NCBI GenBank assembly: GCA_029834535.1
Contig: JAQMWT010000459.1
Coordinates: forward strand, 1 to 64,000
DNA from: Chrysophaeum taylorii
Taxonomy: Eukaryota; Sar; Pelagophyceae; Pelagomonadales; Pelagomonadaceae
Length of the DNA: 64,000 nucleotides
Reading direction: 5' to 3'
A program made the position numbers and the translations under genes. Shown piece by piece: positions 1 to 64,000 of this stretch. Every line of letters begins with the position of its first letter. Position 1 is the stretch's first letter. The notes under the pieces are model-generated. The model was not told where the DNA came from, did no database searches, and worked only from the letters and a program-made list of their open reading frames with translations.

Positions 1-1000
1 TTATGTTCATGTACAACGAAAACAAATTTATTGTGATTCCTTCAAACCCTATTTATCTCAGCATGTTACAACTCCCTTTCGTGTGGAACATGGTATTAAT
101 ATGTCCGCGTTCCCCCCTTACTTACATGTCTTTAATCATGAAGTAGAAGCCGCTGTTGGTCACATAGCCACTGCCGCGTCTACACGACTCCGGCATATGC
201 TTAATGTATCCTATAAAGGTCACCCCCTAACAGATCCGGCACCACACTACCCGTGGGCTGTTATACATGCTATCCAATCGTATAATCTCCTCCCTAACGT
301 TTCCCTCGAACGTATTTATAATAAAGTCCTAAGCCCCCAACAAGTTTTGTTGGATCAATGTAATGTTCCCCAACAGGACTATCTCAAACCTTTTGGCTCT
401 GTTTGTTATCTGCATTTGGAACCTAACGAATTTCATAAATATGAGCCTCGATGTCGTCCTTACATCTACTTATGTGGTGCTAATGTCATAAACCCTTTAA
501 TAACACCCCATGTTAATCATTTAGCCGATGTTGTCCTTAATCCTGAAAACGGCCAAGTCCGTGTTTCTTCTAAACTTACCTTTCCTCATCTTATTTCTAA
601 ATCTCCTCCTGATTATGAACAGCATCCACCTCCCGCACCTTCACCCGACATTCCCTTCTCTGTTCACAGCACCCCCAATGATGCGGCGCAGAGGGGGGAT
701 GCTATGCCTACCGACACTGACCACGAGAGGGGGACTCCTTCTCCTCCTGCCCATGCTCCTTCTCCCGTTCCCGCATGTGCTCCAGATGCTTCCGCACCCG
801 CTGTTCCTGTCACCACACCTCCTACATCTGAAGTGTCCTCCAACACTTTGCCACTTTTACCATCTTATCGGTCTCTCTACTCCCAGGATGACCTACGTCT
901 CACCCGTGGTCCTCATCACCCTCAACCTCGTCGCAAAACCAATCTCAAGGATATTCTTACTCGTATTGCTTCGCCTACTGTTGCCGCTACAAGCTCTCGT
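1..1000 (+). CDS. Integrase C-terminal part and linker (element 1)
   Basis: The part around 80-500 matches the C-terminal half of the integrase of element 2, for example the conserved stretches PWAVIHAIQSYNLLPN and LSPQQVLLDQ. It includes the segment around the last acidic residue of the D,D-E core (NHEVEAAVGHIA). From about 600 to 900 it becomes a Pro/Ser-rich linker, usual between integrase and RT in copia elements. Integrase inserts the cDNA into the host genome. The start is cut by the window. Confidence 0.8.
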
Positions 1001-1289
1001 TCATCTCATTTCTGAGCATGCTCACGCTTTTCAAGTTCCTCCCGCTCGACATGTTTATGCTTTGTTCACACCCCACTCCATTTTGGATCATAATGACGCT
1101 TCTTATGGTGCCTCCGAGCCTCACCTCTCCGCCATCGAAGACTATATCACCGTGCAATCGCATTACATTGAGGCCCACCTTGGTGATGCTCCTCTACTAG
1201 TTGTTCAACTTGTCGAAGATCCCGATCACGCTCACACTCACGATAATGTCGCTTCTTACGCAATTACCCATCTTACGACGGCTCATGAC

Positions 1290-3140
1290 CCCAGCACTGT
1301 TGGTCCGGACGAATACAAGATTCAAGCCAAAGATATCAAAATTGATGAATATGAGTTGAACTGCCTCAAAGGTCTCTCAGACGCTGATCGCAAAGCTTAC
1401 ATCTCCGCTATCTCCAAAGAGATTTTTGATATTGTTAAGTTTGGCTGCTTTAAACTCGCGTTGCCAATGGTCAACTCAAAGCCTATTGACACCCGCCTCG
1501 TCCTACGTATAAAAACCAATGCTGCTGGTCAATATATTAAACATAAAGCACGCCTGGTCCTACGAGGATTCTTAGCCTCTCTGGGCACCGATTTTTTCAA
1601 CACATTCAGCCCTATGGCACAGCTTACTGGCATCCGTTGTGTTCTGGCGCTAGCAGCCCATCTGCGACTTCCCGTCTACCACGTCGACGTACCTAACGCT
1701 TTTGTTCAAGCTCCCATCGACTCTCATGTCTATGTTAAACTGCCACAAGGCATTTACCTTCTCGATCCCGAAGATACCAAATATCAAGGCCGTCGTCTCC
1801 CAAAACTACTTAAATCTCTTTATGGATTACGACAAAGTCCTGCCCTTTGGAATCAAACCATAAATAGCTTCTTTGATTCTTTAGGCTATACACGCTTCCG
1901 AACAGATACGTGCATTTACGCTAAAGTCCAAGCTGACGCTACATTTTTAATTTGCACGCTCTCAGTGGATGACGTAGTCATCACTTGCACTTCGGAAACT
2001 CTACGTCGTGAATTCCAACAAGCCCTGAAAAAGGAATACTCAGTCGACACCTTTGAAGAAGTCCATACTCTCTTAGGCATGCGCATCACGCGTACTACTG
2101 ACGGTTCTATCTCACTGGACTGTCAAGCTAAACTTGATGCATTGTTCGAAGAGTACCCCATTTTAATGCAGCTACGTCCCACTTCTACACCGATGTCACC
2201 ATCAGCCACGTATAAAACTGGAGAGTCATCTTCTGATATGGACAAGTTTATTCTTCATACCTTCTCCACCTTACTCGGCAAGCTTACTTTCGTCCAATTG
2301 CCCTGTCGCCCTGATCTACCCCAAAGCCTTAGTCGTTGCTCTCGAGGAATGCATAATCCAGCATTTCTACATGCTCAAGTACTAACAGGGACGCTCCGCT
2401 ACTTGCGCAAGCCCGAAAATCGCAATCTCCGACTCTGGTACTACTATGGCTCTTCCGCTCTAATGGACCATCTTCGACTTCTTATCGGCAATCGCACTGA
2501 CATGGCAACCATGTTGGATTACACTAAAGAACAAGTCAATTCAGGTAACTTTGATCCATTGGTCGCGTTCGTTGATGCCGATAACGCACCTTCTTATGAA
2601 CAAGACCGCAAGTCTACAACCGGTTACGCCATCTTTTTGTTTGGTTCTCTCATCACTTGGAAGTCTAAGCTACAGCCTATCACAGCTACTTCTACGCATG
2701 AGAGTGAACTTATCGCCCTTAATATGTGTGCCGATGATGTGGTATGGTTGCGCAAATTGTTAACGGAAATGGCATTCGCTATAAATCCTCAATTCTATCT
2801 TCGCCAACCTTCCGGGAAAGATTTGCTACTAGATTATGATGCTCACGACAATCCCCTCCCATCGGACATGTCGTTCATACGTAACAGTCCTATACTTGGA
2901 GACTCTGCCTCTGCTATCCATCTATCAAATAACCCCGACAGTGCGACTAAGGCCAAAGCTATCAGCACACGCTGGTTCCGTATTCGCGACCACGTACAGT
3001 TAAAACGTATACGTCTACATCATGTTTCCGGTACTCAAAACATTGCTGATGGATTTACTAAACCCTTCGGAGCTCCGCTCTTCAGCCGATTTCGCACGTT
3101 ACTTGGCTTACAACAACCCATAGCTCAACAAGATGGTTAA
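1290..3140 (+). CDS. Reverse transcriptase and RNase H (element 1)
   Basis: Copia-type RT followed by RNase H. Seen: VYHVDVPNAFVQAPID, the motif LKSLYGLRQSPALWN, the catalytic SVDDVVIT (YVDD-like), then DRKSTTGYAIFLFGSLITWKSK, STHESELIALNMCADDVVWLRK (RNase H acidic residues), and the C-terminal KRIRLHHVSGTQNIADGFTKP. RT copies the element RNA into DNA; RNase H removes the template. The long open frame begins earlier, but only the part from about 1290 matches RT. A degenerate copy of the 21-nt motif of element 2 follows 17 nt after the stop. Confidence 0.93.
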   Translation, partial: PSTVGPDEYKIQAKDIKIDEYELNCLKGLSDADRKAYISAISKEIFDIVKFGCFKLALPMVNSKPIDTRLVLRIKTNAAGQYIKHKARLVLRGFLASLGTDFFNTFSPMAQLTGIRCVLALAAHLRLPVYHVDVPNAFVQAPIDSHVYVKLPQGIYLLDPEDTKYQGRRLPKLLKSLYGLRQSPALWNQTINSFFDSLGYTRFRTDTCIYAKVQADATFLICTLSVDDVVITCTSETLRREFQQALKKEYSVDTFEEVHTLLGMRITRTTDGSISLDCQAKLDALFEEYPILMQLRPTSTPMSPSATYKTGESSSDMDKFILHTFSTLLGKLTFVQLPCRPDLPQSLSRCSRGMHNPAFLHAQVLTGTLRYLRKPENRNLRLWYYYGSSALMDHLRLLIGNRTDMATMLDYTKEQVNSGNFDPLVAFVDADNAPSYEQDRKSTTGYAIFLFGSLITWKSKLQPITATSTHESELIALNMCADDVVWLRKLLTEMAFAINPQFYLRQPSGKDLLLDYDAHDNPLPSDMSFIRNSPILGDSASAIHLSNNPDSATKAKAISTRWFRIRDHVQLKRIRLHHVSGTQNIADGFTKPFGAPLFSRFRTLLGLQQPIAQQDG

Positions 3141-3157
3141 CCCTTACCCTTCACTAT

Positions 3158-3178
3158 GTCCGAAATGACTTTAAACTA
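3158..3178 (+). repeat. Degenerate copy of the element 2 module-border motif
   Basis: The 21 bases match the motif of element 2 at 18 of 21 positions by eye. They lie 17 nt after the pol stop, exactly as in element 2 (stop 26177, motif 26195). It is the only copy I found in element 1. Confidence 0.6.
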
Positions 3179-3255
3179 ACCCTCATATGCAACGGAATAG
3201 TGGCTCGCTACAATGTGAAATGCAATGAAATACGCGATGTGGGGATCTTTTTAAG

Positions 3256-4572
3256 ATGAACCCTACAAAGAACAAGGATGCTGCGAGCCGGCGCTATTCT
3301 GTACTGAACCGTGGCCGCGGTGGCGTGTCATCACTATCATCACCTTTCAATGCCTTAAATCCAGGCGTTGCTCCGACTAGTTCTCCTAATCGGAAGCATC
3401 AAACCTATCTGTCGGTTGCTCAAGGACATCAGTCTACGCCCGTGACGCCCAAGGCAACTGTCCAACAACAACCTAAACCGCAAGCAGCGAAGTCCGAGTA
3501 CTTCCTGCTCAAACACTGTAAGTTTGATGTAATGGCGATGATGTCAGGGAATGTTATGGCTCTTGGTTCCCAGCCACCAAACTTTTTGCTGCCACCACCT
3601 AAGGATCCTCAGTGTTGGCATAAATCTCTGCAGCAGCTGCTTATGGAAGCACAACAAACACAGTTTGTGGACAATGTCCAATATCTTAGTTCGTTGCTGT
3701 GTGTAAAAGCAAAGCGCATCCGGAATGCCCCCGCCATATCACCGAATGAAGGTATTCGCTATCATCGCTTTCCACCCATTAAAGGGGTTGTCAAAGTACA
3801 TGTGGCGTGTACCAGATGCTATAATAAAACCGATATGCCGGGTACACCCCTTGTACTCATCATATGCACTGAAGATGAGCTTAAAACGGACAGAATACGA
3901 CATATCATCGAAGATCATCTCGCGTCTGAGCAACATGCATCGCACTGCTTCGATGTACCGCGCCCCTTCTTTCTGTTGATTTGCGTCATGTGCAATTTGT
4001 CACATCACGGGATAGCGTTAATTCGCAATAACCAACAACCCTTCCAGCTTTCTTGCTATAATGATCCAGCTGCCCACATAAGAGCTATCATCCTCCGCCT
4101 TGGAAAGTCCATTGCTATTAACAAGCTGCTCAAAGAGGCGCTCATGCAGCATATGGCAAGCCTTAACGTCGATGCTTCTAAAATCATTGTCAACCCTGAC
4201 GCTAATGCCCCTCTCTTGCTTCAGCTGCCTTTTATTTCGAGTGTAAATCTTGAGATCCTTGTAGCAGCTTGGTCTTTGTTACAGTCCATTGAAGATAAAA
4301 CCTGTATAGTCACCAATCCTGGTGAGCTACTTAATGTGCTCATCGAACGCTTTGTTATCGATGTTTCTCACCAACTCAACGCAACTTATTCCGAGACGAT
4401 ACCGCCAATGCTCAACTACTTTCGCGAACTTTCACCTGATCATCAGTCAGCCTTCAAAAACGTGCTAGTCCAGGTTGGCTATCCTTCGGCTATAATTGAT
4501 GCTTTTTCAGATAATACCTCATCTGAAAATGTAACACCCACACCCATCGATAATCCACCCTATGAACGATAA
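3256..4572 (+). CDS. ORF3, uncharacterised 438-aa protein of element 1
   Basis: An extra ORF downstream of pol, function unknown. It begins with a basic, Ser/Gly-rich N-terminus (residues 1-80). The middle holds two CxxC pairs: CTRC near residue 187 and CVMC near 240, the second followed by a further Cys and the stretch AAHIRAIILRL. Element 2 has a counterpart with CFAC, a further Cys and AVHIRATLIRI in the same order, so this region is conserved between diverged copies and probably once encoded a real, perhaps zinc-binding, protein. No envelope features (signal peptide, transmembrane anchor) are evident. Its stop overlaps the start of ORF4 by 11 nt. Confidence 0.75.
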   Translation: MNPTKNKDAASRRYSVLNRGRGGVSSLSSPFNALNPGVAPTSSPNRKHQTYLSVAQGHQSTPVTPKATVQQQPKPQAAKSEYFLLKHCKFDVMAMMSGNVMALGSQPPNFLLPPPKDPQCWHKSLQQLLMEAQQTQFVDNVQYLSSLLCVKAKRIRNAPAISPNEGIRYHRFPPIKGVVKVHVACTRCYNKTDMPGTPLVLIICTEDELKTDRIRHIIEDHLASEQHASHCFDVPRPFFLLICVMCNLSHHGIALIRNNQQPFQLSCYNDPAAHIRAIILRLGKSIAINKLLKEALMQHMASLNVDASKIIVNPDANAPLLLQLPFISSVNLEILVAAWSLLQSIEDKTCIVTNPGELLNVLIERFVIDVSHQLNATYSETIPPMLNYFRELSPDHQSAFKNVLVQVGYPSAIIDAFSDNTSSENVTPTPIDNPPYER

Positions 4573-5242
4573 CGCTAACGACAATATGACTGAAGCTTTA
4601 CGTCAATTAAAAGAAGAGGTTCAGTCTTTATCTTCACGTCTCATTAACAGTGAGCAGCAATTGATGGCACGAGATCAACAACTATCGCTTGCACTAACTT
4701 CTCTCACACAGATGCAAGAGGCTTACGACATTTTAAATACTCAAATGACCGAGAACATAAAGCATGTGTCCTTGTTAGACAACATACTGTCGAGTCTTCA
4801 GATGCATCAGGACACTATAATCCCAACCTTCGCTGTCTTTGTCCATATAATATCTCGCTCGCTTATTTCGTCCATTGGACAGTTCCCTCCAGATACGTAT
4901 TATGAGGCACAGCGAGCTCTAATCGACGACGCAGCTCACAATTTACATGCAGCCATGTCTGATGTACAGGATCGTGTTATTCCTGCTTTGGATCTACACG
5001 CTCTTATACCAGATGCTGCTATGTCCTTCCTCTCGTCTGTTATGGCACCCTTGGTCATCTTGAGTGATGCAATGACTACGCATAATACTGTTAACGACCT
5101 ATCCTCCGATGATCACAACTCGTCTTCTCCAGAGTTAAAGGAACTGGACGATAATAGCGAGGATGAATTGGACCACACACCTGATGTTGTGGATACCGAT
5201 ACCGCTTCTTTACGCAACATCACAACACGCTCGACATCATAA
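4562..5242 (+). CDS. ORF4, coiled-coil 226-aa protein of element 1
   Basis: A second extra ORF after pol, starting inside the last codons of ORF3. Residues about 8-60 look like a coiled coil (LRQLKEEVQSLSSRLINSEQ and following). The C-terminal 50 residues are very acidic (Asp/Glu/Ser-rich). Element 2 has an ORF of similar position and style after its ORF3. Function is unknown; a role in particle assembly or RNA binding would be speculation. Confidence 0.7.
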   Translation: MNDNANDNMTEALRQLKEEVQSLSSRLINSEQQLMARDQQLSLALTSLTQMQEAYDILNTQMTENIKHVSLLDNILSSLQMHQDTIIPTFAVFVHIISRSLISSIGQFPPDTYYEAQRALIDDAAHNLHAAMSDVQDRVIPALDLHALIPDAAMSFLSSVMAPLVILSDAMTTHNTVNDLSSDDHNSSSPELKELDDNSEDELDHTPDVVDTDTASLRNITTRSTS

Positions 5243-5252
5243 TTAATTCGTC

Positions 5253-5759
5253 TTGTTTTGTTGTTGTTTGTTCCACTGTTCACTGTTCTCATGTATATTG
5301 CACAAGTTCCGCCTCAAGAGCGTCTGAATCGCATAAACCGTTTTCACACGTTGAGGGGGTCGAGAGAGCTACACTATTATGTGTACGACACTGGAACATT
5401 TCACGCCTTTCACACCTATCTCTGCAGGAGGGTTTTCTCTCCGTAATACGGCTTTCCCTCTTTCCTTCCTTGCCCCTTCCGCCCTTTATCTCAGATTATG
5501 AAGAATTAGATCTGCACTTCACTTCCAACAAGGAGTAGACCTCCAGGTGCGTACCGTCAGGTATGGGGTTGTCTGTTTAAGTAATGGAGGCTTCGTTCCT
5601 CGTTGTCAGTGCAAACGCTTCTATGGGACCTAATGTCCTTAAGGAGTTAGGGCTTAAATCCCTACCTTGTGTAATAGCATGTGACAAGCGGAATGGTCTG
5701 TACACGCCTAAGACTGCACGCAGTCTCTACCATGTACCCGGAGAGGGTCAAATCTCTCC
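5253..5759 (+). repeat. 3' LTR-like end of element 1
   Basis: About 500 bp following ORF4 that recur, diverged and in inverted orientation, at 53.03-53.56 kb. Shared landmarks in order are a T/G-rich start, a GAGGGGGTC segment, GAGGGTTTTCTCTCCG, GTTCCTCGTTGTCAGTG, AATCCCTACCTTGTGTA and an end CCGGAGAG...CTCTCCAG that can fold as a short hairpin. Position after the last ORF and recurrence as a lone unit support an LTR. The exact termini are estimates. Confidence 0.6.
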
Positions 5760-6040
5760 AGTGACTGAGCGGCAGCGTTGTCCCATGAAGAGATATGTCC
5801 ATTTGACCGAGTCGGTATCGACATGGTAAGGTAATCGTCGTTGCGACAACGGGTAATGCGCAGCTGTTCCTGGACGATGTAAGAACCAGCATTGTCTGTC
5901 ACATGCGTGTCGAAGCTGAGTGTTGCGTGGGACAGCGGAAGCTAAACTATGAACGTCCGAAACAACATGCGAATAATCATCGTGTGACGTTGATATCGGG
6001 ATAAAGTCGTCTGGGGGTGGCCAATAAAGATGAAACAATT
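5760..6040. other. Short interval without assigned gene
   Basis: Between the end of element 1 and the stop of the minus-strand ORF. Open frames on the minus strand continue through it but show nothing recognisable. Confidence 0.4.
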
Positions 6041-8638
6041 CTAAAGATAATTTTGCGATGCTAGAGTTTTGTCGGTAGAGTCCTGAGTTTTGGCTGTAGA
6101 CCTGGAATTGTGGTCTGGTGGAGGTTGCCATTTGCTATCATCAAAAGATGATTGGACTTGGACTGAAGTTTGCGAGTGTGTCGCGTATGATGGTGGATGC
6201 AGACGTGTGTCCTGTGCAGAAGAGTTAGTCAACAGGGGTAAATGCCTGAAGGCGATGGACTGTGCGAAGACATTGTCCTGGCCTGTGGGAGAGCTGACTT
6301 CGAAGGCATGGTCGGAATCGTATCCTGGGTGATCGACTGGAGGGTCGTGTTCTATTCGGCAAAGTAGTCCTGAGTCGTGACGATCGACTGGTCCAGATAT
6401 CATTTCATGTCCGGAGTCGTTTTCACCAGAATCAAACTTCCCTTGATGAACAAGCGCGAGTGAGCGCGGTGCATCCCTGGTGAATGGTGCAGTGACTGAA
6501 AGTTGAGACATTCGACAGAAGGGTGGTGTCGATATGCGGGGGCTGTACAATATACAACACGAAGGGAGCGTGTGTTTCAAGAGAGGATGAATCTGTGGAC
6601 GGGAGATGTCCGAAGAGTGAATCTCATGAGAGACAATTGACATAGTACGAGGACTGTCCGATAAGAATGAGCCATGCGAGACTGTGGCTGGCAGCGAGTG
6701 TGCGGGAATAAAGGAAGAGATAGGCATGGCAATTGACTTCCCTTGATTCGTAACACAACTGGGTGGGGCATGCGGTGTGCGGCAGTGACATTCGGTAGAA
6801 TGCTGAGAGCAGAGCGCGTGTCCAACCTCTGGAGATTGGGGGTTATCCTCGCGGGTGCTACGGAAAATGTCGACTGGGTGCGAATCGCAATGGCAGCTGT
6901 TGGGCTCAGAGTTCTGCAAGATGGAACCTGCAGTGTGAACGGAGAGGAGCGAGCCGGGTGCGTCATAAGAGCATAATATGCGAGTGCAGTCTGAGCTGTG
7001 TCCGAAGCAGAATTCTGACAGTAATGTCGATAGATGTGAATCGTGGACAGAACTGGGCGAGGATGTCGCGTGAAGTCGTGCTGTAACCGAACCATAGAGG
7101 TGCAGATCTTCAACGTCAAGCATAGTGCTGGGAGGGACGTCAGAAGAGGCGAGCAAAGGACTCTGCGTGCGGCTATCATTTAGTGGCGGGCATTTGTTGC
7201 GCGAGTTTGGCGATAACTGCGACATGTGGCGTTGGCATGACAGAACTTCATTTGCATATGGCAGCATGCAGCATGAAACCGAGTAAGCTGAAACTTGAGA
7301 GGTGTGACCTGCAAGAGGCTGACGGAAGAGCGTGGGAGGCTCAGAATTGCATTGATGACGAAACTTAGTGTCATCACAAATCGACGGGAATCGCGTTGGA
7401 TCGGGGAGAAACGACGAGTGCTCATCAGGTCTTGTCATGTGACGGAGATCCTTAGGAAGAGGGACTTCGGTATGTACCTTAAGGGGAGTTCCGATGTAGC
7501 CAGAGTGGCCATAGGAGGCGTGACTGATAGTAGTCGTGACAGATCTTGTCTGCGGTGGAAAACGAATGCGCCCTCGTAATTTGAGCTTGGTGAAATCTTC
7601 GAATTGCCGGTGAGGCGGCGAGACCGTGGTTGCGGAACGAGCCCAGAACCGGGCGGCGGTCGGAGGGGGCGCGTTGGCGGTGACTGAAACGACAGTGCTG
7701 TGTTGAACTTGAAACAATAGATGTTCGGGCATCGTACTGTGCAACAAGCGAGCGTGCATCTCAGTCGACTGTGAGTGTACCATGAGGATGGCGCTATATG
7801 GGTAGTCTAAACCGAGAGGGGCGGTGGGCGTGCTGTCGCGAGTACGCAGGAGCCTGTCCGGTGTCTGGGCTGTAATCGGAATATGACGCATGACGTCACA
7901 CAAGGCGATGGGAGCTGAATCAGACGTGATGGGACTGGCTAACAGTGCCGGGAGCAGCATGTCGGGGGTAACGCTCAGAGATGAGGGTGTAACGCAGTCC
8001 TCGTCGATCTTGGTTGCCGTATATGGCGGTACCATGAGCGTAAACATCTGACATGAAGGAAATGTTTGTGTTCCAAACGAGAATGCGGGTATTGTCGCAT
8101 GGGATGGTTGCATCTTGTCTCTGCTGCAGTCAAGAGCCATGGAGGAAACCGACGGAGAAACCGCGAGCATGTGGGTATCGTCTGGTGGCCTAATTTCCTG
8201 TGGGATTGGCTGAGGTGGCTCAAAAGTAGGATTCCTTCTTGGGTATGATTCGAGCGTTGCGATGAGTTCGTGCTCGAGATCATAGTCGTCCAATAGATGA
8301 CATGAAGTGGTCGCGAATGAGCGATGACATGAAGTGGTCGCGAATGAGCGATGCATTGGCCTGGTATCAGGGGAGACCGAGGTGGAGCAGTGACCTGCCT
8401 GGCTGAGGTAGCCGTGCTGGTAGGAGTCCAGCGGGTGCGTATACCTCTGGCGAGTGCTGACATTGGCTAGTGCCTGATCAGTAGTCATGCAAGGGGGCGA
8501 GATCGTCTGTGCTGGCGCGGATTGCAGCGGCAGGGGCGGGTCAGGTGCCTGGGAGGCTGGAAGGTTGCCTTTGTCTTCCAGATGCGAAGAGAGCGAGCGT
8601 TGCTGTAGCCTCATTTCATCGTGGTCGGATAGGCGCAT
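6041..8638 (-). CDS. 865-codon ORF, unassigned, Ser/His/Pro/Thr-rich
   Basis: A very long open frame, not recognised. It is low in complexity and rich in Ser, His, Pro, Thr and Cys, with no catalytic motif, membrane segment or zinc finger pattern that I can name. A 9-residue unit RSFATTSCH occurs twice in tandem near residues 95-115 (27-bp DNA duplication around 8300-8345). Overlapping minus-strand frames continue to the right as far as 9.6 kb, suggesting one longer ancient coding region now split, or exons separated by short introns. The length is hard to get by chance, though the stop-poor composition of the minus strand reduces that argument. Host gene or mobile-element ORF both remain possible. 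Confidence 0.4.
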   Translation of the reverse strand: MRLSDHDEMRLQQRSLSSHLEDKGNLPASQAPDPPLPLQSAPAQTISPPCMTTDQALANVSTRQRYTHPLDSYQHGYLSQAGHCSTSVSPDTRPMHRSFATTSCHRSFATTSCHLLDDYDLEHELIATLESYPRRNPTFEPPQPIPQEIRPPDDTHMLAVSPSVSSMALDCSRDKMQPSHATIPAFSFGTQTFPSCQMFTLMVPPYTATKIDEDCVTPSSLSVTPDMLLPALLASPITSDSAPIALCDVMRHIPITAQTPDRLLRTRDSTPTAPLGLDYPYSAILMVHSQSTEMHARLLHSTMPEHLLFQVQHSTVVSVTANAPPPTAARFWARSATTVSPPHRQFEDFTKLKLRGRIRFPPQTRSVTTTISHASYGHSGYIGTPLKVHTEVPLPKDLRHMTRPDEHSSFLPDPTRFPSICDDTKFRHQCNSEPPTLFRQPLAGHTSQVSAYSVSCCMLPYANEVLSCQRHMSQLSPNSRNKCPPLNDSRTQSPLLASSDVPPSTMLDVEDLHLYGSVTARLHATSSPSSVHDSHLSTLLSEFCFGHSSDCTRILCSYDAPGSLLSVHTAGSILQNSEPNSCHCDSHPVDIFRSTREDNPQSPEVGHALCSQHSTECHCRTPHAPPSCVTNQGKSIAMPISSFIPAHSLPATVSHGSFLSDSPRTMSIVSHEIHSSDISRPQIHPLLKHTLPSCCILYSPRISTPPFCRMSQLSVTAPFTRDAPRSLALVHQGKFDSGENDSGHEMISGPVDRHDSGLLCRIEHDPPVDHPGYDSDHAFEVSSPTGQDNVFAQSIAFRHLPLLTNSSAQDTRLHPPSYATHSQTSVQVQSSFDDSKWQPPPDHNSRSTAKTQDSTDKTLASQNYL

Positions 8639-9354
8639 TACGCTAGAGCGCGTAGTCGCGTTGCGCTTACCTGTATCTTCATGATGTACCAGTGTGTCTT
8701 GCGGTCGTGCTTATGCGAGCTTGACATGTCTGAAAGACTCGTCAATCGGGGGGGTGCATGAGCTATGAGTGAGACAGGAGCCTGTAGCAGTGCAAGGTCG
8801 GGTGACAGAACGTGTGCGTGGTCGAGCGATTGAGCGTTGGACCTGGGCATTGTCTGCTTAGTCTGGAACCGTGCTGTGCAGCTGGTTTGCATTGTCTCGT
8901 CTGCTACATCAACGGGCTGACTGGTGTAGCTAGCCGTTGTGGTCTTATCTTTCGTCTCTTCGTCCGGGAGAGGCTACGAGATAGTAGTCGTTGCTATGTG
9001 CGAGACGAGAAGTAGCTGTTGAACAGCTGTGGGAAGCTGAATGCTTACTTGTCTGGCAGTTTCTGTGGCTGGGGAGTTCCAGAGACATGGTCGCGTAGCG
9101 TCAGACGTCTTGGCATTGTGGATTGCCATAAAGTGATTCGTAAGTTCAAAGTCGGACGTCGGGAAATGCTTCGAAAGACCTGTGAGGTCACCAATTGAAA
9201 TACGCCCTCGCAAGGCGTGCGCGACTAGGTGTAGGCGTGGCGGCTTATGTTGGTGATCGGAAGGTCGTGAGACACATGGCGGCGCGGAGCGTTAGTGGAA
9301 AAGACGAGTGTCTTGGTGTTTAAGGAGGTGACGTGGAGAGCATCGAGAAGCGGG
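8639..9354 (-). other. Interval between two long minus-strand ORFs
   Basis: Contains shorter overlapping minus-strand frames of 79-84 codons in the same compositional style as the ORFs on either side. It could be introns or a decayed part of one coding region. No identifiable feature. Confidence 0.35.
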
Positions 9355-11646
9355 TCATGCTCCAAGAGCAAAATCGCGCAGTGCGAGTGGTCCGAAGTCA
9401 GTGCCGAAAGGGGTGTGGTGCGCGGCTGACATGTCTGCAAGGTAGTGCAGATGGGTGCGTGAGCTGAGATGGTGGAGAATATCCGGCCTGGAATGCGCGG
9501 GGTCCAGTGCGGGAAATCGAAAAGGGGAATCGCCGAAGGAGAGGGCAAGTTCGCTGGGGTCATAGTGCGTGAGTGCAGTAGAGCCAAGGGCGATGGAAGG
9601 GTCAGTCATGCTGAGTGCATCCTCATTGGCGGAGATGCGGGGACCAGAGCAGCGAGTGCCGTAGTGACCAGGGTTGCCCATAGGCGTATAGTGCACTCTA
9701 AGGTGCGGGCATATGACTTGTGTCCTCGAATGAGGAGTGACGTGCCGAGCGATAAGACGCTGTTGAGGGAGGCATCGTACGTGGCGATTGTGCATGTCTT
9801 CGGTGGAACCGGCAGCTGGCATGGAACATTCGTCGTACATTCCTGTTATGCGAAAATGCTGACAGAAGCGGCTCAGGTGGAGCGAGTCTGTGCAGTGCGC
9901 GCGGAGAATGTCTCCGGAGAGCACAACATTAATTTTCTGGAGGCAGCGTAGGCGTGTGGCGTCCAGAAGAGAGCTATGCAAGCGGACATTAATGACCGAA
10001 GTGGTCGCAATAGAAGCGTGCACAGTTTGCGGCTGATCAGGGCGTTCATAACTCTCGAAATCTGTGTCTATGACTGCGGCCATGGGCGAGGCTTGCCAGA
10101 AGCTTGGTCGCGGTGAGACATAAGGGTCGGCATCCGAAAGGAGTGCGTCCACTGATTGAGAGTTGGAGAGCGGGCGAGCATGTGCTGTGACTGTTGCACG
10201 TGCGGTGACATCCATCGAATCGTAACATGGTGATCGCAGATGGGCCCATGCAAGCAGAGCAGTGTCATCCAGTGCATCCGGCCGGGAAGGTGGGTGATGG
10301 GTGCAGCAGTGAGTGCCGGTGAGCGGCAGTGCGTGTCTGTCTGCGGAGAGAGAAGACAGCGATGTGGAACCAGCTTTGAAGTGATTGGGAGCGGCGGATC
10401 GAGAGATATCGAACAAGGCGGGAGTGCCTGGCGAATCTGAGCTGATACCTACAGGTGCGACGAGTTCCTGCGAGTATGGTGACCGTGGGATCATTGACAG
10501 CGTGTCTTGTCCTTGTGGATGCGGCATAGCGGGGGCATTGGTGATGGCGCGTGGATCAGGTGGTTGATTGGGGATGGTCGGGGAGACCATTTTCGAGATA
10601 AGTGAAGTTGGACTTGCTTCTTCACAGTGCGCATCAGACCAGAGGGCGGAATCCGAGATGATGTCGTGAGTAGCCTGCGACTCTGTTGCATGGGGCATTG
10701 AAGACGTTAGAGCCATGGATCCTTGAGTGTGGTTGCCATAGTCGATGTAGGCGTAATACTCGGGAACATCTCGACGTGTCTTGTTCGTTGACTTGTCGAC
10801 CGTTGGAACGAGGTGGCTTGGCGTTCCGTCGGCAAGGCTGCTTCCTGGGCCGTTGTGCCCGAAAAGAGAAGAAACCCCTGTGCATGTCTTGGCAGCATGA
10901 TGGTGATCAAGACCATCAGGGAGAGAGCTGTTGGTCGATAATTCGAAATTTGTCGGCTTTTGATCTACATTGTTTTGCTTCGTGGTTTCGCTTTGCACGT
11001 CATCAGGGCTGCTGTCTGGGCCGTTGCGCCCAAAGAGAGAGGACGCCTTTATGCATGCCGTGGCAGCGTGATGGTGTTCGTTACCATCGTAGATAGAGCT
11101 GTCTGTAGCTGATTCTGAAGTTGTCGAATCTTGGTCTTGGTGGTCTTGTTTCTTGGTGTGAGTTTGCATGTGGACAACGTCGCCTGTGGTGGGGGTACGG
11201 TCGCGGGTGTTGGATGTACGCTCTCGCAACTCAAACGCGGGGATGTGGTCGAGTTGGTATGAACCAGGTGGCCAAGGAGGCGAGCGGGTGCAAAGTGGGA
11301 CTGCGGGTACCAGAGAGGCGAAGAGTGGCATGTCATAGGAGGAGGGGCCAGAGATGGCGGGGGGTTGAGGACAGATAGGCGGAGCGGGCGGTGAACCAGG
11401 AGAACCGGGCACGGGGCATCCGTAAAGGTGGTGATGGTACTCGGGTAGAATCGGGAGAGAGGCATCGGAGGTTTGTTCGGAAGGGGATGAAGATAGGTGA
11501 TGAATGGGGAAAGGAGGTGAAAGATGCAATGCAGCATCTTGGGTACCTGTTATTCTCAAACAAGTGAGGGAAAAATTGCGAGCGAGCGGCGTACGAGCGA
11601 TGTGCTCGGCCATTCGACCCGCAAAAAGCTCAAAACAACGACTCAT
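9355..11646 (-). CDS. 763-codon ORF, unassigned, with GHNGPG-type repeats
   Basis: A long low-complexity frame, not recognised. Residues about 180-280 contain two copies of a roughly 60-residue unit around the peptides SLFGRNGPDSS and SLFGHNGPGSS, each preceded by a His-rich stretch (HHHAA). The 537-codon ORF at 13.1-14.7 kb contains the similar YGHDGPGTS and YGHDGPGTF, so these ORFs look related. The start ATG at 11646 is the first in frame. It may belong to the same mobile element as the 537-codon ORF; that is inference. Confidence 0.4.
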   Translation of the reverse strand: MSRCFELFAGRMAEHIARTPLARNFSLTCLRITGTQDAALHLSPPFPIHHLSSSPSEQTSDASLPILPEYHHHLYGCPVPGSPGSPPAPPICPQPPAISGPSSYDMPLFASLVPAVPLCTRSPPWPPGSYQLDHIPAFELRERTSNTRDRTPTTGDVVHMQTHTKKQDHQDQDSTTSESATDSSIYDGNEHHHAATACIKASSLFGRNGPDSSPDDVQSETTKQNNVDQKPTNFELSTNSSLPDGLDHHHAAKTCTGVSSLFGHNGPGSSLADGTPSHLVPTVDKSTNKTRRDVPEYYAYIDYGNHTQGSMALTSSMPHATESQATHDIISDSALWSDAHCEEASPTSLISKMVSPTIPNQPPDPRAITNAPAMPHPQGQDTLSMIPRSPYSQELVAPVGISSDSPGTPALFDISRSAAPNHFKAGSTSLSSLSADRHALPLTGTHCCTHHPPSRPDALDDTALLAWAHLRSPCYDSMDVTARATVTAHARPLSNSQSVDALLSDADPYVSPRPSFWQASPMAAVIDTDFESYERPDQPQTVHASIATTSVINVRLHSSLLDATRLRCLQKINVVLSGDILRAHCTDSLHLSRFCQHFRITGMYDECSMPAAGSTEDMHNRHVRCLPQQRLIARHVTPHSRTQVICPHLRVHYTPMGNPGHYGTRCSGPRISANEDALSMTDPSIALGSTALTHYDPSELALSFGDSPFRFPALDPAHSRPDILHHLSSRTHLHYLADMSAAHHTPFGTDFGPLALRDFALGA

Positions 11647-12051
11647 GGTACCCTTTCGAAGTCCTGAGAAGCTGGGGTCGAACGGCGTGGACGGTCATCC
11701 GAGCAATCGGGCACGAAAATTATCACTCCGATTGTGATTTTTTGGGGGTTGCGCGGGTTTCTGAAGGAAAGTTGCGAGCGGACTCCTACGAGTCCCCACG
11801 GATGCCCCGACACCGGAACTTATGGTGAGCTCTGCTATGCTTCCGGATGGTCCGCCTGGGCGCCCAAAAAACTTAGAAGCGAAGGTTAGAGGAGTGTCTG
11901 AGAGCCCGAGGGTGACTCAGACACTTGAGGTGGTGTTGGAAGCTTCAATGGGGGGAAGCGTCACCCGATGGGCTTTCGAGGCGCGTTTGGACTTGGATAT
12001 GCACTCCTCGGCCTTGGCTTTGAGTTGGAACGCGTATATATCGTCGGGCTT
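11647..12051. other. Intergenic segment
   Basis: About 400 bp between the 763-codon ORF and the GC-rich block. No promoter or repeat I can support. Confidence 0.3.
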
Positions 12052-13088
12052 CTATTTTTTCTTCGTGGCGCCTCGCACGCGTTCTCGCTGCCGGGGGCAA
12101 ACTTTCTTTGCACGAGGGCTCTCGGGGAGCCAGGAGAGGAGGATTTTCATGCCAAACTGGGCTTCGAGGTGTCGAAGGAGGGGAATCTTTCCGGCGTCCT
12201 GGGTTGTGTAGGCTCCGAGGCTGTGCTTGCCAAGCTGCTCCTTGATGGCCTTTACCGCGTAGCCCTTGATGGCCGAGACACCTTGCTTGAGGTAAGAGAG
12301 CCGGAGTTTCTCCGCGGACTTGGCAGCCCCATGACAGCTTTGGAGGTCGGCAGATGTCAGCCGAGCGCCGCCGGCGTTGGGAGCTTCGGATTCTGGGTCG
12401 GCATCCGGGGTGGCGTTGGCGGCGGGGGTGGCGCGTTTCCGAGAAGGCGGGAACAGGGTCAGCGCAGACATGTTCAGAACCGTGGAGAGTTCGCCCGCCG
12501 GCGCCGCGCGGGCGGCGTCCTGCTGCTGCTCCTGGTAGAGCTGGATCCAATAGGGGGGCTGGTTGAAGGGGAAAGGCCGGACATGGACCAGGCCTTGCGG
12601 TGGACCTCGGGCTGGAGCGCAGCCCGCCACGCCTGGCATAAGCACTCGAGCGTCTCTTGGAGATTCAAGGCGACGCGGCGTAGATCCTCACCGAGTTCTC
12701 CGATCACTTCGCGTCCTCGCCGTAAGCGCGCTGCAGCTCTCCATGATCTTCTTAGGCCGCGAGACTGACCGTCAGCCAAGACGCCCGCCCCGTCCGCGCT
12801 CGCCTTTTTGATCCAGAGCCCCCGGCGTTCCTCGAGTGGCAGCTTCGTCGTCGTCGGCGGCGGCGGCGGCACGTTTTCTTTGATGATCGCCTCAAGCCCG
12901 GCTTCCTTTATCGTCGCGACGCGATCTGCGACCGCCCTGTAGCTGACGCTCGCCAAGGCCGCAGTCTCGGCATGCGCCTTCTTCAAAGCGCTCGCGACAG
13001 GCCCGCCGATGGCCACGACACGCATCACCGCCTCACGGACGAGCTTGGCCTTGTCGCGGCAGGTCATAGGCACTGCCTGCGAATCCAT
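12052..13088 (-). CDS. GC-rich coding segment, unassigned
   Basis: A markedly GC-richer island than its surroundings. Two overlapping minus-strand frames, 13088-12474 and 12645-12052, give protein-like sequence. The first starts MDSQAVPMTCRDKAKLVREA and looks helical up to about residue 80, with a run of prolines after residue 75. The second holds YWIQLYQEQQQDAARAA, then SAEKLRLSYLKQGVSAIKGY, and a basic C-terminus. They may be parts of one gene with an intron or a frame change between. I do not recognise the family. Base composition resembles the LINE fragment at 33.6 kb and element F. Confidence 0.4.
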
Positions 13089-13119
13089 GCCGTCGAAGGT
13101 ATCGGTCGCAACTTTTTAT

Positions 13120-14733
13120 TCAGAAACCTAAGGCCTTCACTGACTTGAGAACAACAGGCAGGGTTGGTGGAATCCAAGGTGGCAAGGAGGCAAGGATGGT
13201 TTTGAGGATGGTGTTGGTTTCGCAGTGGGAGTTGCGGATGTCAGCATGGGCATTTTCGAGTGCCTTGAGCTGGGCGTCCTTGAGATGGAGTTCGGCGTTG
13301 GTTGAGGCCAGTTCGCGGGCTTGGATGGCGAGCTTGGCGGTGGCGGGGGCTAAAGCGGCGTCGGCTATGGTGAGTTTGGCGGTTGTGGAGGACAAGGTGT
13401 CGTCCTGGAGGGTGAGCGTGGCCTTAGTTGCGGCCAAGTCGGCGCTTTGGGAGTCGAGTGCAGCCTGGGTGATGGCCAACTCGCGTTGGAGCGCAGACGA
13501 AGGTGCATGGGAACTTGTAGGAGGAGTGTTGAGTGGTGCTTGGGTGGTGACGGGAGAAGGGTCGTAGCCGTGGAGTGCGCAATCACGCGGGTGTGGGTGA
13601 AAATCGGGGGGACGGCGACTTTCGAAAGGTGAGGAAGATCGGGCAGGAGGGTCCGATGATGGGGCGGCAGGAGCTTGAGCCGCGGTGGGGGCTTGATGAT
13701 GAATGAAGGTGCCGGGGCCGTCATGGCCGTAGGTGGCATGGTCTTGTGGGTGGAGATGAAAGTCGTGAGGAGAGTGACTTTCGGAAGATAATGGATATCG
13801 GCCAGGAGGGTCCGATGGTGGGGCGGCAGGAGGGTCCGATGGTGGGGCGGCAGAAGCTTTAGCCGCGGTGGGGTGTTTGTCAGGGATGGAGGTGCCGGGG
13901 CCGTCATGGCCGTAGGTACCATGATCGTCGGGAAGGGAGTGAGTGTTGCAGCGACCGGGTGGACGAGGATGCTGGGGAACTTGAAGAGATGGTGAAGGGG
14001 GAGTCGCCGAAAGTGGGGAGTTAGGCTCCAATGAAGGAGGTGGTGGCTCCGGTGGAGTTGGTGGAGTGAAGGGAGTAATGAAGAGTGTTGGTGGTCGTGA
14101 AGTGTTCAACATCGCTGGTGCGATATTCGAACAAGGTGGAGTGTCCTCGTGTATGTGGGGTGTGCCGGGTTGTGGAGTAGCATGGGCGATACCAGGGTCC
14201 GGAGTGACGGCTGTTGAGGCCGAGACTTTGGCGTGCGGGGTGTGACATCCGGCGGGGTGGACGGCAGAAGGTGGTGGTTGTCCATGTTCGAGAACTTGTT
14301 GGACAGCATGAGGGGGGGTGACCATCGAGACAATCGGGTCTTGGGTCGCGACTTCGCGAGAAGTTTGCTTGAGGGGGGTCTCCGTAAGAACAGCTGGTGA
14401 GGAAGCCTGTTCAAGTTGCTCGTCCTGGTCGAGTTGCTCGTTCATAGCTTCGATTCTTGCGGCGAGCTTATCATAGTCGGCAGCGTGTTTTGCGGCGAGC
14501 GCAGCATATGCTGCAGCATTTGCGTCAAGGCGTTTTGCGAATAACGCATCAAGTTCGGCATCGAAATCACCTTTGGTATCGTTTAGCTGTTGCAAAAGCC
14601 GGAGAGCTTGTTCTTGTGATGGAACGAATTTCATAAAAAAATCCAGACTCAGACTTGTGTGGTCGTGAGTCGCCATCGTTTTGGGGTTGCGTTTTTGCGG
14701 TTGCGTTTTTGCGCTGTTGTTGGTTGCTTTCAC
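13120..14733 (-). CDS. 537-codon ORF, possible Gag-like protein
   Basis: N-terminal about 100 residues are helical and Ala-rich (AAYAALAAKHAADYDKLAAR), followed by a long Pro/Ser/His-rich middle with two to three repeats around YGHDGPGTS, and a C-terminal coiled coil of regularly spaced units (residues about 410-500). A 14-base copia-type primer site lies upstream on the same strand at 14890-14903. That would make this the first ORF (gag) of a minus-strand LTR element with a leader of about 160 nt, perhaps with a short spliced intron. No protease, integrase or RT follows, so it could be a non-autonomous element. A host repeat-rich protein is the alternative. Confidence 0.45.
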   Translation of the reverse strand: MKATNNSAKTQPQKRNPKTMATHDHTSLSLDFFMKFVPSQEQALRLLQQLNDTKGDFDAELDALFAKRLDANAAAYAALAAKHAADYDKLAARIEAMNEQLDQDEQLEQASSPAVLTETPLKQTSREVATQDPIVSMVTPPHAVQQVLEHGQPPPSAVHPAGCHTPHAKVSASTAVTPDPGIAHATPQPGTPHIHEDTPPCSNIAPAMLNTSRPPTLFITPFTPPTPPEPPPPSLEPNSPLSATPPSPSLQVPQHPRPPGRCNTHSLPDDHGTYGHDGPGTSIPDKHPTAAKASAAPPSDPPAAPPSDPPGRYPLSSESHSPHDFHLHPQDHATYGHDGPGTFIHHQAPTAAQAPAAPSSDPPARSSSPFESRRPPDFHPHPRDCALHGYDPSPVTTQAPLNTPPTSSHAPSSALQRELAITQAALDSQSADLAATKATLTLQDDTLSSTTAKLTIADAALAPATAKLAIQARELASTNAELHLKDAQLKALENAHADIRNSHCETNTILKTILASLPPWIPPTLPVVLKSVKALGF

Positions 14734-14766
14734 ACTTTTGCACCGGTAGCAAGCGATTAGACTTGA

Positions 14767-14810
14767 CTACGGTCTTAGAAACTTCTGGAACTTCAGGAGA
14801 TTGATCTTAC
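14767..14810 (-). other. Possible 44-nt intron in the leader of the 537-codon ORF
   Basis: On the minus strand, CAG|GTAAGATC begins and ...CTAAGACCGTAG ends a 44-nt interval. Its size matches the two introns seen in CFAP57 (46 and 48 nt). It lies in the leader upstream of the start at 14733. Confidence 0.35.
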
Positions 14811-14889
14811 CTGGAAATCCTGGGTATTTGTCCGAGACGTCGATCGAAGTCGATATCTTTCGGAGGGGCGTTTCTCTGCCAGTACCGGA

Positions 14890-14903
14890 CTGGGCCCATA
14901 ACC
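14890..14903 (-). promoter_or_regulatory. Copia-type half-tRNA primer-binding site
   Basis: Minus strand reads GGTTATGGGCCCAG, identical to the primer site of element 2 and to that known for Drosophila copia, complementary to the anticodon arm of initiator tRNA-Met. A 14-base exact match by chance in this window is unlikely. An LTR should lie directly to the right (14904 onward), but I found no partner for it. Confidence 0.55.
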
Positions 14904-15350
14904 TAGAGACAGAAAAAAATCACTGTGCTCCTGGTAGAGAATGATGGCAGTGGTAGTGATGCCCTGACGCCCTGTCCGTAACGACACAAAGAGCAGCACG
15001 GTGTTCGACACTGCGATTTTATTGGTGATTGGGTGTGTGTGTGTGATAGAGAGGGGGGGGGGCTCTCAGCAGTCGACCTTTAAAACCTTCCCCGCCAAGG
15101 TTGTGAGTCAGCTTCAAGTTACAATGTTGACCGGATCCATACTGCCTCATTCACGGTGGTGGGCCTCAAACAGCTATATTTCTATAGCTCTATATGCAAA
15201 ATCAGAGCCTGTGTCCCCCCTCAGAATTCAAGCAGCTCTACTCAGTGAAACTATTATTCAACATCATCATTTACATTCGTATTGACGAGCTACCTCACTG
15301 CAAGTGCTGCAGTGATCGGACAATCTTCATACCGTAGTCCACACTTATAA
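14904..15350. other. Interval left of element 2
   Basis: Contains a GT run with a poly-G tract around 15036-15060 and sequence matching the LINE tail core (CTCAGCAGTCGACCTTTAAA) at 15064. Its right edge (CACTTATAAGAGGG) matches the target-site repeat found again at 28.97 kb. No gene seen. Confidence 0.5.
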
Positions 15351-15456
15351 GAGGGTGCAGAGAAATCTGCTGCCTCTTACCCTTATCCGTCCGTTGAGAA
15401 CGTGATCTCTCCCTTACCCTTCTTCTTCCTTGCTACACAGTCAAATAGTCCTCTGA

Positions 15457-16433
15457 TCCTTACTACTAATCGACAGATGTTTGTCTGTCTGTTTGTTTGT
15501 TTGTTTGTTTGTTTGTCTGTCCCTCGATTTAGGGTAAGGATACGGCGACCTCGCAGACTATTTCCACGACCCGCGGCGGCTCTTTCAGCGCGCCATTCTC
15601 ACGCCCCGTCGAAACGATGTTGTCGATGCTGACAACGCGCGCATGACCGCGGCCCTTTTTTCCCGGAGACGAGGCGTCGGAGTTCTTTTCGGCCGACTAG
15701 GTTGGGTCGGAAGCCGACGCCTCGCTCTTTACAGTCGAGTTTTCAACTCCCTGACAACCAACGGGATGCTGACTTTGATCGCGAGCTTAAAGTCTTCGCA
15801 ACCTCGACCCGTCGCACGGCCACTGCAACGGTACCAGATACATGATTGATCGTGTCGTTGTCACCGAGGCTCCTCCAACCTGTATCCCTTAAGGCCCGCC
15901 TACGCCAAACGATCAACAAGAGCCAGGGCCAGACGCCCCGCGAGGTCCGCGTCCTCTTGCCCACAAGCCCGTCTTCTGTCACGTCCAGCTCTACGTGGCT
16001 CTCTGTCGATCGGCAACCCCGAGAATATGCTCTTCTGAGTCGACGACTCCACCCTACCCCACGCGTGCTGCGCAATACCGATAAACCCCCTCCCGGCGTC
16101 TACACGCGCACTGTAGGTGAACTTACTGGGACCAGGTGAACTTACTGGGGTTTGAGATTGGGACTAGGTGAATATAGTGACCAGGTGAACTTACTGGGAC
16201 CAGGTGAGCTTACTGGGGGTTTAAGAGTAAACTCAAAGGTTAGCGGCGTGTGCGGATCGAAGCAGCTTAGATTGGCGGAGGCGACAGCGACGAGCTCGAA
16301 GGAGTGCTGTGAGCACGAGTGGGTTTACGCCGAACTTACTGGGATTAGAGATTAGGACTAGGTGGACTCACTGACCAGGTGAACTTACTGGGGTTAGAGA
16401 TTGGGACTAGGTGAACTTACTGGCCTGCACTTG
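15457..16433 (+). mobile_element. Helitron, short copy with helicase remnant, inserted in the 5' LTR
   Basis: About 977 bp present in the 5' LTR and absent from the 3' LTR (empty site at 28481/28482). It begins TCCTTACTACTAATCG after an A and ends CTGCACTTG before a T, as expected for Helitron insertion between A and T. A second copy with the same ends lies inverted at 51447-52434. It carries remnants of the C-terminal part of a PIF1-family helicase: TINKSQGQTPREVRVLLP, with a degenerate counterpart of the QLYVALSR motif after it. The reading frame is not continuous, so the helicase is not functional here. A (TTTG)n tract sits near the 5' end and about nine subterminal repeats near the 3' end. 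The terminal bases CTTG deviate from the usual CTRR. Confidence 0.85.
16100..16430 (+). repeat. Subterminal repeats CCAGGTGAACTTACTGG of the Helitron
   Basis: About nine exact or near copies in the last 330 bp, several back to back. Each unit can pair CCAG with CTGG around a 9-nt loop. The same set appears inverted at 51.46-51.79 kb. Helitron ends usually have one hairpin; an array of small ones is unusual and may be a replication-stop or protein-binding array. Confidence 0.8.
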
Positions 16434-16647
16434 TTTGTGCTTAAGCTCATCATCATGGTCTAGCGCGTCCCGAGGTATGTAGCACTATACACTTTACCTT
16501 TCTCGTGTAGTTCTAGATGCCGCCTGTCGTGTTCTGAGGATACAGGGAACATACCTTTTCATTCCCCGAATTAAATACTTCCAGACGTTCATGATGAGAC
16601 GGGATGGTTTCCCAGGTGACTTACCACTGCATGCTAAATGCTCTGCA

Positions 16648-16661
16648 GGTTATGGGCCCAG
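16648..16661 (+). promoter_or_regulatory. Primer-binding site for initiator tRNA anticodon arm
   Basis: GGTTATGGGCCCAG follows the LTR end CTCTGCA with no gap. It is complementary to the anticodon arm of initiator tRNA-Met, matching the tRNA copy at 37854-37902. This is the copia arrangement, in which a cleaved tRNA half primes reverse transcription. Confidence 0.88.
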
Positions 16662-17295
16662 GCGGGTCCCTGAGAAACCATGTGTCAGCATGCACGTAGC
16701 CTATGGGTTTTGGACTGTTACCGCGCCGGTCCAGCCTCGCCATGTAGACACGCTTGTCAATATAACGCCATTACCATTGGGCTGTATATAGCATATTTTG
16801 CCCACGTGATCGTGTAACCTTGTGTACACCTGTTCATAGTATCGTATTGTCATGTCAATGTTGATGTGTGTGTAAGTTGGCTAACCTGCACTCTTGCACA
16901 CATGTTATGGAATATTTTGGGTACGTCCCTCGTACATTCCATGGCAATGCACCTAACAAGCTCCTTGAGAGCACCAAAAATAACCAGCTGCAATGAGTGA
17001 CTACGCTTAGCGACACTACTCTGGACTCACAACTCGCACAGTTGTCAAATAGACTTTTTTTTTTCATCGATAACGAATGAGTGTACATAGACACCGATAG
17101 ACAGACCCCCTTAGAATGTCTAGACAGTGTCAACTGCGTGACTGAACCCATTGGTTCCCCGTCAACTGCTATGGCAGAACACGCAGCACGAGCCGCACCT
17201 AAGACGATCACAGGTGCGGACATACTATCCTCCGGAATCAAATTCTCGATCGCGTTTTCCTGGGGTGGAAGACCGATAGGGCTGCTGATCTCCGT
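16662..17295 (+). other. Leader of element 2
   Basis: Untranslated leader between primer site and gag. No ORF or repeat worth noting. Confidence 0.5.
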
Positions 17296-19300
17296 TTGGC
17301 TGTTGATGAATTGCCCCCTGAGTATCAGGAATGGCACTTCACCAATGAAACTTTCCCCAACTTACCTGATGCAGAAGTAGCCCAGCTAGCTACTGTCTGT
17401 TACGACTATGAAGTCAAGGCATTACGTCCTGAAATCAATCCTCGTTTCTTAGAAAAGGAACGAATCTTAAATTATCGCGCGCACCCGAAAGCATTATCAT
17501 TTGACACCCGTGTTCGTGCCTCTGTTACTATGTTTTCGTTAACTGCGGCTGACTGGCACACTCATCAGAACACGTATGCTACATTCTTGCATACTTACTT
17601 CAATCTTGAAAGTGTTGGAAAACCAGCACTTACGGCCTGGCCCGCCATCAATGAGGCGTATAACATAAGTTACTTAGCCAACAAGGCTCGAGCCATTATG
17701 CTCATTGCCTTTAGCCACTGCGAGTCTGTTACGACTACTGATGTGTCCTACGTGAAACAGCAGCTTAGCTTTGTTGTTTATAATCCTAACTGGTATGTCC
17801 ATGTATGTATCGAAGCTGTCCTAGCATTCAGGCAAATCTCTTACCAACTGTTGTTTATAATCCTAACTGGTATGTCCATGTATGTATCGAAGCTGTCCTA
17901 GCATTCAGGCAAATCTCTTACCAACTGTTGTTTATAATCCTAACTGGTATGTCCATGTATGTATCGAAGCTGTCCTAGCATTCAGGCAAATCTCTTACCA
18001 ACTTAACCAGGAAGAGACTGACCTTCATTCGACTTTGGTGCTCTTTGTAGAAAATTTTATGAAGAGATACACCGGCATTATGCCGATAATACCAGTAACA
18101 ATCGTTACGATCGTGGTTGGGTAGATTGGTGTTATATGTATGAAACCCGATCTTCATCTCGGCCTGTGCCAGACGCTGAACGATTGTGTCACCCTACCAA
18201 CCCTAGCTATATCTTAGAATATGCATTAGACTTATATAATGTAGTATCAAATGGGTCGAACAAAAGACGCTTAGAACGCCCTGTTTCTTGGCAGCCCTAT
18301 GTCGAAGGATTAACATCTCAACCAAAGCCAAAGTTACTACTTACAAACACGCTGGATTTAGCAGACAAAAGTCTGACTCAAACTGCTAACACACTCGCAT
18401 TCATTACTTCGTCTCAACCTGGTACATCTTCCACGTTTAATGCTAGACGCTTGCGTAACTCTAATGATGCTCGCCAGCCTTTCTCTCGCAGCGATCTGTC
18501 ATATTATCGTTCTGGTGATTCTTATGTCACCAAGAAAACTACTGGACAGTCCCATGATCGCCCAATTTACCCCCGCACTTTCGACAGGTCCTCTCGATCT
18601 AACATGAAATTATTAGATCGAACGAAGCACACCTTCAACACACTGCAAGAGCAGTGTAGCGAACTTACGAAGCATGTGACAGATAATGATACCATGGCCC
18701 AGCTACAACAGAATATCAACAAGTTATTTGAGACTCTATTGCAATCCGCTGACATTCTGTCAACGACATCTACTGAGGACAATAGTGACTTACTTCGCCT
18801 AAACGAACAACTCATATTCGCAGAAGACATCACTTATGATGTAGACGTTCATCTATCCTCGACCGAAAAGTCGTTAAACTACGTGGAGCCACAACATCAT
18901 ACTGTTGCTACTGCTCCCACCCCAAAGGCAACTCCTCCTACTACAGATACCAAGGATGCCTCCAACACACAGGGTAATCCCTCCAATATTGTGCCTAACT
19001 TCTTTACTGCTTCCGCCATCTCGGCTTTACCACCAGCGTTACTGTCCTCGCTATCTTCACAGGTCCAATCTGCCCTCAACCAACCACCACAAGCCGAAAC
19101 CAAAAGGGATGTCGATCAGACTTCGCTATCGTCATTTGATGAGAAGCACGGCATGGCTGATGAGGCTGACGAACCATCACCACCTGTTCAACCGATTATC
19201 ATTCCAACTCATCTGTTATTTCTGGAGAACTTCTTCACTGCCAGCCTCTCCACTACTTGCCCGCATTCGGAAAATGCTTTTCTCACCAACTATATGAAGG
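17296..19300 (+). CDS. Gag region (element 2)
   Basis: The first coding part. The N-terminal portion is charged and helical (VDELPPEYQEWHFTNE onward). A later portion (about 18.1-19.2 kb) is Ser/Thr/Gln-rich with a coiled-coil-like segment and a Pro-rich end. No CCHC zinc knuckle was seen. Assignment as Gag rests on position between primer site and protease. The first copy of the module-border motif lies at 18861. Confidence 0.6.
17772..18002 (+). repeat. 77-bp unit in three identical tandem copies
   Basis: Three consecutive copies of a 77-bp unit beginning TGTTGTTTATAATCC and ending CTCTTACCAAC, with no differences seen. Perfect identity points to a recent event or to an assembly artefact. 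Confidence 0.9.
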
Positions 19301-19309
19301 TAAACAGTG

Positions 19310-19700
19310 TCCCTCAACATTGTTCCTTTCTATATTTTGACTCTTGTGCTACCATATCCTTGATGTCCACGTACGATTTTGCAATACCAAACCATATTAT
19401 TCCACTGGACTCCAAATACGCGCCGATTGTTATTCAAACTGCCACTGGACAACAACGTGCCTCACACATGATGCTAACACGTAATATAGTTGTTCCCCTA
19501 CCAGATCATCCACAAGTTGGCTACGTCAAGATCGACTTCGCTTTATGTCTTCAGCCAGTGCACAATCGACATCTCGCTATCCTGAGCATGCTCGAGTGGA
19601 ACCAGTCGAACCTGACCACTGTGTTCAATGATCGATCTGAGCCAAAGCTCAGCGCTGTCACGAGCCGCATAGACAAAGATGTACGTATTCCCATACACTA
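19310..19700 (+). CDS. Aspartic protease region (element 2)
   Basis: The stretch LYFDSCATISLMSTYDF near 19330 fits the active-site loop of copia proteases (hydrophobic-D-[ST]-x-A). It stands between the gag region and the methyltransferase-like domain. The enzyme cleaves the polyprotein. Only this loop supports the call. Confidence 0.55.
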
Positions 19701-19956
19701 CATAGCAGCTAATTTACCTGCTCTCCCTTGTCTCACCTACAACATCGCTCGCGACAAGCAACTCGAACTTCGCTCCCTCGCATTTCCGCTCAAGCGATAC
19801 CATGAAAACAGGGATCTACTGGCATATTACAATTATCTACTCAAAAGAGTTTTACCAGATCGCCCGTGGATTCGTCCTTTGGTTCTCAATCTTCGGAAAC
19901 AGAACAAGTTTGTCCAGCAACACACACCGCCATTAACCTGAATCCTATCGCGCCCA

Positions 19957-21640
19957 GTGTTTCTCTCACAAGAGCCCAATCTTCGCAAACCCTCTGTCAT
20001 GTTACTTTGTTCTGGTTTGTCAACCCCAGCGTTCCTGTCTCAAGCCACTAATGACTTAGGCTTAAATATCAATGTAAAAGTTGTTGTTGAGTCTGATGAT
20101 ACGCTTGTTCGTATGTTACGCCACCGTTTCCCTACAGTATTATTATTTGAATCTCTCCCCGCCTTTATTAACCATCTTCACCTAATCTCACTAGAGGAAA
20201 GGAACCTACTAAAGCAGCATAAGACCGAAGACTTACACAGCCTGCTGGACGATTCTCTTTTCGACAGCATGCTGTCTGTCATCAAGCTACTCCAACCCTT
20301 GGTACTACTGGCTGAGATGACGCCCCCGCACAAGTACTGTCATCAAGACCACATAACTGTGGCCAATCTCATCCATGCTACACTCGATTACTGTGTCGAT
20401 GTTGTTGATAGGTTCCCGACCTACCTCTGTGGCGACTACCAATCTAGAGAAAGATGGATATGCATCGCACGCATGTATTCTACTGGACCAATTAACTTAT
20501 TGTCATGGCCTATCATCCATGCACACCCCTTCCTAAAGATCGTGGATGACTTACAAGCCATTCCTAAGCAACTTTGGCTACCCAAACACATCGCCAAAGA
20601 TTTGACCCTGGTGTTCCCCGATCCTCCATGTGTCCCCGTTCCTAAAACGTTTACACCTTACTCTCGCACAGGTTCTGTTCAGCTTACTATGGCTGACCTT
20701 GAAACACTCAATATGTTATTGTTGCGCCTTCACTCACAACAGGCTCACGAGCAACGTACTCACTCTGTTCAATCCGAGTGTACTTATCATCAGCTGTGCT
20801 TCAAACGCTCCTCCATGGAGCCGCTGCCTCCTGCAACCAATTATATACACGTCAAGGCTTTTACAATCCTCTATGACGTGTTTGCCAGATTGCACACTAA
20901 CTCACCCACTCTTGTGTCCTATTACATAACCGTTTTCGAAACTGACCAACCGTCACATAGGTTACTACTTACAACCTCATCAACATCACACAATACCCAC
21001 TTCCTAACTGGTGGCCACCATTCTGACGGCAACCTCACCATAGAGAACGCCGCCAGGAAGCACGTATACGTTTACTGCCTCCAACGTCCCCCGCGACAGG
21101 GACAGATCTATATATTTGGAGCCGTTTATGGGTTACTTGTGGATAGTCCAAGCCCTTCCTCAAGTTGGCTCCGCTGCCACCTATGGCACCGCCATACAAA
21201 AGCTCTTGTCCAGATGCTCCCTTGTGATGCCTGGCTGCCTTACCTACAAGGCCACAGACAATTCTTTCGACTACAAGGATTCTCATTTTGCTCTGGAAGA
21301 TCACCACTTATCCCATAGTCGCTATATAGGGTATCTTCGTGGAAGTGACCGTAAACTCGGCTCTAAAATCCACTCCATGCATGCTCCATTGCCCACCGTT
21401 CGAGGGTATGCCAACATTATTTTACTCGACCCTCGCAATGGGAACTTACGCTACCCCACTCGACCGGAGTTGATTCGTGCTAACAACCACACCAAACAAC
21501 AGGAGTCTTTCCTCTTGTCTCTTCGCCACGACCTTTGCTGCGACATGCTCAGCAATGCTCTGCCTGCCGGTACGTACAGTACACTGTACAAGCACCTTTC
21601 GCTCCTCGTTGCCGATATTAAATCCCTTATGTTGGACCCT
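19957..21640 (+). CDS. C5-cytosine methyltransferase-like domain (element 2)
   Basis: Recognised by ordered family motifs. SVMLLCSGLSTPAFLSQ near 19.99 kb is a motif I-like SAM-binding loop, followed by VVVESDDTLVRMLRHRFP (motif II/III area). LQPLVLLAEMTPP is placed like motif VI. YLCGDYQSRERWICIARM at 20.43 kb is a strong match to motif VIII (GxxQxRxRxxxIA). LSNALPAGTYSTLYKHL at 21.55 kb matches the motif X pattern NAVPP. C5 methyltransferases transfer a methyl group from SAM to cytosine in DNA. The domain lies between protease and integrase, as in element E. I could not assess every motif and make no claim of activity. Confidence 0.72.
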
Positions 21641-22252
21641 ACCTTCCAACATACTGCTGCCGTGACGAAGAAATCCTATGTATCCAATTTTATGACCTTT
21701 GATCAGGCCTCCACCACGTGCAGCACAGATACCTTGTCTTTGGCACAAGCTTTTATGATGTCTATTTCCAGCAACTGCTTGACCGAAATGTCGTTAAACT
21801 ATATATCACAGGCGTCGTCGGCAACCATTTGACTCTGGTGCGGAGCACGCATGTAGTCGCTGTGACGTTGTGCGTAATCTTCGGCGGAGTCGTCTTCATC
21901 ATCTATTTCGGGGATGGTGTCGTCGTAGAGGCCTAGCTGTCCGTGGTCATCATAGAAACCGAGGTGGCCTTGGTCATCTTTTTCGTCGGCTTCGCCCTCA
22001 TCGGGTGGATCATCCTGAGGATCGGACGATAGCACCTGAAGAAACTCGGCGGCATCAGAATCGGCCTCGGAGAGAAGTATCTCATCGGAGATAGTGGTGA
22101 TGAGGTTGATGAGCTTGGTCGTACGCTCTGAGTTGGACGTGTGTTGACGACCGTCGTCCTACGATGATACTCTCGCTACTCGTGATGATGAGGATGCATC
22201 TCCAAGTGACCCGGCTGCGCACCAGGATGACGACGCACCGCTTCCCCCTGCC

Positions 22253-23240
22253 TTGGACACCGAACTCAAGTTCGATGTTCGGCGCAAACGTCATATTCCC
22301 GCTCATCCCATCCCTCGCAAGTCCTTCGCACACGGATCTGCTGAATACCTCAACGCCAAAGAACGTGCCAATCGCTTCCACCGTGTGCACCACTGCCCCG
22401 ACAACGTCGCTGCCAAGGCCCCCAACGTACTGGCTCGCCCTGGCTTCTCTGCCTCTGACATACCGTATCGCGACTTATGCACCGACTGCATCGCACACAA
22501 CAAGCGCCACCCGCACAAGCACTTCAATCCGACCAAGCCCTCTTTTGAGCAAACTCACAAAGCCGGCGAAGTCTGGGCGTGCGACGGCGGCTATGTGACC
22601 ATCCCATCCAAATGGGGGGGCTTCACACATCTTATCGTCTTCAATGAACTCATTTCGAAATTTCTCTTGGTGTACTTTACACGCACCACCAACGTCACGG
22701 AGTTCACTCAAGCTCTGGATTTCGTGTATGGCTTTTGTCGTACGCAGCTCAATGTGCACATGCGCACCCTCTTCTCTGATGCCTTCAAACCCTATTTTAG
22801 TCAGCACATTACCGCCCCGTACCGCGTCGATAAAGGCATTCAGCTCATCGCTTTCCCGCCGTACACGCACCACTTTAACTTTGAAGTTGAGTCAGCCATC
22901 GGTTTCATCGCCTCCGCCTCCTCAACTCGCCTTCGTTCTCTCCTTAATGCTCATTATCGTGGCTCAAAGATCGTGGAACCAGCCATCATGTTTCCCTGGG
23001 CGGTAATACACACCATACAAAGCTACAACCTCCTTCCGAACGCCACGCTCGAGCGCATTCACCATGCTATCCTAAGTCCGCAACAGCTGCTCTACAACCA
23101 ACTCAACACTCCCCAGCATGACATGCTCAAGATCTTCGGCGCTGAATGCTACCTTCTATTGGAGCCCCACGAGCACCACAAGTGGGAACCGTGCCGCCGC
23201 AAATACTTATATCTATGTTGCGCCAACGCGAAAAAAAAAC
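22253..23240 (+). CDS. Integrase (element 2)
   Basis: Zinc-finger part with RVHHCPDNV and CTDCIAHNKRH, then the catalytic core: GEVWACDGGYV (first Asp), MRTLFSDAFKPY (second Asp), HHFNFEVESAIGFIA (Glu). The C-terminal part matches element 1 (PWAVIHTIQSYNLLPN, LSPQQLLYNQL). It joins the cDNA to host DNA, producing the 5-bp target duplication seen here. A Pro/Ser-rich linker follows up to about 24.2 kb. The acidic stretch before the integrase is disordered in order and strand. Confidence 0.88.
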
Positions 23241-24329
23241 GCTCGTCTCCCCACGCGTTGACCACATCGCCGACGTCGTCCTCAACCCTGAAAACGGACA
23301 AATTCGTGTTTCGTCCAAGCTGCAATTCCTCTACATGCTCCAGCATCCTACTCCTGATCCTGAACTTGCTCCTCCGCCTCACGCTCCTCCCGCGCCTTTC
23401 TCGCTCACACCCCACGCCGCTATCCAAGACCATGTCATTCAGAGGGGGACACGGACTCCTCATCCTCAGAGGGGGCACTCTCCACCTCCTTCAGCTCCTT
23501 CTTCGTCCCCTGCTCCTGCCTCTTCTCCCTCTTCCGACGCTCTCGCCGACGATTCTGGCTCTATGCCACCGCCGCCCTTGCTTCCTTCTTACAAAGACCT
23601 TTTTGCACAAGATGACCTCATTCTTGTCCCAGGTTCCAAACAACCTAACACCCGCAAGGCAACCTCCATGAAAAATATCCAAGCCCGGCTGCAAGCGTCT
23701 ACTATTGGTGCTTACAAAGCCGCTGGTGGCAAACTCGCCGATTTCCGCTGGGATCTTCGCCACCACTTTCTTACGTTCAAGTCTCCCGCCCTCTCCGCCC
23801 TTCATATCAATGGTGGTATCCTCTGGTCTGCTATCTGCTCAGAGGGGGAACATGCGTTGTTAGCTCGTCTTCTTCTCCCGTTGCGCACTGACTTACTTGC
23901 CCGCTACCCGCACGTCGATGGTTACTTCGCCCACGCCAAGTGCGCATCCAGCATCCCAGCTGCAACCTTTCTAACTGCTGATGGTTCACCTACGTGCCCC
24001 ATTCCTCAGCCCCTTTTAGCTGCGTTCACTGAGCACGCTGCTGCCTTTGGCATTTCTTCCTTACAATATGCACTTACGTATCTGGCGCCGACCAGCTTTA
24101 TCGATCACAACTCCTCCGAGTTTGGCGCTAATTCTGCATCTCTGGCTGACTTGGAGGAATACCTTCTGGTCTCTACAGAGTATATCACCCAGGTCTTACA
24201 TGCCGACCCTACTATCCATATTCAACTGGAATCTGCTTCTTCTACTCCTCCTACTGACGCTGTTTCCGCTTATCCCGAAGTTGCGCACACTGCCTCGACC
24301 GCAACGTCGTTAAACTATAATTCACCAGC

Positions 24330-26177
24330 CACTGTTGGTCCTGACGAATATAAGGTCCAAGAAGCGGACGTTTCCATTGACGAATATAAACTCAAGTGCC
24401 TCCACGGTATGTCGCCTGAAAACAGGCACGCCTACCTCAAGGCCATCGCCAAGGAACTCCACGACATTATCCGCTTTGGCTGCTTCAAACTTTCCTTACT
24501 TAACTCGCCCTATTGACAGCAGGATGGTGCTGAAGATTAAAACAGACTCTGCAGGCAAATACGTTAAGCACAAGGCTCGCCTCGTGCTACGTGGCTTCCT
24601 AGCATCTCTTGGCGCCGATTTCTTTGGCACCTTCAGCCCAATGGCCACAATGACCGCAATCCGGGTACTACTGGCTATTGCAGCATACAAGCAATTGCCT
24701 GTCTACCATGCAGACGTCCCGAACGCCTTCGTTCAGTCTGACATTGATGCCAACGTCTATGTTCAGTTACCAGACGGCATCAAGCTTATCGACCCCGATG
24801 ACGCTAAGTACAAGGGCCGACGCCTACCGAAACTGCTGAAGTCACTTTATGGACTTCGGCAATCACCATCTCTTTGGAACAAAGAGATAGACGGCTTCTT
24901 CCGTAGCCTTGGTTACAAGCGCCTGCATTCGGACTCTTGCCTATATGCTCGAGTATCCGCACATGCTAAGTTCGTCGTATGCAGTCTGTGTAGACGACAT
25001 TGTTATTGTGTCCAATGATGGCACTCTTCGTACTGAATTACAGAATGCCCTCCACAAACGGTATGCTGTAGAGCAGTTTGGACCTGTCCATACCCTCCTA
25101 GGCATGCGTGTGTGTCGCACATCTGATGGATCCATTTCTCTGGATGTGCAAGCCAAGCTTGATGAACTCTTCGCTGATCACCTTGTCTTGCAGCAACTGA
25201 CCCCGCTTAAATATCCTATGTCATCGTCCTTCAAGTATAAAGATGGCACTCCCAGCTCTGAAACAGAGTTGTACATCAATTCGCACTTTGCCACCCTCCT
25301 TGGCAAGCTGGTGTTCATGCAAGTGGCCTGCAGACCTGACTTCTCGCAAGCCTTGGGCAGATGTTCGCGTGGTATGCATGCACCCACGTATGTTCACGTC
25401 CAAATGCTAGAGCACCTGCTTCGCTACCTCAAGAAGCCGGAAAACCGCTCACTTCGCCTCTGGTTCCATCCTAAAGGTAATGCTATTGAAGCTCACCTTC
25501 GCACTGTCTCCGCTAATCGAATTGATCTCTCCACTGTGGTCGACTACCAACCGCAGGATGTATCCACTGGACAGTTTGATCCCTTAGTTGCCATGGTTGA
25601 CGCTGACAACGCCCCTTCCTTAGCACAGGAAGATAGGAAATCTACCACCGGGTTTGTCTTCTATCTTTTCAACTGCCTTATTGGTTGGAAAAGCAAGCTT
25701 CAACCGATTGTCTCCTGCTCAACTCACGAAGCTGAGTTGATTGCCCTCAGTATTTGTGCTGATGAAGCTGTTTGGCTACGCAAGCTGCTGTTGGAACTCT
25801 CCTTTGTCGTCAACCCCACCTTCTACGTCAACAATGTTAATGGTGAGAACACCGCTGATCCTGTTGATTTCGATGACAATGACAACCCAATTGCTGAAGA
25901 TATGCGCTTCATCAGAAGCCTACCTCTCTTGTCTGACAATGCTGCCGCTGTTCACACCTCTAATAACCCAGATGGGTCTTCTCGATCCAAGGCACTGTCG
26001 ACCAGATGGTTTAAGATCCGTGAGTACATCTCGCTACAGAAAATTCGAGTCCATCATGTTCCCGGCAAGCTAAACGTGGCGGATGGTTTTACAAAGCCAC
26101 TTGCTGCTGAGTTCTCCACTTTTCGTTCTCTACTCGGTATGCATCATGCCTCTGATGACAAGCCTTTACAGGATTGA
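24330..26177 (+). CDS. Reverse transcriptase and RNase H (element 2)
   Basis: Copia RT: AGKYVKHKARLVLRGFLASL, VYHADVPNAFVQSDID, LKSLYGLRQSPSLWN, and CVDDIVIVS at the YVDD position. RNase H: VDADNAPSLAQEDRKSTTGF, CSTHEAELIALSICADEAVW. C-terminal IRVHHVPGKLNVADGFTKPL. Over this part it is the closest relative in the window of element 1. The copy is broken. Confidence 0.92.
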
Positions 26178-26387
26178 AGATGCCTAACTCTAGTGACCGC
26201 AACGTCGTTAAACTAGCCCTGGCCCTACCTTCTTTTGCCACAAATTTTTGTGCGCGTGTGAGTGTCGCTTATGTCCTTTTCTTGGCACTCCCGTGGCCGC
26301 GGCATCTCCCTAGTCGGTTGAAGGACAGTCCTTTCTCGCTCTCCACGGCCGAACCTTCCCCCAGGTTGTCGCAAAAGCAACAAACCA

Positions 26388-27213
26388 TGACTGCTACTAC
26401 TGCTACCACACAGGCTGCTGCGGTTGCACCGACACCAGCCGTGCATATCTCACCTCAGTCGCTGACGTTCCAGGACGGCCTCAGTATTGACTATGCTGCT
26501 TACGAGCGAGGAATCTCTCTCCTTGAGAACTTCCGTGTCCCTGTCACCCCATTTCTCTCTTCTTTTATGCGAGTGGAACTCACACTGCCCTATGAGTCTA
26601 CTGACTTTTCATTGTTTGTGGACCTGACCACATTCATATCCATGCGCTTACCCATTACTATACCTTGGGAAGCTGCTCCTGCTATTGCTTCTATTGGCTG
26701 CTATAGAGGCCCCAAACGCGAACGTTTCATTTTGTCGTCTTTTTTTGTACGCAGTGCCTCAATGATCGTGGACAACCGACTTTCCTTGTCTCGACCACGT
26801 ACAGTTCCAAGGCACAAACACCTCGTGAACTCCCCACTGAAGTGCTGAGTCACCTCAACACGGACGACCATAAGAAGAATGGTCACATCCCCATCTCTGC
26901 TATTACTATAGGAATTTGCTTTGCTTGTCACAATACTGATCAGGTGCCTTTACAACCTACCGTATGTGCTCGCAATGATACTTCCTTCCAATTCCCTTGT
27001 GATGCGCGCTCAGCTGTTCATATACGCGCTACCCTCATACGCATCTATCATTTGCCAAGGGAGTTATATACTCTTTTAACAAACATGCTAGCTCAACACC
27101 CATCATCACTTGTTAACATGATCTTATCCGTATCCGCCCTGGCCACAACAGATTCTACCATACATACAATGGCCATTTGCACTGGATCTTCGGCTTATAA
27201 CTATGCACCTTGA
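26388..27213 (+). CDS. ORF3 region of element 2, unknown function
   Basis: Counterpart of element 1 ORF3. The shared block is CFAC, a further Cys (FQFPC) and AVHIRATLIRIYHLPRELY near 26.92-27.10 kb, against CVMC, FQLSC and AAHIRAIILRL in element 1. A motif copy stands between pol and this region. No known domain recognised; the paired cysteines suggest a small metal-binding fold. The copy is broken. Confidence 0.6.
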
Positions 27214-27446
27214 GCATCGTAGTTTACTTGTGACTCTTGTTCGAACACAGAGTCGCAAAGCTCAGGCTATGCAAGCCATCCATTCAGCATTTGATTACTA
27301 CTGTTGCTCGATCGTGTGTACAACATCTTGACGACTACGCATCATCCTCGGATGATACAGAACCGCCATCACTCCGGGATGTAATGTTCGGCCCCACTTA
27401 TACTCAGGCAGAACATTAAGACTTCCTGCGCTCTTTTTTTTTAACG

Positions 27447-28120
27447 TTGACCGAAACGTCGTTAAACTACTTACACTCCACGCCAGACTCTACTCTGGAG
27501 ATATCTTCGCCATCGTTACCTACGTCTTCTGCTTCGCTTGCTGATTTCGACGCCTTGTGTCAACAAGTCGACCAACTCCAGGAAACTCTTCGAATCTATA
27601 TTACCAAGGCTGCCATTGCTTCAATCACCTCCCTGGAGAACCGGCTCTTCCCTCCTACAGCCAACACCCACGTGTTACTTATAACACTGTACAAGATCAC
27701 AGAGCTGTTGTCTCGCTTAACACTCACCGCTCATGACCAACATGCTGCCAACCACTCCTCCCCGGACGATCACCTCCTTCATCTACGTGACAAGTTGCTC
27801 TCATGCTTCAGAGCATTCCGTCCGCTCTCATGTGAATCTGAAGACTCTTCTATCTTCACGTTCGCCAAGTCCAACTTTTGGAAAACCAACTGGACACCTT
27901 TCAACTAGATTCTCTTTCGCCATCCATACTGAATGCTCTACTTGCACTCACTTTTCACTTGGCACCACATCATTCAGCTATTGGTGTTCACCACCTTACA
28001 GCAGAAGCTGACGATGATTCCAACACTCTCGAACCGGTAACAATTAACGACATCTACCACCTCACCTCAGATAATCCCAACACACTGTCACACACTGTCT
28101 GTTGTATCTGTGTTTCTTAA
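27447..28120 (+). CDS. ORF4 region of element 2, unknown function
   Basis: Last coding part of element 2, opening directly on a copy of the module-border motif (TETSLNY). It contains a heptad-like stretch (DFDALCQQVDQLQETLRIYI), an acidic Ser-rich part and a C-terminal region with TAEADDDSNTLEPV. Position and style match ORF4 of element 1. The copy is broken. Confidence 0.5.
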
Positions 28121-28380
28121 TGTTCTGTTCAAAAGGGTCAAATCGACTCTCAGCTCCACCAAGTCCAAGTCCTAAGATTCTATACTCTTGATGCTTCGTA
28201 TGTGACCTCTGCGACCATCAAGACTGTATTCTCCTTTTTTTTCTTCATCATCATCTTTCTCAAGAGATGTTCTATAGTCGCACCTTGCGCTTAAGACACA
28301 AACCCACCCACATCCTTCATGCTCCCCACACACACACCCCCCCTCTTAGCAGTCGACATTTAAAGACATCTCGAGAGGGG
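28121..28380 (+). other. 3' untranslated part of element 2 with LINE tail and purine tract
   Basis: Includes a T-rich stretch, a 5'-truncated LINE tail at about 28296-28367 and the purine tract CGAGAGGGG (28372-28380) directly before the 3' LTR. The purine tract would prime plus-strand synthesis. Confidence 0.6.
28296..28367 (+). mobile_element. 5'-truncated LINE tail inside element 2
   Basis: Matches the repeated LINE 3' end at 51-53 kb: ACCCACCCACATCCTTCATG, a CA/C-rich run, then CTCTTAGCAGTCGACATTTA and AAGACAT. It is a DNA copy of only the last ~70 bp of that LINE. Confidence 0.75.
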
Positions 28381-28722
28381 TGCAGAGAAATCTGCTGCCT
28401 CTAAACCTTATCCGTCCGTTTAGAACGTGATCTCTTCCTCGCCCTTCTTCTTCCTTTCTACACAGTCAAATAGTCCCCTGATTTGTGCTTAAGCTCATCA
28501 TCATGGTCTAGCGCGTCCCGAGGTATGTAGCACTATACACTTTACCTTTCTCGTGTAGTTCTAGATGCCGCCTGTCGTGTTCTGAGGATATAGGGAAAAT
28601 ACCTTTTCATTCCCCGAATTAAATACTTCCAGACGTTCATGATGAGACGGGATGGTTTCCCAGGTGACTTACCACTGCATGGTTTCCCAGGTGACTTACC
28701 ACTGCATGCTAAATGCTCTGCA
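28381..28722 (+). repeat. 3' LTR of element 2
   Basis: 342 bp, from TGCAGAG to CTCTGCA. It matches the Helitron-free 5' LTR (315 bp) apart from a 27-bp internal duplication around 28.68 kb and about ten base differences, eight of them in the first 101 bp. Confidence 0.93.
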
Positions 28723-28762
28723 GAGGGGCCTCAGTATTCGAGCAGTTCCGACTAACCAACAA

Positions 28763-29190
28763 AGAGGGGCATCAGTATTTAAGCAGTTCTACGCCCATGT
28801 TCAATGGAACAATTACGCATCATCAGTCTTTAGTACTGCCTCGCATCGCGCGTAAGGGTCAAATTTTGACCTCGGGATGACATTCAATAATAATACGCTT
28901 GTTCTCCTTACCACAAGCAGCCTACACTGATACGAAGCATGAAGCAGAGAAGAGCACCTTGTTTGCCTAGACACTTATAAGAGGGGCCTCAGTTTTCATG
29001 CAGTTTCACGCCCATGTTTACTGGAATAATTTGGCAGCATCAGACTTTGGTAATGATTCGCACGGCGCACGAGGTTCAAATTTTCGCATCTCAATGAATG
29101 ACATTCACTAACGACGAGCCTGTTCTCCTCTGCACAAGCAGCATAGAGTGATACGAAGCATGGAGTAGAGAAGTAAACCTTGTTTCACAG
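28763..29190. repeat. Tandem pair of ~215-bp repeats next to CFAP57
   Basis: Two diverged copies (about 28763-28980 and 28981-29190), both starting GAGGGGC[AC]TCAG and ending in a TACGAAGCATG...CTTGTTT stretch. A short partial copy precedes them at 28723. The second copy overlaps the 3' end of the CFAP57 reading frame. The junction of the two (CACTTATAAGAGGGGCCTCAG) is what the target of element 2 looked like before insertion. Confidence 0.8.
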
Positions 29191-32100
29191 GCAGGACCTT
29201 TGCCATCTCAGAATTGCTTATGTTTATTTTCTGATGGACATTTCCTGCAGCTCTATAGAGACAGTCCCGTTGTATATGAGCTTCGATGAGCGCACCTCCT
29301 AGATCATGCTCGGCGCCGCATAAAGAAACAGAACCTGCGCGAGTATGCACATTTAGTTCTTGACTAGTCCCAAACCTGCCTGTAAAAAAACATAACCTCG
29401 CGCTCCGACCAAGATTTAGAGTCCGGGAATGGGTGGCATACTGATGACCAGAGCGCGAATTAGTCCATCCTCCCTTTCTGTCAAAGGCGTCTGTTCGGGC
29501 CCGACACAACTGCGAACCGTGCGCTTTAGTGCTCACATTACGCGTATGTCTGCGACTTGGGGTCTCATCGACTACGAAACGCTGGTATACAGTCTTAAGT
29601 GCACTCTCAAGCTCCTTTGGTCCTGTCAACGCTACAAGTGTGGCCAGCTCGCGCTTGAAAGAGGCAATGTAGGCTTCGCGCTCGCGAAGCAGAGCTCGCA
29701 AGTAGTTAACTTCTTGACACGACGCACGCACTTTCAGATCCAGTGAGTCCAGTTGCTGAGACTGCCGCTTCTTGTCGTAATACTCAGCTTCCAATTCATC
29801 ATACATCGCACGCATGTGCGCCTCAATACCCCCAAGATGTTGTGAGACCGGTTCGCGCTCTTCCATGAGCTGCTCCATGCGATGGTCAAGCACAAAACAG
29901 AAATTATTGAGTGTAACATTCTTTCGTCGCAAACTAAGAATGGCGAGCTCCTTATCTTCAAGCGTTGACTCTCGCTCTTCCATGTGACGCTTGAAGTGCC
30001 GCAACGTTGCTTCTAGCTTAACATTTCTCACTTTTTCAGCAGTTAATAACACATTCCGAGCGTGACTCGATGTCTTCAGCTCGTCTAGCCGTTTTTCGAG
30101 GCGGGCAATTTTGGTATTTCGAGCTTGAATCTGGCATCGCGCGTCTGCGGTGCAATCACGCTCATCGGAAAGCTCGTGCTGGGCAGCGACCATGAGTTGT
30201 TGTAACTCTGCCTCATATTCATGCTCTTGCTGATCCAACACCTAAAACACGGAACTATGAGTCGCATTCATTAGACCCAGCATGTACCTCACGGAATAAC
30301 TGTTCGTTGTGCCTTGTATCTTGATGCAACCTGTCTATTTGAAGTCGAAGCTCTTTCTCTGTTTGCTTGGTGCGCCCTTCGGCTGCACGAATGGCACGCT
30401 CTTGTTCAATCTGTTGCAGTGTCAGCAAACCCTCGCAGCGTTGTTGCACGGCCTCTATTTCCTTAGTCAGACAGTCAAACCGATACATTTCTGATGCTAT
30501 TTGTTGTTGGTATTCATTTTCGAGCTCACGTATCACTTGTACGTGATGAGCTTCTTTGTGTAACAGGAGAGCACGCTGTTCTCGTAACGCGGTGTCGTGT
30601 TTGTCTTGTAACTCATCCAAGCGAGCTCGTTCAACAGCGAGAGCCCTTTGGCACTCACCTTGAATGTGCTTCAGCCGTGCTTCCCATTCCAGATCTTTGC
30701 GGTGCAAGCTAAATTCTGCTTCATCCTTTTGAATCTCAAGGCGACTTGACATCTCATTCAAGACAGCAGCCCTACCTTCCATTTCGCCTGCTGTTACTTG
30801 AATTACATCCTGCAACTCGGACATGATGCATTTGTTGCCCAAGATGTGCTTAATTTCTCCAATTCCGTTTATGTCTCTCACTTTGTTGGTGTCATCAGCT
30901 GCATTCCTCTCAGCAAGTATGGCGAAAACAAGAACAACACCATCCCTCCCTGCCGAAAAGAGCCTGGTACACTCATTGTTGACAAGAAGACTAGCCACGT
31001 GACCTATGTGAGCAGCGAGTTCCGAACTTGCGACTAACTCCTTCCCGGTGGTTGACACGAACGGCCACCGATAAGAGCGAATCATGCCCCTAGAGGTTCC
31101 TGCAAAGAGTATGTTACACTTCGCTGCAAAAGCAAGAGACGTCAAAGTACTGACGACCTGTTCGCTAGTCATACGTGCATTCCATGTAGAATGGTCTGAC
31201 CCAGTGTCAAGAAGCCTGTTGCAATGCGATGCTTTCACAGAGAATTCACGTACCTGGTCTGCACCAGGATTACCCACATCCTCATAATTCAAGGATACTT
31301 CACAAAGCAGCCCATCACTCGACGATCCAAGCAGGTGTGAGTGGCAACTTGAGTGCTTACTGGCAACTGCGGTTGCTGGGACATAAACAGCCAATGCGTG
31401 GTAAGGATATGATCGATTCAGCTGAGAGGCAACTTCTATTCGAGTTCGAGCCGCGAGGTCCCACCCATAAACATTGCCATCGTCTCCAGTTGAGAAAACA
31501 TGCAAATCAGTATCTGCCCAAACCAAACACTTGACTGATAGTACATGCCCACCGAATATGTGCAGTTGGACCATAGACATTGCGGAGAACAGGATAACAT
31601 TCGTACCAACAGCACAAACAAACAAGTGCCCACCGTGTGCGTACTTGACTGCATTGCTTTTCATAAGCGTTATCTCGTGCAAGGTCCTGAGATGCCCTAG
31701 CAAAATCGAGTAGAGGCGAAGGCGTTCCGGGTAACAAACTATAAGTTGGAAGCCCGTGGGATGAAGTGCGAGACAGCACGGGCTCTCTAGCGCCCATGCT
31801 GGACCTTCTTGATGAATAAGTTCATTACCAAAGCTACCAAGCTTTAAACGTCGGTGCGCATACTTGAACACTCGGACTATTTGATCAGAGCAGCAGGTAG
31901 CAATCAGAGGTCGTTGCACACAAATATCCATGGCAAGAACGGGGCCCACCGGTGGTAAGCCATAATAAGGGAGAGGAGCAAGGTTCACTGAAGGAGGCTG
32001 GTAACCTTGGTCCTGCTTCAAACGAACATCAACATTTCCCAGAGAAAGAGTGTACATCGAGCCATCGCTGGAACGTCCGACTAGACAATCTTTTTGAGCG

Positions 32101-33422
32101 CAGAAGGCTATATGATTCCAGGAAGGAGTACTCCTTAGTGGGCCAATCGACACCACGTTGATGGATCGCGCCAAGGCATATGGTATTCTTGGGTCATCTT
32201 GATGTTCAAACACAGCAATGAACCCGCCAGAACCAGCGAGACAGAAACCGCGGACATGCACTGCCATCGACAGAAGCATTGCACCACGAGGTAGCGGCAC
32301 TGGCAAAATCGAACACAGTTCAAGGTAAGGAAGCTGGTCAACAATGTCGAACACGAATACAGAACCTTGGCTGATATCAGCTTCAATTTTATCTTCATTT
32401 AAATGGCGTGTGTCTTGAGATGTACTTAGATCTGGCTCACAATGCATTGAATTGGCTACAAGAATCAAACGTCGCCGCGCTCGCGAATCTTGCTTTGAGC
32501 ACTTTCTACTAACATCCGTAGGCATTTGCGCGCCGGCCGAAGAAAACTCTGTCCATCGATGATCTACGAAGTCCTCAATTCGTTCTCTATTAAGCTGCAG
32601 GACAGAATGCATTTTCAATCCGTGTTCAGTTATCTGCCATAGTTTGAAGTGCTGCTTGCCGGATGTTGTTAAGCATAGCCTTCCATTTGCCACATTGGCT
32701 GCTTGTACACTTTGGGCGAAGTTGGAATAAGGCACAGCTAATGACTCCAAATCGCCTTTGTCGTAATGCCACACCACCACGTTCCCTGCTTCTGCTAATG
32801 CCTGTCCACTGCCAAAGTGGGCGCGTGATGCTAGACCCACAACACACTCACTATCCATGGAGAACACGACTTTACAAAAACGATGCATATTATGGGAAAC
32901 GGTGTGGATGTGACGCCCCGACACTAAACTATAAATCGATATGTGGCACTGACTTGATAACCACTTTGATGCACCCACGTATCCTTGCGACCTGGGTACA
33001 AGTCCATTCAGAGCCGTACTCCTTTCGATTTTCAAATCTGTGTCGAACTGATGCCGTGTAGCTTGTTGCGTCGATATAGCAACAGAGCATGGGCCACTTG
33101 ACGGACAAAGTTCACTCACAGCCACCATTTTTTTGTTGGGAGCAAGACCGAAGGCCAGGATCTCGCGAGTTCGTGAAGAGCGCGCCGTAATGAACTGCGT
33201 CGGAATAAGTCGAACCATAAGACGCCAGATCTCGCGACTTACCTTCATTCTGCTGCAGTCAATCTGTGACACTGCGAGGTGTTGACCGACAGAGTGAAGC
33301 ACGTGATCCTTCATAGCACCATCGTCACCAGGCAATGCAGCCATCTCAATCTCGCCACAAAGGGATCCCCAACCGAAGGCCAACAAGGGCACGACGTGAA
33401 CACCATCTTCATTGTCAGCCAT
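29108..33422 (-). CDS. CFAP57: Cilia- and flagella-associated protein 57 (WD40 plus coiled coil)
   Basis: An axonemal protein, linked in other species to inner dynein arms and their regulatory complex. Three exons: 33422-33242, 33193-30288, 30241-29108; introns of 48 and 46 nt with GTAAGT...CAG and GTACAT...TAG borders. Splicing gives MKFITARSS at the first junction, matching the KFI of animal CFAP57, and FREVLDQQEHEYE at the second. The predicted protein is about 1406 aa; human CFAP57 is about 1250. The N-terminal two thirds is WD40-like (QPLIATCCSDQIVRVFKY; LALHPTGFQLIVCYPERLRL; VFSTGDDGNVYGWDL). From about residue 870 it is a long coiled coil (LEWEARLKHIQGECQRALAV). The last ~120 residues lack the heptads and run into the tandem repeat, so the true C-terminus may be earlier or beyond another intron. 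It looks intact. Confidence 0.94.
30242..30287 (-). other. CFAP57 intron 2 (46 nt)
   Basis: Minus strand GTACATGCTG...GTGTTTTAG with an in-frame stop and a branch-like CTAAT. Splicing joins two coiled-coil stretches in frame. Confidence 0.85.
33194..33241 (-). other. CFAP57 intron 1 (48 nt)
   Basis: Minus strand GTAAGTCGCG...CCGACGCAG. Its length is a multiple of three and it has no stop, so an unspliced reading stays open; removal restores the conserved KFI. Confidence 0.8.
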
Positions 33423-33589
33423 TCGCGGTGATTAGTCGGGCTCTCCACCTCTTTGGGCCGTTCTCTACAGGATCGAAGTGTTGGCGTAGATTAGGAAAGC
33501 AGGTTAGACCCGTTCTTTACTGGGGGCTTATTAGAGCCGTTCTCCACCGGCTTCAAATCATCATAGTTGCAGGATTTGCAAAGACCTGT
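33423..33589. other. CFAP57 upstream region
   Basis: Short 5' flank. It contains AGACCCGTTCTTTACTGGGGG at 33508, nearly repeated at 36150 (AGACCCGTTCTTTACCGGAGG); the two copies bracket the LINE fragment and the unassigned stretch. Confidence 0.4.
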
Positions 33590-34536
33590 TCTACTTTGGC
33601 AACCCCTCTCCACCTCGTTCGGGCCTCGTGGGCACTCGCATTCTGGGCACTGACGTCGTTCTCGACGCTCACGGCAAGGTGCTTCTCACGCAGGCCATCC
33701 TTGTCAACCGCGGAGGAGCGCGGACCACCTGGTATGACGGCCAGCTCGAGTGCGTCCTCTGCACCGTCAAAGAGGCCGGCATCCCAGCCCTGTCCGAGGT
33801 TTTCGGTATCTTTGCCGACGTCGTCGCCCCTACCATTCGCACGCGCCTCTACGGCCGGTACCGAGGCAATCTCGCCCGGCGCCAAGTCGTCCCAGACATC
33901 CTCACCACGCTCGACAACAAGGAGCTACTCTACGACCCCAAAACCCTCGATTGGGGTTCGTTCTACACCGCCCACGCCCTCCATCCACCCCACCCGTCGC
34001 CTGTCGATCGGCGCGCAGCGCAAGTCCACTCCGAATACCTCGGTCACGCCCGCGGCATCGACGCCATCATCCCCCAGCCGGGTACAGCACCACCGCCTGG
34101 CTTCTTGGGCCCTGTCGAACAGCGGCTACGTAGCTACAGCACCGTCGCCGGCCTCGTCTTTGGTGCCTTCGGTGAGGCCAGCGCGGCGTGCCACGCCCTC
34201 GCCCAAACATGCGCAGAGCGCATCGCTGCGCGAACCTGGGTGGCAAGCGGCTGCGCCAACTTCACAGAGGCAAAGGCGGCCCAAACTCGCCGCATCTACC
34301 GTGAGTGGGGGATCGCCAACGCATTAGGCCGGGCTCGCTATGCCCTCACCGCCCTCACCCATGTCGCCGCCTCGGGGAGCCTCACCCAGGCCGCCCGATC
34401 CCAGCAGGACGTCACCCTTCGTCGCACATACGTCCGGCGGCAGCATGCGTACGACCTCCGGGCGGGGCCCGTCCTCTCTTCGCCTGCCCCACGACTCGGC
34501 GATGACCCCGACTAGGTCCCGCATACTTATCTCCTC
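33590..34536 (+). mobile_element. LINE fragment: C-terminal ORF with PD-(D/E)XK-like motif
   Basis: GC-rich ORF (33628-34515), about 296 aa and partial at the 5' side. Near residue 88 VVPDILTTLDNKELLYDPKT has PD ... DxK spacing of a restriction-like nuclease. GLVFGAFGEASAACHAL and the repeated Arg/Ala-rich helices follow. Its 3' end (RRQHAYDLRAGPVLSSPAP, stop, then CTAGGTCCCGC.TACTTATCTCC) recurs in the 51-53 kb cluster of variably truncated tails, so it is the 3' coding end of that element. Variable 5' truncation plus a short-repeat tail is typical of non-LTR retrotransposons, and some of these carry a restriction-like endonuclease at the C-terminus. No RT is present here. LINE and nuclease assignments are inference. 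Confidence 0.6.
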
Positions 34537-34924
34537 ATTTCAAACTCCGACGGCTACATTTTCGTGGGCTACCGGACTGAAGTTAATGTGACGTCATCAA
34601 TATACAAATGGACGAAACTGACGCCACTGTGTGAATACAAACTTACAAACTTTGTAGTTTGTACATTTGGGACACAAACTAACCGACCCGCTTATTCCGT
34701 TTTTCTGAAAAGAGTGATCGTCTGCGCCACGCCGTATGCCTCGAGAGTCGCAGGGAAGCTAAACGAGCTGGAGACGAGGCTGCGATCTTGCAATGTCAGC
34801 GGGAAAGAGAGGGCAATCGTCGTAGTCACCAGCAGCGCTCCTCGCCCCCCCTCCCCCCTTTCTAACTTTCATTTTTTTTCCCCGACCAAAGCCCTGCCGC
34901 GCCGGCCCTAATTCCGTTTTTCTG

Positions 34925-34979
34925 AAACCCTCAGCCACAGATACGAGTTGGAAGGGTAGTTTGTGTTGGCTGAGGGTTT
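34925..34979. repeat. Perfect 13-bp inverted repeat (hairpin)
   Basis: AAACCCTCAGCCA (34925-34937) and its complement TGGCTGAGGGTTT (34967-34979) around a 29-nt loop, followed by an A/T-rich tract. It could be a transcript 3'-end hairpin or the remnant of a small inverted-repeat element. Confidence 0.7.
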
Positions 34980-35574
34980 TATAATATAAAGGATGATGTA
35001 GCTGTTAGGGGGGCACAGGGGGAATCTCTGAGTAAGATACTGTACACAACCGCCGCCTTCTTTTCTAAAACCTTATGCGACTGGCTGCCAAATTCGCCTC
35101 GCGCCTTCTTAACAATATCCGCGCTAGGTTACAACAAGTGCAGGCCATTGAGTTCACGTTCCCCCGATCCCTCAGACCGTGCGCTCGTGCTGCGCGCTTC
35201 GCTCGAGGCGCCTGCTGCTGTTCGTTTGTTGTTTCTTTGTTGCAGCTCCCCTCCAGCCAGCACTCCTGGTTGTGTTGATGACCGCATGCAGCGTGCAGCA
35301 TGCAACCGCAGCGTCCGGCAACAAATGGGCGACGCTGGTTGTCGCCAAGGAATAAAATGTTGTTGGTTCTATTAATATGCTATTCGAATTATCTCGCAAC
35401 CCTGCTGATAATCCCGCCATCCCGCCATCCCGCCGCGCCTAAAGAAGGTGTCGTGGGTGTATGTTGCTGGATGAGGGCAATTCAGTATCAGCGAGCTAAG
35501 TCTCGACATCTGCCAAGGCGACGCGAGCATCCTCGCAGCCTGGCAATGAGGCGAGGCTCGGCCACCTGCGAGCG

Positions 35575-36071
35575 TCAGCGAGGTTGCGGCCAGAGCCCCG
35601 CGTCCACAGGCCACTTGTGTGGTGTATCCTCGCGCAGCGCATTGCAGCCAAGTTCGCACTGTGCGAGCATGTGGCTGCCATACTTAGATGCGACACAAAA
35701 GCACCTCGTCGCTTCGAAATGTCTTCGTGATTCCATAATGAAAGTAGCAAATGCCTCGACCGCAGATTCGGACTTCGTAGAAAAGGGTGACACGATACTG
35801 CGCTTCTAAGTGACCACCGCTGACGGCCAGGCGGTAAGCGTCAACAGCGGCAAGGACGTCCTGGCGCTGCCCGCTCGTTTATCGCCACCTGGTCTACGGC
35901 CGCAGCAAGTTTGCTCTGCTCAGCGCGTTTCCGTCGTATTCTTTCTTTGTCTTTTTCCTGAACGCGAGCCGCAGACCTTGCAGCGCGCACCTCGACAGCA
36001 TTCATTCTCGACTCCGCCCGCGCACTGTCGGCGCTCGCTCGAGTGAGTAGTCTCTGGGAGAGGTAGTGCAC
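35575..36071 (-). CDS. Possible small host gene, unassigned
   Basis: Two minus-strand frames. Upstream (36071-35841): SADSARAESRMNAVEVRAAR, a charged helix. Downstream (35793-35575): Cys-containing segment FEATRCFCVASKYGSHMLAQ followed by CELGCNALREDTPHKW. An AG (CACTTAG) lies between them and could be a 3' splice site; the donor is weak. Not recognised. Confidence 0.25.
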
Positions 36072-36198
36072 CCAATACGGAGCTTGGAACTGTCGATGAG
36101 GGTTTCGAAGCTAGGATTGCCCGGACGGACACCTCCACATTCCTTTTTAGACCCGTTCTTTACCGGAGGCCTTGGTCTTACTTTTGGCTTAAATGCAG

Positions 36199-36344
36199 TG
36201 TGACAACTGGAATGGGGCGTTACTCTAGCGACAAGGGAATGACGTAGGGATACTGGATGCGTGGTGCAGGGGTAAGTGTCATAAGGGATTGACGTAGGGA
36301 TACTGGATGCGTGGTGCAGGGGTAAGTGTCATAGCTTCCTCACA
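36199..36344 (-). repeat. 3' LTR of the composite element
   Basis: Begins TGTGACAACTGG and ends CTTCCTCACA on the plus strand (5-bp inverted ends TGTGA/TCACA). It is 146 bp rather than 96 because about 50 bp is tandemly doubled. Further A/G-rich tandem repeats follow to 36.45 kb. Confidence 0.85.
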
Positions 36345-36889
36345 CAGGTGCTGGAAAAGAAAGAAAAGGAAAAAGGGGTAAGTGAGGTCCTCACACAGGT
36401 GCTGGAAAAGAAAGAAAATGAAGAAGGAAAAAGGGGTAAGTGAGACGCTCACAGAGGAGAAGCTCGAAGGAAGACGTCAGTAGAGGCATTGTGGCAGAAA
36501 GAGACCGGAGATATCAGGGCGAAGTTACGAGGTGAGGTAACGAGCACGAAGCCGGAGGAAGGAAGGAGCTTCCGTACTGCGTGTGAAGATATCACTAAGG
36601 TTGTCAAGGCGAGTGATGTGTTGGAGATCAATGATGTGGTTGCGATGATATTCGGCGGTGCTGTAAAAGCGAATATCAATATGGCGGGTGCGCCGCGTGA
36701 GACATTGGAGACGGACTTGGGTGACGGTGGTGCTATTAACGACATACATTGGGACCGTGTGACGATGGAGATCAAAGTCATCAAAAAGTTTGAGAAGCCA
36801 AGAGAGCTCAGCAGTAGCGGCGTAAAGAGCGAGCAATTCAGCTTCAAAAGAAGAGCGGGCGAGGAGGTACTGCGAGCGGGAGCAGTAGG

Positions 36890-37853
36890 CTATCATAGAG
36901 CCAGCAAGGAGAAAACGAACACCAGTAGTGGAGTGGCGGTCATCAGGGTCGTCGGCCCAGCTGGAGTCGGAATAACCACAGAGACGAAGGGTAGAATCGC
37001 GACCAAGAATAAGGGCAAGATCCTGAGAACCGTTGAGATAACGCAGAGTGTGGGATAAAGCGTGCCAATGGGTTTACCAGGATTGTGTGAAAAACGCGCA
37101 CACTGATTGACGGACCAAGTGATATCAGGGCGAGTCATGATGGAGATAAATAGAACACAGCCAACAATACGACGAAAAGGGATGCGCGCCATGAAGACGT
37201 GATCTGGAGAGCCAGGAGCAGGACAATCAGCCGCAGGAAGATGAAGACCTTTGGGAGCGGGAGTCAGTTCAGGTTTACTGTTGATAAAGCGATGTTCGGT
37301 AAGGATTTCACGGATAGCATGGGATTGGTCGAGAGTGAGTGTGCGTCGAGGGCGATCACGCGCAACGCGAAGACCAACGTAAGTGGTTAGATCAAGCTCG
37401 TTGACGTCAGTGGAGGTTCGGAAACGGATGATGAAGGCTTGGTAATGGCCAAGGCGATGGCGAGGGTGCGCCACAAGAAGATCATCAGCGACAAGAACGA
37501 GACGTAGGACAACGGTAGAATTAAGCACGAGCTTGTAATTGCAAGTGTCACCAGATCCGCGGACGAAGCCACAATCATTGACAAGGAAGCGTTCCAAATA
37601 AAGCCACCAATTACGACAAGCTTGTTTGCAACCATACCAAGAGCGACGGAGCTTGTAAACGATTTTGGAACCATCGGTGGGTTGGCGAGGAGCATAGCCT
37701 TCGGGTGGCCAGACATAGATGTCTTCGTCAATGGGAGCTTGGTTGAAAGCGGATCTGACGTCCAACTTGTGCAAATCCCAGTCATGAACAGCAACAAAAG
37801 TTAGAAAGAAACGTATTGTGACGATGTTAGCAACCGGCGAGTAGGTGTTTTTA
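36890..37853 (-). CDS. RT/RNase H part, copy A
   Basis: Copia RT segment: NTYSPVANIVTIRFFLTFVA, SAFNQAPIDEDIYVWPPEGY, YKLRRSWYGCKQACRNWWLY, VADDLLVAHPRHRLGHYQAF (position of the YVDD motif). It begins directly after the tRNA-derived segment, so this copy lacks gag, protease and integrase. An RNase H end continues to about 36.5 kb (YCSRSQYLLARSSFEAELLA). Broken. Confidence 0.85.
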
Positions 37854-37902
37854 TGGGCCCATAACCCAGAGGTCGTTCGATCGAAACGAACACCTGCTAC
37901 CA
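37854..37902 (+). other. DNA copy of the 3' half of initiator tRNA-Met
   Basis: Reads TGGG-CCCATAA-CCCAG (anticodon arm, CAT), AGGTC, GTTCG-ATCGAAA-CGAAC (T arm), ACCTGCT, A, CCA, and then the LTR begins at 37903. The T-loop ATCGAAA in place of TTC is the mark of eukaryotic initiator tRNA. The encoded CCA shows it was copied from a mature tRNA. In a standard copy only about 16-18 bases (the primer site) are kept; here about 49 tRNA bases (positions ~28-76) are fixed. It lacks a 5' half, so it is not a tRNA gene. Confidence 0.9.
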
Positions 37903-37998
37903 TGTGACAACTGGAATGGGGCGTTACTCTGGCGATAAGGGAATGACGTAGGGATACTGGATACGTGGTGCAGGGGTAAGTGTCATAGCTTCCTCACA
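37903..37998 (-). repeat. Internal 96-bp LTR
   Basis: Same ends as the outer LTRs and two differences from the 49913 copy. It separates the tRNA copy from the EF-hand fragment. Confidence 0.9.
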
Positions 37999-38010
37999 TT
38001 TTCCTTGATA

Positions 38011-38893
38011 TTATTGATCAAAGTTCGTAGCCTCGAGGAATTCGACGAACTCGCGACAGGAGATCCGGTTGTCGCCGTTGGCGTCGAACATGCACATGAT
38101 CTGCCTGACTTGGGCGGAGGAGAGGCGGTGTCCGAGGTTGCGCATTGCCGTCTTGAACTCGAAGTGGTCAATCGTTCCAGAAGCGTCAGCGTCGAGTTCG
38201 CGGAAGGCACCGCGGTAATCGGGGGGTCCCCGGTTCCTTTCGGAGAGACGGTCGAGCTCGCGGCGCGCGCGGTTTAGAAGTTGTTTTGTGCCGGGATCTT
38301 CGCGGAGCGCGAACTGAGTGAGAGTCGCGACGTCGATAGGATTACCTCCAAAAAAGTCCATGACGCCAATGAGTTCGGAGCGGGTTAGGGAAACTCCGAT
38401 GCGCTCGGGGGCGACGCGGATTTCGCGACGGTCGAGGCTTCCCGTCCAGATCTTCGAAGACCTTCCGAACGTCGTAGCCCGTTTTGGTTCTGGAGCATCG
38501 CTCGACTTCTTGGGCCAGCCGCCGTATCGCGTAGGTCGCCGTTCGCGCTCCCGCGTAAAACGGCGGGGGCCTGCCGCTCATCGCCGCGACGAAGTCCCGG
38601 TACCGCACGCGGCGCCCGTCCCCGGGGAACCGCGCCAAAACTCGTTCGGCTTCGGCGACGCTCAACGTGATGCCGAATTTTCGTAGGCCTTCGTGCATTT
38701 CCTCGGCGTCGATCTCGCCCGAAAAGTCGGTGTCGAACTCCTCGAACGCCTCCTGCATCCCGCGCCACGAGTACTTCTTTTCCACGATCTCGCCGAGCCG
38801 GTCGAGCACTTCTTGCATGTCTCTGTCGCGCATCGTCCTGCTGTTGACAAAGTCCTCGAATTCCCGGAACGAGACGCGGCCGTTGCCGTTGAG
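38011..38893 (-). pseudogene. EF-hand protein fragment captured inside the retroelement
   Basis: About 290 codons of a multi-EF-hand calcium-binding protein, without introns, in the same strand sense as the retroelement. EF-hand-like loops in order: DLNGNGRVSFREFEDF, EFDTDFSGEIDAEEM, a degenerate RFPGDGRRVRYRDF, a degenerate fourth, ELDADASGTIDHFEF, MFDANGDNRISCREF; it ends LEATNFDQ and stop. The layout recalls long EF-hand proteins of cilia and centrioles, but I cannot name it. Two reading frames cover it, so this copy is probably not functional. It is cut at the right end inside the first loop, where retroelement sequence takes over; after the stop 12 nt remain before the LTR (GGAAAA|TGTGAGG on the minus strand). 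Confidence 0.85.
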
Positions 38894-41800
38894 ATCGCAG
38901 TGTGTGGGATAAAGCGTGCCAGTGGGGTTTACCAGGATTGTGTGAAAAACGCGCACACTGATTGACGGACCAAGTGATATCAGGGCGAGTCATGATGGAG
39001 ATAAATAGAACACAGCCAACAATACGACGAAAAGGGATGCGCGCCATGAAGACGTGATCTGGAGAGCCAGGAGCAGGACAATCCGCCGCAGAAAGATGAA
39101 GACCTTTGGGAGCGGGAGTCAGTTCAGGTTTACTGTTGATAATGCGATGTTCGGTACGGATTTCGCGGATAGCATGGGATTGGTCGAGAGTGAGTGTGCG
39201 TCGAGGGCGATCACGCGCAACGCGAAGACCAACGTAAGTGGTTAGATCAAGCTCGTTGACGTCAGTGAAGGTTCGGAAACGGATGATGAAGGCTTGGTAA
39301 TGGCCAAGGCAATGGCGAGGGTGCGCCACAAGAAGATCATCAACGACAAGAACGAGACGTAGGACAACGGTAGAATTAAGCACGAGCTTGTAATTGCAAG
39401 TGTCACCAGATCCGCGGACGAAGCCACAATCATTGACAAGGACGCGTTCCAACTAAAGCCACAAATTACGACAAGCTTGTTTGCAACCATATACCAAGAG
39501 CGACGGAGCTTGTAAACGATTTTGGAACCATCGGTGGGTTGGCGAGGAGCATAGCCTTCGGGTGGCCAGACATAGATGTCTTCGTCAATGGGAGCTTGGA
39601 TGAAAGCGGAACTGACGTCCAACTTGTGCAAAATCCCAGTCATTAACAGCAACAATAGTTAGAAAGAAACGTATTGTGACGATGTTAGCAACCGGCGAGT
39701 CGGTGTCGTGATAATCAATGCCGTGAACCTGGGTGTAGCCGCGGACAACGAGGCGAGCCTTGTACGACTTGAAGCGGCCAGAGTCATACTTCTTGCGGTG
39801 GATCCACTTTAGGGTATCGATGTTGCCAGAAAAGTCGAAGGAACGCGAGCAACATCCCAGCAACCAAGCTGACCAAGGGAATGATATTCTTTGGCGATGG
39901 CTTGCAACCAGCCAGGACGCTCAGGATTTGTCTGAGCCAAAGCTTCGCGTAAATGGATGGAAGTAATGTTTGTATCGTCAATGTATGAATACTGAGAGGT
40001 TTCTTCGGAAGCAGAGTACTGAACATGTGCATGGGGATCAACAAGGGTGTGAGCTAGACAAAGGGGAAGGAAGACATAATGAACTAACAAACGAAAGCTA
40101 GAATAAGAGACATACAAAGAGTGACAGGAGGAAACAGAATCGACATTATGACAGGAGGAAACAGAATCGACATTGCGTTGTGGACAAACGCCAGAATGAA
40201 AGTTCGAGGGTTGAGTGGGTATTGTTGGTAATGCGCTTTGGTCGACTTTGCGCGGTCGGCCCCGTTTGGCTCGACGTAATGGTGCACGTTTCGTATTGTC
40301 CGTTGGCGGTTGTGGTATTGTTTTTGGGGTGATCAGTCCCGATAAGGCCGGCTCCTGAGCATCAAAAACAGGAGACAAGGGAGCAACAGCGGAAGACAAA
40401 CGAGGGTCATAATAAAATAAGTCAGGAAAACGAGAATCCACAAGAGGAGGAGGAAGGGGGTGGGAGGACAGAGACTTACGCATAGCAAAATTTTCGTCAA
40501 CAACAACGTCAATAGACGTATGGATGACCGGTCCAGAGGAGCGTCGAAGCAATATGCGATAACCAGGTCCGGCAGAGGGATACCCAATGAAGATACCTGT
40601 TATAGCTTTGGTAGGCCATTTGTCGCCAGTAAGAATTGCAGCAGGACAGCCCCAAACACGAATAAAATCGACACGGGGGAGAGTTTCGTGTAGCATTTCA
40701 TATGGCGTCATGCAACCAGGGTTAGAGGCGTTTGGCATGCGCTCGGAGATGAAGTCAGCCGTTTCCATGGCCCAACGCCAAAAACCAGGTGGACGGTGCG
40801 CATGCACCAAAAGAGTGCGAGTAATATCAGCAGTTGCGCGATGAGAGCGTTCCACAACACCAGAAAAAGCGTGCGCCTGTGAAGTTTTGGACTGAGCAGC
40901 AGGAGCCCGTTTGAGGGCGATGTTGTTGCCCAGACAGAAGGTTTCGAATTGGCCCATAAGAGAGCGGTCACGGTCGGTGTAGATGAGGGAGATACGATAT
41001 CCAAATGGGCGAACCACGGTATACAGAAAAGTTCGAGTTGACGAGCGTTCGTAAGTGCATCGTGTCTTGGGGCAAAGTAACGTGTGCGGCGGCGCGTATG
41101 ATCATCGACAAACGTAAGGATGGCACGGTCGTGGTAAATGAAAGAAGGAACGCCTGTGAACATGAGATCGGCGTGGATAATAAGATAGGGCGCAACGGCA
41201 CGTGGGCGAGACAAAGGCTCGGTGGCAGGAAGCGAGGTGGAAGTGGAGGCATGTGCTTTACGTTGGCCAACATGCGCAGCATGCATTTTACCTAGAGCAC
41301 AAGCAGGACAAAAAGAAAGTGACGCGGAGCTGGGAAAAAGCGGTGCGCCAACAGCGAGAGAAGACAAACGTCGGATATAAGAGGGACTATAGTGACCAAG
41401 ACGAGCATGCCAAAGGTCGAAGACAAACGTCGGATATAAGAGGGACTATAGTGACCAAGACGAGCATGCCAAAGGTCGAAGGTAAGTTGAGAGCGCTGAG
41501 ACACAACGGGAAACGCACAAGGGTCATGTACGCGAGGGCAAGAAGAAAATGCCACAAAAGGTGAAACGAAGTCCGCGTAGGGCGCAGCGGTCGTATTGCC
41601 GATCCAACAGACGATCAAAAGAAGACCACAGCGACGAAGCAGGGGAATAGCGTGATGCGTTTGACGGTGACGTAAAATTCGTCGCGGATGAGGAGGGCCA
41701 ACATCCTGAATCGTATGACAATCGTAACCAACTTGCTCAAGGGCATGATCCGAAAGAATCCGTTTGTCACCAAGGCCAGGAGAGATGAGGGTATACGGGA

Positions 41801-43410
41801 ACGCGACATGGATGCCATGAGGGGCGGAAAGAGTGGGTGCAGGAGAAGGAAGACCACGATTGTCGAGAGGACCAATTGAAGGAAACGTTAAGCGAGCAGT
41901 GCCAGAACCAGAAACAGAGCCAGTGCCGATAGCAGAAGTGATGTTGTGCTGTTGAGTGTAGTCAAGGTCAGTGAAACCAGCAGGGGAATTGAAGAGACTG
42001 ACGTTTGCGCCGGTATCGTAGACGACGAGGCGAAGGTTGTTGCTGTGCAGGTAGTCGCGCTCACGAGCGGTGAGCAGAGCGGTAAGGGCATTGGTGGAGG
42101 AAAGGACTTGGCGAATGGAGGCGGAGATGGAAAGAAGATGGAAATTGAAAGACGGATAGGTGGGTGCAGAAAGAGATGGGTCAGGAGGGGAGATGGCGGT
42201 GGAAGGTGGGACAGAGGGTGTGGTGGAGGGTGGCAACGCAAGAAGCGGCGGAGAGGGTTGAGATGGGGGCAAGAGTGGGATGGGGGCGGAAAGATAGTTT
42301 TGGTAGAATGGTGGATGGGGTCGAGGTGGGTATTGGGGATTGGATCGAGGTGGGTAGTGGAGATTGGATCGAGGTGGGTATTGGGGACGAGGGCGAGGGT
42401 GGGCTGCAGCTTGGGAGAGCAGATAGCGCTGGCGCTTACGACAATCCTTATGGTGATGGCCAGGAATACCAGAAAAGTGACAAAGGTCAGTAGGGCGTGG
42501 GCGCTTGCGATAGAAAGAACCACGGGAAAATGGAGGCGAAGGCCGGGAACGGAAAGGTGGGCGATGGCGAGAACGCTGTTGGGAGCGCAAAGCATTGAGA
42601 CGATGATGGCATTTATCCGAAGGATGGTTGGTACGACCGCAAAAGTTGCAACGTTCACGATGGCGGGGACTCTCACGGAGCGTAGCATGGACAAGCGCGG
42701 ACTTGGTCTGAAGATAATCGAAAACTTTACTGTTGAGGCGATCAACGAAACCATCATATGTGTGCAGTTTAGGGTCAAGTGCAATGAGATCCTTAGACAA
42801 GATCGAGTCGGGGATTTTCGTCTGAAGCAATTGCAATGCAAGGGTGTCAGGGAAATCTTGATGATGCCGATCAACTTGAACACCAGTGATTAACTTGTTA
42901 AGAAAAGACTCCAGTTCATCGATATTGTTGCATACCAAGGAATGCAAGGACGCAATTGCTGACTGAGCGACACGATCTCCATGGCCCATGTAAACATCGG
43001 TAATGCGATTGTAAAGCCGCGTGAAGTTCATATCGCGGTTTTCACGGATATCCGCACGATCAGTATCATGCATTGGAAGTGCCATGAACAGTGCAGAGTA
43101 CCAACGTTGCTGCTTAACACCAAATTCTTATTCAGAGCATCCAGAGGCGGAAATGGTGGTCCAAGTTTCGTTGGTCAAGATAATGCGATCACCGGTGGAA
43201 ATGATCATGTTTTCCAGACGCCGGGTCCATTGGTGAAAAAGATGTCGCTCACCGCTGAAGGCATCAAGTTTTTGCGAAAGCCTGCTATCTTTAATTTCAA
43301 TCGAGGACATGATAAACGAGAGCGAACCGAACACGTAGCAATGAACTGAAGCCGATGAAGAGTCGACGTGAAGTGAAGCACAGGTTCGATCGGAACGAAC
43401 GAACGCTACA
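38894..43410 (-). mobile_element. Copy B: gag to RT of the composite copia element
   Basis: From right to left: Gag with CCHC knuckle (CNFCGRTNHPSDKCHH), protease (VVYDTGANVSLFN), integrase (HHCC part with CPACALGKMHAAH; core with IHADLMFTG, IYTDRDRSLMGQF, SGVVERSHRATADI) and RT (SAFIQAPIDEDIYVWPPEGY, VVDDLLVAHPRH). No methyltransferase domain. It ends in RNase H where EF-hand sequence starts. Its left-hand RT is nearly identical to copy A. Several breaks. Confidence 0.85.
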
Positions 43411-46400
43411 TGGCAGCAGGTGTTCTCCGCGGTCGAGCCTGTGCTTGACTTCGTGGCGACTCCTCCTCGGCTTCAGTTCATTGCTACGTGTTCGGTTCGT
43501 TGTCGTCTAACATGTCCTCGATCGAAATTCAAGCTAGCAAGCTTTCGCGAACACTTGATGTCTTCAGCTGTGAGCGACATTTTTTTTTCCACCAATGGAC
43601 ACGTCGTCGCGAACATGATCATCTCTACCGGCGATCACATTATCTCGACCAACGATCCTTGGACTAGCATCTCAGCATCTCGCTGCTCTGCAGAAGCATC
43701 TCGCTGCTCTGAAGAAGATTTCGCGTCAAGCAACAACGTTGATATCCATGACAACCGCGACATGAACTTCACGCGACTTTCCAAGCGCATTACCGATGTC
43801 TACATGGGCCGTGGGGATCGCGTAGCGAACTCCCTCAACGAGTTCATCAGCGGCGTTCAGGTTGCTCGGCATTGTACCTGATCCGACGCACCCTCGAGTG
43901 TGTCCTCGCATTTGACTAAGTGCATCGTGCTTCAAGACTTACTGGCTTTGTTTTATCGTCTCGCGTTTCGTACCAATGAATGTGGTTGTGACCTTGACAA
44001 GTTCAACAACAATCAATTTAGATGGCATGCACAACCACTTCTGCCGCGCTATCCGCCGCGTCGTCAGCCACAACCCCGACTTCAGACTCTTTCAACTGAC
44101 CTACCCTAGACGCTCCCCTTTCCCAACAACCTGGCTCTACTCGACTCCGACGCACTCCCCAATGTCATTTTGGCGGCTGCAAGGATCACTTTAAGGGGGA
44201 CTGCCGCAAGTTTCAAAGTTCCTAGCTATTCCACGACAACGCCCTACCCACCATCGCCGTTCTTCTCAACAGCGCAACACTCCCAATGACTCCAACAACA
44301 CCGACCCACCAACACCAACACCAGTAACACTACCTTTTCTGCTCCTGTGCCTACTCCAACCTTGACTGTTTATAGTTCCACTCCGCCGCTTTTCTTAATA
44401 CCACCACCTATTATACATCTTTGCACCTTTCTGCCAATCAAGATAATTCCAAGTCAGCGTGTGTACCGCCGATTTTCTGACGCAAACACATCAACACCCC
44501 ATCCCACGGAAGCCCCTCGTTTTTGTGAAGGAAAAGTGTTTTTGTGGAAGCCCCTCGTTTTTGCTTTTAGCTCCCATTGCACATGCGCCCTTCGTTCTGT
44601 ATTTTCCGCTCTTCGTTGCTCAACCCCTCGTTCTGTCTTTTCACCTCGTCGTTGCTCCCCTCCTCGTTGTCTTTTCACCTCGTCGTTGCTCCCCTCCTCG
44701 TTCTGCATTTTCAACTATTCGTTGATCCACTCCCCGTTGTGCATTTTCAGCTATTCGTTGATCCACTCCCCGTTCTACATTTTCTGCTATTCGTTGATCC
44801 ACGCCTCGTTGTGCTTGTCGGTTTTGGTAAAACCAGCGACTCACGTTCCATCGCGCATTTCACCTGCCACAACTAAGCTGTGCCTGTCAATTTTTCGCGT
44901 GCGCAGCTTTCGTGCTTCCTATGTGCTTGGATCGCTCATCTTCGGGATCCTGGACAGACGCTTCTTTGCTGTGTGATTTGTGGTTCTCCTTCGCGCACTC
45001 TCGCCTTTTCGCCGTATTTCTGACCTTTTAAATCCGGTTTTGCTATCGCAATGAATTCCGTGCTCAGCACCCGCGACGCTATCTGCAATGTTCTTACGTC
45101 TGCGACGCTATCTGCAACGTTCTTACGTGCCACAACTGTTTTGCCATTATCGCTAACTTCTACCGCCGTCTATTCGAGTATGACGAGCAAAGGTCGCCGC
45201 TTGCTCCTCCAACGTTGGCCCATATGGCAACTTCGTTCTTGCGAATGCGAAAACGAGCCACTTTCTTATCTGCCACAGCAGGCTGGCATACAGCAGCCTG
45301 GTCTACCCGTGTTCGTTCCTTACACCGCTGGCGCGTCCGAAGTCTTCCATTTTCGCGTACAGGACGCGGTCGTGCCCATGGCAACTTGTTCACGCCACAA
45401 CAACCAAACACCCAACGTTCGCATCAACCCTGTTTACGCCTGTTTTTGCTTCAGTCGCCTCCGGCCATTGTCATAACCTGGTCACCATACAACATATCTG
45501 CCCCAAGGCAACGTTCTCATCAGACGTCTGGTACACAGCCATCATATATACCAGCCTGTGTTCCCGCTCTCTTTACCCCGCTGCGATTCTCAGTGGCAAC
45601 AATCGCCCAACGCAAGTCTTCCCAGGCACTTTTGTCGCTATTGTTCTTCAGACCTCGCTTTTGCTGACAGTTTCGCTTATCAGATTTCCGGCAATGTCAA
45701 CCACCGACGGAACTTCAACGTTGTTCCGCCTTTCTCGACTCACGCTTCCAAGCTCTCGTCTACTGTTGCCCCATTGTCACCTGTTCCTGCTGTTGCCCGA
45801 TTGTCACCTGTTCTTCCGCTGTTGCCCCCTTGTCCCCTGTGTTTGATGAGAATGCGCCGGTTTCGCTGGGACTGATCTCCCCATCACGTGAACCGACCAT
45901 TCTACGAGCTCATGAACTCCGACGAACCAAAGAGAGAAAACCACAAAACGTGCACAACAAAGTCGAGCCAACCAGAGCCGACAAAACAACAAGCATGCAA
46001 AACAAAAAGCATGCAAAACAAAGTCGAGCCAAACGGAGCCGATCGCGCAAAGTCGACAAAAAGCGCACATTATTCAGAAACAAATGGAGAACCAACTCAA
46101 ACCCACAATATTGGCGTTTTACTACGCACTGTTGATTCTGTGTCATCTCATGTCGATTCTGTGTCATCTTGTCATTCCCTTCGATTCTGTGTCATCTTGT
46201 CATTCCCTGTACGTTAATTATTCTAGCTTTCGTTTGTTAGTTCATTATGTCTTCCTTCCCCTCTCCAAATCCTGCACGTCGGTTACAAGCCATTGCCAAA
46301 GAATATCATTCCCTCGGTCATTGTTCGCGTTCCTTCTACTTTTTCTGGCACCATCTGCCCTTTGAAGTGGGTCCACCGCATGAAGTATGAATCTGGCCGC

Positions 46401-47030
46401 TTCACATCGTACACTGCTCATCTCGTTGTCCGCGGTTACACCCAGGTTCGCGGCATTGCTTACCACGACGCGTACCGTCCTGTATATGTCATCTCTGCTT
46501 TCATACAAGCCCCTGTCTGGCGTTGCTGTTCACGACTGGGATTTGCATAAGCTGGATGTCAGCTCCGCTTTTATCCAAGCTCCCATTGACGAAGACATCT
46601 ATGTCTGGCCGCCCGACGGTTATGCTCCTCGCCAAGCCACCGATGGCTTCAAAATCCTTTACACGCTCTGTTGCTCTTGGTACGGTTGCCCGCAAGCATG
46701 TCCCCACTGGTGGCTTTACTTAGAACGCTTCCTTGTCAATGATTGTAGCTTTGTCCGCGATTCTGGTGCCACTTGCAGCTACACACTCATGCTTAAGTCT
46801 ACTGTCGTTCAGCGCCTTGTTATCGTCGTTGATGATCTTCCTGTGGCGCACCCCCGTTCTTGCATTGGCCATTACCACGCTCCCTTTTTGCGTTTTTTAA
46901 AGCCTTCCCACATCCGTTGGTCTCCGCCTTACGCGTGCTCGCGCACGTCGCAGGCTCGCTATCTACCAGTCCCATGCTATCCGTGAAATCCTCACCGAAC
47001 ATCGCTTCATCAGCAGTAAACCAGGATTGA
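43410..47030 (+). mobile_element. Copy C: inverted, strongly decayed copy
   Basis: Plus-strand relatives of copies B and D: gag start near 43.51 kb, the DIHDNRDMNFTRLSKRITDV stretch, a decayed middle with tandem-like T/C-rich repeats (44.5-44.8 kb), integrase C-terminal remnants and an RT part (SAFIQAPIDEDIYVWPPDGY at 46.56 kb). It meets copy B head to head at the primer-site region near 43.41 kb. Many breaks; older or more damaged than B and D. Confidence 0.75.
44560..44820 (+). repeat. Pyrimidine-rich tandem repeats in copy C
   Basis: About ten imperfect units of 25-35 bp of the type CTCCTCGTTGT.TTTTCACCTCGT and ATTCGTTGATCCACTCCCCGTT. They have no counterpart in copies B and D. Confidence 0.75.
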
Positions 47031-47239
47031 CTTACGCATAGCAAAATTTCGTCAACAACAACGTCAATAGACGTATGGATGACAGGTCCAGAGGAGCGTT
47101 GAAGCAATATGCGATAACCAGGTCCGGCAGAGGGATACCCAATGAGGATACCTGTTATAGCTTTGGTAGGCCATTTGTCGCCAGTAAGAATTGCAGCAGG
47201 ACAGCCCCAAACACGAAGAAAATCGACACGGGGGAGAGT

Positions 47240-49582
47240 TTAATGTAGCATTTCATATGGCGTCATGTAACCAGGGTTAGAGGCGTTTGGCATGCGCTCG
47301 GAGATGAAGTCAGCCGTTTCCATGGCCCAACGCCAAAAATCAGGTGGACGGTGCGCATGCACCAAAAGAGTGCGAGTAATATCAGCAGTTGCGCGATGAG
47401 AGCGTTCCACAACACCAGAAAAAGCGTGCGCCTGTGAAGTTCTGGACTGAGCAGCAGGAGCCCGTTTGAGGGCGATGTTGTTGCCCAGATAGAAGGTTTC
47501 GAATTGGCCCATAAGAGAGCGGTCACGATCGGTGTAGATGAGGGCGATACGATATCCAAATGGGCGAACCACGGTATACAGAAAAAGTTCGAGTTGACGA
47601 GCGTTGGTAAGTGCATCGTGTCGTGGGGCAAAGTAACGTGTGCGGCGGCGCGTATGATCATCGACAAACGTAAGGATGGCACGGTCGTGGTAAATGAAAG
47701 AAGGGACACCTGTGAACATGAGATCGGCGTGGATAATAAGATAGGGCGCAACGGCACGTGGACGAGACAAAGGCTCGGAGGCAGGAAGCGAGGTGGAAGT
47801 GGAGGCATGTGCTTTACGTTGGCCAACATGCGCAGCATGCATTTTACCTAGAGCACAAGCAGGACAAAAAGAAAGCGACGCGGAGCTGGGGAAAAGCGGT
47901 GCGCCAGCAGCGAGAGAAGACAAACGTCGGATATAAGAGGGACTATAGTGACCAAGACGAGCATGCCAAAGGTCGAAGGTAAGTTGAGTGCGTTGAGACA
48001 CAACGGGAAACGCACAAGGGTCATGTACGCGAGGGCAAGAAGAAAATGCCACAAAAGGTGAAACGAAGTCCACGTAGGGCGCAGCGGTCGTATTGCCGAT
48101 CCAACAGACGATCAAAAGAAGACCACAGCGACGAAGCAGGGGAATAACGTGATGCGTTTGACGGTGACGTAAAATTCGTCGCGGATGAGGAGGGCCAACA
48201 TCCTGAATCGTATGACAATCGTAACCAACTTGCTCAAGGGCATGATCCGAAAGAATCCGTTTGTCACCAAGGCCAGGAGAGATGAGGGTATACGGGAACG
48301 CGACATGGATGCCATGAGGGGCGGAAAGAGTGGGTGCAGGAGAAGGAAGACCACGATTGTCGAGAGGACCAATTGAAGGAAACGTTAAGCGAGCAGTGCC
48401 AGAACCAGAAACAGAGCCAGTGCCGATAGCAGAAGTGATGTTGTGCTGTTGAGTGTAGTCAAGGTCAGTGAAACCAGCAGGGGAATTGAAGAGATTGACG
48501 TTTGCGCCGGTATCGTAGACGACGAGGCGAAGGTTGTTGCTGTGCAGGTAGTCGCGCTCACGAGCGGTGAGCAGAGCGGTAAGGGCATTGGTGGAGGAAA
48601 GGACTTGGTGAATGGAGGCGGAGATGGAAAGAAGATGGAAATTGAAAGACGGATAGGTGGGTGTAGAAAGAGATGGGTCAGGAGGGGAGACGGCGGTGGA
48701 AGGTGGGACAGAGGGAGTGGTGGAGGGTGGCAACGCAAGAAGCGGCGGAGAGGGTTGAGATGGGGGCAAGAGTGGGATGGGGGCGGAAAGATAGTTTTGG
48801 TAGAATGGTGGCTGGGGTCGAGGTGGGTATTGGGGATTGGATCGAGGTGGGTAGTGGAGATTGGATCGAGGTGGGTATTGGGGACGAGGGCGAGGGTGGG
48901 CTGCAGCTTGGGAGAGCAGATAGCGCCGGCGCTTACGACAATCCTTCTGGTGATGGCCAGGAATACCAGGAAAGTGACAAAGGTCAGTAGGGCGTGGGCG
49001 CTTGCGATAGAAAGAACCACGGGAAAATGGAGGCGAAGGCCGGGAACGGAAAGGTGGGCGATGGCGAGAACGCTGTTGGGAGCGCAAAGCATTGAGACGA
49101 TGAAGGCATTTATCCGAAGGATGGTTGGTACGACCGCAAAAGTTGCAACGTTCACGATGGCGGGGACTCTCACGGAGCGTAGCATGGACAAGCGCAGACT
49201 TGGTCTGAAGATAATCGTAAACTTTACTGTTGAGGCGATCAACGAAACCATCATATGTGTGCAGTTTAGGGTCAAGTGCAATGAGATCCTTAGACAAGAT
49301 CGAGTCGGGGATTTTCGTCCGAAGCAATTGCAATGCAAGGGTGTCAGGGGAATCTTGATGATGCCGAGCAACTTGAACACCAGTGATGAACTTGTTAAGA
49401 AAAGACTCCAGTTCATCGATATTGTTGCATACCAAGGAATGCAAGGACGCAATTGCTGACTGAGCGACACGATCTCCATGGCCCATGTAAACATCGGTAA
49501 TGCGCTTGTAAAGCCGCGTGAAGTTCATATCGCGGTTTTCACGGATATCCGCACGATCAGTATCATTCATTGGAAGTGCCAT
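47240..49582 (-). CDS. Gag-protease-integrase ORF of copy D
   Basis: One open frame of 780 codons. Gag occupies roughly residues 1-230, with DTDRADIRENRDMNFTRLYK, a CCHC knuckle CNFCGRTNHPSDKC and a second, imperfect Cys/His unit. A Pro-rich stretch follows (residues 235-320). The protease loop is VVYDTGANVNLFN near 355. Pre-integrase LWHARLGHYSPSYIRRL with CPACALGKMHAAH, then integrase IHADLMFTGVP, LIYTDRDRSLMGQFE, SGVVERSHRATADITRTL. Typical Ty1/copia order without a methyltransferase. RT is missing on this copy because copy C abuts at about 47.03 kb. Confidence 0.9.
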   Translation of the reverse strand: MALPMNDTDRADIRENRDMNFTRLYKRITDVYMGHGDRVAQSAIASLHSLVCNNIDELESFLNKFITGVQVARHHQDSPDTLALQLLRTKIPDSILSKDLIALDPKLHTYDGFVDRLNSKVYDYLQTKSALVHATLRESPRHRERCNFCGRTNHPSDKCLHRLNALRSQQRSRHRPPFRSRPSPPFSRGSFYRKRPRPTDLCHFPGIPGHHQKDCRKRRRYLLSQAAAHPRPRPQYPPRSNLHYPPRSNPQYPPRPQPPFYQNYLSAPIPLLPPSQPSPPLLALPPSTTPSVPPSTAVSPPDPSLSTPTYPSFNFHLLSISASIHQVLSSTNALTALLTARERDYLHSNNLRLVVYDTGANVNLFNSPAGFTDLDYTQQHNITSAIGTGSVSGSGTARLTFPSIGPLDNRGLPSPAPTLSAPHGIHVAFPYTLISPGLGDKRILSDHALEQVGYDCHTIQDVGPPHPRRILRHRQTHHVIPLLRRCGLLLIVCWIGNTTAAPYVDFVSPFVAFSSCPRVHDPCAFPVVSQRTQLTFDLWHARLGHYSPSYIRRLSSLAAGAPLFPSSASLSFCPACALGKMHAAHVGQRKAHASTSTSLPASEPLSRPRAVAPYLIIHADLMFTGVPSFIYHDRAILTFVDDHTRRRTRYFAPRHDALTNARQLELFLYTVVRPFGYRIALIYTDRDRSLMGQFETFYLGNNIALKRAPAAQSRTSQAHAFSGVVERSHRATADITRTLLVHAHRPPDFWRWAMETADFISERMPNASNPGYMTPYEMLH

Positions 49583-49912
49583 GAACAGTGCAGAGTACCA
49601 ACGTTGGTGCTTAACACCAAATTCTCATTCAGAGCAGCCAGAGGTGGAAATGGTGGTCCAAGTCTCGTTGGTCAAGATAATGCGATCACCGGTGGAAATG
49701 ATCATGTTTTCCAGGCGCCGGGTCCATTGGTGAAAAAGATGTCGCTCACCGCTGAAGGCATCAAGTTTTTGCGAAAGCTTGCTATCTTTAATTTAAATCG
49801 AGGACATGGTAAACGAGAGCGAACCGAACACGTAGCAATGAACTGAAGCCGATGAAGAGTCGACGTGAAGTCGAGCACAGGTTCGATCGGAACGAACGAA
49901 CACCTGCTACCA

Positions 49913-50008
49913 TGTGACAACTGGAATGGGGCGTCACTCTAGCGATAAGGGAATGACGTAGGGATACTGGATACGTGGTGCAGGGGTAAGTGTCATAGCT
50001 TCCTCACA
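49913..50008 (-). repeat. 5' LTR of the composite element, with primer site
   Basis: 96 bp, TGTGAC...CTCACA. On the minus strand the primer site TGGTAGCAGGTGTTCG follows directly; it is complementary to the last 16 bases of the initiator tRNA copied at 37854-37902. Confidence 0.9.
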
Positions 50009-50043
50009 TGCAGCGTTGTGCACTTACTCAAACGCAAGTAAAA

Positions 50044-51008
50044 AACAAGTGCAAGCCAGCATGTTCACTTTGTCCTGAATCTCAAACCCCACATCACAAA
50101 GTTTCGTGCCTTCGACCCGGTCCCGCGCAGACACTCGTCCCCTAAGGGTGTCCCGCCTCTTCGTTCTCTGTTCAACACGCATGAGTCGGTGCTGCGGCCT
50201 GCTGAGCTCTGAGCTCGACGACTCTGCTGCGGGAAAGACGACCCGAGGACCTCGCGGTAGACGACATGCGCGTGTAGACGCCGGGGAGGCGTTTTCGGTA
50301 TTGCGCAGCACGTGCGGGTAAGGGTGGAGTCGTCGACTGGGATGACGGTGTCGTCGACGGAGAGAACGACGTCCTCTGGCTTGCCGACTCGGCTGAGAGG
50401 CACGTAGAGCTGGCCGTCGCTGAAGACGGGCTTGGGCAAGAGGACGTCGACCTTGCGGAGCGTCTGGCCTTGCCTCTTGTTGATCGTCGAAGGCGGGTCG
50501 CAAGGGAAACTGCCGTCGGCGCAGATCGAAGGGGAGCTAGCCCTGCTTCGTGGTATTGGTGACGCGCGGGATCATGAGGGTTTTTTCGCGCCGTTCACCC
50601 AACAGGCGAGTTGGAGGAGCCTCGGCGAGACGATATGATCGATGACGTATCGGGTGCCGTTGCAGTGGCCGTGCAACGGGTCGAGATTGCGAAGACTCTA
50701 AGCTCACGATCAACGTCGGTATGGCATAGATTGTCATGAAGTTTATAAACTTGACTGGAAAGAGCGAGGCGTCGTCTCCCGACCCAACCTCGTCGGCCGA
50801 AAAGGAACTCCGTCGCCTCGTCTCCGGGAAAGGCCGCGGTCATGCGCGCGTTGAAAGCATCGACAACATTGTTTCGGCGGGGCGCGAGACAATGGCGCGC
50901 TGGAGGAGCCCTCTCGGGTCGTGGAAATCGTCTGCGACGTTGCCGTATGCGGCTTGGAGGCTCAATGTATGCCTCGCGCCTACCTGAGTCTAAACCCTGA
51001 TTCGGGGG
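50044..51008 (-). mobile_element. Helitron copy with PIF1-like helicase fragment
   Basis: Third copy of the Helitron family, with the same 3' end (CTTGCACTTG followed by T on the minus strand). It preserves more of the helicase C-terminal part: LAPRRNNVVDAFNARMTAAF and FPGDEATEFLFG near 50.83-50.89 kb, STINKRQGQTLRKVDVLLPK, and VFSDGQLYVPLSRVGKPEDV at about 50.40-50.44 kb. These match the 3' motifs of Helitron helicases that unwind DNA during rolling-circle transposition. The Rep part is absent. Frames change along it, so it is broken. Its 5' end runs into the LINE cluster. Confidence 0.85.
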
Positions 51009-51446
51009 ACATAGGTCGGTCCCCGCCTGCCCCACGCCTCGGCGATGACCCCGACTAGGTCCCGCGTACTTATCTCCGCCCGTCAGGCACATCCCTCATA
51101 CCCCACAAACCCACCCACATCCTTCATGCTCCCCACTCACACCCCCCTCTTAGCAGTCGACATTTAAAGACATAGGTCGGTATATAGGTCGGCAGCATGC
51201 GTACGACCTACGGGCGGGGCCCGTCCTCTCTTCGCCTGCCCCACGCCTCGGCGATGACCCCGACTAGGTCCCGCGTACTTATCTCCGCCCGTCAGGCACA
51301 TCCCTCATACCCCACAAACCCACCCACATCCTTCATGCTCCCCACACACACCCCCCTCTTAGCAGTCGACATTTAAAGACATAGGTCGACACACCCCCCT
51401 CTTAGCAGTCGACATTTAAAGACATAGGTCGACATTTAAAGACATA
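51009..51446 (+). mobile_element. Cluster of four 5'-truncated LINE tails
   Basis: Successive copies start at about 51024, 51193, 51391 and 51431 and all end in TTAGCAGTCGACATTTAAAG followed by ACATAGGTC-type heptamers. The first two begin in the last codons of the ORF found at 33.6-34.5 kb. Copies share the 3' end and differ in 5' truncation. Confidence 0.8.
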
Positions 51447-52434
51447 CAAGTGCAGACCAGTAAGTTCACCTAGTCCCATTCTCTAACCCCAGTAAGTTCA
51501 CCTGGTCCCAGTAAGTTCACCTGGTCGGTAAGTTCACCTAGTCCGAATCTCTAGCCCCAGTAAGTTCGGCGTAAACCCACTCGTGCTCACACCACTCCTT
51601 CGAGCTCGTCGCTGTCGCCTCCGCCAATCTAAGCTGCTTCGATCCGCACACGCCGCTAACCTTCGAGTTTACTCTAAAACCCCCAGTAAGCTCACCTGGT
51701 CCCAGTAAGTTCACCTGGTCACTATATTCACCTAGTCCCAATCTCGAACCCCAGTAAGTTCACCTGGTCCCAGTAAGTTCACCTACAGCGCGCGTGTAGA
51801 CACCGGGAGGGGGCTTATCGGTATTGCGCAGCACGTGTGGGGTAGGGTGGAGTCGTCGACTCAGAAGAGCATATTCTCGGGGTTGCCGATCGACAGAGAG
51901 CCACGTAGAGCTGGACGTGACAGAAGACGGGCTTGTGGGCAAGAGGACACGGACCTCGCGGGGCGTCTGGCCCTGGCTCTTGTTGATCGTTTGGCGTAGG
52001 CGGGCCTTAAGGGATACAGGTTGGAGGAGCCTCGGTGACAACGACACGATCAATCATGTATATGGTACCGTTGCAGTGGCCGTGCGACGGGTTGAGGTTG
52101 CGAAGACTATAAGCTCGCGATCAAAGTCAGCATCCCGCTGGTTGTCAGGGAGTTGAGAACTCGACTGTAAAGAGCGAGGCGCCGGCTTCCGACCCAACCT
52201 AGTCGGCCGAAAAGAACTCCGACGCCTCGTCTCCGGGAAAAAAAGGCCGCGGTCATGCGCGCGTTGTCAGCATCGACAACATCGTTTCGACGGGGCGTGA
52301 GAATGGCGCGCTGAAAGAGCCGCCGCGGGTCGTGGAAATAGTCTGCGAGGTCGCCGTATCCTTACCCTAAATCGGGGGACAAACAAACAAACAAACAGAC
52401 AGACAGACAAACATCTGTCGATTAGTAGTAAGGA
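51447..52434 (-). mobile_element. Helitron copy, inverted twin of the one at 15.46 kb
   Basis: About 988 bp, near-identical to 15457-16433 over its whole length. Minus strand begins TCCTTACTACTAATCG after A and ends CTGCACTTG before T. The same helicase remnant and the same subterminal CCAGGTGAACTTACTGG array. Two copies with identical ends show that this short form was itself mobilised. Confidence 0.88.
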
Positions 52435-52963
52435 TGTCATAGCTTAGCAAGGCTCTCTTAGCAGTCGACATTTAAAGACATAGGTCATAGGTCATAAATG
52501 ATACATATTATAGGTCATAGGTCATAGGTCACCCCCCTCTTAGCAGTCGACATTTAAAGACATAGGTCACCGCCCTCGCCCATGTCGCCGCCTCGGGGAA
52601 CCCCACCCAGGCCGCCCGATCCCAGCAGGACGCCACCCTTCGTCGCACATACGTCCGGCGGCAGCATGCGTACGACCTACGGGCGGGGCCCGTCCTCTCT
52701 TCGCCTGCCCCACGACTCGGCGATGGCCCCGACTAGGTCCCGCGTACTTATCTCCGCCCGTCAGGCACATCCCGCCTACCCCACAACCCCCCCCACATCC
52801 TTCATGCCCCCCACACACACCCCCCTCTTAGCAGTCGACATTTAAAGACATAGGTCCCGCGTACTTATCTCCGCCCGCCAGGCACATCCCGCGTACCCCA
52901 CAAACCCACCCACATCCTTCATGCTCCCCATACACACACCCCTCTTAGCAGTCGACATTTAAA
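52435..52963 (+). mobile_element. Second cluster of 5'-truncated LINE tails
   Basis: At least four copies, beginning at about 52455, 52531, 52569 and 52856, each ending in the CTCTTAGCAGTCGACATTTA core. Between the first two lies an array of ATAGGTC heptamers (52482-52528). The third is the longest and includes coding sequence homologous to THVAASGSLTQAARSQQDVT of the 33.6-kb ORF. Confidence 0.8.
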
Positions 52964-53026
52964 GACAGACAAACAAACAAACAAACAAACAAACAAACAA
53001 ACAAACAAACAAACAAACAAACAAAC
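52964..53026. repeat. (CAAA)n microsatellite
   Basis: About 60 bp of CAAA repeats. Similar short tracts mark the 5' ends of the Helitron copies. Confidence 0.9.
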
Positions 53027-53560
53027 TGGAGAGATTTGACTCTCTCCGGTGTATGGTAGAGACCGCGTGCGGTCTTAGGTGTGACTAGACCATCCCGCAT
53101 GTCACGTGCTACTACACAAGGTAGGGATTAAGCTCCTCACTTCCCAGGGACAATAGATCCCGGAGAAGCTTTCACACTGACAACGAGGAACAGAGCTATT
53201 GCCAAGTAACAATAGACTCTGGACCTTACGGCACGCAAGGGCGGATTTCTCCTAGTGTGATGAAGACACTAGACGATTCTCATGTTGTCTCGAAAGTGGG
53301 AAGCAGAAGGGAAGGAAGGGCAAGGATGAGGGAAAGCCGTAGTTAGCTCGGAGAGAAAACCCTCATAAGAAAAGAGAGGAGTGTGGTGTGCGGAGTATCG
53401 GAGAGTTACATATGATATGAGTCAACTCTCTGGACCCCCTCGACGTGTGGGACACGTTATGAGTGTGTCGGACGTTCTTGCGAGGGTGCACACAGCGTAC
53501 ATAGGACGTAAAACGTCGAATATTAACAAAACAAACAAAACAGTGATATACAAACAAGGA
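53027..53560 (-). repeat. Lone LTR related to the element 1 LTR
   Basis: Reverse-oriented, diverged counterpart of 5253-5759, with the same landmarks in the same order. No coding sequence of that family adjoins it, so it looks like a solo LTR. It is not the 5' LTR of element E, which runs in the other direction. Confidence 0.65.
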
Positions 53561-53841
53561 TAGAGATAGAAAAATTCTTCCTAGGGTTAGTACCCCCCTA
53601 TCCTAGGGTTAGCACCTTCTTATCTCGCACTAAAACAAAAGAAATCGCTGTGTTATCAACACCGTGCTGTCCTTCGTTGTTAGGAACCGGACACGGGCAG
53701 CCTACCACCGCCAATCTCTACCGAAGGGCAGCACAGTGGAAATTGCTGTTCTCTCGGTATACGGGCACCAGTCCGGTATCGATAGAGTACCAGGACTTCC
53801 AGTTGAGTTTTGCTCTCTGAAGTTCCTGAACCAACAAAAAG
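53561..53841. other. Leader region before element E
   Basis: Contains a twice-repeated TATCCTAGGGTTAG[CT]ACC-like unit (53583-53625). No primer-binding site or LTR border that I can identify, so the 5' end of element E stays undefined. Confidence 0.4.
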
Positions 53842-55466
53842 ATGTCTGCTCGCAGTCAGCAAGACGCCATGAGACAGGAGATCAGGGATCTCCAAGTCGA
53901 GCTCGCCGCAAGTAAGAACGAAGCCACAACAGCTAAGAACGAAGCCGCAGCAGCCACTGCAGCAGTTGCCGATTTCAGAGCTATAGTTGCACGACTCCAA
54001 AGCAACACTCCACCCCCTACTGTCGCCGTTGCGAATCCACCCCCCAGCTCCACAAGACCCCAGAAGCAAGGCCACCACCTTCACAGACCCCCCAAGCTCT
54101 GTTCTCAAGTCCATGGACGGCGCTCAAGTTACCCCCCAAATGCTCTCTTGTCATGTCATGCAGTTGTTCACCGAACATCTGATGCCTGAAACCGGCATCA
54201 CTCAGTACTTCCTGCAGGGCTGCTACAAATGGGAATCCGTCATACGCGGATCTAGCGATCCCGCCGACGCTCTCCTCAGCCACTGCATCGAAGAATACGA
54301 CAAAAAGCCCCGAACACCACGCCACAGCTGGCAACACCCAGGATTTTCCAGGTCGCCTGGTCTAATACCAGGGCGTCTACCGCAAGTTCGGCAAAGACTT
54401 CTATGAAAACACCTGCAAACCCAAACTCCAAGAACTCCAAGACAAATATAAAGACCCCACCAATATATTGAAAGGCATGCTCTATATCCCATCACGCAAC
54501 CCCACCTCAAGGACAAAGAAGCCGACTTTATCGTGTACATCCGCGAGACTATGCACCCTCTGTTTCGCCGCCTCCTGCACGCCGGTCGTGACTCTGTCAA
54601 ACACCCCGCATACGACGAAATCGACAAACTCGGATCTTTTCACCCGATAGGCCTCGAGTTCCTTTACCAAGTTCGCCTAGCTCTCGACAAGCACGGGCCA
54701 GAACCATGTCCATCATGCCCATTATGTGTTCAACGCATACTTGGAAACCCCGTTCGACCCGGAGATCCACGAGCCAGCACAATACATCGGTTATCTTATT
54801 CATGTTCAGCAGCAACTTCGCCAAATCACCGATGATACCTCTCTCCAACTCAGTGACGACATGATCAAAGAAGAAATTCACAAAATGCTCCGCTTCAAGT
54901 ATCCATCCAGTTTGCTGGACTCCCGCGCCCCAACTCACATCAAAGGCTTCGCTCGTCTTGCTAAGTGCCTTCGTACTCCAAACGACTATCCGCTCCTCGA
55001 CGAAGATAAGGCTGCGATTCATCATCTGCCCAAGCTGATTGCACGCATCACGGTCATTTCCAACTTTGAGCGCACCTTCTGGGCTCACCTGAAGCCCCAC
55101 CACTCGCGCAACTTCAAGCCTCTCCGCTTTGTCACAGACTTCGGCCGTCTACCCACAAAAGACAAGCATAATCCCCGCCTTCATCCTCGCCGCCTTGGTT
55201 TCCATCTCACCGAATATGACGATGACGCGTCTCCCCCTGAAGACGAAATACCTCCGGATCCGGGCGAAGCATCTTCTGAAGACGCCGACCTTGTCGACGC
55301 CTTTATCACTGAAGCCAACCTCGATCCAGACGACGATAATACTCTCATCCAACATTTACACGCCTATCGCAAGAAACAAGTGTCCCACCACGCAAAGAAA
55401 CCATTGCCACGAACCATATCTGTAAGAACTTATGAACACGTCGACCGCGGATCCCCACGATTATAA
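53842..55466 (+). CDS. Gag region (element E)
   Basis: Opens MSARSQQDAMRQEIRDLQVE, a coiled coil with Ala/Lys/Asn repeats, then a Pro-rich part. A later portion (54.7-55.4 kb) is helical (EPAQYIGYLIHVQQQLRQIT) and ends very acidic (DDDASPPEDEIPPDPGEASS). Position before the methyltransferase and the coiled-coil start suggest Gag. No zinc knuckle seen. Confidence 0.6.
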
Positions 55467-57398
55467 GACGCTTCTAGGAAAAACAGCAATAGTTCTACCC
55501 AATCGCCAAACCAATGGTCTCTTGTCCCTGCCGTCTCATCCAAAGCAAACATTCCGCGCTGTGGTTAGTTTTCACACCGGAACTCGAATGTCACTCAAGG
55601 ATGAACTTGCACACATCACCCAGCATGTCGCAAAGACACGCTCGCAATCTCACATGCTAGATCTTGCTAAGCTACAGCATCACTCAATATTCTTATCGGA
55701 CCTCATTAGCCTCCCGCGTACTGTCGTCCAATATGCATTCATTACCTCAGCGGACCTCTCTGTGCAAGCACAACCCCCTCAGCTAGAAACAGCTATAATT
55801 GCAGGTGGACTTCACCAAGAAGGTTTTATCTCTTTTCGCAAACGCTTCGACAACCGTATTACGGTCGTGGTCACCTGTGAAATTCACCCTATTATGCGCG
55901 CCCGCGCGCAACAACTCTTCCCGCACGCTCAGCATTATGCGGATAAAAGAAAGCTCAATGCCGCTCTGCAAACCGGCAAAAGCAGACTACCTCGTTTCGA
56001 CTTAGCGGTTTTCACACTGCCATGTCAACATTTGAGTGTAATGAAAGAATGTGACGGCTACGCCACTCCGGTGACCGCCGACCTTTTCGTCACATAACAA
56101 ATCCGCTTTGTTCGCTGCACGTTCCCGACCTACGCCATTGTCGAGAACGTCCCTCCCAACCCCCGAACTCTTCACAAGTACACCCAACTCGCCGAATGCT
56201 ATCGGCGCTTAGGCTACTTCCGACACTCCGGTGTCTACAACGCCTCCGCTTTTGGCGACGTCATCAGCAAGACCCCCTATTTCGCTGTCTATGCCCGACA
56301 CCCGCTCACCGAGTACAACCTCGAGAAAAGCGCTTCTCCATGGTTAACATCTCCTCCGAGCATGGTCCCGCTTCTGGACCCCAGCAACACGATCCCCGAC
56401 GATCTCTGGATCGCCAACCCCGCCCTTCATGGCACCGTGCCCCGCTCCACCTCGACCTACTACCGACACAATGCCACTTTTTCCTACGCGCCCGCCAACG
56501 CCTCTAAACTCTCGATTTCCGAAAATACCCGCATCTGCCAAATGCTCGCACGCTTCACCAAGCCCTTCACGGACCTCGATCTAGATGCCGACGGCACCCC
56601 TACGCCACCATGTAGTACATCTCCCACCTCCTGGTTTTCACATTGCTGCATAATCATTTACCGCAACACCCCACTCTCGCCGCTTGGAACACCCTCCGCT
56701 GTTTTTATACCTCAGAGTCTCAATGTGCTTGTCATTTGGATGGAGCCATCACCGGCACCGTCGCTACTGCCGTCGCCTGTGGCTACTCTCCCCGCGCTTC
56801 CCTCACCCTCCACTCCAGGCCCCCTCGGATATTGGACTGTTCCCATCAACCCGCAGTCTTCTTCCCCACGCACGCCTTTTCCCTGGATGTTCCCAAGGGC
56901 ACCGCCTTTCTGGTCGTCGCCTACACCACCTCATTGGCCGCCGCTTACAGCTGCTCGCGCCCGTCCACTTGGGTCCACTACATGAATCGTTCGCATCCTG
57001 GCTTTGCCGCGATCGACTCACGAGGGCGAATTACTCTCGATGACCCCAAGGGACTCATAATGTCCAAAGCACGTCCCACTTACGCGGACTATGTCGGCCA
57101 CATCGGAGACACGCTTCAGAAAAGCGCCAAGTGCTACTCGGTAACTGGCTCGTACCCAACGAACACGAGCTACTCCAACGCCTTGCTGCTGATCTCTCCA
57201 GACCACATCCGCTATGCGACCCTCAACGAAATCGCAAAGTTTGGACACCACTCGGACCCTGAACTGCTCCGTCTGTTCCAACAGCACCCGCCGTACTTCG
57301 CGTTTAAGGCACTGGCCAACGCCGTCCCGCACCACATGCCGCAGGCAAGGTACAGCGCTGTCCTCGCACTCCACGAATCGCACCACCACGTGAACTAA
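55432..57398 (+). CDS. C5-cytosine DNA methyltransferase domain (element E)
   Basis: Family motifs appear in the canonical order: TAIIAGGLHQEGFISFRKRF (motif I, SAM loop) at about 55.79 kb; VVVTCEIHPIMRARAQQLFP (motif II); FTLPCQHLSV (motif IV with the catalytic PCQ) at 56.02 kb; AIVENVPPN (motif VI, ENV) at 56.14 kb; YNASAFGDVISKTPYFAVYA (motif VIII position); RYATLNEIAKFG (motif IX); LANAVPHHMPQARYSAV (motif X) at 57.31 kb. The enzyme would methylate cytosine C5 in DNA using SAM. The nearly complete motif set is strong evidence. The copy is broken, and the spacing between VIII and IX is long. It may have methylated the element itself or host DNA; its targets are unknown. Confidence 0.85.
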
Positions 57399-57759
57399 CT
57401 AACTACTAACTAACTTCAGACCTCTCCCGAGCATGGGAGCCAGGCCGGACCGACAGGAGCCAGTCCGGAATCACGGGCCTGTAGACGAGGAGCGCCGAAA
57501 GGTCGGTCGGCGGAGAGTGACCATCAAGCTTGTCGCCATGCGACGAGGAGACCGCGATGTGACTAACAACCAACTCGTCGATAACCTTCCGTCTGCGCCC
57601 CCCCGCCATACCCCGTCCCACTGCGAACGTTCTGGCTGCCAACCGGCCCGCCCGGGAGGCGAATAGGTGCCAACCTACGCCGGGAGGGCGGATGCCCTCG
57701 CAAGGCTCAGGATTCATGAGGCACCGTCCTCCATCGCAACCGCAGTCGGCGATCAGGGT
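57399..57759 (+). other. GC-rich interval between methyltransferase and integrase
   Basis: Contains complementary stretches (for example CTCCCGAGCATGGGAG at 57423) and a GCCCGCCCGGGAGGCG palindrome-like run. No clear coding match; integrase-like sequence starts after it. Confidence 0.35.
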
Positions 57760-58820
57760 AAGCGATATGTGAACTTTCACATCGAATGGGCAACAATACG
57801 CAATGGCATCCCCAGCCCCGGAGACATCAACCAGGTTGCAGAATTCTTCCTGAGCATCTCCAGCCGTATCTTAGCAGAGGAGGACCTCAACCTCACCTCC
57901 CTCTTCAATGCCGTAGCAGATGCTCACTATGATGCGATCCGCAAACCAAGCAAATCGAAACCTCGTGACGCTTCTTGCCGAGGCAACCATTGCTAAAGTC
58001 CGAGTTGACAAGCGACCCAGCCCCCCCCCCGCGCTTCGACTGCCTCTCTGCCCCCCTTGCACAAGCCCGGCACCGTTCAGCACGCCAAATGAGTGCTTTT
58101 GGTCACTCGCTGGCACCGCATACATCACCAGCAACCAGAGATTCTTCGCCGCACGATTGCCGCCAATGTAACGAATCTCCGCCCAGGTGATGATCGGTAT
58201 CTGCAAGACTGCAGCGAATGCAAACGCTGTCAATCGCATGTCAGCTTCAGTCACAATAACAATTCCTGGTCACTGGATGAACTGGCCTATTCTCCTGGCC
58301 AACATCTCCACATGGATGTCTCATACCCGAGCATCGGCAAATGCTATGGTGGCTTTCGCTACATCATGCACTTTGTGTGTATTATCTCAGCACACAAGTG
58401 GGTCTATTTCTTGCGGAAACTAGACGCACAGGACGCTCTGGCTGGCATCCTCTAAGCGGTCAATGTGATTAAGGTCGAAGTCGATGTAAATGTGAAAATC
58501 ATATCGTCCGATGCATTCTCGACTTTCCGCCCCGAAGCATTCCACCCGCTCAAGGTGCAGCTCGGTATCCAGTTTCAAATCATTGGTCGCCACCTCCACG
58601 AGCGGAACTTTGCGGAAAACATCATAAAGGAAAACACCCGAGGCACTGTAGTTCGCCTCCTCCATCTGTGCTGTGTCCGCATCGAAGGAAAGTCCATTGC
58701 CGCCGAGTACTATCACCCATTAGCTCTGCTGCATAAGATCCAAGCCGACAATCAGCGCTCTCATGGACTGCCCTCGCGCACAAACATGACCTGCACCGTC
58801 CCCCATCGCATCATGTCACC
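57760..58820 (+). CDS. Integrase (element E)
   Basis: Zinc-finger half with DCSECKRCQSHVS, then core motifs HMDVSYPSIGKCYGG (first Asp), VKIISSDAFSTFRPEAF (second Asp) and HERNFAENIIKENTRG (Glu). The order and spacing fit a copia integrase related to that of element 2 (compare MRTLFSDAFKPY). Broken. Confidence 0.8.
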
Positions 58821-61118
58821 ATGGCACCGCGCCTGAAGCTCCTTCCCTCTGGCGAGCCTGTCACCTTTGTCTATCCTCAAAGTCACAAGCTGGAACCCTC
58901 CAGCGTCTCCGCCTCCTATCTCGCAAGCAACAATTACGTCACGAACCTCCCCGGCACAGACCGGTTTATCCGTAATGTTCATAGCTCTCTCCTGCTTGTA
59001 CATCAGGGGCGATATGGGAAAATCGTCACCTCTAACGACTTCCACGTTGATGCAGACATGCCAGTCAACCGCAACAAGGAGATCGAACGGATCAAAGCAC
59101 TCACGCAGATCCCAACAGAGGCACGGCAAGAGGACCCGCTCCCAGCTATAAGCGAACAGCAAATGCCGGAAGCTAGACAGGAATCGACAAATGAGGGCGA
59201 GACTCAAGATGACGACCCGGATGACAAACCTGAAGATGACGACGAGCACAAAGAACCGGATCCAACCTCCGTTGCCGATCCAAGTCCCGTCAGCGACGAG
59301 ACACCTGAACCGGATTTTTCGTTTCTCAACCGGCCACCTCCGCCGGATGGTAGCATTCCGATGCCCAAACGAAATGATCGACTAGGCGGTGTTCTTGTTC
59401 TCGACGATTCAGGTTTTACTCCAGTTCTCGTGCATCGCAACCAGAGTGACAAACTCAAGGCAGATCTCAAGGACGAGCGCGGATTCCGCATTCCCAAGGA
59501 TCAACTCTATATCGTGAAACGTGTTGACGATGGAAAACTTTTCACCAGACGCATTATCGCTTCAGAGTATGGTCGCAACTGGAAATACCAGCAGGCGCAA
59601 TCCACGGGTCGCGCCACAGCCAACATGTCCAGCACATTGATGTTCCTCATCAGTATCAGCGCTCTGCACCAGGGCCATACCTTCAGCATCGCATCTGATC
59701 TCAACATTAGAAGGGATGCTAAGCCGCCGAATGATGTCCCGAAAGGATGTCTCCTAGCAAATTGCACACAAGACTATGGTATCATGGGCGGCACTGCACT
59801 GGATCTGCAGAGAGAAACCGACGCAGAACTCTTGTGCGTCGACTTCCCAAGGAAGCCGTACCACTCATCTGTATTGGTCGACCACCTGGACAACGACAAT
59901 TCTGTTCTCGAGAACTATGTGTGCCACGACGAACTGTCACCGGCAGAGTACTATGCGCGTCAATGGAACCAAGAATTCTGTTGTAGGAGCTCCTCTCTTT
60001 TATGGGACATCTCAGCGCATCAGCACTACCACTTAGCTTCTCGTCACAGATATGCCTTCATGCATGATTCTGGCGAACTCGGACACCTCTTCCTAAGTCA
60101 AAGTGATCTCCAAGAAGTCATGGACTATGACTTGCAGCACATCGACCATGTCGTATTACAACTCGTGACTGCTGAAGATATTGTCTATGAGCCTGAGAAG
60201 ATTGTCGAACTCAAAGGACTCAGCGAAGAAGATAAGTTAAAGCATATCGCTTCGATTCGCAAAGAAACTGAAGGCTTGTGCTCCAACGGTGTCTTTAAGC
60301 TTGAACCTTTACCGCCAGACCGTTCGTCTATCTCGATGAAACTCGTGCTGAAGATCAAGTATTTTGCTGACGGCACCCCAGACCGCTATAAAGCTCGTAT
60401 AGTTGCCCGAGGTTCCTTGGCACGCGTAGGCATTGACTTTTATGCCACATCCTCCCCAACCGCAATGCTTGCTACCAACCGGCTACTGCTCGCCATCGCT
60501 GTGAAGCACAAGCTCCCGGTCGCGCACGCGGACATTCCTCAGGCATTCATCCAATCGGCACTCGATCGCCCAGCATGGATCGACTATCCTCGAGGAATAC
60601 GTGTCACGCCAAATCTTATCCAGCAGATACAGAAGAACCATCCAGAGTCGAAGCTCGCTCTCCGACTCGTAAAGGCTCTATATGGCCTCAAACAGTCAGC
60701 TTTGTTGTGGAACATCAAGCTCGACTCGTTTCTTCGACAACATGAGTTTGAACGCTCACAAGTCGACACTTGCCTCTATATCAGTTGGGATCGATCTATC
60801 AACAACTGGGTTCTTCTCTCCGTTTCAGTCGATGACCCATTGATCACTGGCACCAACACTGCCAAAATTACATCTCCTCGCACCGCTCTGGAGAAAGAAT
60901 ATGGCAAAGGTACGTGGCATGACAACATCAGATCCTTCCTTGGTATCGATGTACACTACAATGTCTCCACTGGTCACCTCACTATGAATGTAGCAGCGAA
61001 GATCACCAAGATGCTCGCCGAGCATAAGCTCAACCTACATAATATGGACGTCCCCTACTCGGACATTCTCACTCAAAACCTTCTGCTAAGCTTCTCTCAG
61101 ACTTGGCTCCTACCTTAG
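58821..61118 (+). CDS. Integrase C-terminus, linker and reverse transcriptase (element E)
   Basis: An open frame of 765 codons. Residues about 1-100 are the integrase tail, about 100-180 an acidic and Pro-rich linker, 185-250 a small domain with LVLDDSGFTPVLVHRN, and RT from about 480. RT motifs: ISMKLVLKIKYFADGTPDRY, VAHADIPQAFIQSALDRPAW, LVKALYGLKQSALLWNIKLD, and LSVSVDDPLITG at the YVDD position. It copies element RNA into DNA. Confidence 0.9.
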   Translation: MAPRLKLLPSGEPVTFVYPQSHKLEPSSVSASYLASNNYVTNLPGTDRFIRNVHSSLLLVHQGRYGKIVTSNDFHVDADMPVNRNKEIERIKALTQIPTEARQEDPLPAISEQQMPEARQESTNEGETQDDDPDDKPEDDDEHKEPDPTSVADPSPVSDETPEPDFSFLNRPPPPDGSIPMPKRNDRLGGVLVLDDSGFTPVLVHRNQSDKLKADLKDERGFRIPKDQLYIVKRVDDGKLFTRRIIASEYGRNWKYQQAQSTGRATANMSSTLMFLISISALHQGHTFSIASDLNIRRDAKPPNDVPKGCLLANCTQDYGIMGGTALDLQRETDAELLCVDFPRKPYHSSVLVDHLDNDNSVLENYVCHDELSPAEYYARQWNQEFCCRSSSLLWDISAHQHYHLASRHRYAFMHDSGELGHLFLSQSDLQEVMDYDLQHIDHVVLQLVTAEDIVYEPEKIVELKGLSEEDKLKHIASIRKETEGLCSNGVFKLEPLPPDRSSISMKLVLKIKYFADGTPDRYKARIVARGSLARVGIDFYATSSPTAMLATNRLLLAIAVKHKLPVAHADIPQAFIQSALDRPAWIDYPRGIRVTPNLIQQIQKNHPESKLALRLVKALYGLKQSALLWNIKLDSFLRQHEFERSQVDTCLYISWDRSINNWVLLSVSVDDPLITGTNTAKITSPRTALEKEYGKGTWHDNIRSFLGIDVHYNVSTGHLTMNVAAKITKMLAEHKLNLHNMDVPYSDILTQNLLLSFSQTWLLP

Positions 61119-61645
61119 ACGTATTACGCCAAAATTTTCCTCACTGCTGTGGCACTAGTATTTACTTGTTTGTCACATGTCGCCCCGATATTACCACTTT
61201 GTGCAACAAATGCTGCAAGGGTATGCACAACCCTGAGCAGACCCATGTTCTGCACTTATATGTTTTACTTCGCTACTTGAAGGGTACTCCGACTGATTCA
61301 CTCGACTATTCATCCGACAGTCCCTATATTACGCCCTTTATTCAGAATCGGATCAGCACCTATTCTGAACTGCATCTCCTTCGTTCGCCTATTACTTGTT
61401 TTACTGCTGCCAGTTTTGCTGACCGTTCTGACCCTCGCTTACGATCCAATTCTGGTGCATGTATTTTCGTCTCTGGCAATCTCGTATTTTGGTCTAGCAA
61501 ACGCAAAACTCTTACCGCCAACAGCACCATGGAAGCTGAACTCATCGCCGCCAGCGCAGCCGCTGATGAATGTCACTGGTTTCACAAGCTCTTCTCCTCT
61601 CACACTTATTTGTTTTCATGTGATCAAGCTCACGCTATTCCCCTG
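61103..61645 (+). CDS. RNase H part (element E), cut by element F
   Basis: CRPDITTLCNKCCKGMHNPE, VLLRYLKGTPTDSLDY, SFADRSDPRLRSNSGACIFV and STMEAELIAASAAADECHWF are copia RNase H landmarks. Sequence homology ends at about 61645. Confidence 0.85.
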
Positions 61646-62349
61646 CTCACATCTTGATGGGCTTTGGGTTCGCGTCTTTGAATCGGAGGGACACCGATAG
61701 AGAGTCCACGGGCCTCGTGATAGGATCGACGAAGGCCCAAGAGTATCGAACGCAGTGCGCCAACTTGAGTTTGGCATCCTCGTCCAAGTGTGAGTTGGTC
61801 GGGATGCCTAGCTCGTCGACTACCTTGTCCACTTCTTCCTTCGTGAGGTTCCTGACGATCATGGCCTCGTTTCCTTTCAGATTGTTGGGCTGTTGCGGTA
61901 GCGGTGCGCCGTCTTTGGTTGTCCCTTGGTGCGTTTTTCCATGGCACGTCGAACCGCTCCTCATACTTGAACCGGACGGGCGCTTTGGTCTTGTCGTCCG
62001 TTGGTTTCTCGTCCCTCTTCGGTTCGCCTTTCGGGGTCTCTTCGTTTTTGTTCGCGCGGGTACCCCCTTGGGAAGATAAGTGCATCGTCCCCGATGCAGC
62101 GGGCTTCGAAGGGGTCAAAGGAAGATCCGGTTGTTTCCATTTCGCTTTGTCCTGGAGGTCGCGGTTGGGCACCCAGTGGATTGCGCGAGTTGAAACGTTC
62201 ACGAGGGCGCTCCGAGACTCGGGTGCGGTAGTTCCGTTGCGGGTGTGGTCGGAGGGTGCGCGCTCGATTACGTATGTTTCGGAAGATCCTTTGGTTGGTG
62301 TGACTACGTTCGGTCGCGCGAGTCCGATATTACGGAGCGTCGACGGCAA

Positions 62350-63260
62350 CGCGTTGTGGGCATCGAGGGCTATATACGCCATGGCGGACGGGGGTATCAC
62401 GGCTGCGAGATGCTTCATTCGGCCCGTGACTGTGAGTTTACCCCAGGCAAAATCGCGCGGCATCGTGAGAGCCTCAGCGAGCATCTCCAGCTTGAGCGGC
62501 TTGGTGTCCGAAGGCGCGGGTCCTGCTCGCACCCCGTTTCGCGTGACGGTGTACATCGGTGCCGTGGCATCTCGCGTGCATCCAAAGTTGTTGCGCTGGA
62601 TGAGGGGCTGCGAAGGGTCGAATCCGAGTTTGGCGGCGAAGGTATCCTGGAGAGTGCCACAGGTTTTGGGACGTCGGATGAGCTGAAGAGGCCAACTCGT
62701 GATGATCATGCGCCGACGGGTACTCATGAGGTCCGGCGTCGTCGTCCATAGATCGACGACGGTTAGAAAACCTTGCCGCAGTGTGATTTTCGATCGGATG
62801 GATGGTTCCTGCTCGATGATCCAGCGCCCGACTCCGGAGAGCTGGAAGAGCTTGATGGTCCAGTTGGTCGCGGAGACCCCTTTCCCGGCGTCGCGGCCGT
62901 AAGGTTACACAAGGCGGAGTCCACACATGGTGACGTGCCGACGAAAAGTGCGGTGGGCCAGATGCTCTCATGCAAGTAGCCTTTTACCAGTGACAAGACC
63001 GTGTTGTACCGACCGCCGAGGGTGTGCTTCACCACAGGAGCGCCTGGGAAGTTTTTCTCATGGACTTCCTTGGCGGTGTCGGATGCGTCAACGACGAGCA
63101 CGACCTTATACGCGGCTCCGAGCCATTCGTTTCTCCGGTAGACACCCTGCGTCCCACCGCCAATCCCTCCGAAAAACATGACGACGGGAGTCACGTTCGG
63201 AGGGATCCAGGAGAACGCCTGGTGTTTGTCGAGGATTCCTCGTTCGGTGGCCCGTAATTT
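62350..63260 (-). CDS. C5-cytosine DNA methyltransferase domain (element F)
   Basis: Motif order is clear: PVVMFFGGIGGGTQGVYR (motif I) at about 63.17 kb; VVLVVDASDTAKEVHEKNFP (motif II); ALFVGTSPCVDSALCNL (motif IV, Pro-Cys) at about 62.92 kb; DATAPMYTVTRNGVRAG near 62.53 kb (motif VIII/target region); LKLEMLAEALTMPRDFAWGK (motif IX) and AAVIPPSAMAYIALDA (motif X) at about 62.38 kb. Sequence between motifs IV and VIII is interrupted. It is clearly different from the domains in elements 2 and E (base composition, motif wording), suggesting a separate acquisition. Confidence 0.8.
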
Positions 63261-64000
63261 TGCCTGATCTTGCGACGGCGCGTTCGGGGTTTGCGCACGC
63301 GGATCGACCGAGGACGTTCGGAGTGCCTGGCCGTCCGGTTCTCCGGGAGCTGGAGTTGGGTAACTGGTGACAGAAATCGTGAAAGATGCCGTGCCTTCGG
63401 GCTCGTTCTCGAGCGCGTTACCGGGGTCGGTGCTTGGCAATGGGGTTGTCACCCGAACTTCTTCTTGGCAGGTGAACATTTCCCCGCGTGCGAGCTCTTG
63501 GTCGTGGATTATCGACATCGGCGTGTCACCCATCGACGACACGGCCACTGCGGCCGCGGTCGGGTCGGATCGGTCACATGTTGAGCAGGTCCCGGCTACG
63601 ATGCCGAGGTGCACCACGCTTGGCGCCGTGGCGACGAAGGCTTCTCCGGGCTTCAGCGCTTAACTCAGCCTGTCCGGAATGTTGTGGGTTCGACGGGGGT
63701 CGATGCGCGGCGAGCCGGTTGCGAACACTCGGATTTCGGGCGCGGTTGATTTCGGCTCGTTGCTCGGCGCATACGGGGTCCTCGGCCAGGGTTACAGCGG
63801 CCGAAGCTCGCTTAGGAGGCGGCGAGAGGAGATCTTTTTCGGTCAGTAATGGCGGCAGAGCTCTCTTGCCACCTTGGCTCCGACTCTGCGTCATCGCCTG
63901 CCCTCGAAAACCGTTGATCGGTGCCACGACAGGGTGTCGTTCGTACGCTGCCTTATAAAGTATGGCGGGCGACCGAACGATTTCCCCCGCGTATGGGAGC
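63261..64000 (-). CDS. N-terminal region upstream of the element F methyltransferase
   Basis: Pro/Ser/Ala/Arg-rich sequence (PPKRASAAVTLAEDPVCAEQ; TPAPGEPDGQALRTSSVDPR) of low complexity. KLRATERGILDKHQAFSWIP leads into the methyltransferase. It could be the end of gag/protease of element F. No motif identified; cut by the window edge. Confidence 0.35.

Follow-up and report, generated by a model that had tools for sequence, protein, structure and literature searches.

Do retrotransposons of this genome encode their own cytosine-C5 DNA methyltransferase (DNMT), how was the domain acquired, and what would it do? The question arises from the window, the whole 64,000-nucleotide stretch of DNA analyzed here, in which a sequence-only reading had described three retrotransposons with such a domain. 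We refer to these elements as T, E and F.

Three retroelements in the window

Element T comprises the following features.

15353..28681, plus strand: element T, Ty1/copia, nearly complete (blastn LTR pairs, tblastn to genome copy L055)
15353-15457 and 16434-16633: 5' LTR of T, with about 976 bp of inserted DNA between the halves
18295..19824, plus strand: ORF with a protease-like DSCAT motif (19330-19353), adjoining the DNMT-like domain on its 5' side
19996..21610 (end approximate), plus strand: DNMT-like domain, motifs I, VI, VIII, IX and X in order
22154..26165, plus strand: integrase, RVT_2 reverse transcriptase (RT) and RNase H in several frames (Pfam, tblastn to L055 and L031)
About 28378-28681: 3' LTR of T, last bases absent

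The LTR pairs of T align by blastn over 105 bp at 92.4% and 200 bp at 99%, and the LTR pair of its genome copies L055/L072 is 92.7% identical. Just 3' of the 5' LTR lies a primer-binding-site-like stretch, which we take to resemble the half-tRNA-iMet primer site of copia. The gag, protease ORF and pol of T match L055 at 84-97% (tblastn), and the ORF at 18295..19824 matches the upstream ORF of L055 at 90%. This ORF presumably encodes the protease, as DSCAT follows the D-S/T-G-A/S motif; it had no profile match in the Pfam search of window frames. The pol of T in the window matches RVT_2 (7.6e-34) and SH3_retrovirus (9.5e-5).

Element E comprises the following features.

53639..61648, plus strand: element E, Ty1/copia, 3' end absent (LTR, leader and gag matches to L068/L031; tblastn to L031)
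53639-53758, plus strand: partial 5' LTR (match to L068/L031)
54086-55394, plus strand: gag (tblastn to L031 gag)
55780..57395, plus strand: predicted DNMT domain, motifs I, IV (LPCQ), VI (ENV), VIII, IX and X
57667..61076, plus strand: integrase and RT, 79% and 91% to L031 pol 821-1193 and 1194-1948

After gag, the order in E is protease, DNMT, integrase, RT and RNase H, up to 61648, and the window pol matches RVT_2 at 1.8e-36. The LTR pair of the genome copies L068/L031 is 88.9% identical. The pol of L031 is a single open frame of 1952 aa, with PF00145 at 349-475 (1.1e-7), an rve-like stretch at 1016-1110 (E-value 0.006) and RVT_2 (1.6e-38). In genome copies of E and T, RVT_2 (1.6e-38 and 7.7e-42) lies downstream of integrase-like stretches, in which rve stays under its cut-off. 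The window domain of E aligns with that of L031 in two pieces, at 81% and 91%, and was recovered in the genome search at 2.6e-112.

On the minus strand, ORF 9355-11694 gives a further match to the pol of E (E-value 1e-6). We rejected this ORF as another DNMT carrier, since its motif set is unconvincing and its composition biased.

Element F comprises the following features.

61650..63984, minus strand: element F, Ty3/gypsy pol fragment (tblastn to L053 and L054 pol)
62380..63210, minus strand: predicted DNMT domain, motifs I (FFGGIGGG), IV (SPC), VI (IEQE), VIII (STRRR), IX and X
61650..61916, minus strand: pre-RT segment, downstream of the DNMT domain, 82% to L053 pol 639-727

F is cut off at 61650, where E is met, and its 5' side extends towards the window end. 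Its Ty3/gypsy assignment is taken from genome copy L053, whose pol shows RVT_1, RNase H, H2C2 and rve downstream of the DNMT region and has Ty3 as its best PDB match. RVT_1 occupies 768-932 of this pol, after the segment 639-727. The earlier placement of the domain upstream of a pre-RT segment is borne out, as are its coordinates; its strand, left unstated before, is minus. No LTRs of the F family were found in the searched flanks of the C169 copy.

Identity of the methyltransferase domain

We take motifs I, IV, VI, VIII, IX and X to be the canonical C5-methyltransferase set. The sequence-only reading had seen these motifs in order in all three elements; the canonical order is kept in the window and in genome copies of E, F and T, but the window copy of T lacks motif IV. 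On the plus strand, the motifs of T lie at 19996 (I, VMLLCSGLS), 20305 (VI, LLAEM), 20437 (VIII, YQSRER), 21383 (IX) and 21545 (X), and those of E at 55792 (I), 56014 (IV, TLPCQHL), 56137 (VI, IVENVPP), 56254 (VIII), 57129 (IX) and 57309 (X, ALANAVP). On the minus strand, those of F lie at 63185 (I, VVMFFGGIGGG), 62939 (IV, GTSPC), 62823 (VI, WIIEQE), 62724 (VIII, STRRR), 62562 (IX) and 62406 (X).

All three window copies are broken and therefore unable to make an active enzyme. T has lost the motif IV block (TPPC), which is present in 7 of 8 aligned copies, and shows frame changes. E carries a TAA between motifs IV and VI as well as frame changes, and F has a frame change after motif IV and a truncation near 61650. 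In the family alignments, the Pro-Cys-Gln and Glu-Asn-Val columns of E are invariant, as are Pro-Cys, the Glu of IEQE and two motif VIII Arg in F. Across the 8 copies of T, the Glu of AEM is invariant; motifs IX-X are covered by a single row of this alignment.

Taken as single frames, the window sequences of T, E and F have no Pfam match to PF00145 at E-value ≤1, because the copies are broken and divergent. This result favors the reading that the motifs are chance matches in unrelated sequence. The genome copies speak otherwise. L031 and L032 of the E family (L032 at 5e-7) reach 32.1 and 29.9 bits, above the curated cut-off of 22 bits. In the F family, 13 of 17 members match at E-value ≤10, the best at 2.3e-6. 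The significant matches of E and F copies refute chance for these two families, and with the ordered motifs and the conserved position in the loci examined, we consider chance extremely improbable overall. PF00145 is matched by genome copies from the E and F families rather than by the window sequences, and marginally by copies of T.

The F lineage consists of two clades, F1 (with the window copy) and F2, which are 42-45% identical over 364 residues. One long F2 ORF scores 21.3 bits against PF00145, just below the cut-off, and PF00145 does not match L053 of F1. The 13 matching F members are given as a count, not by name, and 13 is also the exact size of F2; since L053 is unmatched, F1 is linked to PF00145 mainly through its identity with F2.

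The T family does not reach the cut-off: 2 of 8 members match PF00145 at E-value ≤10, the best at 0.046, and PF00145 is the sole Pfam family that T domain members match at this level. Because these matches are marginal, we call T DNMT-like by its motif order, its position and weak mutual profile matches. The domain profiles of T, E and F match each other weakly and reciprocally, and those of E and T align collinearly over 205 columns (E-value 0.075). When columns were shuffled, the E-T score was reached by 8 of 100 controls, F-E by 28 of 100 and F-T by 0 of 100. These comparisons use shallow family alignments, and their weak scores are not used as proof.

Searches further afield gave little. 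Against PDB, the F profile touched DNMT2 tRNA methyltransferases at 0.52 and 0.58, which is not significant (an unrelated protein follows at 0.62); the E profile touched a DNMT at 0.096, also not significant, and the T profile matched no DNMT. In a large protein collection (4423, 7995 and 3309 candidates), no relative of the element domains appeared at E-value 0.001 or better. Single-sequence structure prediction gave a mean pLDDT of 36.0 for the T ORF and 33.5 for the F ORF.

Judged by its sequence, the domain of E is almost certainly a cytosine-C5 methyltransferase; that of F is very probably one, and that of T probably so. The three domains lie where they had first been noticed, and the motif positions, together with PF00145 for E and F copies, support their identity, T remaining the probable case. 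At least two, probably three, retroelement families of Copia and Gypsy type bear a DNMT domain.

Recurrence, position and selection

The domains are repeated with their elements throughout the genome. The scored genome matches number at least 152 for E, at least 132 for F (the window ORF itself included) and 110 for T. The domain has element sequence both upstream and downstream of it in 22 of 28 E loci, 9 of 10 F loci and 8 of 9 T loci. The domain lies between protease and integrase in E and T, in agreement with the sequence-only reading of the Copia elements, and before the RT in F.

Among stop-free copies, on which alone dN/dS was computed, the medians are 0.21 for E (66 pairs), 0.15 for F1 (10 pairs), 0.25 for F2 (78 pairs) and 0.25 for T (28 pairs). 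This range of 0.15-0.25 indicates purifying selection on the domain, which argues that the domain is useful. Meanwhile, one copia family has 113 genome matches although no DNMT could be detected in it, so the domain is not required for spreading here.

These results bear on whether the domain is a captured passenger that lacks methyltransferase function and serves as a spacer or for binding nucleic acid. The success of the copia family without a detected DNMT would fit such a passenger, and in T (AEM) and F (IEQE) motif VI deviates from ENV. However, the low dN/dS and the invariant catalytic columns (with TPPC of T in 7 of 8) speak against it. All 12 F2 pieces retrieved are also free of stops over 1068 bp, although they were drawn from stop-free rows with frames of at least 1097 aa. 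We regard a passenger as quite improbable.

Number of captures

The RTs of E and T are 35% identical (165 bits), versus 24-32% (48-64 bits) between either of them and the copia family without a detected DNMT. By this comparison, E and T are one Copia RT lineage, and the domain has the same position in both. Three independent captures were dropped for E and T on this ground, and two captures are likelier than three because the RT lineage is shared. One capture would have taken place in an ancestor of both Copia families, the other in the Gypsy lineage. The three types described earlier stand as three families, but these fall into two superfamilies.

Possible role of the element domain

We tentatively propose that the element DNMT marks its own nucleic acid before or at integration. 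The pol region runs protease, DNMT (probable for T), integrase, RT and RNase H in T and E, and DNMT, pre-RT, RT, RNase H and integrase in F1 and F2. The DNMT would be produced within the Pol polyprotein, be packed in the particle and methylate the element's own nucleic acid, the new cDNA foremost. The incoming copy might then bear a mark taken by the host for one of its own, or one that alters what becomes of the copy where it inserts. The whole explanation, with a DNMT in the pol of two Copia families and a Gypsy lineage, two captures and a role in marking cDNA, seems to us evenly balanced between right and wrong.

The CpG content informs on the nature of such a mark. The four groups that bear a DNMT have CpG o/e values of 0.94-1.28, against 1.04 for the control copia, so no CpG depletion was found in DNMT-bearing copies; nor were CpG C-to-T differences consistently raised among element copies in the test of context-specific transitions. 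Coding constraint limits both tests. Lasting CpG self-methylation is unsupported by these results; as CpG has not decayed in the copies, the mark is probably of another kind than dense and lasting methylation at CpG.

On the other hand, the element DNMT may act in trans on host chromatin or other elements, either disturbing silencing or supplying de novo methylation that a host DNMT5-type enzyme would maintain. The PF00145 search of the genome, with 123 of 474 candidates scored and genes matched exon by exon, gave at least 57 matches, all above the cut-off, of which 30 were extracted as sequences. Besides copies of E, they include two host genes: the Dnmt2-like L001 and a DNMT with an SNF2 domain (L002/L074), which has DNMT5 architecture. 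The coexistence of many element DNMTs with these two would suit action in trans. Nevertheless, the elements lack a CpG footprint, and the scoring and exon-wise matching mean that a host de novo enzyme was possibly missed. We hold action in trans to be rather unlikely. Its extension, in which retroelements are the main de novo DNMT source and the host, keeping its DNMT5-type enzyme and Dnmt2, copies element-written marks in a shared system, is highly doubtful.

Alternatively, the domain could be an RNA methyltransferase acting on genomic RNA or the primer tRNA. A DNA footprint is not expected with an RNA substrate, and none was seen at CpG. The apparent likeness of the T stretch to a tRNA-iMet primer site would also fit. 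Moreover, the PDB enzymes touched by the F profile are tRNA methyltransferases, and Dnmt2-like L001 is the first non-element DNMT in the profile comparison (E-value 0.86). However, this DNMT2 similarity is weak, E has the classical PCQ/ENV pair, and SymbioDIRS-Dnmt3 domains of Symbiodinium methylate DNA in yeast, according to the accessible text of PMC5890265. An RNA substrate is unlikely in our judgment. Marking of the element's own cDNA is the reading we prefer. This genome houses Copia families in which a DNMT was detected alongside others in which none was. It thereby offers a natural control for the role of a self-encoded methyltransferase, and its small size would make a methylome feasible.

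Comparison with known systems

E, F and T fit the DNMT-bearing retrotransposon in the sense of de Mendoza et al. 2018, with the DNMT within the coding region and repeated genome-wide. In the available text of the sources, such capture is documented from dinoflagellates and a charophyte, where the carriers are LINE, DIRS and a single Gypsy element. The Gypsy case is KnitGypsy-Dnmt3 of Klebsormidium nitens, with a DNMT in the Ty3/gypsy Pol polyprotein (de Mendoza et al. 2018, PMC5890265). F resembles it in this location, in having several copies and in purifying selection. However, the DNMT of KnitGypsy is related to Dnmt3 and its host is a charophyte, whereas the host of F has fucoxanthin-chlorophyll-type antenna genes, and F is split into the clades F1 and F2 with 42-45% identity.

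SymbioDIRS-Dnmt3 and SymbioLINE-Dnmt of Symbiodinium share with E, F and T the DNMT in the coding region and the many copies; their Ka/Ks is mostly <0.2 (PMC5890265, as far as its accessible text goes). Their backbones are DIRS and LINE, not Copia as in E and T, and the same text states that Symbiodinium Copia elements have no DNMT domain. SymbioLINE shows CpG depletion, but copies of E, F and T do not. Other elements bring their own DNA methyltransferase, as here, but not a C5 enzyme: DIRS elements with a Dam-like adenine methyltransferase (PMC5890265) and Sola1-1 of Ectocarpus with an N4C/N6A methyltransferase (PMC12477816), both from partial text.

The accessible part of PMC12344493 (2025) places DNMT3 members in 'LTR Copia and DIRS' elements of streptophytes and dinoflagellates. 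It names Copia as a carrier, but gives no Copia element with the order protease, DNMT, integrase. The mention is probably a slip, because the paper cited there has a Gypsy element in a streptophyte. In the open-access literature, the available text of PMC5890265, PMC12344493, PMC9998398, PMC6338049, PMC9033089 and PMC12477816 contains no Copia with a DNMT between protease and integrase. Beside the LINE, DIRS and Gypsy carriers known from these texts, the DNMT-bearing Copia elements appear to be a new variant. Ty1/copia and Ty3/gypsy carriers together in one 70.8-Mb genome, probably of a further algal lineage, make DNMT capture look like a recurrent strategy, hinting that the chemistry by which genome parasites are silenced has been appropriated by them more than once.

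DNMT motifs in the window copies

Ordered motifs of the cytosine-C5 methyltransferase domain (DNMT) had been proposed for the Ty1/copia elements T and E and for the Ty3/gypsy pol fragment F. All-frame reading and motif location recovered six motifs each in E and F and five in T, where motif IV is deleted. The motif names I–X follow the usual pattern of the C5-methyltransferase family.

19996–21565, plus strand, element T: motifs I, VI, VIII, IX and X; motif IV deleted
55792–57338, plus strand, element E: motifs I, IV, VI, VIII, IX and X
63185–62380, minus strand, element F: motifs I, IV, VI, VIII, IX and X

A profile match in the window itself, which the sequence-only reading suggested as a check, was not obtained: in a Pfam search, single window frames of T, E and F did not match PF00145, the DNMT profile, even at E 1. 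All three copies are interrupted, E by a stop codon (TAA) separating motif IV from motif VI plus frame changes, T by its deletion plus frame changes, and F by a frame change downstream of motif IV together with truncation near 61650, where F meets E.

The three families across the genome

We searched the eukaryotic assembly of 70.8 Mb (697 contigs), in which the window is C459:1–64000. Matches at near-identical coordinates on C25/C521 and C10/C297 suggest duplicate (haplotype) contigs, and therefore the match counts below are somewhat inflated.

With 123 of 474 candidates scored, PF00145 gave at least 57 genome matches, every one above the cut-off. Among the 30 cut out as loci, 2 are host genes (L001, L002) and 28 match the E domain; many of the other 27 recur among the listed genome matches of an E piece. 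This 195-aa piece has at least 152 matches (150 of 499 candidates scored) and recovered the window copy at 2.6e-112 with 87% identity. Because genome copies match PF00145, we regard the assignment of the E domain as a DNMT, made by profile, as settled. In the E copy L031 (contig C96), an open frame of 1952 aa contains a protease-like DGGAS motif at residue 82, PF00145 at 349–475 (1.1e-7), an integrase-like stretch at 1016–1110 (E 0.006, under Pfam's cut-off) and RVT_2 at 1686–1933 (1.6e-38). A second copy, L032, has PF00145 (5e-7) and RVT_2. Around residue 1867, the L031 pol deviates from the usual RT catalytic motif, and its open frame therefore does not prove that the copy is active.

For the F ORF of the window, at least 132 genome matches are listed, its own copy counted (132 of 782 candidates scored). 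The rows listed comprise 27 at 72–100% identity (clade F1, which includes the window copy), 104 at 37–42% (clade F2) and one at 55%. F1 and F2 domains share 42–45% identity over 364 residues. PF00145 was matched by 13 of 17 aligned members (4 F1, 13 F2) at E up to 10, with a best E of 2.3e-6; these 13 are probably the F2 members, because the displayed F1 copy has no match at that threshold. In the F1 locus L053, the DNMT region is followed by RVT_1, RNase H, an integrase zinc finger and rve. The best PDB match of this ORF is Ty3.

The DNMT identity of T is the weakest of the three. Its ORF has at least 110 genome matches, pieces and own copy counted (92 of 1414 candidates scored). Among eight aligned copies, seven keep TPPC, the window copy being the one without it, and all eight have QSRER of motif VIII. 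With a threshold of E 10, two of the eight match PF00145 (best E 0.046), and none matches any other Pfam family.

Family profiles were run against the ORFs of the window and the loci, 1738 in all. With the T profile, 12 of the best 15 non-T matches are DNMT ORFs of E or F, at E 0.015 to 0.8. The best 15 non-E matches of the E profile include nine T rows (0.011–0.14, the window ORF counted twice). Ranked above these rows are L089, three ORFs that lie in E loci, and two window ORFs from a family with biased composition. Among DNMTs from other families, L001 (0.86) and one T ORF (1.5) were the only matches to the F profile. The F–T profile-profile score was reached by 0 of 100 column shuffles; the E–T and F–E scores, reached by 8 and 28 of 100, are not clearly above them. 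PDB profile searches found no DNMT with T and non-significant DNMT matches with E (0.096) and F (0.52 and 0.58, with an unrelated protein at 0.62). We counted the shuffle controls and PDB results against the DNMT reading of T.

Two long window ORFs (9355–11694 and 6041–8710, minus; 779 and 889 aa) lack Pfam matches and belong to a repeated family, to which L089 1780–6438 also belongs, with frames up to 2521 aa elsewhere. Its matches come to at least 92 pieces, with 58 of 763 candidates scored. The family resembles the E pol polyprotein weakly but collinearly, also across the DNMT stretch (1e-6 by tblastn; 5e-10 for the E profile on L089), and could be a decayed E relative or a composition effect.

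The domain within the elements

The domains are repeated with the elements and are not chance neighbours. Of the 28 E loci, 22 have element sequence on both sides of the DNMT, as do 9 of the 10 F loci (nine F1, one F2) and 8 of the 9 T loci. The window's own loci (L033, L043) were excluded, flanks were 1.5 kb in most loci, and the upstream flank for F was the N-terminal region of the ORF that carries the DNMT, without a named domain. LTR pairs frame an E copy (C96:60459–70083; 208 bp, 88.9%) and a T copy (C42:44858–56710; 317 bp, 92.7%). The window T LTRs align with each other in two stretches, of 105 bp (92%) and 200 bp (99%); for F, LTRs were looked for in flanks of the C169 copy and none was found. 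About 976 bp of other DNA (15458–16433) interrupts the 5' LTR of T, and an E gag fragment (21823–22152, minus; 79% identity) lies within T between the DNMT-like domain and integrase.

Median Nei–Gojobori dN/dS was 0.21 in E (66 pairs, 12 copies; 63 pairs below 0.5), 0.15 in F1 (10 pairs, 5 copies; 10/10), 0.25 in F2 (78 pairs, 13 copies; 77) and 0.25 in T (28 pairs, 8 copies including the window copy; 24), values biased towards constraint since only stop-free copies were used (excluding, for example, E L030, L022, L006 and L023, F L040, L035 and L033, and T L047, L048 and L045). Synonymous distance has reached saturation in the F1–F2 pairs listed. The E and F alignments have invariant catalytic columns, and so does that of T except for the deletion in the window copy.

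Number of captures

The control Copia family of the window belongs to another lineage and has 113 genome matches.

36893–43127 and 47240–49624, minus strand: control Copia pieces that match gag-pre-integrase, SH3 or RVT_2; a DNMT was not detected in them

The E and T RTs are 35% identical (165 bits), versus 24–32% (48–64 bits) to the control RT. The E–T domain alignment is collinear and weak (205 columns, E 0.075). RT likeness, the same domain position and this alignment favour one capture, which would have occurred in the ancestor of E and T. F1 and F2 DNMTs occupy the same position in Gypsy elements, which favours, we infer, one further capture in that lineage. A second T-like copia at 2–3113 (plus) has integrase and RT 55–63% identical to T; its DNMT region is not visible because the contig start cuts the element.

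Methylation footprint and host background

CpG observed/expected medians and C/T differences per site, by family
E (28 loci): CpG observed/expected 1.06; C/T at CpG 0.098, CHG 0.061, CHH 0.086
F1 (9 loci): 1.23; 0.086, 0.088, 0.085
F2 (12 loci): 1.28; 0.031, 0.040, 0.055
T (10 loci): 0.94; 0.078, 0.058, 0.077
Control Copia (12 RT pieces): 1.04; 0.055, 0.055, 0.041

The CpG/CHG rate ratio is 1.6 in E and 1.3 in T, with CpG about equal to CHH in both; F1 and F2 have no CpG rise. These ratios and rates do not point consistently to heavy CpG methylation that is inherited. Brief cDNA methylation, non-CpG methylation, efficient repair or an RNA substrate would each be compatible with this result.

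The host genome has 84 PF00504 matches. One such gene matches fucoxanthin-chlorophyll-type antenna proteins best in the PDB, so the host is probably an alga with chlorophyll a/c. Host DNMTs comprise the Dnmt2-like L001 (1498–2577, plus; PF00145 4.1e-19) and L074 (1968–7301, plus; a longer cut of L002), whose PF00145 (6.4e-17) and SNF2 (2.3e-13) domains correspond to the DNMT5 architecture. An exon-wise PF00145 genome search (123 of 474 candidates scored) recognised no further host DNMT. A host-like WD40-repeat gene with a 1058-aa open frame lies at 30255–33431 (minus). The DNMT class names match those in PMC12344493, and PMC9998398 ties DNMT5 to linker methylation in Micromonas as well as in one pelagophyte and one haptophyte.

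Comparison with known systems

According to excerpts of PMC5890265, DNMTs occur in Symbiodinium LINE and DIRS elements and in a Klebsormidium Gypsy, DNA methylation by two DIRS DNMTs was demonstrated in yeast, and the self-methylation ideas proposed are near those of the sequence-only reading. SymbioLINE-Dnmt shows CpG depletion in that text, whereas the T, E and F families do not. Symbiodinium Copia are described there as without DNMT, in contrast to E and T with their DNMT or DNMT-like domain; an excerpt of PMC12344493, citing the same paper, names 'LTR Copia and DIRS' as carriers. The open-access literature searched yielded no Copia element with this DNMT layout. The DNMT-bearing elements are a real and striking variant of known DNMT capture by retroelements.
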